A DNA stretch of 64,000 nt. It comes from Stentor roeselii (lineage: Eukaryota; Ciliophora; Heterotrichea; Heterotrichida; Stentoridae). The notes beneath the pieces are model-generated. The model did no database searches and had not been told where the DNA came from. It saw only the letters and a program-made list of their open reading frames with translations. Below, piece after piece: positions 1-64,000 of this stretch (position 1 is its first letter; every line of letters starts with the position of its first letter). The DNA lies in contig RSEH01000072.1 of NCBI GenBank assembly GCA_006503475.1, forward strand, positions 108,660-172,659, in the 5' to 3' direction. The position numbers and the translations under genes are program-made.

Positions 1-520
1 TACTTTTAATTATTGGCACTGGATTCGGACTTTTGCCGAAGTGTCTTCTGTTTAAAGATAAAAATTTCACCCCGATTTCGTTTTTCATATCATCATTTGA
101 CAGAAAGTTAGAATCCCCTTTTGATTCAAATTCAACAATCGACTTCAACTTATTCAACTTTTCTGAAGACTTGAACTTGCTTTCTCTAACGTTTTTTCTA
201 ATCTTAAGTTTTTTTTCAATGAAATCTTTGCTTTTATGAAACGAACTTTTTCTCAATGGCCTTTCTTTCAGCCCGAGTGATTCTTGGATCTCACTGATGA
301 TACTGTCTCTTGTGTCAGAAAGTTCTTTTAAAATATTTAACGCCGGGGTTTTCACGATATTTGAAGAAAAGTAAGGGTTTGGTGAGTTAGTTTTTAGAAG
401 AGGTGAAAAGTGGCTGATGTGCTTGATGATTTCGAGAGATTTTGCTGCTTTTGATAAGTTAAGTCTTTTGTCTGAGGAGGGTTTCTTGGTTGAATGGGGA
501 AAGTTGGGTGGTGAGTGCAT
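1..520 (-). CDS. Unknown protein, 3' part beyond the window
   Basis: The minus strand is open without a stop from an ATG at 520 to the window edge, giving at least 173 residues that begin MHSPPNFPHSTKKPSSDKRL. The protein is basic and Ser/Lys-rich, with a helical stretch rich in Lys/Glu/Ser about residues 75-130; I see no known domain. Its start lies 16 bp from the start of the divergent gene at 537, so the two probably share a control region. The opposite-strand ORF at 33-239 is a mirror of this reading frame. No function can be assigned; a cytoskeletal or ciliary structural role would only be a guess. Confidence 0.6.
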   Translation of the reverse strand, partial: MHSPPNFPHSTKKPSSDKRLNLSKAAKSLEIIKHISHFSPLLKTNSPNPYFSSNIVKTPALNILKELSDTRDSIISEIQESLGLKERPLRKSSFHKSKDFIEKKLKIRKNVRESKFKSSEKLNKLKSIVEFESKGDSNFLSNDDMKNEIGVKFLSLNRRHFGKSPNPVPIIKS

Positions 521-536
521 TATTAATAATATAAAG
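521..536. promoter_or_regulatory. 16-bp divergent intergenic region
   Basis: Only TATTAATAATATAAAG separates the two divergent start codons. It is wholly A/T apart from one G and must hold both 5' leaders and any promoter element not inside the coding sequence. Function is inferred from position only. Confidence 0.45.
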
Positions 537-2321
537 ATGGGATGCTGCAACTCGGCTCGTGGAAAGGAAGTGAATGAAAATCATCAAACTCCGAATCTAC
601 CAGAACTTAATTTTTCACATGAAAATAGAGAAAGTCAATTTAAAGTTATGAAATTTTCGATTTTTGATATCAAACTTTTAAAATACCTGGAAAAAATTAC
701 TTCTTTCCCTTGTAGTACTCGGTTGAAGATTAATTATGGTGATTATCTGGAATTAGGAGATATTTGGGATTTAGTTCATGAATTTTCTCCTCCGAAAACA
801 TTAAACATAACAATATCAAACGATTGTTCTGAGCTAAACTTATCTTGTTTAATACAAATAGAAGAAGAAACAATCGAGTTCGGCAGCGTTACTCTAGGAC
901 TATTAGAAATCGAGAACTACTTCAAAGGAATAATCAGTTTATCATACCGAGGACTAAAATCAGTCTTCCTCCAAGTAGAGCTTTCACCTGAGCAAGACTC
1001 AAACGAAGAGCCTTTAAATTCTTCTTTCCCCTTAATAGGAAAGAGCAAAAGTCAGTTCTTCCCAAAGCGAGACTACCCAATAGACTTAAAAAAATACTAC
1101 ACTCCGAACTTCCTAGCCCAGCCATCCTTATCAATAGACAAGACAGGTCCCGAAATCCTCGACAAGCTAAAATCTTCCAAAATTCAATTCGAAGAACTAT
1201 CCGAGCTTCTATCATCAAAATCCTCAGAACTGATTTATTACACCCTTAACCACCTCATCTTCTTTGCAAGTCAAAGTTCTTTCGCAAGCCGTCTTCTTAC
1301 AGAGTCAAAAGAAAAATTGATTGAAATTTTACAAACTTTCCCAAATGACTCTCTTTTAATAGAGACTTACCTGGAAGTTGTATTTGACTGTCTTAAGTCA
1401 CTTGATTTGAACTCTTCTGAAGTTTCTAACTTTTTGACTGAAGCCTACTCGAAACTGCTGACAACAGTGAAATCAGGCAGGAAAAGTAGAGTCTTTTGTA
1501 TGGAAGTTCTAATTAAATACCTGCAACTTGCACAAGATAACCCGGTAAACTCTAAACAGGACCTTGAGACTCTTTTAAACTTCTCAGCCGAGTCTTACCT
1601 CAGCTTCCCATCAGATGAAACTGCTTCTTCTCTAGTCCATCTTTTTTTCCAAGGAATCCAGTCATCAAAATCTAAAATTTCTTCAATTTTCACTTCCAGT
1701 CTTTTTACCCTTTTTTTACAGATTCTAAATTCACATAAGTACAACCTTGAAGTACTGAAAACTTGTTTAAAAATCTTGAAGGTCTTCTCAGGACATAAAA
1801 CTTTCAAAGAAATCCTCAGCAAAAGTCGCACTTTTGGTCATTTAACGAAATCATTGAAAATCATCTCGGATCCGACTGTTCAAAGACTTGTTTTAGAACT
1901 TGTTAAAGAAATGGCGAATTTGAGTTTAACTGAAAATGTTTCAAATGATATTTTCTTTGTTTTAATTGCGACTTTGAGTAACTCTTATAATTCTATTAAT
2001 GTTGCTTTACTTGCAGTTCAACTTTGTAGGGCTTTTGCTACTGAACTTGGGGAATTGTTGACGAAAGATGAGGCTCTTGAATGCTTTGCTGTTTTGATGG
2101 TCTGTATGAAAGGAGAGACTGAATTGGAGTTGGAAGTTGCCAAGTTGATTAAGATTGTGAAGGACTTCGATCAGGCTGGAGTGAAGAAAAATTTACAGGT
2201 TTTTAATTGTTTGAAAGCGATTTCTGAAGATTATTCAATACCTAGCACTGGATCGAATCACTCTAGGGATGAAATCGTTTTTGAGTTGAAGAGTTTGGTA
2301 GATGAGATTTTGAATGAATAA
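537..2321 (+). CDS. Putative N-myristoylated helical-repeat protein, 594 aa
   Basis: The frame is open from further upstream, but I choose ATG 537 because it yields MGCCNSARGK, a classic N-myristoylation plus dual-Cys palmitoylation start, and because upstream codons would overlap the divergent gene. Residues about 240-590 are Leu-rich amphipathic helices resembling an armadillo/HEAT-like superhelix, which would fit a membrane-tethered scaffold. No catalytic motif is visible. The last 11 codons and the stop are copied in a tandem repeat downstream. The myristoylation motif is clear from sequence; the alpha-helical repeat fold is inference and should be tested by structure prediction. Confidence 0.7.
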   Translation: MGCCNSARGKEVNENHQTPNLPELNFSHENRESQFKVMKFSIFDIKLLKYLEKITSFPCSTRLKINYGDYLELGDIWDLVHEFSPPKTLNITISNDCSELNLSCLIQIEEETIEFGSVTLGLLEIENYFKGIISLSYRGLKSVFLQVELSPEQDSNEEPLNSSFPLIGKSKSQFFPKRDYPIDLKKYYTPNFLAQPSLSIDKTGPEILDKLKSSKIQFEELSELLSSKSSELIYYTLNHLIFFASQSSFASRLLTESKEKLIEILQTFPNDSLLIETYLEVVFDCLKSLDLNSSEVSNFLTEAYSKLLTTVKSGRKSRVFCMEVLIKYLQLAQDNPVNSKQDLETLLNFSAESYLSFPSDETASSLVHLFFQGIQSSKSKISSIFTSSLFTLFLQILNSHKYNLEVLKTCLKILKVFSGHKTFKEILSKSRTFGHLTKSLKIISDPTVQRLVLELVKEMANLSLTENVSNDIFFVLIATLSNSYNSINVALLAVQLCRAFATELGELLTKDEALECFAVLMVCMKGETELELEVAKLIKIVKDFDQAGVKKNLQVFNCLKAISEDYSIPSTGSNHSRDEIVFELKSLVDEILNE

Positions 2322-2425
2322 GGAATGATTGAGGAAAGTAATTAATTTTAATGAGAAAGAGTTTGGTAGATGAGATTTTGAATGAATAAGGAATGATTGA
2401 GGAAAGTAATTAAATTTTAATCAGA
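2289..2425. repeat. Tandem duplication, 68-bp period, spanning a stop codon
   Basis: The sequence GAGTTTGGTAGATGAG begins at 2291 and again at 2359, giving a 68-bp unit that covers the last ten or eleven codons, the TAA stop and about 30 bp of 3' flank. The second copy is nearly identical to the first, and a short third start (AGAAAGTTTGG) follows near 2422. The period is not a multiple of three. Confidence 0.9.
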
Positions 2426-2677
2426 AAGTTTGGATTTAACGAATGGAAAATTTGTGAATGGTTAAAATGATTCGATTTAAATTCAAGATAATCTTTTTTA
2501 GAGAAATTTCAAAAAAATCTTTGAAATTGGAAATTAAAGAATTTTGCTTCAAATGTTTTAACAAGATTAAATCTCTGGAATTTCAAATTATATTCGGAAC
2601 TTGATATAGACAGGGCCAATAATTCTAAACGACTTTTAACCATTTAACCCGGTCATTGCCATAAACTTATTTTAGAA
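2322..2677. other. Intergenic, 356 bp
   Basis: It contains the second copy of the stop-spanning repeat, then AT-rich sequence with runs such as TTTGAAATT. No ORF or RNA gene is seen. It links two plus-strand genes. Confidence 0.6.
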
Positions 2678-4525
2678 ATGCAAACAAGACCAGTACCGTG
2701 GAAAGACTCCTCAAAGCCTTGTTTTTCAGCTTCTCAGTCCCCTGAGCATCCATTTGAAATTTTTCAGCGTTTTCTTGAAATAATTAAGCAAGACCTGGAG
2801 TCAAAATTTCAAAATCCGGAAATCCAGGCTGAACTTTCTTTAATTCTTGAAAAATACTCAACTGATTTATCTGAGTACTCAGTTTCAAGACTTTCTGAGC
2901 GTCTGGTCTCCTGCAAAACCACCACATCAAGTCTCGAAAAAGTAATGAAAACCACTGAAAAGAAGCTGGCGGCGTTTCAAAAAGAAGCCCGAAAGTCCTC
3001 AGCCGAGCGTAAATTCGAGATCCGTGACATAAAACCAGTGCGTTCATCAGTGAACCGTTCAGTAAGTCCAGGAGAGAAGCGAAACGTATCCCAAGAAAAC
3101 ACCGAGTTGAAAGACCAGCTAAAAAAAGTAGCAGAAGAACGAGACGTTCTGCGTATCTGGAAAGAAAACGTTTTAAAGCTTCCAGGAAACTTTTCAGACG
3201 ACGCGAATTCGATGTTCAAAGAGCTTGAAACCTGTAAAAAACAACTGATGATCGGACATAAAGTCCTTGCGATGAAGATCCAAGCAATGGCGACAGCCAT
3301 TTTAAAGTTCTTAAAAGACACTGCAATTATTCAGAAGACTTTTCGTGAAAAGGAAGGCTTCGCGTCTTTAAACTTCTACGAGACAGAAAAATCGAAACTT
3401 GAAGTAAAGGTCAAAGAACTGGCAGAGTTAAAAGACTTGTCTCAATCAGAAGCTCCTTTTGTGAAACCCGGGTCTTCCTTTGACTTTTCCCAGTTATCTG
3501 AAAAAATAGTCTCTTTTGAAAGCGAGAATAAAACTCTTAAAAATCAGATTCGTGATGCACGGAAGTGCATCAAAGGACTTGAAATAAAATGTGCTGAACT
3601 TGAGAATAGCAGATGGCAGACTGAAAGAGAAAAAAGCATCTTGGAAAGAAAAAATAGGAACTCGACAACACCCAGCAATAAAAAAAACCTGATTGTCCTT
3701 GCGAAGCATTTTGAAAGTATTAAAAATTGGGCTGAAACTCGCATTAATGACCTCAGCAGGACCTTTGAAAACCGTTTTGAAGACCTTTCTAAGAAACTCG
3801 TTGAAAAAGAAGCGAATCTTGCCGAGTTAAAAAACAGGTTCACTGAAAATTTGAAAGAAAACCTCAACTTGCTTATCGCCATGAATGAAAACGTGAAAAA
3901 CTCGAATTTTGACAAGACTTCAGATGAAATCTTGAAAAGTCAAATAGAAAATTTCGAGTTTATCATCGAGCAACACAAGACTTACACTGAAATCAAGGTA
4001 AAAGAACTGAACGAAACTATTGATTCCCTAGAAAAAGAACGAAATTGCTTCATGAAACACGTGAAAACCTTAGAAACTGAGAGTTTTTCAATGAAACTCG
4101 AAATAAACAGGTTGAAAGACCTTGAAATCAGCTGGAAAAACTCTAAAATTTTAATTTCTGAACTTGAAGAAATCAATAAAAGTTTAAATAATCGACTCAG
4201 AATCGCGAAACAAAAGGAACTCGAGTTTGACCAGGTCCAATACGAAAAAAGTGTCATGAGTAAAGAAATTTCTAAATTTTCTGAAGAAGTCGCTCAGAAG
4301 GACAAGATGATCATGGACCTACAGCAGACTCTTTCATTTGAACAAATGCAGAGCAACTCCTGCCTTGAAGACCTGCTCTTAAAAGAAAAAACCACCAAAA
4401 GTGAACTTGAAATGGCAAAAATCGAGCTAAAAAACTACAAAAGCGAGCTCAAAGCCGTTGAAAGGTCGAAAAAGGACCTCGAGGAAAAGTTGGCTTCCTT
4501 GAGCAAAAAGGTCCTGGTTGAATGA
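2678..4525 (+). CDS. Long coiled-coil protein, 615 aa
   Basis: The ORF starts at ATG 2678 (MQTRPVPWKDSSKPCFSASQ) and ends with TGA. After a Ser/Pro-containing first 40 residues, nearly the whole protein from about residue 60 to 610 is heptad-like sequence rich in Lys, Glu and Leu, broken by a basic Ser-rich stretch near residues 105-135. No globular domain is recognised. It is followed 39 bp downstream, on the same strand, by another coiled-coil gene. Such proteins in ciliates are often cortical, basal-body or ciliary, but nothing here proves a location. Confidence 0.8.
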   Translation: MQTRPVPWKDSSKPCFSASQSPEHPFEIFQRFLEIIKQDLESKFQNPEIQAELSLILEKYSTDLSEYSVSRLSERLVSCKTTTSSLEKVMKTTEKKLAAFQKEARKSSAERKFEIRDIKPVRSSVNRSVSPGEKRNVSQENTELKDQLKKVAEERDVLRIWKENVLKLPGNFSDDANSMFKELETCKKQLMIGHKVLAMKIQAMATAILKFLKDTAIIQKTFREKEGFASLNFYETEKSKLEVKVKELAELKDLSQSEAPFVKPGSSFDFSQLSEKIVSFESENKTLKNQIRDARKCIKGLEIKCAELENSRWQTEREKSILERKNRNSTTPSNKKNLIVLAKHFESIKNWAETRINDLSRTFENRFEDLSKKLVEKEANLAELKNRFTENLKENLNLLIAMNENVKNSNFDKTSDEILKSQIENFEFIIEQHKTYTEIKVKELNETIDSLEKERNCFMKHVKTLETESFSMKLEINRLKDLEISWKNSKILISELEEINKSLNNRLRIAKQKELEFDQVQYEKSVMSKEISKFSEEVAQKDKMIMDLQQTLSFEQMQSNSCLEDLLLKEKTTKSELEMAKIELKNYKSELKAVERSKKDLEEKLASLSKKVLVE

Positions 4526-4564
4526 TCTAATTAATATAAATACTTTTCACTTAAACTTATAAAA

Positions 4565-6787
4565 ATGACTGCCAAGATCGAAGAAATGATTCTCAAACTA
4601 GAAAACTTTGACTACCGGAAACTTTTATCTGAATCAGCAACACCTTCACATAAGAGCGCTTCAAGCTTTCAGTTCAAGTCTCACTCGAAGAAAAGATCGA
4701 TCAGTTCTCAATTTTCATCTTTTCAGATTGAAAATATGACAAAGTCTCAAGTGGAAATCTTGAAGGCTCAGAAGAATAACATCGCTGTTCAAAAAAAACA
4801 GGCAAAAATTGAACTAAAAAAAAAAACAGATAAAATTCAAGAAGAAATAAAAAACAAAAAAAAAGAAATGAGTCTTCTTGTTAAACACTTGAAAAGTCTG
4901 CAGTTCAAAGCGGAAAATGTGGAAAAAATCGTTCAGGCGAAACAAAGTGATAAACTTGAATCGTTTAGATGGGCTCTTAGACCTTTAGAAGATACAGCTA
5001 ATGCTATACTTGAAGAAAGAAAAATCCTGGAAATGAAAAAATTGAAATTTTTTGAGAAAATCAGAGAAGAAGAAGGAGTTAAAGAGAGCAAAAATGGTGA
5101 GTTTTTGATTTTAGAAGCTCAAAAAAATGAGAAAATTCGTGAAATGCAGATAGTTCAGGATCAAATCGAGGATTTAAGGGTTAATGAAGGTATTAACTTT
5201 AGAGAATATTGCCAAGAGACTGAAACGAAAAGTATTATCAAAAAACTGAAACAGAAGAAAACTGAAACACTGGAAAGTATTAAAAATCTTGATAAAAAAA
5301 TCGAAGAAGCACAATCAAAACTGAATGATTTTCAGAAAGATTTGGAAATTCCTGTGAAAATCAACAGTTTTCATGAAAATATCTTGGAAAAAGAACTCCT
5401 TGAAATTGAAGACTATCTTAACACCCTATGTAAAGATATTTCAATTACACCTTTAAATGAATTTGTTGAAGAATATCTCAACAAACATGCGAACCCTGCT
5501 GAAGATTTGATAAAAAAACAGCAATTTTTAATTATTGAACAGAAAGAACTGGAAATGAGGGATGAATGGAATAGAACTAATGAAAGTTTTATTAAAAAGA
5601 TTAAAGAGTTGTCGAGAACTATTGAAGAGCAGGAACTTGAAGCTCTGACACTTGAAGTTAACTCAAATCCTGACTCGGAATTAGAGAATTCATTAAATAT
5701 GAACAGAGCTAGTCTCGAGTTATTAAAAAATCAAGCTGAAAAATTATTTAGACTCAATCAAGCAAAACAAGCAGTTCTTGAAACCTGGAAAAAATCTAAC
5801 CGTAAAATTTTACTCCTAAACGAAAATGAAAAACTAGTCAACGACTCAACCCTAATGAACCTCTTCAAACTTCACCTTCAGCGAAACATCGGAAAAGAAG
5901 ACCACTGGAAAACTTTAGAAAAAATCATCGAAAAATACTTCAACAAACTCTCTGAAAAAAACTTTTATTTCTACGAAAAGCAAAGAGAATCTCAAGAAAT
6001 CGAAAAAAAACTAGGAAAAAATGAAAACCAATTCAAAGAACTAAAAGCTTTTATCAACACCTGGATAATCGAAAAAGACTCTCTTCAAAAAGACCTTCTA
6101 AAAACCGCAGCTCTTGAAAAAATGACTATAAAAAAATTCGAAAACTTTAAAATTGAAATCGACATCGACAGAAGGAAAAATCTTGAAAAAGTGATCTACG
6201 AAAACCTCAGCATCAACAAATCAACCATGCAACAGATACAAAAAACTTACGGCCAAAAGGCACTCAGCAAGTATAAAGAAAAAGAAGTAGAAGAGATTAA
6301 AAAAACTCAAGAAAAACGAAAAGAAACTGTAAAAAAAAGACTTGAGCACCTTTTCGCCCAACAAGCTGAAATAAAGAACCAAATCATCCAAATGGAAAAT
6401 TTGATGAATGAAAAATGCAAAAATGTGCAAGGACAGGCTCAGAAAAGCATTTTTGAACTTAAACAAGAAATTTTGAAAATCGATCAAAAAGTCGAAGTTT
6501 TAAATGAGGCGGAAAATGAGTTGAATGAAAAACTTGCAAATTTGATGGAAGTAAAAAAAAAAGATATTTATCGAAGTCTGCATAAAACTTTACAAGCACA
6601 TGGAAATGATGGAGACTTGAAGAAAATTAAAAAACTTCTAGAAATGAAGGAAGAGAAAGAAAAGAGGATTAAGGATCTGGAGATGGAGATGGAAAAAAGT
6701 GAAGAAAATTATCAGGAAATTGTAAAAAATCTGGAAATTGAAGAGATCAGACTAAAAATAAAGCTTTCGAGTATTAATGATGATTAA
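4565..6787 (+). CDS. Long coiled-coil protein, 740 aa
   Basis: ATG 4565 follows TTATAAAA, the usual local start context. A basic Ser-rich head (residues about 25-55, with SHSKKRSISS) is followed by almost unbroken charged coiled coil to the C terminus, with Trp-containing breaks near residues 140 and 405. The gene has strong A-tract codon use (Lys AAA). The adjacent coiled-coil gene upstream has a similar head-plus-rod plan, but I cannot show homology by eye. The last codons and stop are copied in a three-unit tandem repeat immediately downstream. Confidence 0.8.
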   Translation: MTAKIEEMILKLENFDYRKLLSESATPSHKSASSFQFKSHSKKRSISSQFSSFQIENMTKSQVEILKAQKNNIAVQKKQAKIELKKKTDKIQEEIKNKKKEMSLLVKHLKSLQFKAENVEKIVQAKQSDKLESFRWALRPLEDTANAILEERKILEMKKLKFFEKIREEEGVKESKNGEFLILEAQKNEKIREMQIVQDQIEDLRVNEGINFREYCQETETKSIIKKLKQKKTETLESIKNLDKKIEEAQSKLNDFQKDLEIPVKINSFHENILEKELLEIEDYLNTLCKDISITPLNEFVEEYLNKHANPAEDLIKKQQFLIIEQKELEMRDEWNRTNESFIKKIKELSRTIEEQELEALTLEVNSNPDSELENSLNMNRASLELLKNQAEKLFRLNQAKQAVLETWKKSNRKILLLNENEKLVNDSTLMNLFKLHLQRNIGKEDHWKTLEKIIEKYFNKLSEKNFYFYEKQRESQEIEKKLGKNENQFKELKAFINTWIIEKDSLQKDLLKTAALEKMTIKKFENFKIEIDIDRRKNLEKVIYENLSINKSTMQQIQKTYGQKALSKYKEKEVEEIKKTQEKRKETVKKRLEHLFAQQAEIKNQIIQMENLMNEKCKNVQGQAQKSIFELKQEILKIDQKVEVLNEAENELNEKLANLMEVKKKDIYRSLHKTLQAHGNDGDLKKIKKLLEMKEEKEKRIKDLEMEMEKSEENYQEIVKNLEIEEIRLKIKLSSINDD

Positions 6788-7003
6788 TTTTTTAGATTAA
6801 TGAATTGGGAGGACTTTAAAGATAAGGAAACTTATTATATAAAGCTTTCGAGTATTAATGATGATTAATTTTTTAGATTAATGAATTGTGAGGACTTTAA
6901 AGATAAGAAAAATTATTATATAAAGCTTTCGAGTATTAATGATGATTACTTTTTTAGATAAATGAATTGTGAGGACTTTTAAGATAAGGAAACTTATTAT
7001 AAA
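6758..7003. repeat. Tandem repeat, 81-bp period, three copies over a stop codon
   Basis: AAGCTTTCGAGTATTAATGA begins at 6761, 6842 and 6923, so the unit is 81 bp. Each unit covers the last eight or nine codons, the stop and about 50 bp of 3' flank. Copies differ at a few bases, and the third has TAC where the first two have the TAA stop. Confidence 0.92.
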
Positions 7004-7042
7004 TCGTGAACTTAAAAAAATTACTAAATTCTGAGTATTTAT

Positions 7043-7906
7043 TCAAAAATCCCTTCCTAAAAATTTCATTGTGTATTCAAAGCCTAAAATAAAAGCCATG
7101 TTCAAAGGAAAAGCTCTCAATACGCAAGTAAAATATCCTTTAAATAGCTGTCCTACCCCATCTTGCTTAATAGTTTGAAAGAAGCAGTCAAAAGCACCTT
7201 TATATTTCGGATTAACGACAGAATCGGCTTGAATCCTGGACTTGACAGTATCAATTGGATATATTGCTGTCCATCCAACTACTCCGCTTAGTCCTCCCGC
7301 CATCATTATCACAAAATAAGACCGATTTTCAGTATTTTCCATATCCTTATAAAACCACCTAGGGGCAGCCTGATAAACAGCGAAATAAACTCCATCACCA
7401 ATAACATCTCTAAAAGTCGTCAACCAAAACCCTTTAAAAATTCCTCCAAGTCCTCCAAACTTAAACATTTCTCTAATCCATTGCCAAGTATTTTTATTAT
7501 CCTTGTTGCCAACTTTTTGCATTTGTAGCCGAATCCTAATAGCTTCAGTCGGCGAAGATAAAAAGCTTGTGGCCAGTCCAGACCAAGCACCACAAAGGCC
7601 ATGTTCCCAAATAGTCAAAGGCTGATCTCGATTTTTCATCATGTAACTTTTGCAGTTTTCGACGACTCCAAAGGAAATCGCGCAACCAAAAATTGCCCCA
7701 AATGAAGAAATTCCGCCACCTCTCCATAAACTTAGAAAGCCTTCTGTTTTAACAATGCTTTTGAACACGGATAAATCATTTCCACCTGTATTCTGAAGAC
7801 GCACTTTTATTATGTCGAAAGGCTGGGAAACTGCTACGCCACAAATGCCTGCAACTGCTCCTGCGATAAAACCTCCGGGGTCTGGAAGAATTGATTGCAG
7901 AGACAT
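7043..7906 (-). CDS. Mitochondrial carrier (SLC25) family protein, 287 aa
   Basis: This is a typical three-fold mitochondrial carrier that would exchange metabolites across the inner membrane. The signature motifs are visible once per repeat: PFDIIKVR near residue 29, the degenerate PTEAIRIR near 118, and PIDTVKSR near 216, each followed by a G-rich second helix such as GFLSLWRGGG. Length is normal for the family. The N terminus, with GFIAGAVAGICGVAVSQPFD, resembles the carnitine/acylcarnitine and basic amino acid branch, but substrate contact residues cannot be assigned by eye. The second-repeat motif has Thr-Glu in place of Leu/Phe-Asp, a mild departure from consensus. ATG 7906 is the only sensible start. 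Confidence 0.93.
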   Translation of the reverse strand: MSLQSILPDPGGFIAGAVAGICGVAVSQPFDIIKVRLQNTGGNDLSVFKSIVKTEGFLSLWRGGGISSFGAIFGCAISFGVVENCKSYMMKNRDQPLTIWEHGLCGAWSGLATSFLSSPTEAIRIRLQMQKVGNKDNKNTWQWIREMFKFGGLGGIFKGFWLTTFRDVIGDGVYFAVYQAAPRWFYKDMENTENRSYFVIMMAGGLSGVVGWTAIYPIDTVKSRIQADSVVNPKYKGAFDCFFQTIKQDGVGQLFKGYFTCVLRAFPLNMAFILGFEYTMKFLGRDF

Positions 7907-8444
7907 TTTTTTTAGAGATTTGTTTCATTTAGTTTTTGATTATTGGTGGGATATGGGGAACTTGGTTTTGGAATTAGGTTGATTTGGTTTAGGAGATTTT
8001 TAGGTGGATAGATGGAGGGATTTTTTTGGTGGTTTATTTGAAATTTTTGTTTGGGTGATGGTTTTGGGGTTTGGGTTGTTTTTAGGGTAATTATAGGGGA
8101 TTTTGTGGTTTTTTATTGAAGTGATTTGGGATAAAATGATTGAGTTTTTTGAGATTTTTAGAAGTTTAGGTTATTGGGTCATTTTATTTGGGTGATAATG
8201 AAGATATGATGATTGAGTTCTTATATATTGATTTTCAATAACTAAATTATCTAGGTTCTGATAGTTGATGCTTTGAGTAGTTACTTGAATATTTAGGTTT
8301 TCTCAGAATGAATTGAACAAACTCTAAGTTATTTCTTATTGAATCATCAAACAATTTCTCTAGTTTTTGAATTATTTCTTTAAATATGACACCAAAGTAA
8401 AATTGATAAGAGAAATGAAGAAAAGTGAATAAAAAATCAAAAAA
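7907..8444. other. Intergenic, 538 bp, G+T-skewed
   Basis: The first 200 bp upstream of the carrier gene are strikingly G/T-rich and C-poor on the plus strand, so C/A-rich on the coding strand; the remainder is AT-rich. No ORF, RNA gene or repeat is evident. Confidence 0.55.
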
Positions 8445-9131
8445 TCATAATTTCTTATTCTCTTTAATTATATTTTCCAAGGCATTCTTCTCTCTTTTTT
8501 CATGCATTAACTGTGCATATAAACACTTACTGACATCATCGACAGGTAAAGGAGGTCGATTCGCATTAACCATCTGTTTCTTTAGTTCTAAAACCGAAAC
8601 CTTCATCTTAGCAATAGCCGCTAAAATCCCTTCACCCTTATCATCCTGATTCTCCTGTGCAATCTGAATTTCCTTAACCTTAGCCAAAACCTTTACTTCT
8701 TCAACGAAACCCAAGATAATTTTATGAATTTCATTAATTCCCTTTGCCAGTTCTTTCACTTTTTTCATACTTTCCAGCATTTCCGAGTTTTCTTCAGAAA
8801 AAACATCAAAAAAACTTTCTGAAATCCGAGAAATTCTTCCTTTTTTCCATTCATTCACGTTCAAAACGCAGCTATTCACGAATCCATTTAAATTTCTGAG
8901 ACTTTCTACAAGTTTGGCTTCGTTTTGTAGGTGTTTTATGCAATTTTCACAAATTACTGATTTTTTTTCTGTTTTCATTCTCACTGTTGTTTTTTTTTCT
9001 GAGTGAGGAGAAATTCGGGAAGAGGCTTTAGATGAGGTTGAAATGGAAGTCATTGGCGAGTTTCTGACTTGGCTGTCAAATGTTTTGAAACTAGAGGATC
9101 GAGAGTGGCTGTTTTCTTTGAACTTAAGCAT
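8445..9131 (-). CDS. Unknown coiled-coil protein, 228 aa
   Basis: The start at ATG 9131 follows TTATAA on the coding strand. Residues 1-55 are Ser/Thr/Lys-rich and probably disordered; a CENC motif sits near residue 60; residues about 65-185 are heptad-like, and the C-terminal 35 residues are helical and Lys-rich. No domain is recognised. Its start is 28 bp from the start of the divergent CDGSH gene. Confidence 0.7.
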   Translation of the reverse strand: MLKFKENSHSRSSSFKTFDSQVRNSPMTSISTSSKASSRISPHSEKKTTVRMKTEKKSVICENCIKHLQNEAKLVESLRNLNGFVNSCVLNVNEWKKGRISRISESFFDVFSEENSEMLESMKKVKELAKGINEIHKIILGFVEEVKVLAKVKEIQIAQENQDDKGEGILAAIAKMKVSVLELKKQMVNANRPPLPVDDVSKCLYAQLMHEKREKNALENIIKENKKL

Positions 9132-9159
9132 TTATAACTTTAAACATTTGGATATAATT
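9132..9159. promoter_or_regulatory. 28-bp divergent promoter region
   Basis: Two start codons face away from each other across 28 bp. TTATAA-type sequence directly precedes the minus-strand ATG, and GGATATAATT precedes the plus-strand ATG. Promoter role is inferred from position. Confidence 0.45.
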
Positions 9160-9423
9160 ATGGAACCTCAGAAATTGCCTAAAGTAGCTCTGCCCTGTCC
9201 ATACCGAGTCTCACTTGAGCCAGGTAAGACATACCGTTACTGCACCTGCGGACTATCAAAGACCCAGCCTTTCTGCGACTCAAGCCACGAAGGTACCGAT
9301 TTCAAGCCACTCGAGTTTTCAGTGAATACATCTCAGCGTTTATGGTACTTATGCGGTTGTAAGCACAACAATCCAAAAGCAGGTCCATTTTGCGACGGAT
9401 CTCACATCAACGCTGACTGGTAA
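9160..9423 (+). CDS. CISD3: Double CDGSH iron-sulfur domain protein, 87 aa
   Basis: A small protein with two CDGSH-type 2Fe-2S motifs: CTCGLSKTQPFCDSSH about residues 28-43 and CGCKHNNPKAGPFCDGSH about 65-82. Each supplies the three Cys and one His that ligate a cluster. Two motifs in one short chain match the CISD3/MiNT type of the mitochondrial matrix, which handles Fe-S clusters or redox. The first motif has Ser where the consensus has Gly (CDSSH). I chose ATG 9160 because it leaves the family-sized protein; the longer ORF from 9043 overlaps the divergent gene. No clear targeting peptide is visible. Confidence 0.88.
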   Translation: MEPQKLPKVALPCPYRVSLEPGKTYRYCTCGLSKTQPFCDSSHEGTDFKPLEFSVNTSQRLWYLCGCKHNNPKAGPFCDGSHINADW

Positions 9424-9433
9424 TCTTTAATAA

Positions 9434-10006
9434 ATGGAAGAGGCGATTCTGAATTCGTTACTGAGATATTCAAAACAAGTGGCTCCCAGACGAGAAACTT
9501 ACCCAGTCCCTGCCACTGGATGGAAGGGAGGCCTGCGTCAGGTGGAGGCGCCGATTAACTTGAGCACTTATTACTTGCTTGATCAACCTGGACTTACATC
9601 GCTTTCCAGTCTTTCCAAGTCACCGCCTAAGAGAAAGACTCGAATCACTTCAAGTGGCTCAAGCTTTGCACTTTCACCAAGCAAGAAGTCAACAAAGACT
9701 TCACCGAAAAAAGCTTCTTGTATTGGGTCTACTGAACCTTCTCGAAAATTCACTGAACCTGATAATGATATCAGAAATATTGTTGAAAGGGAAAAGAAGG
9801 AGCGAGCTAAAATCGCTCGGCATTTTAAATCTTATGACTCACTTGAACAGTTGGTTACTGGGTGTGAGGAACAGGGAAAGGATCGCAGTGTTGAGGACTC
9901 GCAGTCACAAATAGTAACATCTCTACGCAACGAAATCGAGCGTTTAAAGCAAGAACTAGAAGCAACCCGAAGCAACATCTCTCATCTAGAGTCGGTAAGT
10001 AAGTAA
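9434..10006 (+). CDS. Unknown basic Ser-rich protein with C-terminal coiled coil, 190 aa
   Basis: ATG 9434 follows TAATAA, 10 bp after the CDGSH stop, and the ORF ends 3 bp before the Rab start. The N-terminal 50 residues (with ATGWKGGLRQVEAP) look ordered, residues about 55-100 are Ser/Lys/Pro-rich, and the last 30 residues form a short coiled coil. No family is recognised. The tight spacing on both sides supports it as a real gene rather than a chance ORF. Confidence 0.7.
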   Translation: MEEAILNSLLRYSKQVAPRRETYPVPATGWKGGLRQVEAPINLSTYYLLDQPGLTSLSSLSKSPPKRKTRITSSGSSFALSPSKKSTKTSPKKASCIGSTEPSRKFTEPDNDIRNIVEREKKERAKIARHFKSYDSLEQLVTGCEEQGKDRSVEDSQSQIVTSLRNEIERLKQELEATRSNISHLESVSK

Positions 10007-10009
10007 TAA

Positions 10010-10648
10010 ATGGCAGGAAGACGAGAATAGTAAAAAACACTCAGCGATTACTTATTCAAAATTGTGATAATCGGAGATTCAGGAGTAGGAAAATCATGTC
10101 TTCTAATAAGATTCGCAGACGACGCATTCAGTGAAAGTTACATCACGACGATAGGAGTAGACTTTCGTTTCCGCACTCTTCAAGTGGACGACACTTCAGT
10201 GAAGCTTCAAATCGTAACTTCCAAGTAGTGGGACACTGCAGGACAAGAAAGATTCAAAACAATAACAACCGCGTATTACAGAGGCTCAGATGCGATTATG
10301 ATTGTTTTTGATAAGAACAGCCCGGAGTCATTCAAAAATGTTGACAATTGGATGGAAGAAGTCAACAGATATGGACATGAAAATGCTGTAAAAATGCTCA
10401 TTGGAAATAAGTCTGATCTTGGAAACTCGGTATCAAATGAAGAAGCTGAGGCAAAGGCGAGGAACTTTGGAATTGAATATGTTGAAACTAGTGCTAAGAT
10501 GAGTAAACAAGTCGATCTTGCCTTTATGAATGTTGCGAGACAACTTGTTAAGAAAAGAAAAGAAACTGGAGTACCTCCTATACCGAGAATGCCGAAGTTA
10601 GTGCTGGCCAATGATGATAATAAAAATAAGAATGCTGGCTGCTGCTAG
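10010..10648 (+). CDS. RAB1: Rab1-type small GTPase, spliced, 202 aa
   Basis: Three exons, 10010-10029, 10045-10213 and 10229-10648, are joined by two 15-nt introns. The spliced protein starts [20 protein letters not shown] and has the P-loop GDSGVGKS, switch I with TTIGVDF, WDTAGQE, the NKSD guanine motif, ETSAK, and a C-terminal NAGCC for double geranylgeranylation. The EYDYLFK start and [16 protein letters not shown] segment are typical of Rab1/Ypt1, which controls ER-to-Golgi transport. Without splicing the frame stops twice inside conserved motifs, so the introns are well supported. ATG lies 3 bp after the upstream stop. Confidence 0.95.
10030..10044 (+). other. 15-nt intron in Rab1 gene
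   Basis: GTAAAAAACACTCAG, phase 2. Removal joins GAATA to CGATTAC and restores EYDYLFK. A at position 10. Confidence 0.93.
10214..10228 (+). other. 15-nt intron in Rab1 gene
   Basis: GTAACTTCCAAGTAG, phase 0, splits LQI from WDTAGQE. It carries an in-frame TAG if retained. A at position 10. Confidence 0.96.
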
Positions 10649-10861
10649 ATAGACTTGGATTAATTTTGGGTCGGAAGGGTTGATGGATTGGGTATCGGGA
10701 ATTTTTTATGATTGGGGTTGAGTCTTTTTTGGATTTTAGGGGTTGAGTCTATAGGGATTTTTGGGTTTGGGTAAATAAGAATTTATGGTTATTGGTTGTT
10801 TTTGTTATTATTTCCCATGGAAGTGGGGATTCATATTAGAGTTTAATATGAGTTTAAAGGT

Positions 10862-11623
10862 CTATTGAATAATAGTAATGTCTTGAAAGGACTGAGATTT
10901 TATTTCGTTTTTATTTTCAGGTTTAGTTCTTGTATCATTGTTCACTCTGTTGTTCAAGATAAATTCATAAGTTGTTAGTCCTGCTACACTGAGTCTATAA
11001 TGAAATAACAACAAATAAGTAGAAAAGGCCAAAGCCGTTAAAGAATAAACTAAAATCATGACCATCTCAGTCATCCAAGCATATTGATTCTGACTCTTAT
11101 TAACTCTCATTTCAATCTGAACCTTCAAGAAGTACCTATCAATAAAAAAATCAACAAAAAAAACCAAGGCGAACCCAAAAGTCAGTAAAGAATTCAAAGC
11201 CAAGCAACTCAAACTCAAAATAAAATTCCTATAATTTGTTTTTCCGATGCAATTATTAACCCATTTGCAGTGATGATCAAATCCACTGACACATCTATCA
11301 CATTGCATACAATGTTTGCTCTTCAGTGAAACTGAAGACTTGCACAGAGCACAATAAGCGGAATTTCTTTTTGTTTGAACTAAACCAAAAAGACTAAAAG
11401 GATCAGTTGGGTTTGATGCAGTGGTTTTGAATCCGAAGTAAAGGACACTCAGAAAAGATATATGATAAAAAATCAGGTAAATTATCTAATTTTGATTTAC
11501 CTTTATTGCAAGAGGAAGGACTGGGATAAGTGACACTTCGTTTAATGTTAGTTGAACGGCTAACAAAATCCAAAAAATTACTTGGTATGAGTGAAGAGGT
11601 CTTGAAAAACCATTTTTTCTCAT
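10862..11623 (-). CDS. DHHC palmitoyltransferase, spliced, 248 aa
   Basis: Exons are 11623-11501 and 11485-10862 on the minus strand, separated by a 15-nt intron. The enzyme S-acylates Cys residues of membrane proteins. The DHHC Cys-rich domain spans about residues 82-130: paired Cys (CALC, CMQCDRC) and the catalytic DHHC in GFDHHCKWVNNCIG, then NYRNF. Hydrophobic segments occur before it (about residues 16-38 and 42-60) and twice after it, fitting the usual four-helix plan. The C-terminal tail after the last helix is polar. Start ATG 11623 gives a continuous protein with the first helix; without the upstream exon the zinc-binding half would be incomplete. Confidence 0.92.
11486..11500 (-). 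other. 15-nt intron in DHHC gene
   Basis: On the minus strand GTAAATCAAAATTAG, phase 0 after codon 41, with in-frame TAG and A at position 10. It joins two hydrophobic segments of the acyltransferase. Confidence 0.9.
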
Positions 11624-12299
11624 TAGATTATAGCCTTATAGCAACTTAGAGAAGATTGATAAAGGGTAACAGAGGCTGTAGGGTTGTTTAATGATTTTGG
11701 CTTTTATGATGAAGGACTTATCCGTTAGTATTATTGTATTATTAAAGAGTAAAAATATTTTAAAGTAAGTTGTTATGGCATCAGAATAAATTTTAATATT
11801 TTTGGACATAGATATCAAATGATTAAAAGGGAGGAGCAGTATGATTGCTTTACATTGATACATCAATTTTATGACAAATAAGTAGAATAAATTAATATTA
11901 TCTGAAGTAAATTACTTTGATTGTACATAAACAAAGAACTGCTCATCACTTAGAGATTAATATGACTATTTTGAGTTTATTAAAATTGAAGATGAGCATT
12001 CATAGTTTGTAGTTTAGAAATAATAATTGGAATTGGATTTCTTGATTATAATTGATTATAACTATCTTCATTTAAATTCATATTATATGGATATACTCGT
12101 GTTTTAATATTGAATTGTAAGAGATACAATCAATTTTAATAAATTTCTAAATAGGATTATTCATAAGGCTTAACTTCATAAAAGAGGATTTAATTAATTT
12201 TTAGAATCAACGAGCCCTTTCACAAGAGCACTATTCGACTAAAGAATTATGAATCCTCGTTAATACTTGATTAATTATTAAAAAATTCCCATCTGATAC
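11624..12299. other. Intergenic, 676 bp, AT-rich
   Basis: Very AT-rich sequence between two minus-strand genes. The short open frame at 11636-11866 has no coding character. I see no RNA gene, repeat or conserved motif. Confidence 0.55.
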
Positions 12300-12788
12300 C
12301 TACAATAAAATCAAGCAAACCCCAATCAAAATCAAAACAATAATCAACAAAATCTCAGAAAATCCTTTTTTTTCCAACGAAGCAAACCTTTTTTTATACA
12401 TAATCGCCAACCCAGTAACAGCAACTTGCGATTTTTTCCTTTCCAGCTGTAAAATCTGCTGATCGAGCAAAATTTCCCTCATTTTAAGTTCTTCAAGTTT
12501 ATCAAACATATCCCTATAAATCCCTTCAATATAAACCTTCCTCCTTCCAAAGACCTCTTCAAGACACTCAACACTTTCCTGATACTCTTTAAACCAAGCA
12601 GAGTTCTCTTTACTCAAATACTCAACTTCTTCTTTCAATACTTGAATTTCATTAAAAATTACTTGATTTTCATCTTCTAAACACTTGAAAACCCTAAAAT
12701 TTTCCAAGTCCTTCAAAGCAAACTCTAAATTTTCCTTAACCTTGAAGTTGAATTCAATCTCATCTTCAACTTCATTTTTCTTAATCAT
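12300..12788 (-). CDS. Putative tail-anchored coiled-coil protein, 162 aa
   Basis: I start at ATG 12788 (MIKKNEVEDE) because the extra upstream codons begin with TTG. Residues about 10-130 are charged and heptad-like; the final 17 residues (ILLIIVLILIGVCLILL) form one hydrophobic segment at the extreme C terminus, so it should be a tail-anchored membrane protein facing the cytosol, in the manner of SNAREs or tethers. No SNARE-motif central Gln/Arg could be fixed by eye. It follows the RCC1 gene by 21 bp. Confidence 0.7.
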   Translation of the reverse strand: MIKKNEVEDEIEFNFKVKENLEFALKDLENFRVFKCLEDENQVIFNEIQVLKEEVEYLSKENSAWFKEYQESVECLEEVFGRRKVYIEGIYRDMFDKLEELKMREILLDQQILQLERKKSQVAVTGLAIMYKKRFASLEKKGFSEILLIIVLILIGVCLILL

Positions 12789-12809
12789 TATATTCAAAAA
12801 AACTTAAAC

Positions 12810-13892
12810 TTACTCTTCTTCCACAACAGAAATTCCCAAAATATATTCATGCTTTCCAACAACTTTCTGTAAAATTCCAGGAAATAGTTCCTTTGGCATG
12901 ATTTCAACGGCATCAGGGATTTCAAGATCAGGAGTATTCGGATTGAAGCATCCTCCATAATGAGCTATTTTCCCGTCATTCCCTAAAACAGCGAAATAGT
13001 CCTGGCCACAAAAGATCTGCATTGGTTTACTTGACCAAGGAATGCTGAATTCTTTTAATTCATACCAAAGGTCCATTCCACACACGAAAATCTCGTCAGA
13101 TTCTGTTAGAACCATCATCGTATTAGAACCAAGTGCCACGTCTTTCACTGGTTGTGAAAGACTCAGAGGAATTAATGATGGGGACATTATTATTGTGTTT
13201 TTTTCACCTTGGCCTATTGATTTTTCTTCGTTTGAACCCCAGACGTAGAGCTTTCCACTGCTTGTTATTGCTGCACTTGAATTACCACCTGCTTCGATTT
13301 TTACTACTCTTTCGTTTTGGACTGAAAAAAATTTGATTATTTTTGGAGTTTCGTTGAAATCGAATATCTCTGTGCTGCCCAATTGACCGAAATCATTCAC
13401 TCCCCAGGAATAGAGAAAGTTATCTGTTAGGGCTAAGCAGTGCTCTCGACCGCTTTTTATTTCGATTACTTTTTCTGGTAAGTCGATTGGGGTAGGGATT
13501 AAGTTGTTGTTTGTAGATTTCCTGCCTAGTACATGTCTATACCCTACAATCCTCGTCCAAATCGACCCTTTTCCATCGCATCCCCAGGTATAAACGACTC
13601 CATCCTTATCAAGCGCTGTAGTAAAATAGTCTCCAACCTCAACTCTACAAACTTTAGGCATCTCAACCTCAATCGGTATTCTGCTAAAAGGATGAGTTAA
13701 ATGATTACTTCTCGGTTTTCCAAAAGTAAAAAGTGTTCCATTTGAATTGATGATAGCATTATGATAAACTCCAGTAGCAACATCAATAATATCTCCTAAA
13801 TTCTTCGCTAATTGTTTAGGTGTCTTTATATCAGCCTTTAATCCAGGATGATAACCCAAAGCACAGCAAATTCTGGACATTTTTGAAGTCAT
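12810..13892 (-). CDS. RCC1-like beta-propeller protein, 360 aa
   Basis: The protein is built of repeats of about 50 residues with RCC1 signatures: YTWGCDGKGS, YSWGVNDFGQLG and YVWGSNEEKSIGQG, each followed by a [ED]-x-G-x-x-[HS]-x-x-A-[LI] element such as KSGREHCLALT and EAGGNSSAAIT. This predicts a seven-bladed propeller, a fold used for Ran exchange factors, ubiquitin ligases and cytoskeletal adaptors. There is no added domain, so the partner is unknown. I prefer ATG 13892 to ATG 13916 because the latter lies inside the upstream gene's coding sequence. Confidence 0.88.
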   Translation of the reverse strand: MTSKMSRICCALGYHPGLKADIKTPKQLAKNLGDIIDVATGVYHNAIINSNGTLFTFGKPRSNHLTHPFSRIPIEVEMPKVCRVEVGDYFTTALDKDGVVYTWGCDGKGSIWTRIVGYRHVLGRKSTNNNLIPTPIDLPEKVIEIKSGREHCLALTDNFLYSWGVNDFGQLGSTEIFDFNETPKIIKFFSVQNERVVKIEAGGNSSAAITSSGKLYVWGSNEEKSIGQGEKNTIIMSPSLIPLSLSQPVKDVALGSNTMMVLTESDEIFVCGMDLWYELKEFSIPWSSKPMQIFCGQDYFAVLGNDGKIAHYGGCFNPNTPDLEIPDAVEIMPKELFPGILQKVVGKHEYILGISVVEEE

Positions 13893-13902
13893 GATAAAGA
13901 AA

Positions 13903-14526
13903 TTATGATGAATCATTTAAACTAGAGATTATTTTTGAAAGCCAGTTAGCGTAAAGTTCCTTTTCTCTGTACAAAGAACGAATTTCTATGTATTTTCCGA
14001 AGTCTTCTGTGAGGCCTAATGATTGTAGCCAGTCCACTATTGACTGCTGCAGGTCTTCATTTAAAGTATTGTAGTTAATGTTTTTTTCTATAGGTCTGAA
14101 TAAGGAGAACATGCATTTCGGCTTAAAATTCGTGAATTTTAAGTCTTGCAGCCAGATATTCGACTCATAAGTAAAACATTCGATGTTACAAAACTCTTTC
14201 TCTTTCTCAACAGTGATAAAGAACTGACAGGCATCTTTCTTCAATATTTCCGTACCTTCTTTATCTTCCAGTAGATCTAAGATTTCATTATCATACACCT
14301 TTTTCTTAATTTCTGGTAAAGGAGGTCGAAAAGGAACTAAAATTTCCATGGTCAAATCCTCAACCCTCTTAAAAATCTGCAAAGAATCAGAATCTTCTGA
14401 AGTTTGTTCAACAAGTCCATGTTTTCTAATGAAATCCTTGAAATACTCCGGCACCTTCTGAATACTTTTTTCATATCTGAGTTCTTTTTTGAGATTATTG
14501 ATAAGAACAAGCCTAGGAAAGTTCAT
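13903..14526 (-). CDS. Probable p32/MAM33-family mitochondrial protein, 207 aa
   Basis: The C-terminal segment about residues 160-205, with DWLQSLGLTEDFGKYIEIRS and KELYANWLSKI, resembles the final amphipathic helices of the p32/C1QBP/MAM33 family, which form acidic trimers in the mitochondrial matrix. The middle contains short beta-like stretches (TMEILVPFRPPLPEI, CQFFITVEKEKEF) in the right order. It is shorter than animal members and less acidic, and the N terminus is not a clear presequence, so this is a family-level call from pattern only. Confidence 0.6.
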   Translation of the reverse strand: MNFPRLVLINNLKKELRYEKSIQKVPEYFKDFIRKHGLVEQTSEDSDSLQIFKRVEDLTMEILVPFRPPLPEIKKKVYDNEILDLLEDKEGTEILKKDACQFFITVEKEKEFCNIECFTYESNIWLQDLKFTNFKPKCMFSLFRPIEKNINYNTLNEDLQQSIVDWLQSLGLTEDFGKYIEIRSLYREKELYANWLSKIISSLNDSS

Positions 14527-14537
14527 ATTGAAATTAA

Positions 14538-15080
14538 CTACTCAAAGCTAGGAGTCAAAAACGAGTTCATCCAAGAACTTGACTTGTATTGTTTCGCCAA
14601 TTCTTGCATTTCTTTCATTTGTTCAGGGTCCATCTGCCCTGTTCCAGGCATGCAATACGTAAGAAGACTGAAAACCACGAACATAAGAACCATCGGGTTG
14701 TAAATAATACTGAAGATGGAAAAGGTCTCTCTTTCTTCAAAGTAAACAATTCTCTTTTCCGCTGAAATTTTCAAAGGATTCATAGTTTTTTCTGAATTTC
14801 CTCCAGTTTCCTTGAAAATGACTGACTCGCCACTGACCCTGGCAATGACCGGCTTGTAAAAATAAAGCTGGTCATGGACTTCAATCGTGTAAAGACCGTC
14901 AGGAACATTGAAAAAAGTGAATGTGTGAGAATCGGTCAAGTAACTAGTCTGACTTGAACTGAGAAGGACTTTCACTGATGACGACTGCCAAGTTTTTTTC
15001 TCTGTTAGAGCTTTGGGACCGAGGACTTCGCCCGTGATTGTCGCTGCTGATGAAAGAGACAGAAGGACAAAAATGAACAT
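14538..15080 (-). CDS. EMC7: ER membrane protein complex subunit 7, 180 aa
   Basis: The chain has an N-terminal signal peptide (MFIFVLLSLSSAATITGEV), a lumenal beta-sandwich domain with FTFFNVPDGLYTIEVHDQLYFY, then about residues 125-145 a transmembrane segment after YNPMVLMFVV, and a cytosolic tail with MDPEQMKEMQELAKQ. Order, length and the NPM-before-helix motif match EMC7, a subunit of the ER insertase for multi-spanning and tail-anchored proteins. The start is 50 bp from the divergent ubiquitin protease gene; the stop lies 11 bp before the p32-like gene. Confidence 0.88.
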   Translation of the reverse strand: MFIFVLLSLSSAATITGEVLGPKALTEKKTWQSSSVKVLLSSSQTSYLTDSHTFTFFNVPDGLYTIEVHDQLYFYKPVIARVSGESVIFKETGGNSEKTMNPLKISAEKRIVYFEERETFSIFSIIYNPMVLMFVVFSLLTYCMPGTGQMDPEQMKEMQELAKQYKSSSWMNSFLTPSFE

Positions 15081-15130
15081 TATTACTGTGAGTTATTAGA
15101 AATTAAGCATTTTTGAAGAATATTGTAAAA

Positions 15131-16363
15131 ATGAAGGCTGGTCGTAAACCTATGCAAAATTTGAAGAACACTTGTTATATCAACTCTGTTATTCAACTGC
15201 TTTCTCATGTCGATCCTTTCGTTGATCAGGTCCTTGATTTAAAAGACTCTGAAATCGAAAGTACCGAATTCGAGTAATTCAGATTTAGACTCGTCAGAGA
15301 GTTCAAGTCACTTCTTCAGTCCATTTGGGATGATTCAACCAGTCTGATAGTCCCGAAACAGTTCATCACTTCAGTCTTCAACAGAATAAAATCCTTTCCA
15401 CCTTACACCCAGCAAGACTCTCAGGAATTTTTAACGATTTTCTTGGACATTATTGAAAGTCAGGTAAAAAAAATCAGAAAAAATTCGAAAATCGGAGAAA
15501 TTTTTCAAGGGTCTTGTATTATCTCGAATAAATGTTTACAATGTGGAAAAGTCTCAGAAAATACTGACTTTTTCATGCAGTTAACTTTGCCTATTCCTTC
15601 AGCTGAAATGGATAACACCCTTGATTGCCTGCTGAGTAAGACCGAGCGTGAAGTTTACTTGAATCACAGTTTTAGCATGTTCGAAATCTTAAAAAACCCT
15701 TTCAGAAATAACGCTATTCTTAACGTTTATTACTGTCTTAAAGCTTACTTTGATCCTCAGGAATCTGAGATGTTTTGTAACGATTGTGAGACACTTACAG
15801 GGCATTCTTCAAAGTCGCAGTTTAAAAATTGTCCTGATTATCTTTTTTTTAGCTTTAAGAGGTTCAAGTACAGCTTTTGGGCTGGGAAAGTTTCTGATCA
15901 GGTTTATCTTGTAAGTGAACTTAACTTGAAGAACTATGGGTGCCAGGCTGATCAGTCTCAGTATGTCTTAGTCGCTGTTGTTGAACATTGGGGATTTACT
16001 TTCAAGGGACATTATCAGGTTTATATCAACTTTTATGGAGAATGGTGGATTTTTAATGATAAAAGGTATAAAAAATGCTCGTTTCAGAAGGTTTTTAAAG
16101 CTCAGCCTTATATTGCTTTGTATGCACAGAAAGAGAAATGGGATGCAATTTGTAGGGAAAAAGTTAAACATAATGTTGATATTATTGGGGAGAAGATTGA
16201 AAAGATTTTTGGAAGAAGAAGAGGATCGAGTGGTGAAATTCCGTTGGTGGATTTGGAGGAAAGTCAAGGGTTGGTGGTGAATAGCAGGCAAGTTAATCGA
16301 AAGTCAAAAGGTGATGAAGAGATCATTCAAAAAGAGAAGAATGAAATAAGGGAATTTAATTAG
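15131..16363 (+). CDS. Ubiquitin-specific protease (C19), spliced, 405 aa
   Basis: Exons 15131-15273 and 15289-16363 flank one 15-nt intron. The Cys box is near the start (MQNLKNTCYINSVIQLL, catalytic Cys15), followed by PYTQQDSQEFL. The two zinc-binding CxxC pairs are CLQCGK and CNDCE. The His box is GHYQVYINFYGEWWIFND, with the downstream Asp. All parts of a catalytic USP core are therefore present in a near-minimal protein. The last 70 residues are a charged tail of unknown role. Substrates cannot be inferred. Confidence 0.92.
15274..15288 (+). other. 15-nt intron in USP gene
   Basis: GTAATTCAGATTTAG, phase 2, with in-frame TAA if retained and A at position 10. Removal gives FELVREFKSLLQ. 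Confidence 0.93.
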
Positions 16364-16499
16364 GATGAAATTTTAGAGGATTAATTGAGTGCTGATGTTT
16401 AATGCTGTAAGTGCAACATCTTACATCAATATCTGCAGTAAAACTAATAATCCAGTAAAGAACACTCTACCCAAAAAATTCAAATCTCTTAAAAGTAAA

Positions 16500-16739
16500 T
16501 TAATTATGCCTAAAGAATTTCATCGACACCCAATTTCCATAGATCATCAAAGTAGTAGTAGGAACCAACATAACCACCAACAAGCAATAATAAAAATCCT
16601 CTTGAAAAAATTTCAATATATTATTCTCCTCAATTTTCCAAAGCATCTTCGAAAAAATAATCCAAGTGAGTAACAAAGAATAAGACAAGCAGCTAAAGAT
16701 TAACAAAAAGTACCCAGTGATCGAGGTGATTACTCCCAT
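16500..16739 (-). CDS. PIGY: PIG-Y-like subunit of the GPI-GlcNAc transferase, 79 aa
   Basis: A small protein with two hydrophobic hairpin helices (about residues 8-30 and 51-66) that ends in NWVSMKFFRHN. As I recall it, human PIG-Y is about 71 residues, has the same two-helix plan and ends in a very similar Lys-x-Phe-Arg-His-Asn tail. PIG-Y is a subunit of the complex that adds GlcNAc to phosphatidylinositol, the first step of GPI-anchor synthesis at the ER. The ATG directly follows TATAA on the coding strand, the usual local context. The overlapping plus-strand ORF is a shadow. Confidence 0.75.
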   Translation of the reverse strand: MGVITSITGYFLLIFSCLSYSLLLTWIIFSKMLWKIEENNILKFFQEDFYYCLLVVMLVPTTTLMIYGNWVSMKFFRHN

Positions 16740-16829
16740 TTATAACAAAAACATAACATTCAACCCAACCCCAACCCAATAAATCCTCTTCACCAAGTAC
16801 AAACATGAGTATTCAAATGAACCATAAAA

Positions 16830-18362
16830 ATGTCTCCACTCTTATTGACCCTCATTTCCCTAACCCTGAGTCTAAAGCTCTCCCCTCGCCACCCAAGCGA
16901 CAAATACGGCCGTCAGTTAGTTTTTCACGGAGTCAACGTGGCTTACAAGCTACCTCCATACCTTCCAATATCAGACCATTTCGACGCCTTCACCTCTCTA
17001 AGTGCAGAAGACGTCTCTTTCATGCAAGAAAACGGAATCAACATGGTGCGATTCGGAATTTTCTGGGAAGCTTTAGAAACCTCTCCAGGGGTGTACAACT
17101 TGAGCTACTTACAACAAGTAAACAAAACAATTAACACCCTGGGCGAAGGAGGGATCTACACGATTCTTGATAGTCATCAAGACCTGTTCACTAGAAGGTT
17201 CTGTGGTGAAGGAATGCCTGTTTTTTACACTCCTGAAGTGAACCATCATTGCGACGCTTACTGGATGGGGACTGTCTTTGAACTGATGGGTCTTTGCAAG
17301 TCGATGAATTCTTACAAGTTCAACTTGGACTCCAATGGAAATCCTTTACTTTCTGAATGTCTTGAGCATAGTTTTGAATTATACTACATGTCTCCAGAAG
17401 TGAACTCAATATTTTACAACTTTTATAAAAATGAGACCTTGTTGAATGCTTATAAAGGATTTTGGAAGACAGTCTCAGGGACTCTTGCAGGGAATCCTTA
17501 TATCGTCGCTTATGACCTGCTTAATGAGCCTTGGCCTGGAGGGTTTTACGAGTTTCCTGAGTACCTCGTGGCAGGTGTTACTGATCACACGTTTTTACAG
17601 GACTTTTACTTTAACTTATCAGAAGTTGTGAGAAATAACACCCAGAGCCCTTTCCTTGCAATTGAACCTACTCAATTGCCTGATACTTTCAGCAAAGACG
17701 TATTTCCTGTAGGATTCACTCAACTACCCTTTAAATCACTGTTAAATGATCATACCTATTGTTGTGAAGTCGGACCTGACATGTGCTTAAACGGTGAGCC
17801 AAGTCTTCAAAATGCAAGTACTGTTTGTAGGGACTTTCATAAAAGGAAAGTCAATATCAGAGCTCTTGATGCGGAAAGACTTGGAGTTGGACTTGTTTTT
17901 ACTGAGTTCGGAGCTTGCAGTGGCTCTGATGCTTGTGTTGCGGAAATCAACGGGGCTCTTGATGCTTTTGACTCGAAAGCTCTTAGTTGGGCGTATTGGC
18001 AGTATAAGGGATTCAATGATTTCACTACTACGGGATCTGAATCGGAAGGACTTTGGTACTCGAATGGCACTTTGCAAGAAGAAAAATTAAAGGCTTTGAC
18101 TCGCACTTATTTTATGGCTACTCAAGGATCACCTGAATCGTTTTCTTTTGTGAATGGAACTTTTGTTGGGAACTTTGTTCTTGACTCGTCGATCTCAGCT
18201 GGTACTTTGATTTATTTGAACTCTGAGGTTTATTATCCTAATGGATTTACTGTTGATGTCAGTAGAAGTGGAGCGAAGATTAGTCATTCTCAGAATCGTT
18301 TAGTTGTTTACTTTGCTAATGGATCTGGAAGAACTACGATTACCATAACACCAGCTAATTAG
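16830..18362 (+). CDS. Secreted GH5 endoglycoceramidase-like glycosidase, 510 aa
   Basis: A signal peptide (LLLTLISLTLSLKLS) leads into a family 5 TIM barrel. GRQLVFHGVNVAYK, NMVRFGIFWEALE and TILDSHQDLFTRRFCGEG follow the order of endoglycoceramidases, which cleave oligosaccharide from glycosphingolipids. The acid/base Glu233 is in DLLNEPWPG and the nucleophile Glu359 in VFTEFGAC. A beta-rich C-terminal domain of about 85 residues follows. It is probably lysosomal or secreted for digestion of prey membranes, which is inference. Its stop is one base away from the stop of the convergent HflX gene. Confidence 0.9.
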   Translation: MSPLLLTLISLTLSLKLSPRHPSDKYGRQLVFHGVNVAYKLPPYLPISDHFDAFTSLSAEDVSFMQENGINMVRFGIFWEALETSPGVYNLSYLQQVNKTINTLGEGGIYTILDSHQDLFTRRFCGEGMPVFYTPEVNHHCDAYWMGTVFELMGLCKSMNSYKFNLDSNGNPLLSECLEHSFELYYMSPEVNSIFYNFYKNETLLNAYKGFWKTVSGTLAGNPYIVAYDLLNEPWPGGFYEFPEYLVAGVTDHTFLQDFYFNLSEVVRNNTQSPFLAIEPTQLPDTFSKDVFPVGFTQLPFKSLLNDHTYCCEVGPDMCLNGEPSLQNASTVCRDFHKRKVNIRALDAERLGVGLVFTEFGACSGSDACVAEINGALDAFDSKALSWAYWQYKGFNDFTTTGSESEGLWYSNGTLQEEKLKALTRTYFMATQGSPESFSFVNGTFVGNFVLDSSISAGTLIYLNSEVYYPNGFTVDVSRSGAKISHSQNRLVVYFANGSGRTTITITPAN

Positions 18363-18363
18363 T

Positions 18364-20142
18364 TTATCTAAGCTTCTTTGTTTTGCCTTCGAAGGCTGAT
18401 ATATACCTTTGTTGCGTACCTTCATCCATATATACCTCCATCGATACAATATCTTTATTGTTAACTTTATATTCAGGTGGACGGATTTTCAGCTGGCTAT
18501 CTAAAACTTACTCGATCATCCATTTTATCCTGTCATTATACTCACTTAACGGAAATTTTAAAGTAACTTTCTGCTTTCCCAAGACTTTAAGAGAAAGTTC
18601 ATCTATTTTCATCAAAAGAGTATCACAATTAATCCCAAATTTCGCACTGATTGGAACTATAGGATACGGAGACTCAGCAATAGCAGGAACAAGTGAATCA
18701 GGAGTATCAAGTAAATCAATTTTATTCCAAACTTCCAAATACCTCTTCATTAACTTCTCAGCAGGGTAGTCCAAATCCTTCAATACCTGAAAAACCGTTT
18801 TTTTCTGAACTTCCGTATAAGGATGTGAAATATCCCTAATATGCAACAACAAATCCGCATTCAAAACACCTTCTAAAGTCGATTTAAAAGCTTCAACCAA
18901 TTCATGTGGTAAATCCGAGATAAATCCAACAGTATCCAGAAGAACAGCATAAGTCCCACAAGGCATCATAAGTCTTCGAGCAGTGGTGTTTAAAGTTTGA
19001 AAAAGCATATTTTCACTGACAAGTTTCGCTCCAGTATAATGATTCATAAGTGCAGTTTTTCCAGCATTAGTATATCCAATAATAGCCACAGTCGGATTAT
19101 TCTTCAGTGAAGGGTCTTTCTGCCTCTTTACAAAAAGTTCTTGGGTCTCTTTCAGCTCTGCTCTGAGTTTTGCTTCTCTATCAGTGACGAGCCTTCTTTC
19201 CAACTCCAGTTGAGTCTCTCCTTCTCCACTCATCTTTCCCGATCCTGAAGACCCTCTGGCCTTGGCACTGACAATTTCCATTTCCCGAAGCGCTTCAGTT
19301 TTATAACAGCTCTGAAAAAGTGACATAAGACTTAAAATCGTGTTGTTTTCACCTCGGACCAGGCGAGTTTTAATGTATTTTAAATAAGCGATTTCAAGTT
19401 GTAACTTTGAAGCTTTACTCATTGCTCGTTCTGAGAAGATTCTTAAAATAATTCCAAATCTGTCAATAACTGCAACTTTTTTTTTATTTTCTAAATGTTT
19501 ATTGATTTCTCTGAATGATTTCTACGTTTCTAAGTTTCTTTGTTGTACAGGTGTTAACAGGGTGTTAATGAAAACAGTAGAAATTTTAAAGTTTTTCACA
19601 TGATTCGTGATTTCTACGATCTGATTAAAAGTTACTTTTCCTTTTCCGAAAAAACCTGGAGCGCCTTGTTTTCTTATTCTAACAAGACCACTGACTGCGA
19701 GGTTCTGACGAAGACCTGGATCTGTCCATTCATTAAGTCCTTCAATATCTGAATCTGATCCTTCTGAGTAGTTTTCATGGTCAATCATAAGTTTTCCATT
19801 GAAAAAGTACCCATGAAGGTTGGTTCCATGAACATAAACCTTATCCCAGTTTTTAATCTGCTCACCTTCCACAGTCCTATCATTCATCCCTATTTTCCTT
19901 CCAGAAACCGGAATGACCTGTGCGGATTCAACTACTTCTTGCACCTCTTCAGGGTCTTTTCTCTCTAAAAACGCTGGACCCTGCTCAATACTCCATCCTA
20001 AAGACTTCGCTAGGCCCACTGCTTCTTCCGCCATTGCAAGTTCTCCTTTTTTCCCACGGCTGGGTAGTTCTTACTTGATCCTGAAGATCGGATGCAAAAC
20101 CAGACATCTTTCGCTGAAGGTCCGAAAGAGTTTCAAGAACAT
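18364..20142 (-). CDS. GTPBP6: HflX-family GTPase with mitochondrial presequence, four exons, 577 aa
   Basis: Exons on the minus strand are 20142-20075, 20059-19526, 19510-18512 and 18496-18364, with three 15-nt introns. HflX-type GTPases bind ribosomes and split or recycle them. The N-terminal domain contains GAPGFFGKGKV and LTPVQQRNLE, then KVAVIDRFGIILRIFSERA, a helical arm with GEGETQLELERR, and the G domain: P-loop GYTNAGKTALM, switch I TLNTTARR, DTVGFISDLP and NKIDLL. The first exon adds MFLKLFRTFSERCLVLHPIF, a basic amphipathic sequence that looks like a mitochondrial presequence, as in GTPBP6. Start codon is 10 bp from that of SFT2. Confidence 0.92.
18497..18511 (-). other. 15-nt intron in HflX gene, 3'-most
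   Basis: GTAAGTTTTAGATAG on the minus strand, phase 2, with in-frame TAA. Removal extends the C terminus by 43 residues ending TKKLR. A at position 10. Confidence 0.82.
19511..19525 (-). other. 15-nt intron in HflX gene, middle
   Basis: GTAGAAATCATTCAG on the minus strand, phase 2. It joins PVQQRNLET to EINKHLENKKKVAVIDR, uniting the N-terminal and GTPase halves. A at position 10. Confidence 0.93.
20060..20074 (-). other. 15-nt intron in HflX gene, 5'-most
   Basis: GTAAGAACTACCCAG on the minus strand, phase 2. It joins the presequence exon to NRGKKGELAMAEEA. A at position 10. Confidence 0.85.
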
Positions 20143-20152
20143 CTCTTTATAA
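20143..20152. promoter_or_regulatory. 10-bp divergent promoter region, HflX / SFT2
   Basis: Only CTCTTTATAA lies between two divergent ATGs. With the flanking base the core TTTATAAA is a perfect palindrome, so both genes read TATAAA within six bases of their start codon. Shared promoter function is inferred from position. Confidence 0.5.
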
Positions 20153-20650
20153 ATGTCAGGATTCTTTAGTTTTGAACAGGACTCCACAAAACTTTCTAAT
20201 GAGGAAGAAGAGTCTTGTTTACCTTCTTTGACTTATCGAGAACGACTCATTGCTTTTGGTGTTACTTTTGGCTTGGGACTGTTGATTGACTTGATTTCTA
20301 TTGGGTCGATTTTTGGACTGTTCTTGGGAAATCCTGTGAGATATGCCATGTCGTTGACTCTTGGAAATGTTTTGTCTATCGCTGCCTCTGGGTTTCTTTT
20401 AGGGTTTAAAAGGCAGGCTAAAGGCGCTTTTGAACCGAAGAGAAGGGTTTCTGCAATAATTTTTATTGTGTCGATGGTGATGACGTTGGTGTCTGTTTTT
20501 TATATCAAGTATCCTCTGGTGATTTTGATTTTTGTTATTTCGCAGATTGTCTCGTATATCTGGTATATCACGTCTTATATTCCTTGGGGAAGGAAAATAC
20601 TTTTAGGGTGTCTTTCTTGTTGTTTTAAGAAGATCTTAGGAGAGAATTAA
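20153..20650 (+). CDS. SFT2-family vesicle transport membrane protein, 165 aa
   Basis: Four hydrophobic segments (about residues 33-57, 64-84, 99-116, 121-140) follow a soluble acidic N terminus. The family signatures GNPVRYAMSLTLGNVLSIAASGFLLG, RRVSAIIFIVSMVMTL and SYIWYITSYIPWGR are plain. SFT2 proteins work in retrograde and Golgi-endosome traffic. Length is typical. ATG 20153 follows TTTATAA directly. Confidence 0.9.
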   Translation: MSGFFSFEQDSTKLSNEEEESCLPSLTYRERLIAFGVTFGLGLLIDLISIGSIFGLFLGNPVRYAMSLTLGNVLSIAASGFLLGFKRQAKGAFEPKRRVSAIIFIVSMVMTLVSVFYIKYPLVILIFVISQIVSYIWYITSYIPWGRKILLGCLSCCFKKILGEN

Positions 20651-20707
20651 ATAGATCATAAAGATAATAACTTTTATTTGTTGGATTTTAGTGGGATTAT
20701 TAAAGGG

Positions 20708-22165
20708 TTATGAAAACTGCCCTACGTGTGCCAGGAACTCTTCAAAGTCGATCTCGCCGTCCATGTTCGAGTCGGCTTCTTGAATGATCTTTAAAAGAGC
20801 TGACTCATTGTTGTGTTCTCCTCCTAATGCGAGTTTCAGCTCGTCTAAATCGATTTTTCCGTCATGGTTTTTATCGAACATGTTGAAAACTTCTCGGATC
20901 CTGCTTTTTGAATAAGCCTTGCTTCTATCAACGGTAGCTGTGAGGAACTCAGTGTAATTAATGAACCCGTTTTTATCAGTATCGCATTCTTTGATGATTT
21001 CTTGAACATTTATCACAAATGAGACTTTTTTTGCAGCTTCTTGAATTTCTTCAATGCTGAGAAGACCGTCGCCGTTTTTGTCGATATCGAGAAAAATTCC
21101 TTTTAAAGTTGAGAAAAATTCAGAGTCAAGCATTTGTGAAACGATGAAGGAATAAACGGCTTTTTGAAGCATTGAATGAGTTTTGAAACTTGCTAAGGAT
21201 TTTAAGGACTCTTCCTCGATTTCTTTATCGGGTATCTTGTTGTGGCCTCGAGATTGAACCCATGGGTCGTTGAACACTTCTTCTATTGATATTCTTTGAA
21301 CTGGGTTTTTCTTTAGCATGTTCATCACTAGAGTCTTTGCTTCTTCACTCACGTTTAACCAGTTTGAATGAGTGAAATTTAATGGAGCGTTTTGGATTCG
21401 ACTTGCTATTTCTTGGTCGTTTCTTCCGCCGAATGGTGGCATGCCCGACAGCATAATATACAAAATAACTCCAAGACTCCAAACATCACATTTTTCATCA
21501 TATTCCGCAGAAATAACTTCAGGTGCCATATAAACATAAGTTCCAATAACCTTCTTCATCTTCGAGTTCTTATTATAAATCTGAGAAGTTCCAAAGTCAA
21601 TGATTTTAAGACTAGCCTCTCGTTCCTTATTCTCATACATAATATTCTCAGGTTTCAAGTCACGATGAACAATACCAAGTTGATTGCAATGCATGACAGC
21701 AGCAACAATTTCCATCATGCACCTTGCAGCTTGATTTTCCGAGAATTTTTTCATATCTTTAATCCTGTCAAAAAGTTCTCCTCCAGTGCAAAGTTCTGTG
21801 ACGATGTAAAGATGAGAAGGACTTTGAAACACTTCAAATATTTTTAATATCCCTGGATGGTCCAAACGCTTCAAAATCGACACTTCTTTTAAAAGTTTCT
21901 CAACTTTCTGTGATGAAGAAGCACTTAAAGGAATTGACTTCGCTGCTCGGTAGGAGCCTGTCGGATGATGGAAGATTTTTCGGACTTCTGAAAATGCTCC
22001 ACTTCCTAGAAGTCCTTGAAATGTGTAAGTCGATTGGATTGGCTCAAGGTTTATTGTTACGAAATCTCCTGGACTGATCATGAAGGACTTTTTGTAACGT
22101 GATTTTCGTCTGGAACTGGAGAGACGATCTTGGGTTTGTGTGTTTATCGGCTGGCAGCATCCCAT
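20708..22165 (-). CDS. Calcium-dependent protein kinase (CDPK), 485 aa
   Basis: The protein starts MGCCQPINTQ, a myristoylation/palmitoylation signal for membrane targeting. The kinase domain spans about residues 48-307: Gly loop GLLGSGAFSEV, Lys76, HRDLKPEN with Asp169, DFG Asp190, and MAPEVI. A helical junction near 325-360 follows, then four EF hands with DIDKNGDGLLSIEE, DTDKNGFINYTE, DKNHDGKIDLDE and DSNMDGEIDFEE, all with intact calcium ligands. This is the canonical CDPK layout of alveolates and plants, activated directly by Ca2+. It is complete and shows no degradation of catalytic residues. Confidence 0.96.
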   Translation of the reverse strand: MGCCQPINTQTQDRLSSSRRKSRYKKSFMISPGDFVTINLEPIQSTYTFQGLLGSGAFSEVRKIFHHPTGSYRAAKSIPLSASSSQKVEKLLKEVSILKRLDHPGILKIFEVFQSPSHLYIVTELCTGGELFDRIKDMKKFSENQAARCMMEIVAAVMHCNQLGIVHRDLKPENIMYENKEREASLKIIDFGTSQIYNKNSKMKKVIGTYVYMAPEVISAEYDEKCDVWSLGVILYIMLSGMPPFGGRNDQEIASRIQNAPLNFTHSNWLNVSEEAKTLVMNMLKKNPVQRISIEEVFNDPWVQSRGHNKIPDKEIEEESLKSLASFKTHSMLQKAVYSFIVSQMLDSEFFSTLKGIFLDIDKNGDGLLSIEEIQEAAKKVSFVINVQEIIKECDTDKNGFINYTEFLTATVDRSKAYSKSRIREVFNMFDKNHDGKIDLDELKLALGGEHNNESALLKIIQEADSNMDGEIDFEEFLAHVGQFS

Positions 22166-23543
22166 TTTAAGAGTTAATTAAAGGATTTGGGCTTTTTTAG
22201 GGATTTTTTTTTTTTGGAGGTAGAAAATGTTTTTTAGCTTTGGTGAAGACTTTTGAGGATTTTTAGGAAAGGGATTTTGGATTGGAAGGTTGTTTTTTGA
22301 GGTTTGGAGAGGATAGGTATCGAAAAATGGAGAAAAGATAGTTTTAAATGGGTTTATATTTTTGGGAAGGAGAGAGTGCAAAGTCAGATATAAAATCTTT
22401 TAAATATATTAGAATCAATGATGCATTTAAATATTAACCATTTTGAACATTAACGAAATAAGTAAGGTCTCAGAAAATTTATAACTTTATTTATAATATA
22501 CTATGTTTTATGTATTATTTTGAAATTGGATTGATACTGATATATCAGTCTTAATAAATTTAAAGTACTATTATTTTTTAAATGAATTCCATAAATTTAA
22601 AATAAATTTAATGATCACTCAGTTATATATGAGGAGATTGAATATAATAATCCAATAAAAATAATGAATCAGCCATGATATCTTTGCTGAAAATAGTGAT
22701 TTGACTCATAGTTGAAAAAATTTCATTTATTATGAACACCTGCTGAACAGCTGATTCATAGTTAAATAAATTATCAAGAAATAATACACTATGCAATCAT
22801 TTAAGTATATATTTTGAGATATATCAAAAAAGATACCTGTTTTCTAAGAAGAAACTTAATCTTTGCTAATATTATTCTGTTATATTTGTGATAATGACGC
22901 TATTCGAACAACTATTAGAATTCAATATAATTTTATTTACAAAAAATAGCTCGGATAAATTTTTAGAAGGTATATATGGATGAAGTAAAAATATTCTCAG
23001 ATTTTTATTGGATGACATAGTATAATTAAAAATTTATTGATGCAAATTCAACTAATAAATATTGTTGGTGTAATGTTCATAGTTTTAATTAAATTAGAAT
23101 AATAACAGTAAACTTTATGTCTTTTTTATATCTTGTGAATTATATAATAATAATTATTGTGAATTATATTTATCAGCATGCTAAGATAAATTTAATATTT
23201 CAAAGGCTACTTGGCATTCTAAATGATTGGATCTGAATGGATACAATAAATCTTTCCATAAATCTATTCAAATAAAACCATAAATAATTATATGCCCCTG
23301 CTTTAAACTAAAGTTTACTCAAATAGTCTTTATATTAGAAGATCAATTCATTATAATTCTATCTACATTGTCTAGGATTAAATTAAATTATACCGAAATA
23401 TATTTATTTGAAAGTTTTCTAAACAGTTAAAAATCTGGCTAGAGTGATTAAAAATTATATAAGTTTCGTTTTACCTCTGTCATTAAGATGATTATTTATA
23501 AAAAGACTACAATTAAGTCACTGTTAAGATTTACCTAATATAT
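22166..23543. other. Intergenic, 1378 bp, AT-rich
   Basis: The first 200 bp upstream of the CDPK start are G/T-rich on the plus strand; the rest is extremely AT-rich with no open frame of coding character. I found no RNA gene. An imperfect repeat (ACTCATAGTTGAA near 22705 and ATTCATAGTTAAA near 22754) is too weak to interpret. It is the longest gene-free stretch in the window. Confidence 0.6.
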
Positions 23544-23939
23544 ATGGATAACTTAGAAGTTCTCCAAGGGTATTTCAAGCATAAAAATCAGTGTTTCATT
23601 CCAAGCAGTTTAGGGAAACTTAAAACTAGACAAAGAATCAAAATAAATCGCTGTAATGAATCTTCTGAACTTTTCAACAAATTGATTGATAAAAGTAAAT
23701 CCAATCGTCTTAAGGCTACTCGTATTTCAATCACTCCTGAGAATTTATCCTATTTTGTTAAACTTCACTCTCCGAAAATGTCTCCAAATCATAAGAAATT
23801 CAAATTTACTATCGGAATACAAACAAATCAAAATATTGAAAAGGGTGCATGTTTAAGTATTCAAAGATATCATAACAATATAAAAAATTCATTAGATGTG
23901 TTGCAACTACCAAAGATTAATGCAAAAATTTATCATTAA
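23544..23939 (+). CDS. Unknown small basic protein, 131 aa
   Basis: ATG 23544 follows TAATATAT. The protein is Lys/Asn/Ile-rich (MDNLEVLQGYFKHKNQCFIP), with RISITPENLSYFVKLHSPKM in the middle. No signal peptide, membrane segment or known domain is seen. The codon bias is more AT-rich than in neighbours. It could be a fast-evolving gene; I rate it plausible rather than sure. Confidence 0.5.
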   Translation: MDNLEVLQGYFKHKNQCFIPSSLGKLKTRQRIKINRCNESSELFNKLIDKSKSNRLKATRISITPENLSYFVKLHSPKMSPNHKKFKFTIGIQTNQNIEKGACLSIQRYHNNIKNSLDVLQLPKINAKIYH

Positions 23940-24028
23940 CTTTCTAAACGTTAAGTAGTTAACTAACACTTTTGTGTACCACGACAAATCTGATCATCCT
24001 ATTCAAATTGCAAATAATAATCATCCTA

Positions 24029-24289
24029 ATGTCTTCAGAGTGTTTCACCTTATCAACAGAGCTGAATACCGTGACAAACATCCTAAACGAAGGAGGATTA
24101 ATCAGCATAATCCTGGCCTGCATGATGGCGATCACAATGCTCTACTCAATATACTCCGACAACAAAAAGCCTGTAGGGAACATAAAACGCTTGACAGTGA
24201 CAAGCAACCAAATAATTGGCGTAAACGAAGAGTTCAAAGAGTTGGAAGAGTCCCAAGACAACGAAAACGCGCTTCACGTAATCAAATAA
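24029..24289 (+). CDS. Unknown single-pass membrane protein, 86 aa
   Basis: I take ATG 24029 (MSSECFTLSTEL), preceded by AATAATCATCCTA, over upstream in-frame codons. A single hydrophobic segment, about residues 24-44 (ISIILACMMAITMLYSIY), separates a short polar N terminus from an acidic C-terminal tail. Its stop is 3 bp from the start of the proteasome gene, the same spacing as before Rab1, which supports it as a real gene. No family recognised. Confidence 0.6.
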   Translation: MSSECFTLSTELNTVTNILNEGGLISIILACMMAITMLYSIYSDNKKPVGNIKRLTVTSNQIIGVNEEFKELEESQDNENALHVIK

Positions 24290-24292
24290 TAA

Positions 24293-25111
24293 ATGGCAGA
24301 CCTTTCTTTCCTGGACTCTCCCGACTTCGCCCTTCCTTCTTACTTCACCCCAAAGGACGACTTGAATAGTGATCTTTTGAATACCCTTTCGACACCTGTT
24401 CCTCAGCATCTGGTCGCTAAGGGAACTCCTGAGACTTCCAAACTTCACAAGTTCGCCAAAGGGACAACTACTCTTGGGTTCGTGTTTCAAGGAGGAATTT
24501 TGATTGCTGTTGATGCTAGGGCTACCATGGGAAGTTTCATCAGTTCAAATCAAGTCAAGAAAGTAATTGAAATCAATGATTACTTGTTGGGAACTATGGC
24601 AGGAGGAGCAGCAGACTGTTTTTACTGGGAAACAAACCTAGCAAGAATCTGCCGGTTATACGAGTTAAAACACGGTGAAAGGATAAGCGTAGGAGGAGCA
24701 GCAAAGATTCTATGCGACATGGTTTCTCAATACCGAGGATACGGTCTAAGCATGGGAACAATGGTGGCAGGTTGGGACCACAAAGGTCCAAGTCTTTACA
24801 TGGTAGACGACGACGGCATCAGACTAAAAGGCAACCTTTTCTCAGTCGGTTCCGGAAGTGTTTACGCTTACGGAGTTCTAGACTCGAATTATAGATACGA
24901 CTTGACCCTCGATGAAGCAGTACAACTCGGCAGAAGAGCCATTTATCATGCTGGTCATCGAGACGCCATGAGTGGAGGAGTCGTCAGGGTTTATCATGTG
25001 CATGAAAAGGGATGGACAAGGGTCATTGAAGGAGAAGATATCAACTTGATTCATGATCTTCATGAGGCTGAGAAGGGAACTGTTGGATTGGATGATAAGG
25101 TTAGTTTATAA
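24293..25111 (+). CDS. PSMB5: Proteasome subunit beta type-5, 272 aa
   Basis: This is the chymotrypsin-like catalytic subunit of the 20S core. A 57-residue propeptide ends KFAKG, and autocleavage would expose Thr58 (mature T1) in [11 protein letters not shown]. The other catalytic residues are in place: Asp in [10 protein letters not shown] (mature D17) and Lys in QVKKVIEI (mature K33). [14 protein letters not shown] and [14 protein letters not shown] are further beta5 signatures. ATG follows AATAA, 3 bp after the upstream stop. It appears complete and active. Confidence 0.95.
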
Positions 25112-26190
25112 TTTTGGAAAATGAGGATTTTTTTTTTTGCTTTTCTTTTTATGAGATTCTCGCGGTTGGGGTATGTTTCAGGAGGGATTATTGATATTTT
25201 ATTTTATAGGTAATGATCTGAGTAAGTCTTGATGAAGGATGAGATAAGTTTTTGTAGTTAGGAGTTTTTTGTGGAATGGTTGGAAGGATGAAGATTGTGA
25301 AATTAATTAATAGATAACTTACTAAATATTCAACCCTTAGGGAATATGGGCAGCTTTCCTAATGAAACTGATACCTTTGAGTATTTATATGCATTAGAAA
25401 TGTTTCCGTATTTGTCTATTAAAAAATCACTTTCGTAAGAAATTTTATAATAAAATATTCCTATCTCTTCAAGGTGAATAAAATTATGATTTAATGAACT
25501 CGTTTGGAGATCAAAAGTATTTCCAATGTAATCCGTTTCGTTAAAACATGAGATTGGTTTAATGCAAAATCAGATAATTTTGCTTAGAAAATTCAAAGAT
25601 AACTAGTTAGGGAAATGGTAATTACAGAACCCCTTCCTGTCAAGAGGAGCTCGAAATAGTGAAACTATTTACCCATTTGAAAATTTGTCCTTTTATCCTT
25701 CTTTAATTTATTTTCTCTAACTCCTCTTCTGTTTCTGTTCAGATAAGTTAGCGTGTATTTATTTATAATTCCAATTAAATAATATCATAATGGCTTAGTT
25801 TTGCTATTGAATTAAGGTCTTTATCTACCCTTCATATTTTTCATCATTTTTAACTTATCAAACAAGGAAAACATTTTAAAATTCAAATCAAGTTCGATGA
25901 AAAAGAGTTGAAGATCAATGCATTTGGGGAAAGAAAGGCTCAGCTGATATCTAAATGAGAGAAGTATTTCAAATTATTATAAAAAATAACAGAAAAGTTC
26001 CAATAAGGAGGTCTTTTAAGTGCTTGGATACGAGAAAGGACTTTTATGTGTAAACTTTAAAGTGGCGCATCAGTTTTTCTATTGTTTTAGTAGCGGTTTT
26101 AATAAAAATAACTAAAATGGTAAAAATCTTGGACTTATCTCAATTTTGATTAGCACTTAATTAAATCATATTAAACCGAAATTAAAAAAA
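25112..26190. other. Intergenic, 1079 bp
   Basis: The first 200 bp after the proteasome gene are G/T-rich on the coding strand, then AT-rich sequence. One perfect 7-bp hairpin (AAATAGT / ACTATTT, 25654-25670) occurs; no RNA gene or ORF can be supported. It separates a plus-strand gene from a minus-strand run. Confidence 0.55.
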
Positions 26191-27027
26191 TCATCTCATT
26201 TGAGAATTATTCCTGTCAGAAATCACTCTTATCAGTTCCGTAAACACCGTCAAACCATCAGATTGATCACGAAAATGAATTTCTCCAGGTTGATCTCCTT
26301 CAAAATTAACCATAACACAAGGAAACGAGTATTTCTTACTATTAAACATCTGAACCGCAATATCATATGCAGCATTTCCTCTATTTCTATAAATAAAAAC
26401 CGCTCCATGCTGATGCAAAAGCGCATCATTTAAAGATTCTTCTGAAAACTCTTCAAAATTTTTCTTCACAACACTTAAAACTCGATACAACTTCTGATCA
26501 ACCAATAAATCCACCGGCAAACATCTGATATCATCCTCATCTAAATTTTTAAAACTCTGTCGACCCTTAAACCCTCTAAAAAAAGATTGAATAACTTGTT
26601 GTTTTCCTACATTTTTCGCTCCAATCACAGCCAAATGAAAGCTTTTATCAGGAGAAATAAGCCTCATGATAGGTTCACTAGAGTTAATAAGAGGATTTTT
26701 TAGTACTTCTTCAAAATAAAAGTTAATTTTTTTGATTCTTTTCATTTGAAAATACTGACACTTTGCCCCAAACCACTTTTTTCCAGGGAAAGGAGGAAGT
26801 TCAGACTGAGGAAAAAGTTCTAAGAGTTCCAAATGAACGTTGAGTAGCGTTGAATACCGGGTGGTAAATGAAAAAGTAGGGAATTCCTGGTCAACAACAG
26901 ATAAAGGATGTAGAAATCGAGTCTTTCCAGTGACCAAAACAGTAAATTCAACAAATCCTCCCTCATGTCCTGAAAGAACTTTAAACGACTTGATGATAAT
27001 CGATTTGATTCTCAAGCTATTTTCCAT
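26191..27027 (-). CDS. PX domain fused to a degenerate small-GTPase-like domain, 278 aa
   Basis: Residues about 5-115 look like a PX phosphoinositide-binding domain: FTTRYSTLLNVHLELLELFP carries the Arg-Tyr basic site, followed by the proline loop LPPFPGKKWFG. Residues about 128-275 resemble a Ras-like fold, with FHLAVIGAKNVGKQQVIQSFF as P-loop and PCVMVNFEGDQ where NKxD is expected. The P-loop has Gln in place of the Ser/Thr that binds Mg2+, and the NKxD Lys is lost, so it may be a pseudo-GTPase. The pairing suggests an endosomal adaptor. PX is a moderately sure call; the G-domain relation is inference. Confidence 0.65.
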   Translation of the reverse strand: MENSLRIKSIIIKSFKVLSGHEGGFVEFTVLVTGKTRFLHPLSVVDQEFPTFSFTTRYSTLLNVHLELLELFPQSELPPFPGKKWFGAKCQYFQMKRIKKINFYFEEVLKNPLINSSEPIMRLISPDKSFHLAVIGAKNVGKQQVIQSFFRGFKGRQSFKNLDEDDIRCLPVDLLVDQKLYRVLSVVKKNFEEFSEESLNDALLHQHGAVFIYRNRGNAAYDIAVQMFNSKKYSFPCVMVNFEGDQPGEIHFRDQSDGLTVFTELIRVISDRNNSQMR

Positions 27028-27041
27028 ATCAACTAAATTAA

Positions 27042-27929
27042 TTAATGCAACAGCTTGTAATTCAAAATCGAAAGCGCATCAGGCCGTTTCCTGTGATCCC
27101 AAGTCAAAAGCTTCTTAATAACCTTATAAAAAGATCTGCAAATCACCTCACTATTCAAAACCCTATTTTCTCTATTTTCAAACCTCTTTGATAACAACTC
27201 GACTGCCCTTATCAAATCCTTTGCACTCACTTCAGCCTGCTGCGAAAAATACTCAACAACCTCTTCCTTCGGCCTTCCAAGTTCTTTAACCTGCAAAGCG
27301 AAAAGTTCAGTTTCATAACAACAGTAAAATAAAGGACGCTTTAAAAACATCTCAGCTAAAATACACCCTGCGGCCCAGACATCAATCGCAGTCGAATAAT
27401 CGCGAGATGCGAAAAGAAGCTCAGGAGCGCGGTAGTAGCTGGAAACAACATAAGAATTTTTAAGACTTTCAAAGCACTGCTTCGCACTTCCAAAGTCAAT
27501 GATTTTCACGATTTTCGGATCTGAGATACTGTCAAGTAAGATGTTTTCTGGCTTTAGGTCACGGTGAATAATGCTGTGACTGTGAAGTTGTTGAAGACCT
27601 TTTATCAGCTCTTTGAAAATAAACTTTATTTTTAGAGGGTCAGGGGGATCTGAGGACCTGTAGATGAAGTCTTTTAGATTGTAGGGAAGGTACTCCAGGA
27701 CTAGAAACTCACAGAGTTGACTTGTGTGAGAGTAAAAAATATCGAGAAGGGTTATGCAATTTTCGCAGTTTTCAACATTTTTCAGGATTTTATACTCTCT
27801 GCTTACGTTTCGATTTGACTTTGCAACTTGTTTAATAGCAACGTAAGATTGACTTACCCTATCAAAAGCTTTAAAAACGATTCCAAAAGTCCCTTTTCCA
27901 AGAACACTAAAAAACACATATCGACTCAT
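27042..27929 (-). CDS. GSK3-like (CMGC) protein kinase, 295 aa
   Basis: A kinase domain with almost nothing else. Gly loop LGKGTFGIVFKA, Lys in YVAIKQV, HRDLKPEN, and IDFGSAK. The activation segment NSYVVSSYYRAPELLFASRDY and IDVWAAGCILAEMFL match GSK3, including the Tyr that GSK3 autophosphorylates. The phosphate-priming Arg cluster is partly conserved (Arg at RAPE; Ser in place of Arg in VSSYY). It lacks N- and C-terminal extensions. The gene follows alpha-SNAP by 18 bp and precedes the PX gene by 14 bp. Confidence 0.9.
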   Translation of the reverse strand: MSRYVFFSVLGKGTFGIVFKAFDRVSQSYVAIKQVAKSNRNVSREYKILKNVENCENCITLLDIFYSHTSQLCEFLVLEYLPYNLKDFIYRSSDPPDPLKIKFIFKELIKGLQQLHSHSIIHRDLKPENILLDSISDPKIVKIIDFGSAKQCFESLKNSYVVSSYYRAPELLFASRDYSTAIDVWAAGCILAEMFLKRPLFYCCYETELFALQVKELGRPKEEVVEYFSQQAEVSAKDLIRAVELLSKRFENRENRVLNSEVICRSFYKVIKKLLTWDHRKRPDALSILNYKLLH

Positions 27930-27947
27930 CCCCTTTAATAATCTATC

Positions 27948-28847
27948 TTAGCTAAAATCTTCTTCCACTTCTTTATTGATAAACGACTTGGCCTTCAACA
28001 GGACTTTAGTCTTCCACCTATCAATAGGTGTGATTCTATTAAAAGCGTATAAAACAGTTTCAAAGCCATTCACATCATTTCCCCGAATAGCCCCAACCAA
28101 GTCCCTAACAAGTTTATTCTCCCTAGAAGTCTCATAACTAGGATCCTTCATCGAGTACTTATTACTTCCATTTTCCGCTCCAACCAAATCATCATTTGCC
28201 AAATAAAGCAACCCAGCTTTAAAAAACGAGTCCTTCGCTGAGAACCTTGTCAAGTTATGCATCAAGTATCTTTCCCCAACATCTTCAAAAATCTTAATAG
28301 CTTTAATAATAGTCGCAGTATCCAAAGATTCAAAAGTACTCAATTCCGCTACTTTCAATAAACAACTATTCGCAGTAGAGTCGCCATTATCCATTTCATA
28401 CAACTCAGCAGCGTGGGCGTAGTTCTGAGCAGCAAGGCCTAACATCTCATCAGCTTCATAAATCTCGGCGATTTGCTTGCGAAGCCTTGCACCCATAGAG
28501 ATTTTTCCACTAGAAACCATAATTTCAACAGCACGGTTGTAATAAGTGACAGCTTCTGATGTGTTCACTTTTCTTAAAACATTTCCAGCTTCTGAGAAAT
28601 AATTCGCTGCTTCTTCAGGACGACATTCAGCACATTTCACAAAACAAGAGGCGGAGTTTTGGACTATTTATATTTTACAGTCTTTAGCCAAACGGTAAAA
28701 GTTGGCAGCTTGTTTGAAAAACTCGGAAGCTTCTTCTAAACGGTCTTCTTTGTTGCCGAAAACTCTTCCCATAAGTCCTGGCTTTAATTTTTTAACACCT
28801 TTTGCGTAAGCTTCTGAGGCTTGTTTCGCGTACCCTTCTTCTGCCAT
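27948..28847 (-). CDS. NAPA: Alpha-SNAP, spliced, 294 aa
   Basis: Exons 28847-28679 and 28663-27948 are joined across a 15-nt intron. The protein starts MAEEGYAKQASEAYAKGVKK and is an all-helical TPR-like superhelix; RLEEASEFFKQAANFYRLAKD, ECRPEEAANYFSEAGNVLRK, EAVTYYNRAVEIM and KQIAEIYEADEM are family signatures. Alpha-SNAP recruits NSF to SNARE complexes for disassembly after fusion. The final WKTKVLLKAKSFINKE holds the basic/Leu residues that stimulate NSF. Total length equals the usual 295 or so. Confidence 0.93.
28664..28678 (-). other. 15-nt intron in alpha-SNAP gene
   Basis: GTAAAATATAAATAG on the minus strand, phase 1, with in-frame TAA. It joins FYRLAKD to FQNSASCFVKCAE. A at position 10. 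Confidence 0.9.
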
Positions 28848-28894
28848 TTATTAGACTTGATTAGGGAGAAAATTAAAGAGTTAGGTTAGAATGG

Positions 28895-29635
28895 TCAAGG
28901 TTTTCGCTTCTCTGCTAGGTATTTTAAGTAGGGCTCGTTAAAGTAGTCGGAAAGGTCTGGCTTTGGCTGGTCTGGGCGTGTTCTTCGTGTTAAAGAACGA
29001 GTTTTGATAGGCCGAGCACTTCCTTCTGGCCTTGAAGCGGTTTTAGGTCGACTTAATTTCCACCCTGAGATTCCTACTCGATTATAAGGCATCACTACTG
29101 CTTTTTTTGGAATAATACCGTCTTCCACGTTACTTTTCTTAATGCAGATAAAGGCCTTTGGCCTTGCGTAGGTGTGGATTATTTTTTCATTGTAAATCTC
29201 GGGGTCGGGAAAGTTTTCTTCTTCTTGTTTTTCTTCACTTTTCTCGAAGGATATGTCGGAAATCAACGGCGCTGGGTTTGGGATGTTTATCAGTCGATTC
29301 AGCATACGACTGGAGGTCTTTCGGTCACTCAGAGAACTATTAATTAAAGTTAGAGGAACGTCTTTGCAGGCCTCTAATGGTGACAGGTAAGGAATTGGAG
29401 AACGTTTTGATAAAATTCCGATTTGACCTTTTGTGATTCCTAAGTATTTTATTGAATATAAAGGACCTGATGATTGGTCTTCTTTTAGTTGTAGGTCTTG
29501 ACCTTGCATGAACATTGATGAAGATGTTTGACATTCTTGAGGTGACTCTGAAGTCCTGCAAGCGTGGATTAGGTTTTTGGACTTTTTGTCTTTTAACTTG
29601 TCAGGAGCTGCACTTTCCCAGATGTACCGATTCAT
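28895..29635 (-). CDS. Unknown basic protein, 246 aa
   Basis: I use ATG 29635 (MNRYIWESAAPDKLKDKKSK); the three extra upstream codons begin with TTG. The protein is Ser/Pro/Arg-rich, with an acidic stretch (EKSEEKQEEENFPDPE, about residues 132-147) and an Arg/Pro-rich C-terminal half (RPKTASRPEGSARPIKTRSL), ending YLKYLAEKRKP. No domain is recognised; low complexity suggests a microtubule or scaffold binder, which is only inference. Confidence 0.65.
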   Translation of the reverse strand: MNRYIWESAAPDKLKDKKSKNLIHACRTSESPQECQTSSSMFMQGQDLQLKEDQSSGPLYSIKYLGITKGQIGILSKRSPIPYLSPLEACKDVPLTLINSSLSDRKTSSRMLNRLINIPNPAPLISDISFEKSEEKQEEENFPDPEIYNEKIIHTYARPKAFICIKKSNVEDGIIPKKAVVMPYNRVGISGWKLSRPKTASRPEGSARPIKTRSLTRRTRPDQPKPDLSDYFNEPYLKYLAEKRKP

Positions 29636-29681
29636 ACTATTCAAATTATTGAAAATTATCTAGTAAATAGCAGCTATCAAG

Positions 29682-31598
29682 TTATTGGTATAAATGACTG
29701 TAAATCAAGGCATAATACTGGTCTTTTTCCGAGACATCAAAACTCCTTGGAGAGTGAAACGGGGTCCGATACTTGAATATCAAAAACGAATAAAGTGCAG
29801 TTAAAAAACTCGCAACCGACAGAAACCCTCCAATATAAACCAAAACATCGAACCCGCTCGCCATGAAAATCCCAGAGTTGATCCCCTGACTAATGCTTAT
29901 AACAATTAAAAGGTAAAACAAAACCGTTCCTTGCATGAAAGTCCCTGGACCAGGTTCAACTCGATAGACATAAAGCAAGTTATACTTATCCAGCCAGTAT
30001 TTGACAGTCATGAACAAGCAGCCAAAGGGGAGGATGATTGGCATGGAAATGGAAAAGACAAGAGTAATGCAAAGAATAATCAAAACTCGTGAATATTCAT
30101 AAGCGAAGTCAAAAACTGGAGCGGTTTTGAACTCGAATGATTTACGGTATATGTAAAAATCCCATAAAAAATACTGATTCGTTATCGCAAGGTCTAAAAA
30201 GTTACTTCCAAGTGACATGGAAAGAATGAAATTCACGTAAAATTCACCTACTTTCACGATATTCGTTACTAAAGTTATGTTCCACATTGTTATATCGACT
30301 TTTGAAAGCTTTTGAACTACGCTTTCTAAAGTTATTGCCTCTAATAAAGGGAAAAAAATCAGGATTCCTAAACAATATCCGAAGTACTTCAAAAAAGCGT
30401 TTGAAGTTGCTTTGGAGAATAAGAAATGACGCTCTTGGTCTATCAGGAACTTTATTGCAAGGGGAATGATTATTGAGTAAAAGAGACTCGTGAAAAGGGA
30501 TGGAAGGGAGTATGTCAAAAATGATGTCGATTTTTGAGGAAGGTTTAGGTCTTTTAGTAATGATATCACCACTCCTACTAGGGCTAGAGGAGTTAAAAGG
30601 ATCAGAAATATCAGAACGAATAAAATGTTTAGGACTACTTTTGTGAACATACCTGCCATTTCTGAACTTGGCGAATTTTTCCAAAGAATGTCAGAGTAGA
30701 GCGGAGCTTCTTTGATTTTCCATTTGTCCATTCCAACTCCTAAACTCTCATTAGCTTCAAAAGTAGAAATAATAAAGCTCGCAATCATAGGTTGTTTACA
30801 AAGAACAAATCCAAACCCAGCATTTCTCTCACCAACACCATCAGTCCCCTGCCTAAACCTATCCTGAAAACTTTTATCCAAATGCTGATCAAGTAATTGT
30901 TCAACTTTTCCCTCCCTTCCATTAACCTTATCCCTAATAATCCCATCAGCTCCTTTGATCTCAGGAATAACTTTAGCAGAGACAACATTTCCAATAGAAA
31001 AAGTTTCAATTTTTTCTTTAAAAATCGGTTCCAAATGAGCAGGTGATAATTTTTTGGGAAGTCCATAAACCATGACAGTGCATTGCCTTCTATACTCCTC
31101 TTGCATATCTTCAAACTAAATAACCCTCACCCTTGGAAAGTGCTCCGGAGTCCGGTCTTTAAGCTGATAAAACATATAAGCAACGAAATAAACCCCAATA
31201 GAAAAAAAAACACTGCACATTGCAGGGATAAGAAGACTTAAATCATCACTTTGCATTCCTTCAATCGACAATTGCGACAAAGATGAAGCAGATGGAAGCG
31301 GCTGAGAGTCATAAATCGGGACGAGACTAAGAAGAGCGATGACAGAGTAAAGCAGAAGAAGCAAACAAAGAGCCTTTAAAAGTGTCAGGTAGTTGTAAGC
31401 GTCTTGACCTCCCGCTATTGAAATTTCTGTTATTGTGATCGAGTAGACCTGGGCTATTGTCGACGTGATTGACGAGTGAGTCATTTGAGTCCCTGTCACT
31501 ACCCGCTTTTTCCTTGAGTAAAGATAAACCAGAACTAAGAAAATCACGCAAAAGTTCGATATTAAGGTCGTTATCAGAGCTAAAACTCCACGTTCCAT
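29682..31598 (-). CDS. OSCA/TMEM63 (CSC1-like) cation channel, spliced, 633 aa
   Basis: Exons 31598-31131 and 31115-29682. Three N-terminal helices precede a cytosolic RRM-like region (CTVMVYGLPKKLSPAHLEPIF about residues 165-190 and NAGFGFVLCKQP), then a block of about eight helices with PLALVGVVISLL and the pore-region FLWDFYIYRKSF, closing with LFMTVKYWLDKYNLLYVYR. This order is that of OSCA/TMEM63 mechanosensitive, Ca2+-permeable channels. Start ATG 31598 follows TATAA. The start codon faces the K+ channel gene 15 bp away. The splice donor is GTG rather than GTA. Confidence 0.88.
31116..31130 (-). other. 15-nt intron with GTG donor in OSCA/TMEM63 gene
   Basis: GTGAGGGTTATTTAG on the minus strand, phase 0, in-frame TAG. 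Removal joins HFPR to FEDMQEEYRR and unites two halves of the channel. A at position 10. Confidence 0.88.
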
Positions 31599-31613
31599 TT
31601 ATATTTGATATAC
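31599..31613. promoter_or_regulatory. 15-bp divergent promoter region between two channel genes
   Basis: TTATATTTGATATAC is all that separates the OSCA/TMEM63 and K+ channel start codons. TATAA abuts the minus-strand ATG. A shared promoter is inferred from position. Confidence 0.45.
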
Positions 31614-32903
31614 ATGAAAGAAACTGCGGATCAGATCAAGGAACAAATCGAACTCGTTGATAAAAAAGTCAAAAGTAAAGTTCTTGACTTACTCAAACCT
31701 GCAAATTCCTTCAAACTGCCTCAAGAAGACTTTCAAAAATCTCAAGACTGCTTCGAAAGACTAAAAGTTGCTGAACTTTCAAATAGCATTTTAGCCCTTT
31801 CAGGTTTCGCATGTGCAGCAATAGCCTCAGACATTGAATACACACGTTCTTTAGATACTTTCATTGCCAGAGATGTTTTGTTAATCACATGTTCCTTGAG
31901 CACGGTTTTACTTTTGATGAGTGTCGTGTGGAGGACTAAGTGCGGGTTAAAGTGGGAAAGAGCTCGAGCTTTATATAGTAAATTTGATACGATTTGGACT
32001 GCAAGAAAATTAAGGCAGTTGTTGGTGGAGGTCTTGTTGAACATCGTGCATCCGTTGTGGTTTCTTCAGGACTTGGAGTTTGAAAGTCATAACTCAGTTT
32101 ACAACGTTGACTTGAAATACGCTTATAATGACATGTTGATGATTTTCATGATTTGCAGGGTTTATCATTTTGTTAACCTTTACTCGATTTTTAGCAAGTA
32201 CAGGACTGACAGGGCGTATCGAGTCTGTTCTATTAATGGAAGATTCGCAGGCACTTCTTGGGCGGTCAAGTGTGTCATGAATGATAATCCTTTTCGTGTT
32301 GTTTCGGTTATGCTTATCTTTGGAATGCTTATTGGAGGATTTTGTTTGAGGATATTTGAAAGGCCACTTTATATTTATACAAATTTGGACTTTTCTTATT
32401 ATGGAAATGCGATTTGGTGCGTTATTCTTACTATGACTACTGTTGGATATGGAGATTATTACCCTAGTTCATTGCCTGGAAGAATCATTGGACTTGTTAT
32501 TTGTATCTGGGGAGTCCTCATGGTTTCTATCATGGTCTGTAGTGTTACTAATATGCTCAGTCTCTCTACTTTTGAGGAAAAAACTCTTAGTCTTTATAGA
32601 AAACTCGCTTTTCGAGAAGCAATTAAAGTCGCTGCTGCAAATATGCTTGTTAATGCCTATCGATTCAAACAAACTAGAAGAAAAGATCCGGAAAATGATA
32701 AACTTATTTCTATTAGACTTGCTAGATTTCAAAGAAGTTTGAAGGAATTTCAGAGGTTTCGATTAAAAAAAAAAATTTTGTATAATCTTAACAGCACTGA
32801 GGATAATATTGATAGGAGGATCAATTATATTAATACGTTAGTCAGAAGGTATAGCGATAATCAGCTGAGACTCCAGCTAAGTTTAGCTGAGTTGCTTAAT
32901 TAA
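31614..32903 (+). CDS. Potassium channel, SK/calcium-activated-like, 429 aa
   Basis: ATG 31614 replaces an in-frame TTG nine bases upstream. Several hydrophobic segments precede the pore: about residues 58-80, 90-108, 135-150, 175-195 and 230-250. The pore loop is WCVILTMTTVGYGDYYP with the K+ filter TVGYGD, followed by the last helix GRIIGLVICIWGVLMVS. There is no Arg-rich voltage sensor of the usual type, and a long cytosolic helix after the pore (residues about 325-429) fits the calmodulin-binding tail of SK channels. The family is sure; the SK branch is probable. Confidence 0.88.
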   Translation: MKETADQIKEQIELVDKKVKSKVLDLLKPANSFKLPQEDFQKSQDCFERLKVAELSNSILALSGFACAAIASDIEYTRSLDTFIARDVLLITCSLSTVLLLMSVVWRTKCGLKWERARALYSKFDTIWTARKLRQLLVEVLLNIVHPLWFLQDLEFESHNSVYNVDLKYAYNDMLMIFMICRVYHFVNLYSIFSKYRTDRAYRVCSINGRFAGTSWAVKCVMNDNPFRVVSVMLIFGMLIGGFCLRIFERPLYIYTNLDFSYYGNAIWCVILTMTTVGYGDYYPSSLPGRIIGLVICIWGVLMVSIMVCSVTNMLSLSTFEEKTLSLYRKLAFREAIKVAAANMLVNAYRFKQTRRKDPENDKLISIRLARFQRSLKEFQRFRLKKKILYNLNSTEDNIDRRINYINTLVRRYSDNQLRLQLSLAELLN

Positions 32904-33074
32904 TTTAATTCTTTATTTTTTAATTCTTGGATTAACTTGAGTTATATCATGCTCAGTAAATCAAACCAAAGAATATCAAAACAATAAACATCAATAGTCC
33001 TCATAAAACATCCTCAAATCATTTAAACAAATAATAAATCTCCCTTAATCCTAAGATGTTACTATAAACATCAA

Positions 33075-33623
33075 CTAATTACGAGGAGGTGGCTTCAACT
33101 TAAACAACTTGCTTCCACCCTGATTTCTGACATTCCCAGAACCAGGCTGAACTCCAGCCCCTCCAAGTGAAAAAGTCTCTCCTTGCCTAAGCTGCAGATG
33201 TGAAAGGTCAGGTCCTGCAGTCTCAACAACCGGTTTACTTTCATTCTTAATCCTATCAACAAAATCCACAAGTGCCGCCCAAAAGTCAAAAGCGTCATTT
33301 CTTTCTTCAAAGCCCATTCCAATATAAACCTTAGCCCCATTAGGAGCCACTAAAGTCAAAACATAATAACGTGAAGAGTCTCTACATCTTTCAACAGAAC
33401 GTTCAAAGGCTTCAGGGTCGACTTGACAAGATACAAAAAGTTGATTTTCTCTATTCAACAGCTGAATAAAGCAAAATTTTCCCTTCGCTATTATTTTTAA
33501 CTTGCCTTGAAAGATGCAGTTTTTCCATTCCTCGGCTAGATGGCCTGTTGAACGTGCCGCTGGAGGAATTTCATAAGCTCTGCATTCGTTTTTTTGGAGA
33601 AGAAGGTACTCGATGTCGTCCAT
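33075..33623 (-). CDS. NECAP: NECAP-like clathrin adaptor-associated protein, 182 aa
   Basis: I choose ATG 33623 (MDDIEYLLLQKNECRAYEIP); the ORF runs further upstream without family similarity. The domain contains AYEIPPAARSTGHLAEEWKN, KLKIIAKGKFCFIQL, DSSRYYVLTL, and IGMGFEERNDAFDFWAALVDF, all in the order of the NECAP PH-like fold that binds AP-2 and other adaptors at clathrin-coated pits. The C-terminal 50 residues are Gly/Pro-rich with LRQGETFSL, resembling the short adaptor-binding tail. It ends NQGGSKLFKLKPPPRN. Confidence 0.9.
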   Translation of the reverse strand: MDDIEYLLLQKNECRAYEIPPAARSTGHLAEEWKNCIFQGKLKIIAKGKFCFIQLLNRENQLFVSCQVDPEAFERSVERCRDSSRYYVLTLVAPNGAKVYIGMGFEERNDAFDFWAALVDFVDRIKNESKPVVETAGPDLSHLQLRQGETFSLGGAGVQPGSGNVRNQGGSKLFKLKPPPRN

Positions 33624-33730
33624 GATGTTTATTAAAAAATTTCTAGATTTATGAAGTTTTGAAGCTTTTCTAAGGATCAGCTCTGGATGAAGATAAAGAC
33701 TTGAAAAGGGTTTACTTGAAAAGGTTATAA

Positions 33731-34615
33731 ATGGAAAAACTTGTACCTCCAAATATTTTTGTTTTGAAACAAGAAGAAGTGAAGAACATGTCAGTTAAAA
33801 CTGAGGATTTTTACACGATTTTAATTAAAAAACTTAGAGAAAAACCTGGGTACTTCACTTTAAACCTCCCTGAGACTATTGTGAAAGGATTTGGACTTGA
33901 AAATGGTTACCTTGCCCACTTAGATGAAGGGACTTTAGTCTACTCTGAAGAAATCAACAAACACACTTTAAACCGCTTTTTCCGTCGTTGTTCTTACTAC
34001 AAATCTTCTGACTTTCCAGTCTGTGTCTGTAAAACAATAAACAAGAACAACAAATTCGAGTCAATCGTTTTCAAAACACTTGCTGATGCAGAAGCTCAAT
34101 GGAAAAACAACAGTTCAATAATAATCCAAAGGTTCATTGCGAACACCACAGAAGTCTTTTTTAAAGCAAGAATCAGTTTTTTAGTATCAAAAGACCAGTA
34201 TTCAGGGAAAATTCTTTGGAAAGACCAGGACTCAAACTTTAAAATCTGTCGAGAAGAGACAATCAACGAAGAAGAAATCCGAGTTTCTAAGATTTTCAAG
34301 GAACAGATGAGAAATCTCAAGGAAATCTTGGAACTTGACACGAAAAAACTGGAAATCTCTGAAATCATTGCTGATTTTTTACAGGATTTTAAAGGAAACT
34401 GGTTTTTTGTTGATCTTTTTCAAGTAAGGCTGGATAAAAAAAGGTACAAATCTCAAGTTGTGAAAAATGAGGAAAATTTAGATAGAGGAAATGAGTCTTT
34501 TATTTCAGAAGTTGCTGGAAATAGTCTGCAACAAGAGATCATTAAAGACTTCGAAAAAATGCTTAAACCTAAGAAAAAAACAAAGAAAAAAAAGAAAATC
34601 TTGTTTCAAAAATAA
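33731..34615 (+). CDS. Unknown protein with Lys-rich tail, 294 aa
   Basis: ATG 33731 follows GTTATAA. The first 240 residues appear globular (YFTLNLPETIVKGFGLENGY, SSIIIQRFIANTTEVFFKAR, LQDFKGNWFFVDLFQV), and the last 20 are almost all Lys (PKKKTKKKKKILFQK). No family is recognised. It is convergent with the SHIPPO gene, stop codons 11 bp apart. The FKGNW-FFVD phrase looks like a conserved core strand and would be the place to seed a profile search. Confidence 0.7.
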   Translation: MEKLVPPNIFVLKQEEVKNMSVKTEDFYTILIKKLREKPGYFTLNLPETIVKGFGLENGYLAHLDEGTLVYSEEINKHTLNRFFRRCSYYKSSDFPVCVCKTINKNNKFESIVFKTLADAEAQWKNNSSIIIQRFIANTTEVFFKARISFLVSKDQYSGKILWKDQDSNFKICREETINEEEIRVSKIFKEQMRNLKEILELDTKKLEISEIIADFLQDFKGNWFFVDLFQVRLDKKRYKSQVVKNEENLDRGNESFISEVAGNSLQQEIIKDFEKMLKPKKKTKKKKKILFQK

Positions 34616-34626
34616 TCCCTCCTAAA

Positions 34627-35526
34627 TTAAACCTCTTCAAAATCTGGTGCGCGACAGTTATCCCTAGTCTCAAATTTCGTTTTCGTCAAATAAACCCTAG
34701 TCTCTTTCTCATTACTTTTAGCAGAAATTCCGAAAATCTCAAAATTTTTCTGCAATTTGAAGTCTTTTAATCCATTTAAAGGTACTTCTTCATTTTTCCT
34801 TTTAATCAGTCTTCTACTATTTCGAGCCTTATTCTGAGCAGCTAAGTCTTCAGGCATTCTTTTCGCTTTGCCGATGGAGTACCTTGCAGTATTGAATGAT
34901 TTAAAAGAATCATAAGTCCCTGGCCCTGGAGTGTCGCTTCCAGGAAATATTTCTTTTCTTCTGGCAGTGGTCGAGGAGTATTGGATTCCTTTTGACAGGG
35001 CTCGGCCTTCGTATTTCCCTGGGCCTGGTGTTTGACAGGAGGTGCTGAGTTCTTGAGTCTTTTGAAATGTCCAACTCGGAGTTATTGATCGAGAATGACT
35101 CTCGTAACGCCCTGGACCTGGGGTCTTGCATGATGACTCGAAAAACTCTGGTCTTAAACTTTTACCGATACGACTTCCTTTGGCACTTCGGTGAATTGCT
35201 ATTGGAGAGTAGGAACCTGGACCTGGACTCACTGGAGCCTTTTCTTTGGACTTACCTGGCATTGAGTAACGAGGACCTGATGATAAGGGAGACTTTTCGT
35301 AGTCTCCTGGCCCAGGAGTTTGGCATACACGAAAAAGTTCTGCTCTTCGACTTCTGTTAAAATTTCCAGATTCTGGTCTTTTAAAAAATTTTAAGCGCGA
35401 GTTAGAAGATTTCTGTAAAGAAAGTTTGCTGGACTTGGAATAAGAAGTTTTTCTAACACCAAAACTTGAGACCACGTCATCAGCAGTAACGAAAGGGATC
35501 TCGTTCTCGATAGTATTTAATTTCAT
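34627..35526 (-). CDS. SHIPPO (STPGR) repeat protein, 299 aa
   Basis: Five repeats of the PGPG-x-Y type are spaced along the chain: CQTPGPGDYE, SPGPGSYS, CKTPGPGRYE, CQTPGPGKYE and DTPGPGTYD, between about residues 70 and 210. Such repeats occur in ODF3/CIMAP and other microtubule inner or associated proteins of cilia and cortex. The N- and C-terminal ends are basic and unstructured. The match to the repeat consensus is direct; localisation to ciliary or cortical microtubules is inference. Confidence 0.9.
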   Translation of the reverse strand: MKLNTIENEIPFVTADDVVSSFGVRKTSYSKSSKLSLQKSSNSRLKFFKRPESGNFNRSRRAELFRVCQTPGPGDYEKSPLSSGPRYSMPGKSKEKAPVSPGPGSYSPIAIHRSAKGSRIGKSLRPEFFESSCKTPGPGRYESHSRSITPSWTFQKTQELSTSCQTPGPGKYEGRALSKGIQYSSTTARRKEIFPGSDTPGPGTYDSFKSFNTARYSIGKAKRMPEDLAAQNKARNSRRLIKRKNEEVPLNGLKDFKLQKNFEIFGISAKSNEKETRVYLTKTKFETRDNCRAPDFEEV

Positions 35527-36072
35527 TAACTGTATTAAAATTAGTTTTAAAAATTGGAGATAACATTCGAATTTATAAAGATAAGGACGAAGATGTGTTT
35601 AAGAACTTCCTCAGGTAAAGATATGAAAATTTAAATAAATTTATTTCTAATTCAAATCTTTTATGGAAAGATGATGAAAAATATCTTGACTAAAAACAAT
35701 ATCTTCTCTAATCGAAGCTCAAATTAAATAAGATATGAAAAACAACTTAAAAAATGATCAAAACTTTCCAAAATATAAAAAAAAAGTATTAATAACTGTC
35801 ACTCACTAAACCAAAAATCAATTCTAAAAAACAAAATAATTTAAAGTACCCAAAAGAAAAATCATTTTACATAAAACCCCAACAAAATTACCTCTAAACC
35901 TCTAAAATTCTTCCCAAAACAAATAGAGTCTTCATATTTGAATCAGTTAACAATAATTCAAATCTTCCATTTTCCTTCTCCTCTCTAAACCCATCACAAA
36001 CCCCAACTTTTTCCCCATACATAAACTCAAACACAAACATAAAAAGAGTATTCATCCAATAGTATAATAATA
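35527..36072. other. Intergenic, 546 bp, C/A-rich before RICTOR
   Basis: AT-rich sequence whose last 200 bp before the RICTOR start are G-poor and C-rich on the plus strand. The minus-strand ORF at 35894-36193 overlaps the RICTOR N terminus and has no coding character. TATAATAATA precedes the ATG. Confidence 0.6.
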
Positions 36073-39000
36073 ATGGACGATAAACAAGACACAGCAATCC
36101 AAGAACTAAAAAAAGCTTTATCAGAAAGCAAGTCTCCCAACACCTTACTCTACATCTACCAGCGAGTTCGAACTTTGACAGAACCTCCATCAAAAGGACT
36201 TCAAGTCTTCACATTTCCCCCACTTCTAAAGAGTCTTCAATATTTTTTAGCCGATCGAGACCGAGAAGTGCGAGTCGCAGCATTAAGAACATTGCGATAC
36301 ATGGCAATTTGTGAAGAAGTATTAAAACAACTGAGTTCTTATCAAATCCTGCATTTTCTGACTCGATGTTTCGAGACCGAAGGTAAAAATCACGAAAAAA
36401 TCGAGGCTTGCAAGTTTATGAAAAATTGGCTTGAAATCAGTCCTGCGACCTTTCCAAGAGACTTCATGAATGCTTTGGTTGCTTTAGGAGAAACTGACAA
36501 TGAAGAACTAAAAGAATTCGCTGTGGAAGCCATTAGAATCCTTTGTGTTTCTAATTCGAACCTTGTGGCTCAATGTGGAGGGGTCAGGGTGTTAATAGCT
36601 TCGTTGACTGACACCCAGATCTTAATGGAAAATCACGTGAACACAATATTAACCCTTGTTTATCTTCTAAATACCAAAGAAACTCGTGTTTTATTGAAAA
36701 ACGAGTCAGAAGTTTTAAAGATTTTTGCAGTTTTTACCAATTTCGACCAGATTTACCAGGAAACTGAATTCAACTGTTTGTTAAGTCTTGCAAAACTTGT
36801 AGTGAAAACAATGTCTAGAAGTTGGGTCGGACTTTTTTTCTTGGCAAGTCGGGTGTTTAAAGATATCTTGAAAGCTTTAGTCGTTCCTTGCGACTTGAGG
36901 ATAAAAGTCGCAGTTTTAGAGACTTTGGAAGAAATGTTAAACCTTCAGATCGATACTTCAGTTAACAGGCCGAATTTGTTAAAGACTTACTTGGGGCTAA
37001 TGACGAAATCTTTACTTGACTCAAATGTTGTTTCTTTGTTAAATCAAGTCATCAGCACAACCAAGTCAAAACTAGTCCCAAGATGCAAAAACATCTTAAG
37101 AAAACTTTACATTTATTCTAATGACCTACTTCCAGAAGAAGCCCTGAAAGTTTTCACGAATGTCAAGGTCAACTTTACAAGTGGGGAAAATTGGCAGGGT
37201 TCTATTAAAAATAGTAACTTTTTGTATCTTTGTTGTCAGGAAGTCAGCAAAGAACCTTTCAACTGCCTTGAGTCCAGTGATTTAGTAATTCGAGAAATTT
37301 TTAAAAGTTATCAAGCCAGAGGTGTTGAAAGTGATGCTTTGTGTGAAGTCATCAGAAAGTCTCGGATTATGGAAGACTGCTCTAAGTGGAAGTGGGATTT
37401 GATATCTTCTCTTTTGTTTCAAGCTGAGCAAAAAGAAAGTATTTTCATTGCTTTGGTTAAAGAAAACGTTTTCCGGTCATTGATTAACTTCTTCACACCT
37501 TCAAGACAGAAGTTCTCAGCACTTGCTTACCGTCCTGAGAACTTCCAAGTTGCTGAAATAGGAAGAAGAGTTTTTCTGTTATTAACAAGTCACTCTGAAG
37601 GTGTAGAGTTACTTTCCACATCTCCAGTAGAGGACTTTTTCCTGATCCGAGTGAGTTTTTTTGAAGAATTAAGACTTTTTCTAGAAAAAGAAGTGTTAAA
37701 ACACGGGAATTTCTCAGTAGAAGACAGTTCTCGTTTATTTTCACTTGAAACCGTATCTCAAACAATGACCAGAGAGTACTTGAAATGGTTAGCTCTACTC
37801 ACATTCAATGAAAAAGGTGTGAATCTCTTATCTTCCCTGAGCCTTGACACGATTCTCCTTAACCTAAGCCTTGTGCCTCACATAAGCTCCGTTCTTTTAC
37901 CTTACCTGAACTACCAAGAAGCCCTTTGCAAGACCTTCATCTCAATTTCACTATCTTCCCCAAAGTCCAGCCTAAAGCACCAAAGCTTGCAACAACTTCA
38001 TCTTCTTCACAAAGCCGGAAACCACGACTTGTCCTGGGCAGTTCGAGAACTCGTCACACTTGCTCAGTCTTCAGAAACAGGAAAGCCTTTCGTTTCTCTT
38101 CTAACTGAACTCAACCAAGACCCTCGATGTCGAGCGGCTTTCATTGAAACAGGTCAGGACCTGAGAAAACTTGGAGAAGAAGGCAAAAATTGTCTTATTT
38201 CTCTTCTTTCAAGTGAAGCTGGAGTCGCGTATCTCAACAACCTGGATTTTATTTCTGGAGAAATCGAGAACTGGACGCTGCATGGACATGAAAATTACAT
38301 AAAACAACTTGAAAATAAAAGTGAAACTGGACTTAACCTCGAGTTCAAAGCTTTTGCTTTAGAAATTTTTACGCCTTTTAAAAATTCTGTTGATGATCGG
38401 GCTGAATGTCTTTGGCTTTCGAGGATTCCTTTTTATGTGAAACTTGAAGTGACCAACCAAAAGTCTCAACTTTTTCCTGTTGTTGTTCAGGTCGACTCTG
38501 ATGATGTTTTCATTCAAGCTCTTGATGTGAAGGCTAAACTTCTGCAAGGGGACTCAGGGCAAGTTTGCTTGATGGTCGCAGGGAACTTTGTGGGAAGTCA
38601 AGGAAATGAAAACCAGAACTGGGTGAAGTTCGATGTTGCCACCTTGGAAAAAAACCCGAAATATGAAAACTGTGGAGTTATTTTTCATTCTATTAACGAC
38701 AGAAATTCAGTATTATTAAAAAGTTGCAGCTTTCGAGTTAAAATCATGCCGAAGGTCTGTTCAAAGTTAGAATTTCCTGTTCATTTATTTGCAGAACTAG
38801 GAAAAACTGAAACTGGCTTTCGAGAACTAACGAAAAGAATTGATATTCAGCAGTTTGTGAATTGTTTAACTGCTCATGAAAGCATTTTTCATAAAAGAGT
38901 CGCGTTGTGGGCTCTTGGGAATATTGGAAGCACTGAAATAGGCGCTAGGTACCTGCAAGGTCTCCAGGCAGTTAAAGTAATGACGCAAGTCGCTGAAGAA

Positions 39001-39480
39001 AGTGAAGTCCTTAGTCTGAGAGGAACTGCTTTTCAAGCACTTTGTCTCGTCAGTTCAACGAAAACTGGCAGAAAAATGCTTGAGTTGCAAGGATGGACTT
39101 GCTCAGAGTCGAATCTTTGTCTTCCTAATGATTCTTCTCAAATCTTTAAAATGGAAAAAATCGACTTTTCTTTGATGCACCAAGAAAGAAATATTGTCAT
39201 TCAAGAAAGACTCAAAGGATTCAAGTTGAACCAGGAACAAGAGGAAATTCTTTTCAATGTTTTAAATGTCTCGAATTTTAGTAGAAAAAATGAAGCCGAA
39301 AACTTTTTAAGAGCGAAAAGACAGCAAAAACCTGAAAGTTTTGAAGATTTTGAACTTTTTCATGCGGTTATGGAACATTTGGCGGTTTTTAACTTTAACT
39401 TGAGGACTCGTAAAATGGTGCATAAATTGTTTGACAAGATTTATAAGACTCAGAGTATCTTGGATGAAAGGAGTAGTTGA
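36073..39480 (+). CDS. RICTOR: RICTOR, core subunit of TOR complex 2, 1135 aa
   Basis: A single-exon protein of HEAT/armadillo helices. The N-terminal block has DREVRVAALRTLRYM and SRSWVGLFFLAS with LKALVVPCDLRIKVAVLETL, and the C-terminal block FHKRVALWALGNIGSTEIGA then SLRGTAFQALCLVSSTKTGR, which are signature segments of RICTOR/Ste16/Pianissimo. RICTOR holds mTORC2 together and directs it to AGC kinases. The protein is shorter than animal RICTOR because the long disordered insert is missing. The stop is TGA followed by three TAA triplets. No intron is seen. Confidence 0.9.
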   Translation: MDDKQDTAIQELKKALSESKSPNTLLYIYQRVRTLTEPPSKGLQVFTFPPLLKSLQYFLADRDREVRVAALRTLRYMAICEEVLKQLSSYQILHFLTRCFETEGKNHEKIEACKFMKNWLEISPATFPRDFMNALVALGETDNEELKEFAVEAIRILCVSNSNLVAQCGGVRVLIASLTDTQILMENHVNTILTLVYLLNTKETRVLLKNESEVLKIFAVFTNFDQIYQETEFNCLLSLAKLVVKTMSRSWVGLFFLASRVFKDILKALVVPCDLRIKVAVLETLEEMLNLQIDTSVNRPNLLKTYLGLMTKSLLDSNVVSLLNQVISTTKSKLVPRCKNILRKLYIYSNDLLPEEALKVFTNVKVNFTSGENWQGSIKNSNFLYLCCQEVSKEPFNCLESSDLVIREIFKSYQARGVESDALCEVIRKSRIMEDCSKWKWDLISSLLFQAEQKESIFIALVKENVFRSLINFFTPSRQKFSALAYRPENFQVAEIGRRVFLLLTSHSEGVELLSTSPVEDFFLIRVSFFEELRLFLEKEVLKHGNFSVEDSSRLFSLETVSQTMTREYLKWLALLTFNEKGVNLLSSLSLDTILLNLSLVPHISSVLLPYLNYQEALCKTFISISLSSPKSSLKHQSLQQLHLLHKAGNHDLSWAVRELVTLAQSSETGKPFVSLLTELNQDPRCRAAFIETGQDLRKLGEEGKNCLISLLSSEAGVAYLNNLDFISGEIENWTLHGHENYIKQLENKSETGLNLEFKAFALEIFTPFKNSVDDRAECLWLSRIPFYVKLEVTNQKSQLFPVVVQVDSDDVFIQALDVKAKLLQGDSGQVCLMVAGNFVGSQGNENQNWVKFDVATLEKNPKYENCGVIFHSINDRNSVLLKSCSFRVKIMPKVCSKLEFPVHLFAELGKTETGFRELTKRIDIQQFVNCLTAHESIFHKRVALWALGNIGSTEIGARYLQGLQAVKVMTQVAEESEVLSLRGTAFQALCLVSSTKTGRKMLELQGWTCSESNLCLPNDSSQIFKMEKIDFSLMHQERNIVIQERLKGFKLNQEQEEILFNVLNVSNFSRKNEAENFLRAKRQQKPESFEDFELFHAVMEHLAVFNFNLRTRKMVHKLFDKIYKTQSILDERSS

Positions 39481-40203
39481 TAATAATAAGGGATAAATGT
39501 ATTGAAATTTTAGCCATTTTTAATAAGGTAGAGTTGGAGAGTTAATGCTTTTTAGGGTTTTAATTGAATTTATAGCGATCGGTGAGGAAGAGGAGAGCAG
39601 TTATTTAGTAATTGATCGAATTAGAAGGAGAATATAAAAAAGATGAGATTGAAAGAACTCTTATTTAAGTTATAGCAAATGGTTGAATAGACTTGTTTTA
39701 TATTACTTTATAGAGAAATTAAGAGCATGCATGTAAAAGATTACAGAAGTTGATTTTCTTTTAAGTATTTACATTATTCTGTAATAAATGATTATATTTT
39801 TCGCCTGTTGTAAAAATGGAAATATTATGTTCATTTTGAAGAGACCTTAGAGGATAAGAATTGAACCAAGACACGGGGCGCTGGGAATTTTGAGTGACTC
39901 GAATTGAGATTTACAACAAATTCTTAATCGATAGGTTTTAAAACTTCAACAGTAAAAATTAAATCAATTATTCTGATTTCTAAATATTTTAGTACTTTTA
40001 GAATTACCATAGTATGAATATTCTTTAATTATTTCACCTAAAAACTCTTTTTTTTTCAGTTATTTTTTTGATAAACATGAACTTAAAAGCAAGATCAGGG
40101 AATGAACATCCTCTATCCAGATGAAGACTGTTGTATTTCTTAAATTCAAATTATTAGATTTTTCCTAAAAAGATGATTGAATTACTTACGAATGGTCATT
40201 ATA
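39481..40203. other. Intergenic, 723 bp
   Basis: AT-rich with one GC-richer patch (GACACGGGGCGCTGGG, about 39871-39886). I found no convincing tRNA or snRNA and no ORF. A hairpin with an ATTTTT/AAAAAT stem lies at 39796-39817. Confidence 0.5.
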
Positions 40204-40695
40204 ATGGAAAAAACCCGTGTCAAATGCGAATTTGACGACTGTGATAAAGAATACTGCAGTCTTTTCAACCTTAAAAGGCACATTCAAAGCTTCCACCAAG
40301 GAATCAAAAGATTTAAATGCCAGACCTGCGGCAAGCAGCTTTCATCTAAGCAGAATTTCATTGATCACCAAAACATTCATACAAGTGCGAAGCCTTACTT
40401 TTGTGATTACCCCGGATGCTATCTACGTTTCCGACAACTGAGTCAGTTTTACATGCATATCAAGATTCACGGTTTGACGAGTAGCCACAGTATAAAACCA
40501 CTGGACTATGACGATATTATGTTAAAAATCTTGGCGAGAAAACTGTCAGAAGATAAAGTTATGTTTTATTTTCTTCCGACAGGGCCTTATTGTTCAGAAA
40601 ACATCAAAATTCCTGAAATTCAAAGTCTCTCAGAAAGAGATTGTAAAAGCTTAGATTCAAGTATCAGTTTAGTAAGTTACTTTAAATTACTTTAG
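40204..40695 (+). CDS. C2H2 zinc-finger protein, TFIIIA-like spacing, 163 aa
   Basis: ATG 40204 (MEKTRVKCEFDDC) follows CATTATA; upstream in-frame codons are ignored. Three C2H2 fingers are clear: C-x4-C ... H-x4-H (CEFDDCDKEY to HIQSFH), C-x2-C ... H-x3-H (CQTCGKQ to HQNIH), C-x4-C ... H-x3-H (CDYPGCYL to HIKIH). The alternation of C-x4-C fingers and the short linkers recall TFIIIA-type proteins. The C-terminal 70 residues are acidic and helical. A DNA- or RNA-binding regulator is likely; targets are unknown. Confidence 0.85.
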   Translation: MEKTRVKCEFDDCDKEYCSLFNLKRHIQSFHQGIKRFKCQTCGKQLSSKQNFIDHQNIHTSAKPYFCDYPGCYLRFRQLSQFYMHIKIHGLTSSHSIKPLDYDDIMLKILARKLSEDKVMFYFLPTGPYCSENIKIPEIQSLSERDCKSLDSSISLVSYFKLL

Positions 40696-40926
40696 AAGTA
40701 TTTTTAATGAAATTGATTATAAAATAGCTTTAGATGAACTATAAGAAAGAAATCAGTTTTTTTAGAATATTTGTGAAAATAAAATAAGTTCGGTAGAGGT
40801 TTTGAATTGACGATTTTTCAGTTTCTGATTAAAAGTAAAAATAACTCTTAAAACAAAAAATCACCAAATAACTCTGTAGATAAAAAGCACTTATTAACTT
40901 TTACCTTCCTTTAAAGATATAAGAAA

Positions 40927-41478
40927 ATGCTCAACATTGACTTAACAATATTTTCTACAACTCGAGGAACTCATCAACCGTCTTCAATCAAAGTCGACAA
41001 AAACACTAAATTAGATGAAGTAAGGACCAAACTTCAAAGATGGGGAGATTATCTTCGATTTACTCATAATGGTTAGGAAAATTTAGGAAAGTTCCTCAGA
41101 GATCCCGTTGACTGGGAAGGAATAAGCGACTGTCGAATTCCAGTCACAATAATTGACTCACCTCTTCCATTTCCTTCCTCTTCAGTCAGACAACCGGTCG
41201 AGAAGTAAGAGAAAATCAGTCAAGTCATCAAGAAGAGAACCGGTAAAGACAAATACGACATGAAAAACTTGATTCACATTCAAGAACTCTTCATGAACTA
41301 CAACTTGAACACTGATGACATGATTGAATTTGCAGAAAAAGCACAAATATCACGAGATTTACTTGACGGGTTAGAAATCTTTAAAGATTTATTGGAAAGT
41401 CCTTTTATTTCACGTCTATTGAAAAACCAAGAGACCTTAAAGGAGATAATTGAGAACCATAAGAACTTATCATCTTAA
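40927..41478 (+). CDS. Small UBL-like plus STI1-like protein, spliced, 173 aa
   Basis: Exons 40927-41071, 41087-41204 and 41220-41478 with two 15-nt introns. The N-terminal 75 residues (MLNIDLTIFSTTRGTHQPSS, then RFTHNGKFLRDPVDWEGISD) look like a ubiquitin-like beta-grasp. The C terminus (LESPFISRLLKNQETLKEII) resembles the STI1 repeat of ubiquilin/DSK2, in which an NP-x-hydrophobic helix pair recurs. A ubiquilin-like shuttle is therefore possible but only tentative. Its TAA stop overlaps the stop of the convergent molybdenum cofactor gene by two bases. Confidence 0.65.
41072..41086 (+). other. 15-nt intron with GTT donor
   Basis: GTTAGGAAAATTTAG, phase 1, in-frame TAG. Removal gives RFTHNGKFLRDP. 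A at position 10; the third base T departs from GTA. Confidence 0.8.
41205..41219 (+). other. 15-nt intron in UBL-like gene
   Basis: GTAAGAGAAAATCAG, phase 2, in-frame TAA. Removal gives RQPVENQVIKKRTG. A at position 10. Confidence 0.85.
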
Positions 41479-43184
41479 TCACCCTTAATTAAAAAAACGA
41501 TATGTGCGACAAGTCCAGAAATGCTTTCAAAACAGTCTTTGACTCCCCCAGGACTACCTGGAAAATTTATTATTAGAGTCCTTCCTCGGATACCTGCCAC
41601 TTGTCTTGATAAACAGGCGAATTCAGTTGACCGAAGCCCGTCATTGATCATTTTCACCACTAGACCATTTGCATTCTTCTCTATCACTGAAAGAGTAGCT
41701 TCAGGTGTTACGTCTCTTGGAGCCATTCCTGTCCCGCCAGTTGTAAATACAACATCACAGGTCTCACAAGCGTCTATAATAACGTTTTTTATTTCTTCTA
41801 GTTCATCAGGAACGACTTTGCACTGAACTTGACAGTTCCAGGTTTCCTCACATCGCAGTTTGAGATAAGGACCAGTGGTATCCTCATAAACACCTTGAAA
41901 AGCGCGATCACTAACAGTAATAACAGCAGCATTTCTAACACTTTTCTTTAATTCTCGATGTTTAGATTTAATTTCAGGAAAAACTGATTCGAAAGAGCCA
42001 AGGAGCAAAGCTTTAACTTGTCCTGTGATTTCACTTTGCAAGTCTGTCTTAGCAGGGATCATTAAAATACAATTAGACCTGACAGTACTGAGAAGTCGTG
42101 ATGACTGTTGAGCCCCTGTACTATTAGCAAGAAACCTGTTATTTTCCCAAATTACAACAGCCCTGTGGTACTCAGGGCGAGGGTCCAATCGCAACTTCTC
42201 ATTCAAATCCACCTGGACAACAGGAAGTCCAGGCAATCCAAGCATATGATCAACAGCAAGTCTAACAAACAAGTAAAAACAAACAAAGCAAGACACAGGG
42301 TTGCCAGGTAAAGCAAAAGCCAAACAATTTCCAATTTTTCCAAATGTCATCGGCTTGCCCGGCTTCATATTCACCCTTCCAAAGACGACCTGTCCTTCCA
42401 ATTCAATGATCGGCTTCACAAAGTCCTTGTCGCCCATGCTGACACCTCCAGAACTGACCCAAAGGTCACATTGTGAGCTCATTTCCTTAATACTTTCCCT
42501 TAAAACCTCGAAATCATCTTGCACTATTCCATAATCTCTAACTTCAACTTCCATTTCCTGCAACAAAAGCTTGAGCATCAATCGATTCGAGTCAATAATT
42601 TGCCCCATTTGAACTACTTGCCCCACGTCTTTCAACTCGCTGCCTGTCGACAAGACCCCGACAACTGGGGCTTTTTTGACCAAGACCTGCGAAAGGCCGA
42701 CAGATGCGAGAAGAGCCAAATGTTGGGCGGTCAAGACTGAGCCTTTCGAGCCGATGAGCTGGCCTTGGCAGATGTCGGACCCGACCTGCCGAATGAACTG
42801 GTTCGCTTTGCATTGAGGGACTTTGATGCGGTCTGAGTGGATTTCGACGTCTTCTACTGGGACTACTGAGTCCGCTTCTGAGGGAAGGGCCGCTCCTGTT
42901 GTGATGTAAAGGCAGTGGCTTAAGGGAAGCGGCTTTGTTGAGTCTCCTGCTCGGATTGGAGAGGAGAGAAGAAGAGTTCCTGGAGAGTCACTGCTTCTTA
43001 ATGCGTAACCGTCCATTGTACTTGCTCGGAATGGAGGAAAGTCAATTGGTGAGTGAATGTCTTCTGCTAAAATACGGTTTAAACTACTTGATAGTGAAAT
43101 TTTCTCGGTTTTGATTGGGGAGATCGAGGATTGAATGAGGGATTTCGCTTCTTCAACGGGGATCATAGGGAATTTACTGAACAT
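41475..43184 (-). CDS. CNX1: Molybdenum cofactor synthesis fusion protein (MoeA-MogA, Cnx1 type), 569 aa
   Basis: The N-terminal E domain (about residues 1-400) has FPPFRASTMDGYALR, GVLSTGSEL, SSGGVSMGDKDFVKP, NMKPGKPMTFG and FALPGNPVSCF, as in MoeA; it inserts molybdate into adenylated molybdopterin. The C-terminal G domain (about 412-569) has ITVSDRAFQGVYEDTTGP and FTTGGTGMAPRDVTPEAT, as in MogA; it adenylates molybdopterin. E then G is the order of plant Cnx1, the reverse of animal gephyrin. Product is molybdenum cofactor for sulfite oxidase, xanthine dehydrogenase and the like. The gene is complete. Confidence 0.94.
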   Translation of the reverse strand: MFSKFPMIPVEEAKSLIQSSISPIKTEKISLSSSLNRILAEDIHSPIDFPPFRASTMDGYALRSSDSPGTLLLSSPIRAGDSTKPLPLSHCLYITTGAALPSEADSVVPVEDVEIHSDRIKVPQCKANQFIRQVGSDICQGQLIGSKGSVLTAQHLALLASVGLSQVLVKKAPVVGVLSTGSELKDVGQVVQMGQIIDSNRLMLKLLLQEMEVEVRDYGIVQDDFEVLRESIKEMSSQCDLWVSSGGVSMGDKDFVKPIIELEGQVVFGRVNMKPGKPMTFGKIGNCLAFALPGNPVSCFVCFYLFVRLAVDHMLGLPGLPVVQVDLNEKLRLDPRPEYHRAVVIWENNRFLANSTGAQQSSRLLSTVRSNCILMIPAKTDLQSEITGQVKALLLGSFESVFPEIKSKHRELKKSVRNAAVITVSDRAFQGVYEDTTGPYLKLRCEETWNCQVQCKVVPDELEEIKNVIIDACETCDVVFTTGGTGMAPRDVTPEATLSVIEKNANGLVVKMINDGLRSTEFACLSRQVAGIRGRTLIINFPGSPGGVKDCFESISGLVAHIVFLIKGD

Positions 43185-43200
43185 CTAGTGAAAATTATTA

Positions 43201-45255
43201 TCAAATTACATGTTCAGGTCCCAATAAGAACTTCTCAATGATCCTGACCTTTTCACACATGACAGAAGCTTTTAAGTTGATTGCTTTGACCTCACTTCCG
43301 AACTCTGCTAGTTTATTGACGAGTTTTTCAGCTGGACTTTCTTGTTTTTCTTCGTGGTCGGTCTTTTTCTGCCGTCTTACTTGAGTGAAGATGAAATCAT
43401 TGTACATTTCTTTGACTTCCTCATGAGTGTAGTTGACTAACTGCATATCGCTCTTCATGTCGCAAATCTTTACAGCCTGTTCAACAGCGATCGTCAACAA
43501 ATTTTCCTTCTTTCGAGCATTTCTCGCCATTTCTTGCCAAATAGACTGAAACTCATTTTGAATGACGCTGATGCCCTCATAGTTCAAAGCCAGTAAATTG
43601 CAAGGTGAAGTGCAAAAAGCATGAAACTTTCTCTTGCTTTCAAGTAAAACCTCAATATCACCGAAGTGACTTCCTTCTAAGAATGAAACAAAAGCGAAAT
43701 TTCTCTTTTCATGTACAAAACTCACTTTTCCTTTTATTATGAAGTAAATCTCTTCTGGGATGTCATCTTTGAAGTAAATGTGCTCTGAACCTGGAACTCG
43801 AACAGGTGTTAACATCGGGATTATCGCTGTGATGAACACCGGGTCCTTATCCATGAAAAAATTGATTCTGTCAGCAGCTTGTTTATGCATCACGAGAGTA
43901 ACTTCGTATCGTATTTTCATTGGAAGCTCTTCGAAGATATCTTGTTTATTCTTCCAAGAATATCCTTCAACTTCAGTCGAGTACCTCATCGCCGCCTTTA
44001 GTTTACTTTTAAGGTCTTTACTCACATTGCACTCCCTGGCGAACTCGTCGACGTAACTTAGTTTCGTGGTAAGAAGAGCCTCTCTAAATAACGATTACTT
44101 GGTGTCTACTCCGCTCATCATCGAGGCGAGACTTCCAATGGTGAAGGAAAAGAAGCAGATTCCAAAGACCATCCACAGCAAGGCCAAAATGATTTCCAAG
44201 TTGGAACAAGGAGTGATGTCCCCATATCCCACAGTAGAAAGAGTCGTGTAAGTCCAGTACATGCTCGCAATGTACTTGTTGAATGAGCTCTCGTCGAGGT
44301 ATCCGTATTTGAACACCCAGGTGTTCAAAGAAAAATCATTATATTTCGCAGCGAAGTAAAACATGCAGGCCATCACATGACTGCAAATAATAACAGTAAA
44401 AAAAAAACCGATGAACTTCAAATGTGACTCTTTTAAATTCAATAATTCGAAAATGTTTCCTGAGCCTTGTTTGGATCGAAGGTATTTTAATAGCTTCGAA
44501 AGCTTGCAAAGACGGTAAAGTCTTGGAAGTCTTAATAGTCGAAGTAAGTTGTTATAATTGTCACCTTTTCCTTCCATAAACACATCTAAAGGAAAACAAG
44601 CGAAAATGTCAATCAGCAGCCAACCTTTCAAGTACCTTAAAAAAATCTTGTGAAGGCTAAAAACCACTTTGTTCGAATCATCGTAAAACGCGGTGAAACA
44701 CGTTAAAATTAAGTCAGTAAAAAAAAACAGGTTCAAAAGCGAGTCGAGAATCCACCAAATGTCAAAAACTTCTCCGTCAATAAAAGCGACTCGAAAGGGC
44801 ATCACTGTTCCAGTGTAAAACAGAATGAAAATCATGAAAAAGTTCCAAGATTTTGCAAATTTTGACTTGGGATGAATGATAAAACTCGGCTTTGTCAGGA
44901 TTTCAGCTGATGTGCCTATTAACTCGTTTTTTATACTGTGAAGTCGACGGATTCTGTCTTCGAAGTTTTGAATGTTGAATGAATCGTACATCTCGAGTTC
45001 TTTGAAACGTCTTTTTGCAAGTTTTTCTTTTACTTTTATTCGTGCACGTCTCCAGATTTCTCGGTATTTGTAGGAAAAGGGCTGGATTTGGGTTGATGAG
45101 GAGTTGGAATTGTCGGCAAATCGGAATATGTCTAGTTTTTTTTGAATGTTTCTGGGCTTGCTGATCCTTTTTAGACTTAGTTTTTGTCTTTCGGCTTCGA
45201 AGAGGTCCAGGTTGTTTTGAACGAGCTGGGATAAGATCTAAGTACTTTTTACCAT
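43201..45255 (-). CDS. Voltage-gated K+ channel with cyclic-nucleotide-binding domain, 674 aa
   Basis: Exons 45255-45253, 45237-44099 and 44083-43201. Six membrane segments lie about residues 130-360; S4 is NLLRLLRLPRLYRLCKLSKL with regular Arg/Lys spacing, and the filter is TTLSTVGYGDITP. After S6 (MVFGICFFSFTIGSLASMMS) comes a C-linker and a CNBD about residues 455-560 with FIIKGKVSFVHE and FLEGSHFGDIEVLL; the phosphate-cassette Arg is not evident, so ligand binding is open. This is the EAG/HCN/KAT superfamily, common in ciliates. The first exon is only the ATG codon; a second in-frame ATG exists at 44991. Confidence 0.9.
44084..44098 (-). other. 15-nt intron in CNBD K+ channel gene
   Basis: GTAATCGTTATTTAG on the minus strand, phase 2, in-frame TAA. 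It joins SGVDTK, just after S6, to EALLTTKLSYVDEF. A at position 10. Confidence 0.92.
45238..45252 (-). other. 15-nt intron directly after an initiator ATG
   Basis: GTAAAAAGTACTTAG on the minus strand follows the ATG at 45255-45253 with no other coding base. Removal gives MILSQLVQNNLDLFEA and an open frame into the channel. A at position 10. Confidence 0.72.
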
Positions 45256-45290
45256 AATTATATCCTGCTTCTCCCTTAAGAATTACCTAG

Positions 45291-45671
45291 CTAAAATAAA
45301 GGTCTCCTCCAAATCGAACTATAAGCAATAGGATTGCTCACAGACTTTTCATAAACGTTATCAGCATACCACTGAGGTTTCTCCTGACAGACATTAAACT
45401 CATTCATCGTATGTTCACACATGACCATATTCCCAGAGTACTGAAAAGCGCATTCTTTGTACTTCCTGAAAGCATGCATGCAAATAGGTTCAGTTTCTTC
45501 AGTCTTTTCATAACATCTCATGAGTTCCAAAGTCTCTCCAGCACAAAGCTTGGGGTTGACAGTGCCATAAGTACTTAGTTGTCTACAGTCTTCATAGTTA
45601 TACACCTGCTCCCGGCAGAGGTCAAAGGCCCTTTGAGCGTAAAGCATAAGTTCATCAGTGGCCGTGTACAT
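45291..45671 (-). CDS. NDUFA8: Quadruple Cx9C protein, NDUFA8-like complex I subunit, 126 aa
   Basis: Four Cx9C motifs occur in order: CREQVYNYEDC, CAGETLELMRC, CMHAFRKYKEC and CEHTMNEFNVC. Two CHCH hairpins in one chain, oxidised by the Mia40 pathway in the intermembrane space, is the plan of NDUFA8, an accessory subunit of respiratory complex I. The C-terminal tail (NPIAYSSIWRRPLF) has no cysteines. ATG 45671 follows TTATAAAA. Identity as NDUFA8 rather than another twin-CHCH protein rests on motif count and spacing. Confidence 0.82.
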   Translation of the reverse strand: MYTATDELMLYAQRAFDLCREQVYNYEDCRQLSTYGTVNPKLCAGETLELMRCYEKTEETEPICMHAFRKYKECAFQYSGNMVMCEHTMNEFNVCQEKPQWYADNVYEKSVSNPIAYSSIWRRPLF

Positions 45672-45695
45672 TTTTATAAGTTTTACATAAATGAG

Positions 45696-46958
45696 TTAAA
45701 CTAAAAGAACTTTTATCTTATGTGACAAGTCTTGGATCTCAAAAGCCTTTTCTGAAACTTTTTTTAGAGTTTCGTCAAGTTCTTGTTGATATTTCGTGAT
45801 TTGAAGGCAGAGGTCTTGGTTGGATGATGTGTAAAAATTAAGGTCTTTTGAAAGATCGGAAGATAAAGACTTTTGACGAGACTGAGAATTTAAAAGCTCG
45901 TCTTTTTGTTGGGAAATGATCAGGGTTTGTGTTTTGATTAAAGATTTTAACGTCGTTGTGTTCACTGCGCATTTTGAGAGTTGAGAGGAAAGAATCTGGT
46001 TTTTTGATTCTAATGATTTTCTCTCGTCTTCTAGGGATTGCTCTGAGGTTTGAACTGAAGCGGCTTGGCTGGTTGTTAGTTTTCGAATAGTTTTTGCGAA
46101 ATCTGAGAAATTTTCCTGACTTTTCAGAAAGTTTTCAGATTTTTCATCGAGTTCTAGTTTTAACTGGCTGACCTTTTCATTGAACATTCGCAGGGTTGAG
46201 TTTATGATTGAGATTTCTGTGTTGTGTTTTTCAATAATTAAAATATTTTCGTTGTTTTTCGCTTGCAGGTCGAAAATAATCTTTTCTTGCTCAATTGAAT
46301 TGAAATTAATGTCAAGTTCTTCATTACTAAAGCTTTTTTTCAGCTGAGCAGTCCTAGCCCCATGATTTTCCAAATTTTTATTGTTTTCATCATTAACCTG
46401 AATAATACTCTCACTGCATTTCTCTATTTTTTTCTTAACCTCCCTGATTTCAGCCTGGTATCCCTGAACCTTCGCTAAAATTTTTGAATTTTCGACCTGC
46501 AAGTCCTGCAGAGCTTCTTTTTTTTGCATTAAAACAATTTGCAGCTGTTCAAAAAACACTTGATTCTCCTGGTCCAGGGCTTTTTCCCTTGCCTTTCGAA
46601 TACTTTTCATTAATCCGTTTAAAACCTTCATCAACTGACTGCTTGAAACGCCTTCAACATCGCCTCCAAGTAAATAAGCATCAAGGACAATACTTCTAAC
46701 GAATCCCGTCATTTCTTGAGCAAGAAAAAGCCTTACAATCAAATCCTTCTCTTGAAAGAACTGATCCACAAAGGACAAGACTCTCTGTTTATTATAAAAA
46801 TAGTCTTCTTGGACCTGAACCTGGAAGTCCTCAGCGAGTTGAGCGAGTTTTGAATGAAGTTTCGAGTTAACCGCAACAAGTTCTTCATTCTGAGTCTTCA
46901 AAAAGTTCTGGAGGTCTTTACACAGCACAGTCGTTAAAACAAAAAAAAAGAAAGTCAT
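45696..46958 (-). CDS. Putative secretory-pathway coiled-coil protein, 420 aa
   Basis: The chain begins MTFFFFVLTTVLCKDLQNFL, a strong signal-peptide-like sequence with a likely cleavage after the Cys or nearby, then heptad-rich coiled coil from about residue 15 to 420 with one less regular, more hydrophobic region at about 50-95 (FVDQFFQEKDLIVRLFLAQE). There is no membrane segment. A coiled coil that enters the ER suggests a granule, extrusome or other secretory content protein, which is inference. The gene starts 7 bp after the stop of the upstream gene. Confidence 0.7.
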   Translation of the reverse strand: MTFFFFVLTTVLCKDLQNFLKTQNEELVAVNSKLHSKLAQLAEDFQVQVQEDYFYNKQRVLSFVDQFFQEKDLIVRLFLAQEMTGFVRSIVLDAYLLGGDVEGVSSSQLMKVLNGLMKSIRKAREKALDQENQVFFEQLQIVLMQKKEALQDLQVENSKILAKVQGYQAEIREVKKKIEKCSESIIQVNDENNKNLENHGARTAQLKKSFSNEELDINFNSIEQEKIIFDLQAKNNENILIIEKHNTEISIINSTLRMFNEKVSQLKLELDEKSENFLKSQENFSDFAKTIRKLTTSQAASVQTSEQSLEDERKSLESKNQILSSQLSKCAVNTTTLKSLIKTQTLIISQQKDELLNSQSRQKSLSSDLSKDLNFYTSSNQDLCLQITKYQQELDETLKKVSEKAFEIQDLSHKIKVLLV

Positions 46959-46965
46959 TAACGAA

Positions 46966-48798
46966 TTATTTAGATAAGTCTTTCTTCGTCGAGATCTTCG
47001 GCAAGAACCGGTTTCGAATATTCGCTGATTTGTTTGACTCGAACTTTGTCAGCGCGTTCGCTTTGACCCCTGAGTTCTTTTTTCCAGTCAAGTTGCTGTT
47101 CAACTGGCTTCCTGACTCCATGTTCAAGATCCACAAGTCTTTTAGAGCTGCGATATCTTCAAGCTTCTGTGGTTCTTTCGAGTTAGGCACATCTTCGCTT
47201 ATTTTCCAGAAGTCAAAATCATCACGTTTAAGCATTTCTGGGTTTTTTTGAAGGAAAGTCCCTTCAACTCGCTTATGAAGAAAACCTGAAGATTTTGGAG
47301 AAAGTTTACGTTTTGGGCCTGTTAATAAGTTTTGAGACTTTTTTAGTTCTAGGATCTCGCTTGACTGTTTTTCGATGATTTCTTCGTAGTCTTTGATTTT
47401 TTGCTTGAGTTTTTGGATTTCTTCTTGAGGAGAGACCCAGACAGCGGAGTCAGGAGACCCTGCCTTGCCTGGACGTTTTTCTTTTGATGGCTTTTTCTTT
47501 AAGACTTCGCCTTTGCTCGGCTTTACAGGAGACGCAAGGTTTGGAGTCTCGGGGCTGGAAGAGTCGGAACCTCGACGCTGGGCGAGTTCGTTGGCCTTGT
47601 TCACGAAGATCTGGCCTAAAACGTTTTCAGGCTTTGAGTGGCTTGAAAGATCTTTTTTCACATTTTTAGAACTTTTAGAACTTTTTGAACTTTTCGAACG
47701 TTTTGAACGTTTTGAATCACTTGAGCCTTTACGAGGAGGGCCTTCAGGGATTAATGGAAACTGGTCGCCAAATGTTTGTTTCTGGTTCTTTGAGCGCTTT
47801 GCTACTGAGGATTGGGATTCGTTTACTTTTATTGCTTGGTCGGAACCTGAGGACTTTAAAGGCTTTTTCATGGACTTTTTTCCCTGGACTGGAAAAGAAG
47901 GGGTTTTTTCCATGTTTTCTGAGATTTTCCCTTTTTTGGCTTTTGGGGAACCTTCGTCTTTTGACCGGCTGCTGTTCTGGTCTTCTAGTTTTGAAGTGTT
48001 TTTTTGAGATAAAACTCCGAGTTGCTGCAGGATTTCACCTTCGGTCACGTTGTTTGAAGGGTTTTTCATGATCGGTACTTCGATTTCGTCGTCAGCGTCT
48101 TCAGAGTTGTCAGGCTTTTCAGGAGATTTTCCTTTTTTTGATAGTTTTTTACTGACCTGCAAGTTTTTTAAGGATTTTTCAGAGTTTTTTCCTGAAGAGG
48201 CTGAAGCGTCATCAATGTTTTGAAGAATGTTTTTATTTTGACCCTTTTCTTCATTGTTTTTAAAAGTTTCTGCTCGAGGTTTAGCTTTTTCTGGCTTGAA
48301 AGAGTCGTTTGGCATTGTTTTCAGAGTTTTGGAGTCTTTTATCTTCGCGACTTCTGAGGCTTTGACGCTTCGGTTATCTGGACCTTCAGCGGAGTCTTTA
48401 AAGGAATGGTCAGGGTGTTGAGGGGCTTCGGGTTCAGAGCTTTTTTCAGGTTTTTTTGAAGTCTTCGAGGTTTTGTTCTGGGGTTTTGAAGGGTCTTCTT
48501 CTGGATTTTTCTCTTCTTCTTTTCTGGAGGGTTCTGGCTTTTCTGATTTTTTGGCTTCTGGGATGCTTTTCAGGCTTTTTTTTTGGTTCAGATTCAAGGT
48601 CGGCTGCTTTTGAACAGCTTTTGGGCTCCCTTCGACGGGTGGTAGGTCTCGGTTCTTGCGATCTGAATTCGATGATTGGCTTTTTTTGGATTTTTCTGAA
48701 CTTTCGCCTGATTCTGAAGCAGAATTTTTTTTAAGTGGTCCGGGTTTTTGTTTTTCATTAGAAATAGTTTTAGGTTTGCCTTGAAGGATTTCTTCCAT
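46966..48798 (-). CDS. Long disordered Lys/Ser/Pro-rich protein, 610 aa
   Basis: Residues 1-450 are low-complexity: Lys, Ser, Pro and Glu dominate, with runs such as SKRSKRSKSSKSSKSSKNVK near residue 370. A single short coiled coil lies about 457-490 (EIQKLKQKIKDYEEIIEKQS). The C-terminal 100 residues look more ordered (DDFDFWKISEDVPNSKEPQK). No domain is recognised. The composition fits a linker or chromatin/cytoskeletal scaffold, but nothing more can be said from sequence. Confidence 0.7.
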   Translation of the reverse strand: MEEILQGKPKTISNEKQKPGPLKKNSASESGESSEKSKKSQSSNSDRKNRDLPPVEGSPKAVQKQPTLNLNQKKSLKSIPEAKKSEKPEPSRKEEEKNPEEDPSKPQNKTSKTSKKPEKSSEPEAPQHPDHSFKDSAEGPDNRSVKASEVAKIKDSKTLKTMPNDSFKPEKAKPRAETFKNNEEKGQNKNILQNIDDASASSGKNSEKSLKNLQVSKKLSKKGKSPEKPDNSEDADDEIEVPIMKNPSNNVTEGEILQQLGVLSQKNTSKLEDQNSSRSKDEGSPKAKKGKISENMEKTPSFPVQGKKSMKKPLKSSGSDQAIKVNESQSSVAKRSKNQKQTFGDQFPLIPEGPPRKGSSDSKRSKRSKSSKSSKSSKNVKKDLSSHSKPENVLGQIFVNKANELAQRRGSDSSSPETPNLASPVKPSKGEVLKKKPSKEKRPGKAGSPDSAVWVSPQEEIQKLKQKIKDYEEIIEKQSSEILELKKSQNLLTGPKRKLSPKSSGFLHKRVEGTFLQKNPEMLKRDDFDFWKISEDVPNSKEPQKLEDIAALKDLWILNMESGSQLNSNLTGKKNSGVKANALTKFESNKSANIRNRFLPKISTKKDLSK

Positions 48799-49036
48799 AT
48801 ATTATAAAGCTTTTATTGGTAAAGAATTATAAAAAGGGCTTAAAAGGTTTCTGTTATGAACTGAATTTTACTGTTGGTTTGGAAAGTTAATGAAAAATCT
48901 GGTTTTCCAGAACTTAACTAAAACAACAAAATTTCTCTCTTACAATAAAATTCACTTTTTTGCAACAAAGCCTATCTTCACCTTCTGATCAAAATCTTAA
49001 TGGTTCTTTAATTCATCCTAAAATAATTAATAATTC

Positions 49037-49363
49037 ATGAACATCCGCAACAAGCCTTATTTTCCACCCCTCAGAAAAAACTTTTACAGGGCAGGCCAAC
49101 ACAGCGTGATTCCTGAAAACCGTGAATTTTTCCGGAGTCCAAAAACCTCTAAAAACAGTTTCTCATCAAACATGAAGCCAAGCAACACACGAAATCTTTC
49201 AGTCTCTCCACGTTTTATCAGTTTCCACCAAGACCTTCTAAACAAGAGTCGAGTATCTCTTATAAACGATTCAAAACCCGAGAAATTTTCACTAAAAATC
49301 CCGATAAACGTAATAAAACTTCACGATTACGAGTTAGAGAACTGGCGCAGTCATTTAAGCTAA
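49037..49363 (+). CDS. Unknown small basic protein, 108 aa
   Basis: ATG 49037 (MNIRNKPYFPPLRKNFYRAG) follows AATAATTC. Rich in Ser, Asn and Arg, ending DYELENWRSHLS. No domain, signal or membrane segment. It converges on the aminotransferase gene, with 17 bp between stops. Coding character is moderate. Confidence 0.55.
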   Translation: MNIRNKPYFPPLRKNFYRAGQHSVIPENREFFRSPKTSKNSFSSNMKPSNTRNLSVSPRFISFHQDLLNKSRVSLINDSKPEKFSLKIPINVIKLHDYELENWRSHLS

Positions 49364-49380
49364 TTTAAATCTAATTTTAA

Positions 49381-50616
49381 CTACTCCAGCAAGATTTTTT
49401 CAGCTTTTTCATAATCACCCCAGTCTTTGCACAGTGCGAACCTGACAAGTGTTTCTCCAAAATGTTTATTTTCATCAGAAAAAAACGCGGAGCAAGGAAT
49501 AGCTGAGACTTTCAGCTCTTCAGTGATCCATCTGCAGAAGGCGAAGTCAAGAGTGGCATTTTCTTTATATTTATCAGGGATGAAGTCGCCGTTGTCAAGG
49601 ATCCTTGCAGATAAGAAGAAGCCTCCTTCGCTGAGCAAGGGTTGGACCTTGAATTTGTTGGAGTTCTTTAAGATGCGAATGAGGACTTCTCGCTTTTTTA
49701 CGTATTCGTTGAGTAGCCAGGCGTAGTAGTTAGGAAAGCCTTGGTACTCGTTTTCTGCTATTCTTAGTGACCTGGCAATGCCGCCTTGGCATGGCGTGTT
49801 TGAACAGAAACTCGCCCAGACTTTGGCGCAGCTTATCTTACGGACCAAGGCTTCTCCTCCCACCACCCACCCGGTCTTCCAACCTGTTATTGAAAAAAGC
49901 TTGCCGGCACTGGATAAGGTCACACTTCTCTCAAACATGCCTGGCAAGGTGCATAAACTCACGTGAGGACGACCGTCGAAAACTATGTGCTCGTAAACTT
50001 CGTCTGCCACTATTGCCACGTCTGGCCATTTTCGAAGGATCTCTGCTAACTTTTCAAGCTCTTCTAACGTAAAGACTTTACCGATCGGGTTGTTTGGAGT
50101 GTTGAAGAAAAATGCTCGAGTTCGAGGGGTGAAGGCAGCCTCGAGCTTCTCAAAATCGATGGTCCATGCAGAAGAATCATCAATTGGTGGGACCAAACTA
50201 ATTCGGATCGGAATTCCTCCAAAGATAATAATTTGAGGTATATATATATCAAAAGCAGGGTCAATGACGACCACTTCATCTCCAGGATTCAACATTGACA
50301 TTGAGCATAGCATCAAGGCTTCAGAAGCACCGTGAGTCACACTAACTTCTCTATCTGGGTCAATCTGCCGACCGTACTTCTGGCCGTAAACTCTTGAGAT
50401 CTCCTGGGTCAGAAGCTGAAAACCCGATGGTCTGCAGTATTGATTTTCATTGTTGTTTACTGCTTCTGTCAGTGATGATTTTACGAAGTCTTGGCAGATG
50501 AAATTGGGGAAACCTTGCCCAAGATTGACCGCCTGGTGTTTAATTGCCAAAGGAGTAAACTCAGTCCAAACTGTATATTGGAAGGGCTCTAATGAGTCTG
50601 GGAATTTCTTCCACAT
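49381..50616 (-). CDS. KYAT: Kynurenine aminotransferase-like PLP enzyme, copy 1, 411 aa
   Basis: Class I fold aminotransferase. NLGQGFPNF, THGASEALM, DPAFDIY, FNTPNNPIGKVF, ADEVYEHIVFDG and SSAGKLFSITGWKTGW (PLP Lys239) are all in place, matching the kynurenine/glutamine-phenylpyruvate aminotransferase group, also a cysteine beta-lyase in many species. The product from kynurenine would be kynurenate. A tandem paralogue of exactly the same length follows upstream in the genome order at 51039-52274. Complete, with catalytic residues intact. Confidence 0.92.
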   Translation of the reverse strand: MWKKFPDSLEPFQYTVWTEFTPLAIKHQAVNLGQGFPNFICQDFVKSSLTEAVNNNENQYCRPSGFQLLTQEISRVYGQKYGRQIDPDREVSVTHGASEALMLCSMSMLNPGDEVVVIDPAFDIYIPQIIIFGGIPIRISLVPPIDDSSAWTIDFEKLEAAFTPRTRAFFFNTPNNPIGKVFTLEELEKLAEILRKWPDVAIVADEVYEHIVFDGRPHVSLCTLPGMFERSVTLSSAGKLFSITGWKTGWVVGGEALVRKISCAKVWASFCSNTPCQGGIARSLRIAENEYQGFPNYYAWLLNEYVKKREVLIRILKNSNKFKVQPLLSEGGFFLSARILDNGDFIPDKYKENATLDFAFCRWITEELKVSAIPCSAFFSDENKHFGETLVRFALCKDWGDYEKAEKILLE

Positions 50617-51038
50617 ATTTATAATTGAGTGATTTTTTTTTTCAATGAAAATATATTGTCTAAATATACTGATTAGTATTAGAAAAAAGTTAAATCAGAT
50701 ATCTTTATTTGGCGATACTACTTAATTCTAGTTTATTGAGTGGATATGATGTTTATAATCAACAGAGCTAGAGGAATTTGAAACCATAAAATTTAAATTA
50801 GACTATTATTAGTAATGTTTGGGTAACCCCTTTAAGTTTTAGGATTAGATTTGAAATTATGGATTAAATGGTATACATATAGAAATTGGATAACTTTCGG
50901 TCTTTGAACAATTAATAATTGATTAGTTAATATAGTAGTTAAAAGTATTCTAAGCATATTAAATCTGCTTTCTTGGATAAAAATTTATGTTGTAATAATG
51001 ATTTATTATTTCTACTAACTATATTAATCTATTAAATA
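50617..51038. other. Intergenic, 422 bp between tandem aminotransferase genes
   Basis: AT-rich, no ORF or repeat seen. It holds the upstream region of copy 1 and the downstream flank of copy 2. Confidence 0.55.
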
Positions 51039-52274
51039 TTACACCATTAGGATTTTTTCTGCTTTTTCATAATCATCTCTGTCCTTACAAAGTGCAAATC
51101 TGACAATACCTTCCCCATAAGCTTTATTCTTCTCAGAAAAAAACGCTGAGCAAGGAATAGCCGAGAGTTTAAGTTCTTCAGTGCTCCATCTACAAAACGC
51201 AAAATCAAGACTTCCAGTCTCTCTAAACCTATGAGGTATAAACTCTCCTCCATCAAGAATCCTAGCACACAAGAAGAACCCTCCTTCAGACAACAACGGA
51301 GAAAGTCTAACCCGATTAGAAAATTTCAAAATTTTCAAGAGTTTATCTCTATTCCCCTGATACTCATTTCTGATCCACTGATAATAACTCGGAAACCCTT
51401 GATACTCATTCTCAGCAACTTTCAAAGCTCGAGCAATAGCTCCTTGACAGACAGTATTCGAGCAGTAACTAGTCCAAAGTTTTCCTAAATTGACCTTCTT
51501 AATAATATCAGCTCCTCCAACAGCCCAGCCGGTCTTCCACCCAGTGATTGAAAAAATTTTCCCAGCACTGGAAAGCGTCAAAGTACGATCCCACATTCCT
51601 TCAAAAGCGCAGAGACTCACATGTTCTCTGCCGTCAAACAAGACATGCTCATAGACCTCATCAGCAACAACTGCAACATCAGGCCACTTCCTTAAAATAA
51701 ACGCGAATCGGTCAAGTTCTTCACTGGTCATCACCTTGGCGATTGGGTTGTTCGGAGTATTGAAGAAGAAGCCTCGAGTTCTGGAGTTAAAAGCTTTCTC
51801 CAACTTTTCAAAGTCGATTGTCCACGGCGATGTTGAGTCAACTGGAGGATTTAAACTCACTCTTACCGCCTTTCCACCAACTAGCTCCACTTGTGGCTGG
51901 TAAAGGTCAAAGCAAGGGTCAAGCATGACGACTTCGTCGCCTGGATTCAAAAGAGCCATCGCTGCGAGTAGCAAAGCCTCAGTCGCGCCGTATGTCACTG
52001 CGACTTCGTTCGAGGGGTCGATTAAATGGTTGTACTTTTTACTGTAAACTTCGGAGATCTCGCTTTTCAACGGCTCGAAACCTGATGGGGGGCAATATTG
52101 GTTCTCGTCGTTTTCAACTGCTAAGGTCAAGGACGTCTTCACGAAGGCTGGACAGCTGAAGTTGGGGTAACCTTGACCCAGGTTCACGGCTTTGTGTTTT
52201 AGGGCCAGAGGAGTGAATTCGGTCCAGAGACGGTATTGATGAGGTTTCAGGTTTTCAGGCAGTTTTCTCCACAT
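51039..52274 (-). CDS. KYAT: Kynurenine aminotransferase-like PLP enzyme, copy 2, 411 aa
   Basis: Same 411-residue length as its neighbour and alignable over the full chain by eye without gaps, from MWRKLPENLKPHQYRLWTEF to YEKAEKILMV. NLGQGYPNF, TYGATEALL, FNTPNNPIAKVM, ADEVYEHVLFDG and SSAGKIFSITGWKTGW (PLP Lys) are intact. Differences are spread evenly, so the duplication is not recent; substrate-pocket changes such as DPAFDIY to DPCFDLY could mark different specificity. ATG follows CTAATAA. Confidence 0.92.
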   Translation of the reverse strand: MWRKLPENLKPHQYRLWTEFTPLALKHKAVNLGQGYPNFSCPAFVKTSLTLAVENDENQYCPPSGFEPLKSEISEVYSKKYNHLIDPSNEVAVTYGATEALLLAAMALLNPGDEVVMLDPCFDLYQPQVELVGGKAVRVSLNPPVDSTSPWTIDFEKLEKAFNSRTRGFFFNTPNNPIAKVMTSEELDRFAFILRKWPDVAVVADEVYEHVLFDGREHVSLCAFEGMWDRTLTLSSAGKIFSITGWKTGWAVGGADIIKKVNLGKLWTSYCSNTVCQGAIARALKVAENEYQGFPSYYQWIRNEYQGNRDKLLKILKFSNRVRLSPLLSEGGFFLCARILDGGEFIPHRFRETGSLDFAFCRWSTEELKLSAIPCSAFFSEKNKAYGEGIVRFALCKDRDDYEKAEKILMV

Positions 52275-52529
52275 TTATTAGAAATAGAGAATATTTGGGG
52301 TGGGGGGTGGGATAATTAATTTATAGATAAAGGGAGTTTATTTTGTAAGATTATTGAGAATAAAGGGAGTTACTTTTTAGATCTTATTGAGACATGATTA
52401 GTGAATTTATTTAGAGAAGGAATTTGAAACTTTATGTTAAACTTGAAATTATAGGGAAATGGTTCTCATAATAAAGATTAAGTTATTGGTTATTCCTGTT
52501 AAATCATTTATTGTCCTTTAATATTTTAT

Positions 52530-53597
52530 TTATAGAGTAAATCTCAAAGGCTTCTCTTTTTTCCTAATAAACCCGAGAGCAATGCACGTCAACCCAACAA
52601 AAGGCACAACAAGTAAAAACAAGTAATTCGTCGGTTGACTTTCAGCACAAACCACCTGAACCTCCATATTTCCCTTGCGTTCCTTGAGTCTAACAACCTC
52701 TCCAGTTTCTTCCCTGATCCAAGAGTCAACCCTAAAGTTCTCAAAAAATACTTGAAAGACTCTTGCACCTTTATTAAAATAAGGTTCAGGTCCAACCCCA
52801 GCATATCCAGTTTTCCTTCCATAAAAAAGACTAAAATTCCCCAATTTTCCTTCATAGTCATTGAAATGGTCATGTCCAGCAACAAAAGCCAAAACATGAT
52901 CCAATCCTTCTAAGACATACCTCGAATGATCTCCCGGACAAGCCACATCTTCAAACCTGTGTCCTTTAGAAACTGGCCAAAGGTCCATGAATTCAGGTGG
53001 AGGAATATGAACGAAAACCATTCCTGGAATATCTTTTCCGCTACTTATCTTAAAGGCTTCTTGAGTCGAACGAACCCATTCAAGTTGGTCTTGATGGATT
53101 TTGTCATACCCGAACTCGAGATGGTTCCTGTTTCCGGTATCAAGAGCCCAAAGCACCAGTTTAAGCTCTCCTTTGTGTGTGATCGGGACGTAGTAGTTGC
53201 TGCTGTGGCTTAAAGACGAAATTTCTTTGTGTGAAAGACTTAAGGCCTCGAACTCCTCTAATTTCAAAATTTCATTCCCGGATAAGTCGGCCTCGATGTC
53301 GTGGTTTCCTAAGACTAAAGCCCATGGTTTTTTGAACTTTTTCAATGGTTTGATGAACTTCTGGTAACTCTGGTTGAACCACCCTTCAGTCCCCGGCCAC
53401 GCGTATCCACTCACCAGGTCCCCAGTGACGACCACTATGTCAGGGTCTTCCCATCGCAGTTGGTTTTCTATCGCATTTGTGTTGAGGCTGTCTTGAATTT
53501 CTCCTTCTCCGTAGTGCAGATCAGTTAGTTGAAGGATTTTTAAAGAGGAGGATACAATTTCTAAAGACTGGCAGAAGCGGAATAATAAAAGAATCAT
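52530..53597 (-). CDS. Membrane-anchored calcineurin-like metallophosphoesterase, 355 aa
   Basis: A short signal sequence (MILLLFRFCQSLEIVS) is followed by the metallophosphoesterase motifs: ILQLTDLHYGE (D-x-H), VVVTGDLVSG (GD), LVLGNHDIEA (GNHD), MVFVHIPPPEF (H) and FVAGHDHFND (GHDH), the full two-metal site. Layout resembles the DCR2 / purple-acid-phosphatase-29 group. A hydrophobic segment about residues 326-345 (YLFLLVVPFVGLTCIALGFI) and a basic tail RKKEK would anchor it to a membrane with the enzyme in the lumen or outside. Substrate unknown. Confidence 0.88.
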   Translation of the reverse strand: MILLLFRFCQSLEIVSSSLKILQLTDLHYGEGEIQDSLNTNAIENQLRWEDPDIVVVTGDLVSGYAWPGTEGWFNQSYQKFIKPLKKFKKPWALVLGNHDIEADLSGNEILKLEEFEALSLSHKEISSLSHSSNYYVPITHKGELKLVLWALDTGNRNHLEFGYDKIHQDQLEWVRSTQEAFKISSGKDIPGMVFVHIPPPEFMDLWPVSKGHRFEDVACPGDHSRYVLEGLDHVLAFVAGHDHFNDYEGKLGNFSLFYGRKTGYAGVGPEPYFNKGARVFQVFFENFRVDSWIREETGEVVRLKERKGNMEVQVVCAESQPTNYLFLLVVPFVGLTCIALGFIRKKEKPLRFTL

Positions 53598-53827
53598 TTT
53601 TTGAAGGCATCTTGAGAATAAGATTAGTTGATAAAGTTGTTGAGAAGGGAAATAATGAAAGAGAGGACTTTGGGGTTGATAGAGAAATAATCTGAAAAAT
53701 TTAGACCTTCATATATTTAAGCTTTGAAGAATAAAGAAATTAAGTATTTGAATGTAACTTTCACTAGAAATTGATAAAATTTCCCATTTTGAACCACTAT
53801 CCGTTACTCAATGTAGCAAGATCATAA

Positions 53828-55123
53828 ATGTCAAGACCTGGGAATATTGGAATCCTCTCTTATGAGTTTTACATTCCGAATACATACGTAAATCAGACAG
53901 AATTCGAAGCATTCAACAAAGAGGGAAAAGGAAAATACTCATCAGGTCTCGGGCAATTGGAAATGGCAGCAGTGGGAGACCGAGAAGACATAAACTCAAT
54001 AGCAGCGACAGTTCTAATAAACCTTCTAGAAAAAAACTCAATTCCAGCAAGTAACATCGGCCGTTTAGAAGTCGGAACTGAGACATTCCAAGACAAGTCA
54101 AAATCAACGAAGACCTTTTTAATGGACTACCTTCAAGGGAACAGTTCAGTTGAAGGAATAACTGCAGTCAATGCCTGCTACGGAGCCATTCAAGCACTCT
54201 TCAACAGTGTTGCTTGGATCGAAAGTTCAAGTTGGGACGGGCGCTTGGCGATCGTGATAGCAGCGGACATCGCGATTTACGAAGCAGGCCCAGCAAGAGC
54301 GACAGGAGGAGCAGGGGCAGTCGCCTTGTTGATCGGTCCGAACGCTCCTCTCGTCCTGGAGCCTCTGCGCAGCACTTACATGGAAAACGCTTGGGACTTT
54401 TACAAGCCGATCCCTTCAAGCGAATATCCAGTGGTTGACGGGCAGTTTTCTCTCAAGTGCTACTTGAAGGCCATTTCAGAGTGTTTCCGATCACTTAAGC
54501 AAAAGACAGGAATTTCTAATGTTCAGAACTTGGCAGATTTTTACTGCTTCCATGCACCTTACATGAAACTCACTCTTAAAAGCTTCACGCATATCGTCAC
54601 TGAAGAAATGAAGTAAAAGTCATTCAGCGCTGCAGGGAAACAACCCGCGGAAGTCGTGAATAAAGCTGTTAAAGAGCTCTGGACTGGAAAAGTAAAACTT
54701 AAATAGTGTGAAAAAGCGACTCTTGCCGGGCAAAAAGTTGGAAATATCTACTCCGGGTCGCTACTTCTGTCACTTGGGTCGTTACTTGCTGGGCAGGACT
54801 TAAGAGCGGTGAGATTTAAGTAGGGTCAGACTATTGCGATGTTCGCTTATGGCTCAGGACTTGCTGCTTCCATGTTTCGCCTTAGAGCTGTCAGGGACTT
54901 GCCCAAGAATCCTGAACTTTTTGCTGTTTTGGCCTCGCGCATTAAAATTTCGCCTGAGGAGTACACTAGGAGAATGCTTGAAAGAGAAAAAAACTATGAG
55001 AAGAAAAACTTTACCACTGTTGATAGTTTGACTGAACTTCGACCTGGAACTGTTTATCTTGAAAAAGTTGATGATAGGTGGAGAAGGTTTTATAAACGCG
55101 TGGATAACAGACCCAGAATTTAG
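53828..55123 (+). CDS. HMGCS: Hydroxymethylglutaryl-CoA synthase, four exons, 416 aa
   Basis: Exons 53828-54612, 54628-54691, 54707-54808 and 54824-55123 with three 15-nt introns. Condenses acetyl-CoA with acetoacetyl-CoA to HMG-CoA, the entry to the mevalonate pathway. Catalytic residues: Glu81 in GRLEVGTET, Cys117 in AVNACYGA, His242 in FYCFHAPYMKL. Spliced C-terminal parts give KVGNIYSGSLLLSLGSLLAG, then MFAYGSGLAASMF and PGTVYLEKVDDRWRRFYKR, all family signatures. No obvious mitochondrial presequence, so the cytosolic form is likely. Without splicing the gene looks like three fragments. Confidence 0.95.
54613..54627 (+). other. 15-nt intron 1 in HMG-CoA synthase gene
   Basis: GTAAAAGTCATTCAG, phase 2, in-frame TAA. 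Removal gives TEEMNAAGKQPAEVV. A at position 10. Confidence 0.93.
54692..54706 (+). other. 15-nt intron 2 in HMG-CoA synthase gene
   Basis: GTAAAACTTAAATAG, phase 0, in-frame TAG. Removal gives KELWTGKCEKATLAGQ. A at position 10. Confidence 0.92.
54809..54823 (+). other. 15-nt intron 3, GTG donor, in HMG-CoA synthase gene
   Basis: GTGAGATTTAAGTAG, phase 0, in-frame TAG. Removal gives GQDLRAGQTIAMFAYG. A at position 10; donor is GTG. Confidence 0.88.
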
Positions 55124-55132
55124 AATAGTTTA

Positions 55133-56269
55133 ATGTGGAGATTTTTTTTGCTTTTTCAGGAAGTTCTAGGACTTGAAATCACTTTTGGGTCTTGTGCTGG
55201 ACTTTTTGGTGCTAGAAATGAAGATATCTGGGAAAGTGTTTTAAAGAGAATGCCTGATGTTTTTATTTGGCTTGGAGATGCGATTTATGCGGATAACATG
55301 ATTCTGCCTTTTTACTTTGTTGTTCCGGATGAGAAATCGTGGAAGGAAAAGTACCAAAAAGCGAAAAACCTTCCGGGGTACAAGGAACTCAGGGAAAAAG
55401 TCAGGGTGTTAGGCGTTTGGGACGACCATGACTACGGAGCCAACAATCAAAACCGGCACTTTTCACAGAAAAAACTGTCAAAAAAGCTGTTTCTTGAATT
55501 CTTAGATGAACCAAAAGACAGTCCTCGGTATCAAAGAGAAGGACTTTATGAAAGCTACGATTTTTTTGAGGGAAAGTTGAAAATTCGAGTTATTCTTTTG
55601 GATGACCGAACTTTTTTAGATCCTTTCGTGGAAGATGGAGACACTTTAGGAGATGTTCAGTGGATGTGGCTGGAAGAGCAGCTTGGAAACGGCGCTGATT
55701 TGTTTTTGATCATGAATGGTTTGCAGATTTTTGTGGAAGATAGAATAACGGTGACTGAAAAATGGCATGAAAAGAGCAGGGTGAGGCTTATTCAACTGCT
55801 AAAAAAATATCCGAATACGATTTTAGTTACTGGAGACGTTCATCATACTGAAATTTTGGAAGTCACTTGTGGAGGGTTTTCGTTGATTGAGTTTACTTCT
55901 AGTGGACTCACTCATGCTGTTAAAACGCAATATGGACCTTTTGCAGGAGCTGTAGTTGACTTTTGGTACCCTTTCACTTTTAATTTATCGCCCAGGTTCT
56001 ACTCGTTAAACTTTGGAAGCATCCAAGTTAGTGAAAATGGAAAAATTGTTATAAGATCTTTGGATCAATATGGTAAAGAGTATTTTTCACATACTGTCGA
56101 TTTAGAACAGATGAAAAGGAAGGTTGAAATAGGAAATTACTGCTTTCAAAGTGCTGCTGAAAGAAGGGCTTGGCATTGGATTTCGGTTTTTATTGTTATT
56201 TACTGGCCTTGGGTGAGTTTTTTATTGTCTGGAGTTATTTTTTGTAGAAAGTATAGCAATAGTTTTTAG
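55133..56269 (+). CDS. PhoD-like metallophosphatase, 378 aa
   Basis: A short hydrophobic N terminus (MWRFFLLFQEVLGLE) may be a signal peptide. ITFGSCAG, VFIWLGDAIYADN, VLGVWDDHDYGANN, ILLDDRTFLDP and ILVTGDVHHTEI match the PhoD-like alkaline phosphatase family (phosphodiesterase/phosphatase, metal-dependent). A C-terminal hydrophobic segment (WISVFIVIYWPWVSFLLSGV, about 351-370) suggests a membrane anchor. It starts 9 bp after the HMG-CoA synthase stop, on the same strand. Substrate unknown. Confidence 0.88.
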   Translation: MWRFFLLFQEVLGLEITFGSCAGLFGARNEDIWESVLKRMPDVFIWLGDAIYADNMILPFYFVVPDEKSWKEKYQKAKNLPGYKELREKVRVLGVWDDHDYGANNQNRHFSQKKLSKKLFLEFLDEPKDSPRYQREGLYESYDFFEGKLKIRVILLDDRTFLDPFVEDGDTLGDVQWMWLEEQLGNGADLFLIMNGLQIFVEDRITVTEKWHEKSRVRLIQLLKKYPNTILVTGDVHHTEILEVTCGGFSLIEFTSSGLTHAVKTQYGPFAGAVVDFWYPFTFNLSPRFYSLNFGSIQVSENGKIVIRSLDQYGKEYFSHTVDLEQMKRKVEIGNYCFQSAAERRAWHWISVFIVIYWPWVSFLLSGVIFCRKYSNSF

Positions 56270-56680
56270 TATTTGATATTAAGTTTAAATAGTTACTAAA
56301 ATATTCACCAATAAGAAAAATAACAGATTGGGCATGGTTTTACCTACAAAGACATCTAAAATGTTCTTATTGTGTAAAATTCCTAGCAATTTTACTTTCT
56401 ATTAACTCAAAGACAAACCTTCTTCATTCTACTAGTTTAAAATCCAACAATCAAGATAAAATGATAAAAAAATCAATCAAATATCTCAATCACCTATCAA
56501 CAAGGTCAATGGTCATGAATCCACATACCCTGCCATTATCAAATAAACTAATTCACTTTCTCCACCCTCAAAAAATCTTTCTTTTCTTATCCTCTGACTA
56601 ATGAAAACCCTTCAACCCCCAAACTCTTAAATTCTCCATCCTTCATCAAGAAATCCACAAGATCGAAGCTACCTATAATA
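56270..56680. other. Intergenic, 411 bp, G-poor upstream region
   Basis: The 250 bp before the next plus-strand gene are A/C/T with few G, matching the upstream strand bias seen elsewhere. No ORF or RNA gene seen. Confidence 0.55.
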
Positions 56681-57022
56681 ATGGACATGTCAGAAGCTTC
56701 AAAGCTACTGAAACTTTTTAACCTAAACAAAACACTAGAATCGCTTTCCTGTAATGAGGACAGCAACGTGAAAGACTCCTTATTTTCAAAATCAACATCA
56801 GTAGAAGCAGAAGAAAACTACGCATGCGCCAGTTCAATTTTCGGAGAATCAAAGATGTCATTGAAAGAAGAGGCGAATCCATTCGACGAGGAACTCAAAG
56901 AGAAGTCCTCAGTTTTCCCTCACAAGTCTCAAGACGCGATCCTGCATATCAAAGAATTCGACTCAATTGAAAAAAGGAACTTCCGCTTCAAGCAAAAAGC
57001 GAAAACAAAGAAAGACTTGTAA
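56681..57022 (+). CDS. Unknown small acidic/Ser-rich protein, 113 aa
   Basis: ATG 56681 follows CTATAATA. Ser/Glu/Lys-rich, probably disordered, with NPFDEEL near residue 68 (an NPF motif, which binds EH domains in endocytic proteins) and a basic C terminus (RFKQKAKTKKDL). The NPF could be chance. No domain is recognised. It is convergent with ATAD3. Confidence 0.6.
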   Translation: MDMSEASKLLKLFNLNKTLESLSCNEDSNVKDSLFSKSTSVEAEENYACASSIFGESKMSLKEEANPFDEELKEKSSVFPHKSQDAILHIKEFDSIEKRNFRFKQKAKTKKDL

Positions 57023-57066
57023 AGATTTAAGATGAATACTAGAGTATAATATGTCGATAATTATTA

Positions 57067-58746
57067 TTAATCTTCTGATTTATTCCATTCTTCTCGTTGT
57101 TGGTGCTGTTCGATGTGGTTTTCTAAGACACTTTCCATTAGTTCAGGGGTTAAAATCGCGTTTTGCTTGTTAAAAGCTGCATCGTGCCAGGCGATGACGA
57201 GTTTATAAATCTCTCTTCCTGAGAAGCCGTCGATTTTTTTAGCGATTTTTTCAATGAAGACGTCGTCAACACCCTGCATTCCGATTTCAGTCCTTCGAAA
57301 AACATTGAGACTGGGACTTTTAAAGAAATTGTTGATTTTTTTCTTGAAGGTGAGACTTGGCGAGCAGTATTCTAACAAGTAATGATAAAGCATTTGAATT
57401 CGCTGTTTTTCCTCAGGTCGGTCGAACTTGACGATTTCATCAACTCGGTCTAAAATTGCTCGGTCTAGCTGGTCAGGCGTGTTGCTGGCCAAGACTAACA
57501 TGAAGTTGTAGCTGGCTGAACCCGTTCGGTATAGCAAAGCGTTCAGTGAGTTACGCATGTCCTCGCTTATCTTTTCGGTTGTACGCTTACGTAGAAAAGC
57601 GTCGGCTTCGTCCATGAAAACTAGGACACCTTTTTTGCTTGTTGATGCCCAGTCAAAGAGCTTGTGAAGTTCAGTAACCCCGTCCCTCCCTAGCGGGCCT
57701 ATATCTCCTCCAGTCATGATGGCGAAGTCCATACCCGAGTGTTTGGCCAAGCTTTTCGCAAACATGGTCTTTCCAGTTCCAGGGGGTCCATACAACAATA
57801 AATTCCTAAAAGGTGCATGATGTTTTTTGCGATTGACAATGCTATGCGCCAGTGTTTTAAGATTAAATTCAAGGCCAGGGTTGATAAATATCCCATTCAA
57901 AATATCCTTTTCCCGTTGATCACTAGTGGAAGGCCTAAGCCTTCCGCGTATTAAAATTTGTTCATAGAGTGCCTGTGCCGGACTTTTGAACAACTCTTTA
58001 ACAGAAGTCTTCCTCGACGTTTCCCTGACCAACGACGGTTTCCCCAGTCGAGACTCGACATAACTCGTAGTAAGACGCCCAGCAGCTCTCGCGAACTGAA
58101 ATCCGAAAAAGGCGAGAGTGAGTCCCCCAGCGACATTCGCTAAATTTTTAAAGTCCCCAAAGAATCCTCCTAGTCCATTGCTCACAACTTCCAAGTTAGA
58201 CGACCAGACCTGTTTCAAAGTTTCTCTTCTTTCTGACTCTTTAAGACGAATTTCTTCATGTCTGATATCTTTAGTGTTCTTAATTCGATTAATTTTCGCT
58301 TCTTCTCGTGCCTGGATTTTACGCTTGTCGCCTTCAACGCGAAGTTGATGCTCGTATTCAATCGTCTGTCTTCTGAGCTGCTCCTGCTTGGCGACGCTTT
58401 CCTCGTCTCGTTGTCGGTTGAGCTCCTGCATCCTGGCATGGTCTTCGAGCTGCTTTTTGTACCGGTCTCGGGCGAGTTGGTCGTCGTAGTGGCTCTTTTG
58501 TTTGGAGATTTCGAGTTCTTTTTCTAGCGTCTTGCGACGCTCTGAGTGGTCGATTTGGACTCTTTGAATTTCAAGTTCTTTCATGTGGGCCTCTACTTCG
58601 GTCTTCTTCACCTCTTCTTGTTTCAGCGACAACTCAAAGGCGCTTTTCGCGTTCGGAGATGAGTCCAAGTCTTTCGCTGCTTTCGCGGCTCGCTCCAGAC
58701 CTGAAGGGTCGAATCCGTAAGCGCCTTGGGACTTGGAACTCGCCAT
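57067..58746 (-). CDS. ATAD3: ATAD3 mitochondrial AAA ATPase, 559 aa
   Basis: The N terminus YGFDPSGLERAAKAAKDLD is the ATAD3 signature; residues about 40-180 form a charged coiled coil. A hydrophobic segment about 190-225 (LANVAGGLTLAFFGFQFARA) would sit in the inner membrane. The AAA domain from about 295 has Walker A GPPGTGKT, Walker B VLVFMDEADAF, sensor-1 SNTPD and an Arg finger region RAILDRVDEIV. ATAD3 links mitochondrial membranes, nucleoids and cholesterol handling. Complete, with catalytic residues intact. Confidence 0.94.
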   Translation of the reverse strand: MASSKSQGAYGFDPSGLERAAKAAKDLDSSPNAKSAFELSLKQEEVKKTEVEAHMKELEIQRVQIDHSERRKTLEKELEISKQKSHYDDQLARDRYKKQLEDHARMQELNRQRDEESVAKQEQLRRQTIEYEHQLRVEGDKRKIQAREEAKINRIKNTKDIRHEEIRLKESERRETLKQVWSSNLEVVSNGLGGFFGDFKNLANVAGGLTLAFFGFQFARAAGRLTTSYVESRLGKPSLVRETSRKTSVKELFKSPAQALYEQILIRGRLRPSTSDQREKDILNGIFINPGLEFNLKTLAHSIVNRKKHHAPFRNLLLYGPPGTGKTMFAKSLAKHSGMDFAIMTGGDIGPLGRDGVTELHKLFDWASTSKKGVLVFMDEADAFLRKRTTEKISEDMRNSLNALLYRTGSASYNFMLVLASNTPDQLDRAILDRVDEIVKFDRPEEKQRIQMLYHYLLEYCSPSLTFKKKINNFFKSPSLNVFRRTEIGMQGVDDVFIEKIAKKIDGFSGREIYKLVIAWHDAAFNKQNAILTPELMESVLENHIEQHQQREEWNKSED

Positions 58747-58813
58747 TATATCCAGTGGATTTAATAGTAAAATAATTGTTGACGATGGTGGAGGAGTTAA
58801 ATGACTTGGAGTA

Positions 58814-58948
58814 ATGGTTGAGGTGAATGAAAAGTACGAAAAAGAAGATATTTTAAATTAGCACTACTCACTTGAAGATCTTAAAAAGCATCGATCGTCA
58901 GAAAACTCTTCAGAATCTTCTGAAAGTTTAGAAGTCTCCATTTTGTGA
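58814..58948 (+). pseudogene. Short ORF interrupted by TAG, possible remnant with a decayed intron
   Basis: From ATG 58814 the frame reads MVEVNEKYEKEDILN, then TAG (58859-58861), then HYSLEDLKKHRSSENSSESS and a TGA at 58946. The stop sits at the end of GATATTTTAAATTAG (58847-58861), which fits the 15-nt intron pattern (A at position 10, TAG end) except for GA instead of GT at its start. Removing it leaves 38 codons in frame. It could be a remnant, a micropeptide gene, or chance. Confidence 0.25.
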
Positions 58949-59021
58949 ACCACAAAGCAACCAGGTCCACAAGAATTTCCTTAAATCTCTTAAAACACTG
59001 ATAAACTCAAATTTTAATTAG

Positions 59022-59600
59022 CTAAATACCTGCAGGTGAAGCACTGAACGATGAATTACTGCTTTGGCTCGTGCTACTCGGGCAGGAGCTTTCATTATCA
59101 GAGAGGTCAAGCAAGCTGTCAATTAAATCCTCATCATCGAACAAGCAGGGTGCTGGCTCGATGACTTTGGCACAAACTTTGGGAGGTTGTTTGAAGATTT
59201 TGCCATAAAACCTGTTTTTTATGCTGCTTGGAAGTCTTCCTGGCAGATAAGCTGAAATCAATTTCCACTTCCCTCCGAACTTTTTATGCATGTTTTCCAG
59301 GATCGCGTCTTCTTCCTTCGTCCAGGAGGTTTTTTTAGTGCTTGGGTCGATTCTTTGACGCCATCGCTGCTCTACTTCAGATGCAGAGCGGTTCGGGAAG
59401 TCAACTGCGATTTTTTTCCAGTCGTAGTTCAAGTCTTTCGCCAATTTTGACAACTTTTCGTCATCTTCGAGAGTCCAGTACCTGTGAGTCCGGCTCTTGT
59501 CGGACTTCTGGTTGATTTCGACTAGATCTTGAGTGTCTTTCGTGATTTTTAGACATTCTAACAGGTTCTGATTTGCAGTTAGTTCTGAAAGTAGTTTCAT
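59022..59600 (-). CDS. R2R3-type Myb DNA-binding protein, 192 aa
   Basis: Two Myb/SANT repeats: residues about 40-86 (RYWTLEDDEKLSKLAKDLNY, WKKIAVDFPNRSASEVEQRW) and about 91-138 (SWTKEEDAILENMHKKFGGK, WKLISAYLPGRLPSSIKNRF). The Trp ladder of each repeat is present, and the second has the SIKNRF recognition-helix sequence common to Myb DNA binders. The last 35 residues are acidic then Ser-rich, as in activation domains. Target genes are unknown. ATG at 59600. Confidence 0.9.
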   Translation of the reverse strand: MKLLSELTANQNLLECLKITKDTQDLVEINQKSDKSRTHRYWTLEDDEKLSKLAKDLNYDWKKIAVDFPNRSASEVEQRWRQRIDPSTKKTSWTKEEDAILENMHKKFGGKWKLISAYLPGRLPSSIKNRFYGKIFKQPPKVCAKVIEPAPCLFDDEDLIDSLLDLSDNESSCPSSTSQSSNSSFSASPAGI

Positions 59601-60541
59601 ATTTCTTTAATTATTAGCCAAAAGGAAAAAAGGTGGATCATTTTGAATTTTAATGGAGATCGGCCTTTTGTGATTATCTTTTTTGAGTTGGGGAAAGGAG
59701 AATTGTGGAATCGCTTATTTTGGTTGAAGGGTTTGGGAGGTGGTAAGCGGGCAGAAATTATTTTAGTTTAGGAGTTCATGGTTTGAATATTTTTGTTGGG
59801 TTGTTTTAATGGTGAATTGGATTAATAGAGGATTTGCGATTAAGGGAATAATTATTAAATTAGTTAAAGTTTAGGAAAAATGGCTTGAATTGGAGTCGAT
59901 CTTGATATCAGTACTTATGTATTGAATTTCATAACAGCAGGAAATGATCGTAATGACTATAATTTGTAATTATTGTCTAGATGATTTTAAAGGAACTTTA
60001 AAAATAACACCCTGTAAGTGTTTTGGCAAAATTTTGAAACCCAAATGTTTTCTTATTATTGTAAAATATTGAAATTTTTGCTGTTAAAATCATGAAATCA
60101 GCTCTCATGTAATTTTAGATAAATCTATAACAGCAACAAATACATACTATACTTTGATACTATAAGACCAAAAAACTGTAAAATGATTATTATTATAAGA
60201 TTTATTGGATCAAATCGAACAAAACTAAAATACTCTAAAATTCCACTAAAAACGGTGACTCTTTTGTATTCAACAGATCCAAGAGTATTACAACCCCAAA
60301 CAAATCCTTTCCACGTTGAGTTCAATCCCACTCATAATCCTAAGACAAAATAATCAACTCAATAAAATCTCTCGTATTTTTCAGAAATAATAATTTTAAC
60401 CATAGCAAAGAATCACCTAAGTTGATGTGGATAGTGAAAAATCTACATATTCCATAAAACTTCAACCTTTTCAATCACCATTCTTCCCAACCATGCCAAG
60501 GACTGAGAGCGTGTGTCAATCACTCTTTAGACATAATTAAT
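59601..60541. other. Intergenic, 941 bp
   Basis: G/T-rich just upstream of the Myb start, then AT-rich. A short plus-strand ORF at 59944-60072 encodes a Cys-rich 42-residue peptide (CNYCLDDFKGTLKITPCKC), listed separately. Otherwise nothing is recognised. Confidence 0.5.
59944..60072 (+). other. Cys-rich short ORF, possible zinc-finger fragment
   Basis: ATG 59944 gives 42 residues with CxxC at CNYC and CxC at CKC plus one later Cys, spaced like the first half of a RING or related finger. It could be a degenerate fragment of the Cys-rich family at 61081-64000, or chance. No upstream exon is apparent. Confidence 0.25.
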
Positions 60542-60865
60542 CTAGCTACTTTTAGTACTTCTTGTCTTGTTGAAGTCATCGTAAGCCTTGTCAAAAGTCA
60601 CTGCCTTGCTGAGCTTTATTATCACTTTGTTCCTGCTACGATTCACCTCGGCTTGCGAGGACTCAGACACTGTCAAAGTTTCAAATTTTTCCAATTTTGC
60701 ATATCCTAATGACACCAACATTTCTGCTGCACGCACTGCGTTCGCTGTCGCTTCTCCGAGAGCGTGTAGTTCAACTAGTCCTTTTTCTTTCAAGATTTCT
60801 TTAGAAGCGCCGACATAGCTCGTGTAGGGCTTGGCCTGGCTTACTCGAACTTCCCTGGGCTCCAT
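60542..60865 (-). CDS. Alba-domain nucleic-acid-binding protein, 107 aa
   Basis: Almost the whole chain is an Alba fold: a KPYTSYVGASKEIL strand-helix start, the helix VELHALGEATANAVRAAEML, then VSLGYAKLEKFETL and the beta hairpin arm around RNKVIIKLSKAV. Alba proteins bind RNA or DNA; eukaryotic relatives include Rpp20/Rpp25 of RNase P and translational regulators. The short length, without RGG tail, leaves both roles open. ATG 60865 follows TGATAA. Confidence 0.87.
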   Translation of the reverse strand: MEPREVRVSQAKPYTSYVGASKEILKEKGLVELHALGEATANAVRAAEMLVSLGYAKLEKFETLTVSESSQAEVNRSRNKVIIKLSKAVTFDKAYDDFNKTRSTKSS

Positions 60866-61080
60866 TTATCATTAGGAGTTTGAATGGGTTGTCAAAGTTA
60901 TCAGCGTCGATCACATTATTATTTCGAACTACGGTATTTTTTAGGATAGGGAGATTAGTTTATGGGAAAAAAAAATCGATGTTAAAGGAATTATTAAGAC
61001 TCATAAAATAGTAGTAGAAATTGGGTAAAAGATTTGAACCATAATATAAACAAATGGATTCTAAATGATTTACTAATTAA

Positions 61081-62640
61081 CTAGCTAATTTTCCCAATAG
61101 CATAAAATGCATTTTGGGAGCCTTCAAAATATAGTTTGAAACATTCATAATATCTTGGATCAATATTAAATTGTCTAAAAATTTCATTGATATATATTTC
61201 AAAATAATCACATGAATAAAGATACCTACTATCACAATTTTCATGAGGACATCGTATACAAAATCTTCTGGGGTTATTTTCTAGTCTCTTATTAATGTAA
61301 GCTGTGCAAAAATAAAAAAAATCAGTTTGGAATATTTGCAATACACACTCATCACATATATGATGTTTACATGGAAGATTCAATCTAGGTCTATTATGTT
61401 TACTACAGATTTCATTTTTTCGTCTTTGAACGCTTGTTTCTGTTATATTTTGGTTATGCATTTTAGTTTCATCATTAGTAAAATTTCTTTGTTTTGGAAT
61501 ATCTTGATTTGCGATTATATTCAGAGCTTGTAGATTTTGATTATTGATATAATTTGGCTGCAACTGAGTAGAAATATTCGGAATTGGTAGATTTTGACGA
61601 ATCAATCGAGGATTTAGCTCGTTCTGATTATTCAAGGCAATCGGATAATGTGAATAAGGAATGGGCTGGTTTTGGTAATTTAAACCAGGATTTAGTTGAT
61701 TTTGGTATGCAAATTCAGTATTCGATTGATTATAATTAGTCAAATTAGGATTCTGCACATTCTGATTAGAATAGTCACCAATCAGTTGATTCTGATTATA
61801 AAAATTTTGATTTTTTTGATGCAGATAATTTGGATCCTGATTATATGATGGAAATGAGTCTTCTTGTAAGCTAACTAACGGTCTATTATAATGAACATCG
61901 AAATTTTGTAAATTATTCGAAGCGTTTGACAATGAAATAATAGGCTCTAAAATCATAAAACCACAATCACTTACATTGCATGCTTTTATAGATTTTAGTT
62001 CTATTAATTTTCGTATTTCTAAAATAATAGTTTTACATCTTTCGCAATTTATCCCTGAGTTTATGTCAGAAGCGTAAAATATTTCATAGTTGGAAATGTG
62101 ATTATCATGAAGCAGTACTTTTAAAGTTTTTACCTTCAATAATATTCTCGTTAAATACTTGTTTTTGGTTTTAGGTATTTCATCTACCCCTAAACAAATT
62201 TTGCAATAAAATCTCTTCGAAAGTATACAATTCTTGCAGTAAAAGTGAGAGTTGCAAGTGAATACATAAAATCTATCATCCACGTTTAGTTCTTGAAAGC
62301 AGGATTTGCACTGCATCAATGCTAATTTCATCCAATTAAAACATTTACTCAAATCTTCATGAAAGTTTGACATAAAAGCATCTGGGTCAATAACACAATC
62401 ATAACAGCAGAAATGAATCGAGCACGTATTGGGAATTTGCGAAGTTTTTTTATTGCAAAAGATACATTTATTTCCTAATTTAGAAGATGATTCTTCTTGA
62501 ATATGTATTAAAACCTTGATGTTGATTGTATTGATATCAAGAGATTCATAACAAATAAAACAAATACCTTCTTTTGTTTTCTTATCCAGAACGATAATTT
62601 CATTAAACTTCTTTTTTGTCTTGCAATTGAAACAACTCAT
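61081..62640 (-). CDS. Cys-rich zinc-binding-type protein with Asn/Gln-rich middle, 519 aa
   Basis: The N-terminal 210 residues contain about ten Cys pairs (CFNCKT, CFICYE, CIFCNK, CCYDC, CKSC, CNSHFYCKNC, CKICLG, CERC), resembling RING- or IBR-type fingers in tandem. Residues about 255-400 are Asn/Gln/Tyr-rich (YNQNQ, YQNQLNPG), possibly prion-like. The C terminus has CSKHNRPRLNLPCKHHICDE and FCIRCPHENCDSRYLYSC, another finger pair. A ubiquitin-ligase role is possible, not shown. Its N-terminal segment 62001-62429 is nearly identical to the next gene. Confidence 0.7.
   Translation of the reverse strand: MSCFNCKTKKKFNEIIVLDKKTKEGICFICYESLDINTINIKVLIHIQEESSSKLGNKCIFCNKKTSQIPNTCSIHFCCYDCVIDPDAFMSNFHEDLSKCFNWMKLALMQCKSCFQELNVDDRFYVFTCNSHFYCKNCILSKRFYCKICLGVDEIPKTKNKYLTRILLKVKTLKVLLHDNHISNYEIFYASDINSGINCERCKTIILEIRKLIELKSIKACNVSDCGFMILEPIISLSNASNNLQNFDVHYNRPLVSLQEDSFPSYNQDPNYLHQKNQNFYNQNQLIGDYSNQNVQNPNLTNYNQSNTEFAYQNQLNPGLNYQNQPIPYSHYPIALNNQNELNPRLIRQNLPIPNISTQLQPNYINNQNLQALNIIANQDIPKQRNFTNDETKMHNQNITETSVQRRKNEICSKHNRPRLNLPCKHHICDECVLQIFQTDFFYFCTAYINKRLENNPRRFCIRCPHENCDSRYLYSCDYFEIYINEIFRQFNIDPRYYECFKLYFEGSQNAFYAIGKIS
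62001..62429. repeat. Near-identical block shared by two Cys-rich genes, copy 1
   Basis: Aligns with 63572-64000 at a constant offset of 1571 bp. My hand count is 9 substitutions and one N over 429 bp, no gaps. The match stops abruptly near 62001 and continues beyond the window at the other end. Confidence 0.9.
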
Positions 62641-62891
62641 ATTTGGATTTAATTAATTATCTATATATATGATGTATTTAAGTATTTGAGAAAATGAATA
62701 TATTGAATGAAATATTGATAATAGAACAAGAAGAAACATTAAGGTTGATCATTTTTATTTCGTATAAATTTAAAAATAAGTGCAGGATATGAAATTATTC
62801 CTCTTGACTCAAACGCATTTCTAAATGAGGGTGAATTTATGATTCGGAAATCTACTGTATCATATAAGAGATATTTAGGAATAATCAACTA

Positions 62892-64000
62892 TTATACTAA
62901 GCTAACAAGTATATCTAAGATTTCCTTTCTTCCATCAAAATAAAGTTTCATATATTCTCGATAAAAAGGTTCGATTTGATATTTTTCAAAAATTAAATTT
63001 ATCTCATCTTCAAATATACGGCAAGAAAACAAATGCTTGTTAAAGCAATTTTCATAGTTACAACGTATGCAGAACTCTTCACGATGTTTTAGAGAAGCTA
63101 TATAATATTTAAATTGGTAGCAAAATAGATCTAAATCTTTTTTGAAGGTTTCTGAAATAGATTTTATGCAAACTAGATGCCCGCATTCTAGATCTAGCAT
63201 CACTGTCATATGATTGAGACAAAATTGATTGGCTATTCCAGATCCACTTAATTTTGATCCTGCATTGAATTTTTCTAAAAAACAGCCTTCGGATTTTGTA
63301 TTGGATTGAATATTTTTATTTTGAATATATTGAATCAGTGCACAATATTTACTCATATCTACATAGTTTTCATTATAAGGCTGCTCTTTTATGATTTTTT
63401 TGTTTTCTATTGAGTGAATACCATCTATTCTTATAGACTGAAAACTATTTTGTGCAGAGTAATTAGGAAAATCTTGAGCATTAGGATAATTTATTTGAGA
63501 TTCTATTTGGATCTCTTGTGGATAAGGCTGGTTATAGTAATTTTGTAAATGTTTTGAAGTCTTTGACAGTTCGATTAATTTTCGTACTTCTAAAATAATA
63601 GTTTTACATCTTTCGCAATTTATCCCTGAGTTTATGTTAGAAGTGTAAAATATTTCATAGTTGGAAATGTGATTATCGTGAAGTAGTACTTTTAAAGTTC
63701 TTACCTTCAATAATATTCTCTTTAAATACTTGTTTTTGGTTTTAGGTATTTCATCTACCCCTAAACAAATTTTGCAATAAAATCTCTTCGAAAGTATACA
63801 ATTCTTGCAGTAAAAGTGAGAGTTGCAAGTGAATACATAAAATCTATCATCCACATTTAGTTCTTGAAAGCAGGATTTGCACTGCATCAATGCTAATTTC
63901 ATCCAATTAAAACATTTACTCAAATCTTCATGAAAGTTTGACATAAAAGCATCTGGGTCAATAACACAATCATAACAGCAGNAATGAATCGAGCACGTAT
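62892..64000 (-). CDS. Paralogous Cys-rich zinc-binding-type protein, 5' end beyond the window
   Basis: Open from the window edge to a stop at 62892, at least 368 residues. The first part matches the neighbour almost base for base; an internal ATG at 63944 is not the true start because the match continues upstream (HFCCYDCVIDPDAF). The middle is shorter and less Asn/Gln-rich; the C terminus (NHMTVMLDLECGHLVCIKSI, FCIRCNYENCFNKHLFSC) keeps the same finger plan at much lower identity. One ambiguous base N lies at 63982. Confidence 0.7.
   Translation of the reverse strand, partial: TCSIHXCCYDCVIDPDAFMSNFHEDLSKCFNWMKLALMQCKSCFQELNVDDRFYVFTCNSHFYCKNCILSKRFYCKICLGVDEIPKTKNKYLKRILLKVRTLKVLLHDNHISNYEIFYTSNINSGINCERCKTIILEVRKLIELSKTSKHLQNYYNQPYPQEIQIESQINYPNAQDFPNYSAQNSFQSIRIDGIHSIENKKIIKEQPYNENYVDMSKYCALIQYIQNKNIQSNTKSEGCFLEKFNAGSKLSGSGIANQFCLNHMTVMLDLECGHLVCIKSISETFKKDLDLFCYQFKYYIASLKHREEFCIRCNYENCFNKHLFSCRIFEDEINLIFEKYQIEPFYREYMKLYFDGRKEILDILVSLV
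63572..64000. repeat. Near-identical block shared by two Cys-rich genes, copy 2
   Basis: Second copy of the block at 62001-62429, in the same orientation, cut by the window end. Confidence 0.9.

Follow-up and report, generated by a model that had tools for sequence, protein, structure and literature searches.

Fifteen-nucleotide introns with an adenine at position 10 in the genome of a heterotrich-like ciliate

Are the introns in a 64,000-nucleotide stretch of ciliate DNA (hereafter, the window) all exactly 15 nt long, do they all carry an adenine at position 10 (A10), and does retention of such an intron always place a stop codon in the reading frame? The original prediction held all three to be true. 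The observation of 15-nt A10 introns in the window is confirmed here, and the reading frames run on once the 15 nt are omitted. We conclude that the segments are almost certainly ordinary spliceosomal introns of the GT-AG type in a heterotrich-like ciliate, reduced to a fixed length of 15 nt. The third claim fares less well.

Introns in the window

Coordinates of single introns were absent from the original prediction, and the set was rebuilt with a Viterbi gene finder that used codon usage trained on long open reading frames (ORFs), could skip a GT..AG segment of 15 nt only, and ignored position 10. This run gave 18 introns for the window, of which 16 lie inside nine genes and span 10030-54823; as count and end points match, these 16 are taken as the set originally described. 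The nine genes encode a Rab protein, a DHHC protein, a USP, an HflX-like GTPase, alpha-SNAP, a CSC1/TMEM63-like protein, a short protein lacking a Pfam match, a channel with a cNMP-binding domain, and HMG-CoA synthase (Table 1). The count of 16 introns of exactly 15 nt in nine genes was thus reproduced by a program blind to position 10, and so was the uniform A10, which is present in 16/16 against a background of 35%. That background (0.352) was measured among all 418 GT-N11-AG segments on both strands of the window; at this rate, the chance of finding A10 in 16/16 is 0.352^16 = 5.6e-8. The two remaining predictions were set aside: 20246 minus has the form GTC..AAG and lacks A10, and 44047 plus is antisense to the channel gene, though A10 is present.

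Table 1. Introns and candidate introns of 15 nt, with the evidence for each. Positions are those of the window unless a locus is named.
Feature	Sequence	Phase	Position	Strand	Evidence
Rab gene	GTAAAAAACACTCAG	2	10030..10044	+	gene finder, both codon models
Rab gene	GTAACTTCCAAGTAG	0	10214..10228	+	gene finder, including free-length run
DHHC gene (weaker)	GTAAATCAAAATTAG	0	11486..11500	-	gene finder, both codon models
USP gene	GTAATTCAGATTTAG	2	15274..15288	+	gene finder, both codon models
HflX-like GTPase	GTAAGTTTTAGATAG	2	18497..18511	-	gene finder, both codon models
HflX-like GTPase	GTAGAAATCATTCAG	2	19511..19525	-	gene finder, including free-length run
HflX-like GTPase, 17th, probably a stop-free intron	GTAACTTTTAATCAG (read VTFNQ)	0	19621..19635	-	motif scan, PDB alignments, Pfam
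HflX-like GTPase	GTAAGAACTACCCAG	2	20060..20074	-	gene finder, both codon models
alpha-SNAP	GTAAAATATAAATAG	1	28664..28678	-	gene finder, including free-length run
CSC1/TMEM63-like gene	GTGAGGGTTATTTAG	0	31116..31130	-	gene finder, including free-length run
Short gene, no Pfam match (weaker)	GTTAGGAAAATTTAG	1	41072..41086	+	gene finder, both codon models
Same short gene (weaker)	GTAAGAGAAAATCAG	2	41205..41219	+	gene finder, both codon models
Ion channel with cNMP-binding domain	GTAATCGTTATTTAG	2	44084..44098	-	gene finder, including free-length run
Same channel gene (weaker)	GTAAAAAGTACTTAG		45238..45252	-	gene finder, first codon model only
HMG-CoA synthase	GTAAAAGTCATTCAG	2	54613..54627	+	gene finder, including free-length run; alignment
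HMG-CoA synthase	GTAAAACTTAAATAG	0	54692..54706	+	gene finder, including free-length run; alignment
HMG-CoA synthase	GTGAGATTTAAGTAG	0	54809..54823	+	gene finder, both codon models
Candidate stop-free intron	GTAAACTCTAAACAG (read VNSKQ)		1545..1559	+	motif score only
Candidate stop-free intron, long cysteine-rich membrane protein	(read VNFKQ)		L017, motif at 2231	+	motif scan
Further candidate stop-free introns			L009, L014, L019		motif scan

The junctions differ in how well they can be judged. Removal of the second Rab intron restores QIWDTAGQE in the protein, and the Rab match to PF00071 rises from 189.8 bits with both introns kept to 201.7 bits when spliced. Splicing likewise raises the alpha-SNAP match to PF14938 from 262.5 to 273.1 bits; that of the USP to PF00443 rises by a negligible ~1 bit, from 157.5 to 158.5. 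In the alignment of HMG-CoA synthase with 2wya, the 54692 junction is crossed ungapped, and a 2-residue gap lies one residue ahead of the 54809 junction. The CSC1/TMEM63-like gene matches its family (PF02714) with 76.8 bits, and its junction falls outside any strong alignment. A second codon model recovered 15/16 introns, losing 45252 and retaining 20246. Four of the 16 are rated weaker: 11500, which sits upstream of the DHHC domain PF01529; 41072, whose donor is GTT, and 41205, both in the short gene for which a Pfam search gave no match; and 45252, directly 3' of the channel gene's start codon.

Taken naively, lengths within the window speak against the claim. Raw counts of GT-N-AG by length show no peak at 15, and an initial test using flanks of 60 nt found 4 matches at 15 nt, but 4 also at 13 and at 41 nt. 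When lengths of 10-60 nt were left free, 15 nt was the commonest in the window, yet it accounted for only 4/11 or 7/22 introns.

The window contains several other features. Two adjacent paralogous class I/II aminotransferase genes lie on the minus strand at 49381-50616 and 51039-52274 (PF00155, 134.9 and 142.6 bits), as do two adjacent cysteine-rich genes at 61081-62640 and 62892-63944, which have a long, nearly identical stretch in common and the first of which has a weak, below-cut-off RING match. Also on the minus strand are an intron-free gene for an ATAD3-like AAA ATPase (57067-58746) and a MoeA/molybdopterin-binding (gephyrin-like) gene (41475-43184). Scans of the window with Rfam (gathering threshold) and for tRNAs found nothing.

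Length and A10 across the genome

Prediction was extended to a 304-kb sample consisting of the window and 24 further 10-kb stretches, of which 19 lie at contig starts. With length left free, 17/47 introns were 15 nt long at the lower cost (the runner-up length had 4) and 13/38 at the higher cost; the free-length 15-nt introns carried A10 in 17/17. When only 15 nt was allowed, 30 introns were predicted, 29 of them with A10, and the GTR..YAG predictions of this position-10-blind run had A10 in 28/28. Donors among these 28 were GTA in 25 and GTG in 3, and acceptors TAG in 21 and CAG in 7, GT..AG itself being imposed by the method. Control lengths of 9, 12, 13, 14, 16, 17, 18, 21 and 24 nt yielded 4, 1, 11, 12, 9, 13, 1, 3 and 5 predictions, respectively, with at most one per length showing the full consensus.

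Patterns can also be counted over the whole assembly, which comprises 44,391,514 bases in 522 contigs (the window lies inside contig C481). On both strands, GTAA-N(x)-A-NN-TAG occurs 867 times at 14 nt, 3,293 times at 15 nt (GTAA-N5-A-NN-TAG), 924 times at 16 nt and 885 times at 17 nt. When the A is exchanged for any other base (C, G or T), the counts become 1,849, 2,342 and 2,595 at 14, 15 and 16 nt. The excess at 15 nt is therefore ~2,400 motifs with A10 and ~120 with another base (range -253 to +493). Shifting the A within 15 nt gives 2,016 motifs for position 11 and 1,365 for position 9, both figures including some motifs in which position 10 is an A as well. Length, A10 and GT..AG are thus jointly constrained across the genome. 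The backward pattern, intended as a control, occurs 2,943, 2,677, 3,406 and 3,096 times at 14, 15 (A10), 16 and 17 nt, and its count at 15 nt is not far under the forward one. Since it is similarly high at every length and the forward counts are not, this control was set aside and lengths were compared instead. Tandem repeats are visible in the motif listings at C18:105907-106233 (one motif per 78 bases) and, as a cluster, at C5:146910-147238, and will have inflated some control counts slightly.

In an A-rich genome, where chance A10 is as frequent as noted above, introns chosen by eye, as they originally were, might owe their A10 to the choosing. We regard this as extremely improbable. Programs that ignored position 10 arrived at the same uniformity (28/28), and the genome counts peak at 15 nt with A10, whereas the non-A count at that length lies between its neighbors at 14 and 16 nt. 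It is further contradicted by the 304-kb sample, in which coding sequence on both sides together with an in-frame stop was found for 27/118 A10 motifs, 1/202 non-A10 motifs and 2/79 motifs at 18 nt (32, 10 and 3 in a looser motif class).

Reassignment of stop codons is common among ciliates, and the segments could in principle be translated as five residues, with TAA and TAG read as sense codons. The 113 long ORFs end in TAA (60), TAG (34) or TGA (19), and strong coding beyond the stop is limited to 7, 5 and 2 of these, respectively; reassignment was rejected on these grounds, and the code is the Stentor-like standard one, with TAA, TAG and TGA all acting as stops. Pfam scores for the Rab protein and alpha-SNAP rise when the segments are removed, not when they are read, and translation leaves the fixed length, GT..AG and A10 unexplained, which makes it very improbable. 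Equally improbable is DNA kept by error, either unexcised germline DNA or assembly indels. Ciliates do excise DNA segments during macronuclear development (cf. PMC9942806), but the ~2,400 surplus motifs share a length, GT..AG termini and A10, which together would amount to a splice signature.

Spliceosomal removal accommodates these observations. The donor would be GTR and the acceptor YAG, and A10 would be the likely branch point, leaving a 10-nt lariat loop and a 5-nt tail; we infer both the removal of the segments from RNA and branching at A10 from sequence. Support comes from the genome counts, the A10 predictions, the Pfam gains for Rab and SNAP, a U2 snRNA and the match to Stentor coeruleus; counted against are the 1-bit gain for the USP, the four weak junctions among the 16, and the backward control of 2,677. 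The U2 snRNA is present in one copy in the assembly (142.6 bits), and its locus contains a GTAGTA box. Among 35 strict-motif introns (L026-L085), positions 8 and 9 seldom hold G (1/35 each), and C or T prevails before A10, resembling a tiny pyrimidine tract.

In-frame stops and a stop-free intron

The original prediction attributed most of the stops to the GTAA donor in phase 2 or the TAG acceptor in phase 0, and this is borne out: these account for 7/16 and 6/16 introns, the others being one GTAG in phase 2 and two introns in phase 1. In the phase-1 intron of alpha-SNAP, the stop is a TAA formed on A10. That retention always gives a stop is likewise true of all 16, but a probable 17th, stop-free one (19635..19621, minus strand) had been overlooked. 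Because a 15-nt intron is a whole number of codons, one that lacks an in-frame stop looks like five extra residues, and a reading based on ORFs is blind to it. We scanned 191 kb of predicted coding sequence for stop-free motifs at 15 nt and at 22 other lengths. At scores of at least 12, 15 nt had 6, and the other lengths averaged 1.6 (range 0-5); at scores of 11 or less, no clear excess at 15 nt was seen (7, with other lengths reaching up to 7). Five of the six top-scoring motifs combine phase 0 with CAG at the acceptor; in this class, no stop arises from the donor or from the acceptor.

One of these segments is read as VTFNQ in the HflX-like protein. Four PDB alignments were shown for this protein, and in the two that span the site (7yla and 5ady, both named GTPase HflX) exactly these five residues are unmatched. 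The PF13167 match rises from 37.4 to 46.8 bits when the segment is left out. As any true insertion would produce such a gain, weight is placed on the coincidence of a five-residue insertion with a complete A10 intron. This supports reading the segment as a stop-free 15-nt intron, and by this evidence the claim that retention always gives a stop is very probably false. For the L017 candidate, no PDB match was found up to E = 1.

Whether stops are nevertheless favored was approached with a stop-blind sample, the first 60 in a listing of 100 of the 3,293 genome motifs, with 300 nt of flank on each side. By the coding signal of the flanks, with internal stops ignored, 26 lie in phase 0, 8 in phase 1, 4 in phase 2 and 13 antisense to coding sequence, and 9 are unclear. 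A stop is present in 35/38 motifs in sense coding context, although in phases 0 and 2 the GTAA..TAG motif itself supplies it. In phase 1, 5/8 contain a stop, compared with 5/26 expected from phase-0 introns read in phase 1 (Fisher p = 0.031). The strict motifs of the 304-kb sample show another split, with 5, 3 and 6 in phases 0, 1 and 2, respectively. Stop-free phase-1 strict motifs number 1 at 15 nt and 2, 4, 5 and 3 at 12, 18, 21 and 24 nt. The phase-1 comparison suggests that stops are favored by selection; it comes from a small sample, in which the three stop-free phase-1 motifs may be chance occurrences in coding sequence.

It is conceivable that the stop within each intron is instead an artifact of discovery, stop-free introns being about as common as composition predicts. 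The original prediction and ORF-based prediction both require a stop, there is support for one stop-free intron, the high-scoring end of the coding-sequence scan shows an excess at 15 nt, and the ratio of phase 0 to phase 2 differs between samples (26:4 among the 60 motifs, 5:6 in 304 kb). We nonetheless consider this reading rather unlikely, given the 35/38 sense-context motifs with a stop, the phase-1 comparison, the flat lower end of the scan and the scarcity of stop-free phase-1 strict motifs at 15 nt relative to the control lengths. Selection may act as follows. With almost all introns spanning exactly five codons, a frame shift cannot flag unspliced mRNA, and an in-frame stop would keep it from being read through. 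The splice signals would double as stops, namely the donor UAA in phase 2, the acceptor UAG in phase 0 and a UAR on the branch-site A in phase 1. This reading, in which introns without a stop are purged and only a few, like that in HflX, survive, seems to us an evenly balanced proposition. A phase-by-phase stop test for heterotrichs was not found in the literature searched; one may exist outside it, for example in Slabodnick 2017 or the Blepharisma supplement.

Tiny introns in heterotrichs and other ciliates

The 15-nt A10 rule is not new, as it is already in print for S. coeruleus. According to PMC9505925, 8,173/8,806 introns of that species are 15 nt and 633/8,806 are 16 nt long, and 8,005 have their branch-point A at position 10, in agreement with the original remark that the 15-nt class is known from heterotrichs. 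The present introns resemble these in length, GT..AG ends, A10, AT-richness and the low number per gene. Lengths of 15/16 bp are given for heterotrichs in PMC9942806 and PMC11441545, and PMC10946202 refers to Slabodnick 2017 for the role of the conserved A as branch point; the passages of PMC7859197 deal with group I introns. The features of heterotrich tiny introns found here are a length of 15 nt (few 16), A10, and GTA donor and YAG acceptor ends. The 16-nt/A11 pattern lies 48 above the mean of 14 and 17 nt (sd ~37), where the S. coeruleus ratio of 442:8005 (PMC9505925) predicts ~133, and free-length prediction in 304 kb returned no 16-nt introns.

Blepharisma stoltei, with introns of 15/16 bp, shares the length class with the present genome, but Blepharisma reads UGA as Trp (PMC9942806). 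Here, coding past TGA is seen in few ORFs, and TGA thus behaves as a stop, which fits Stentor rather than Blepharisma. Loxodes magnus, from the sister group, also has very short introns (mode 17 bp); unlike here, its lengths are spread, introns <16 bp are negligible and 3n lengths are depleted (PMC11441545). In Paramecium and other ciliates, stops are favored in 3n introns, as they appear to be here, but 3n introns are one class among several (PMC5014332 and PMC9612004), whereas in the present genome the dominant length is itself 3n and the stops lie mostly within the splice signals.

Introns of 15 nt are among the shortest known, and pattern counts made without gene models confirm, in a genome of 44.4 Mb, that the length of the introns and the placement of their A are jointly fixed. 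ORF-based gene prediction in such genomes will overlook stop-free introns, leaving five false residues in the proteins. Reading introns blind to stops offers a simple test of whether mRNA surveillance shapes them.
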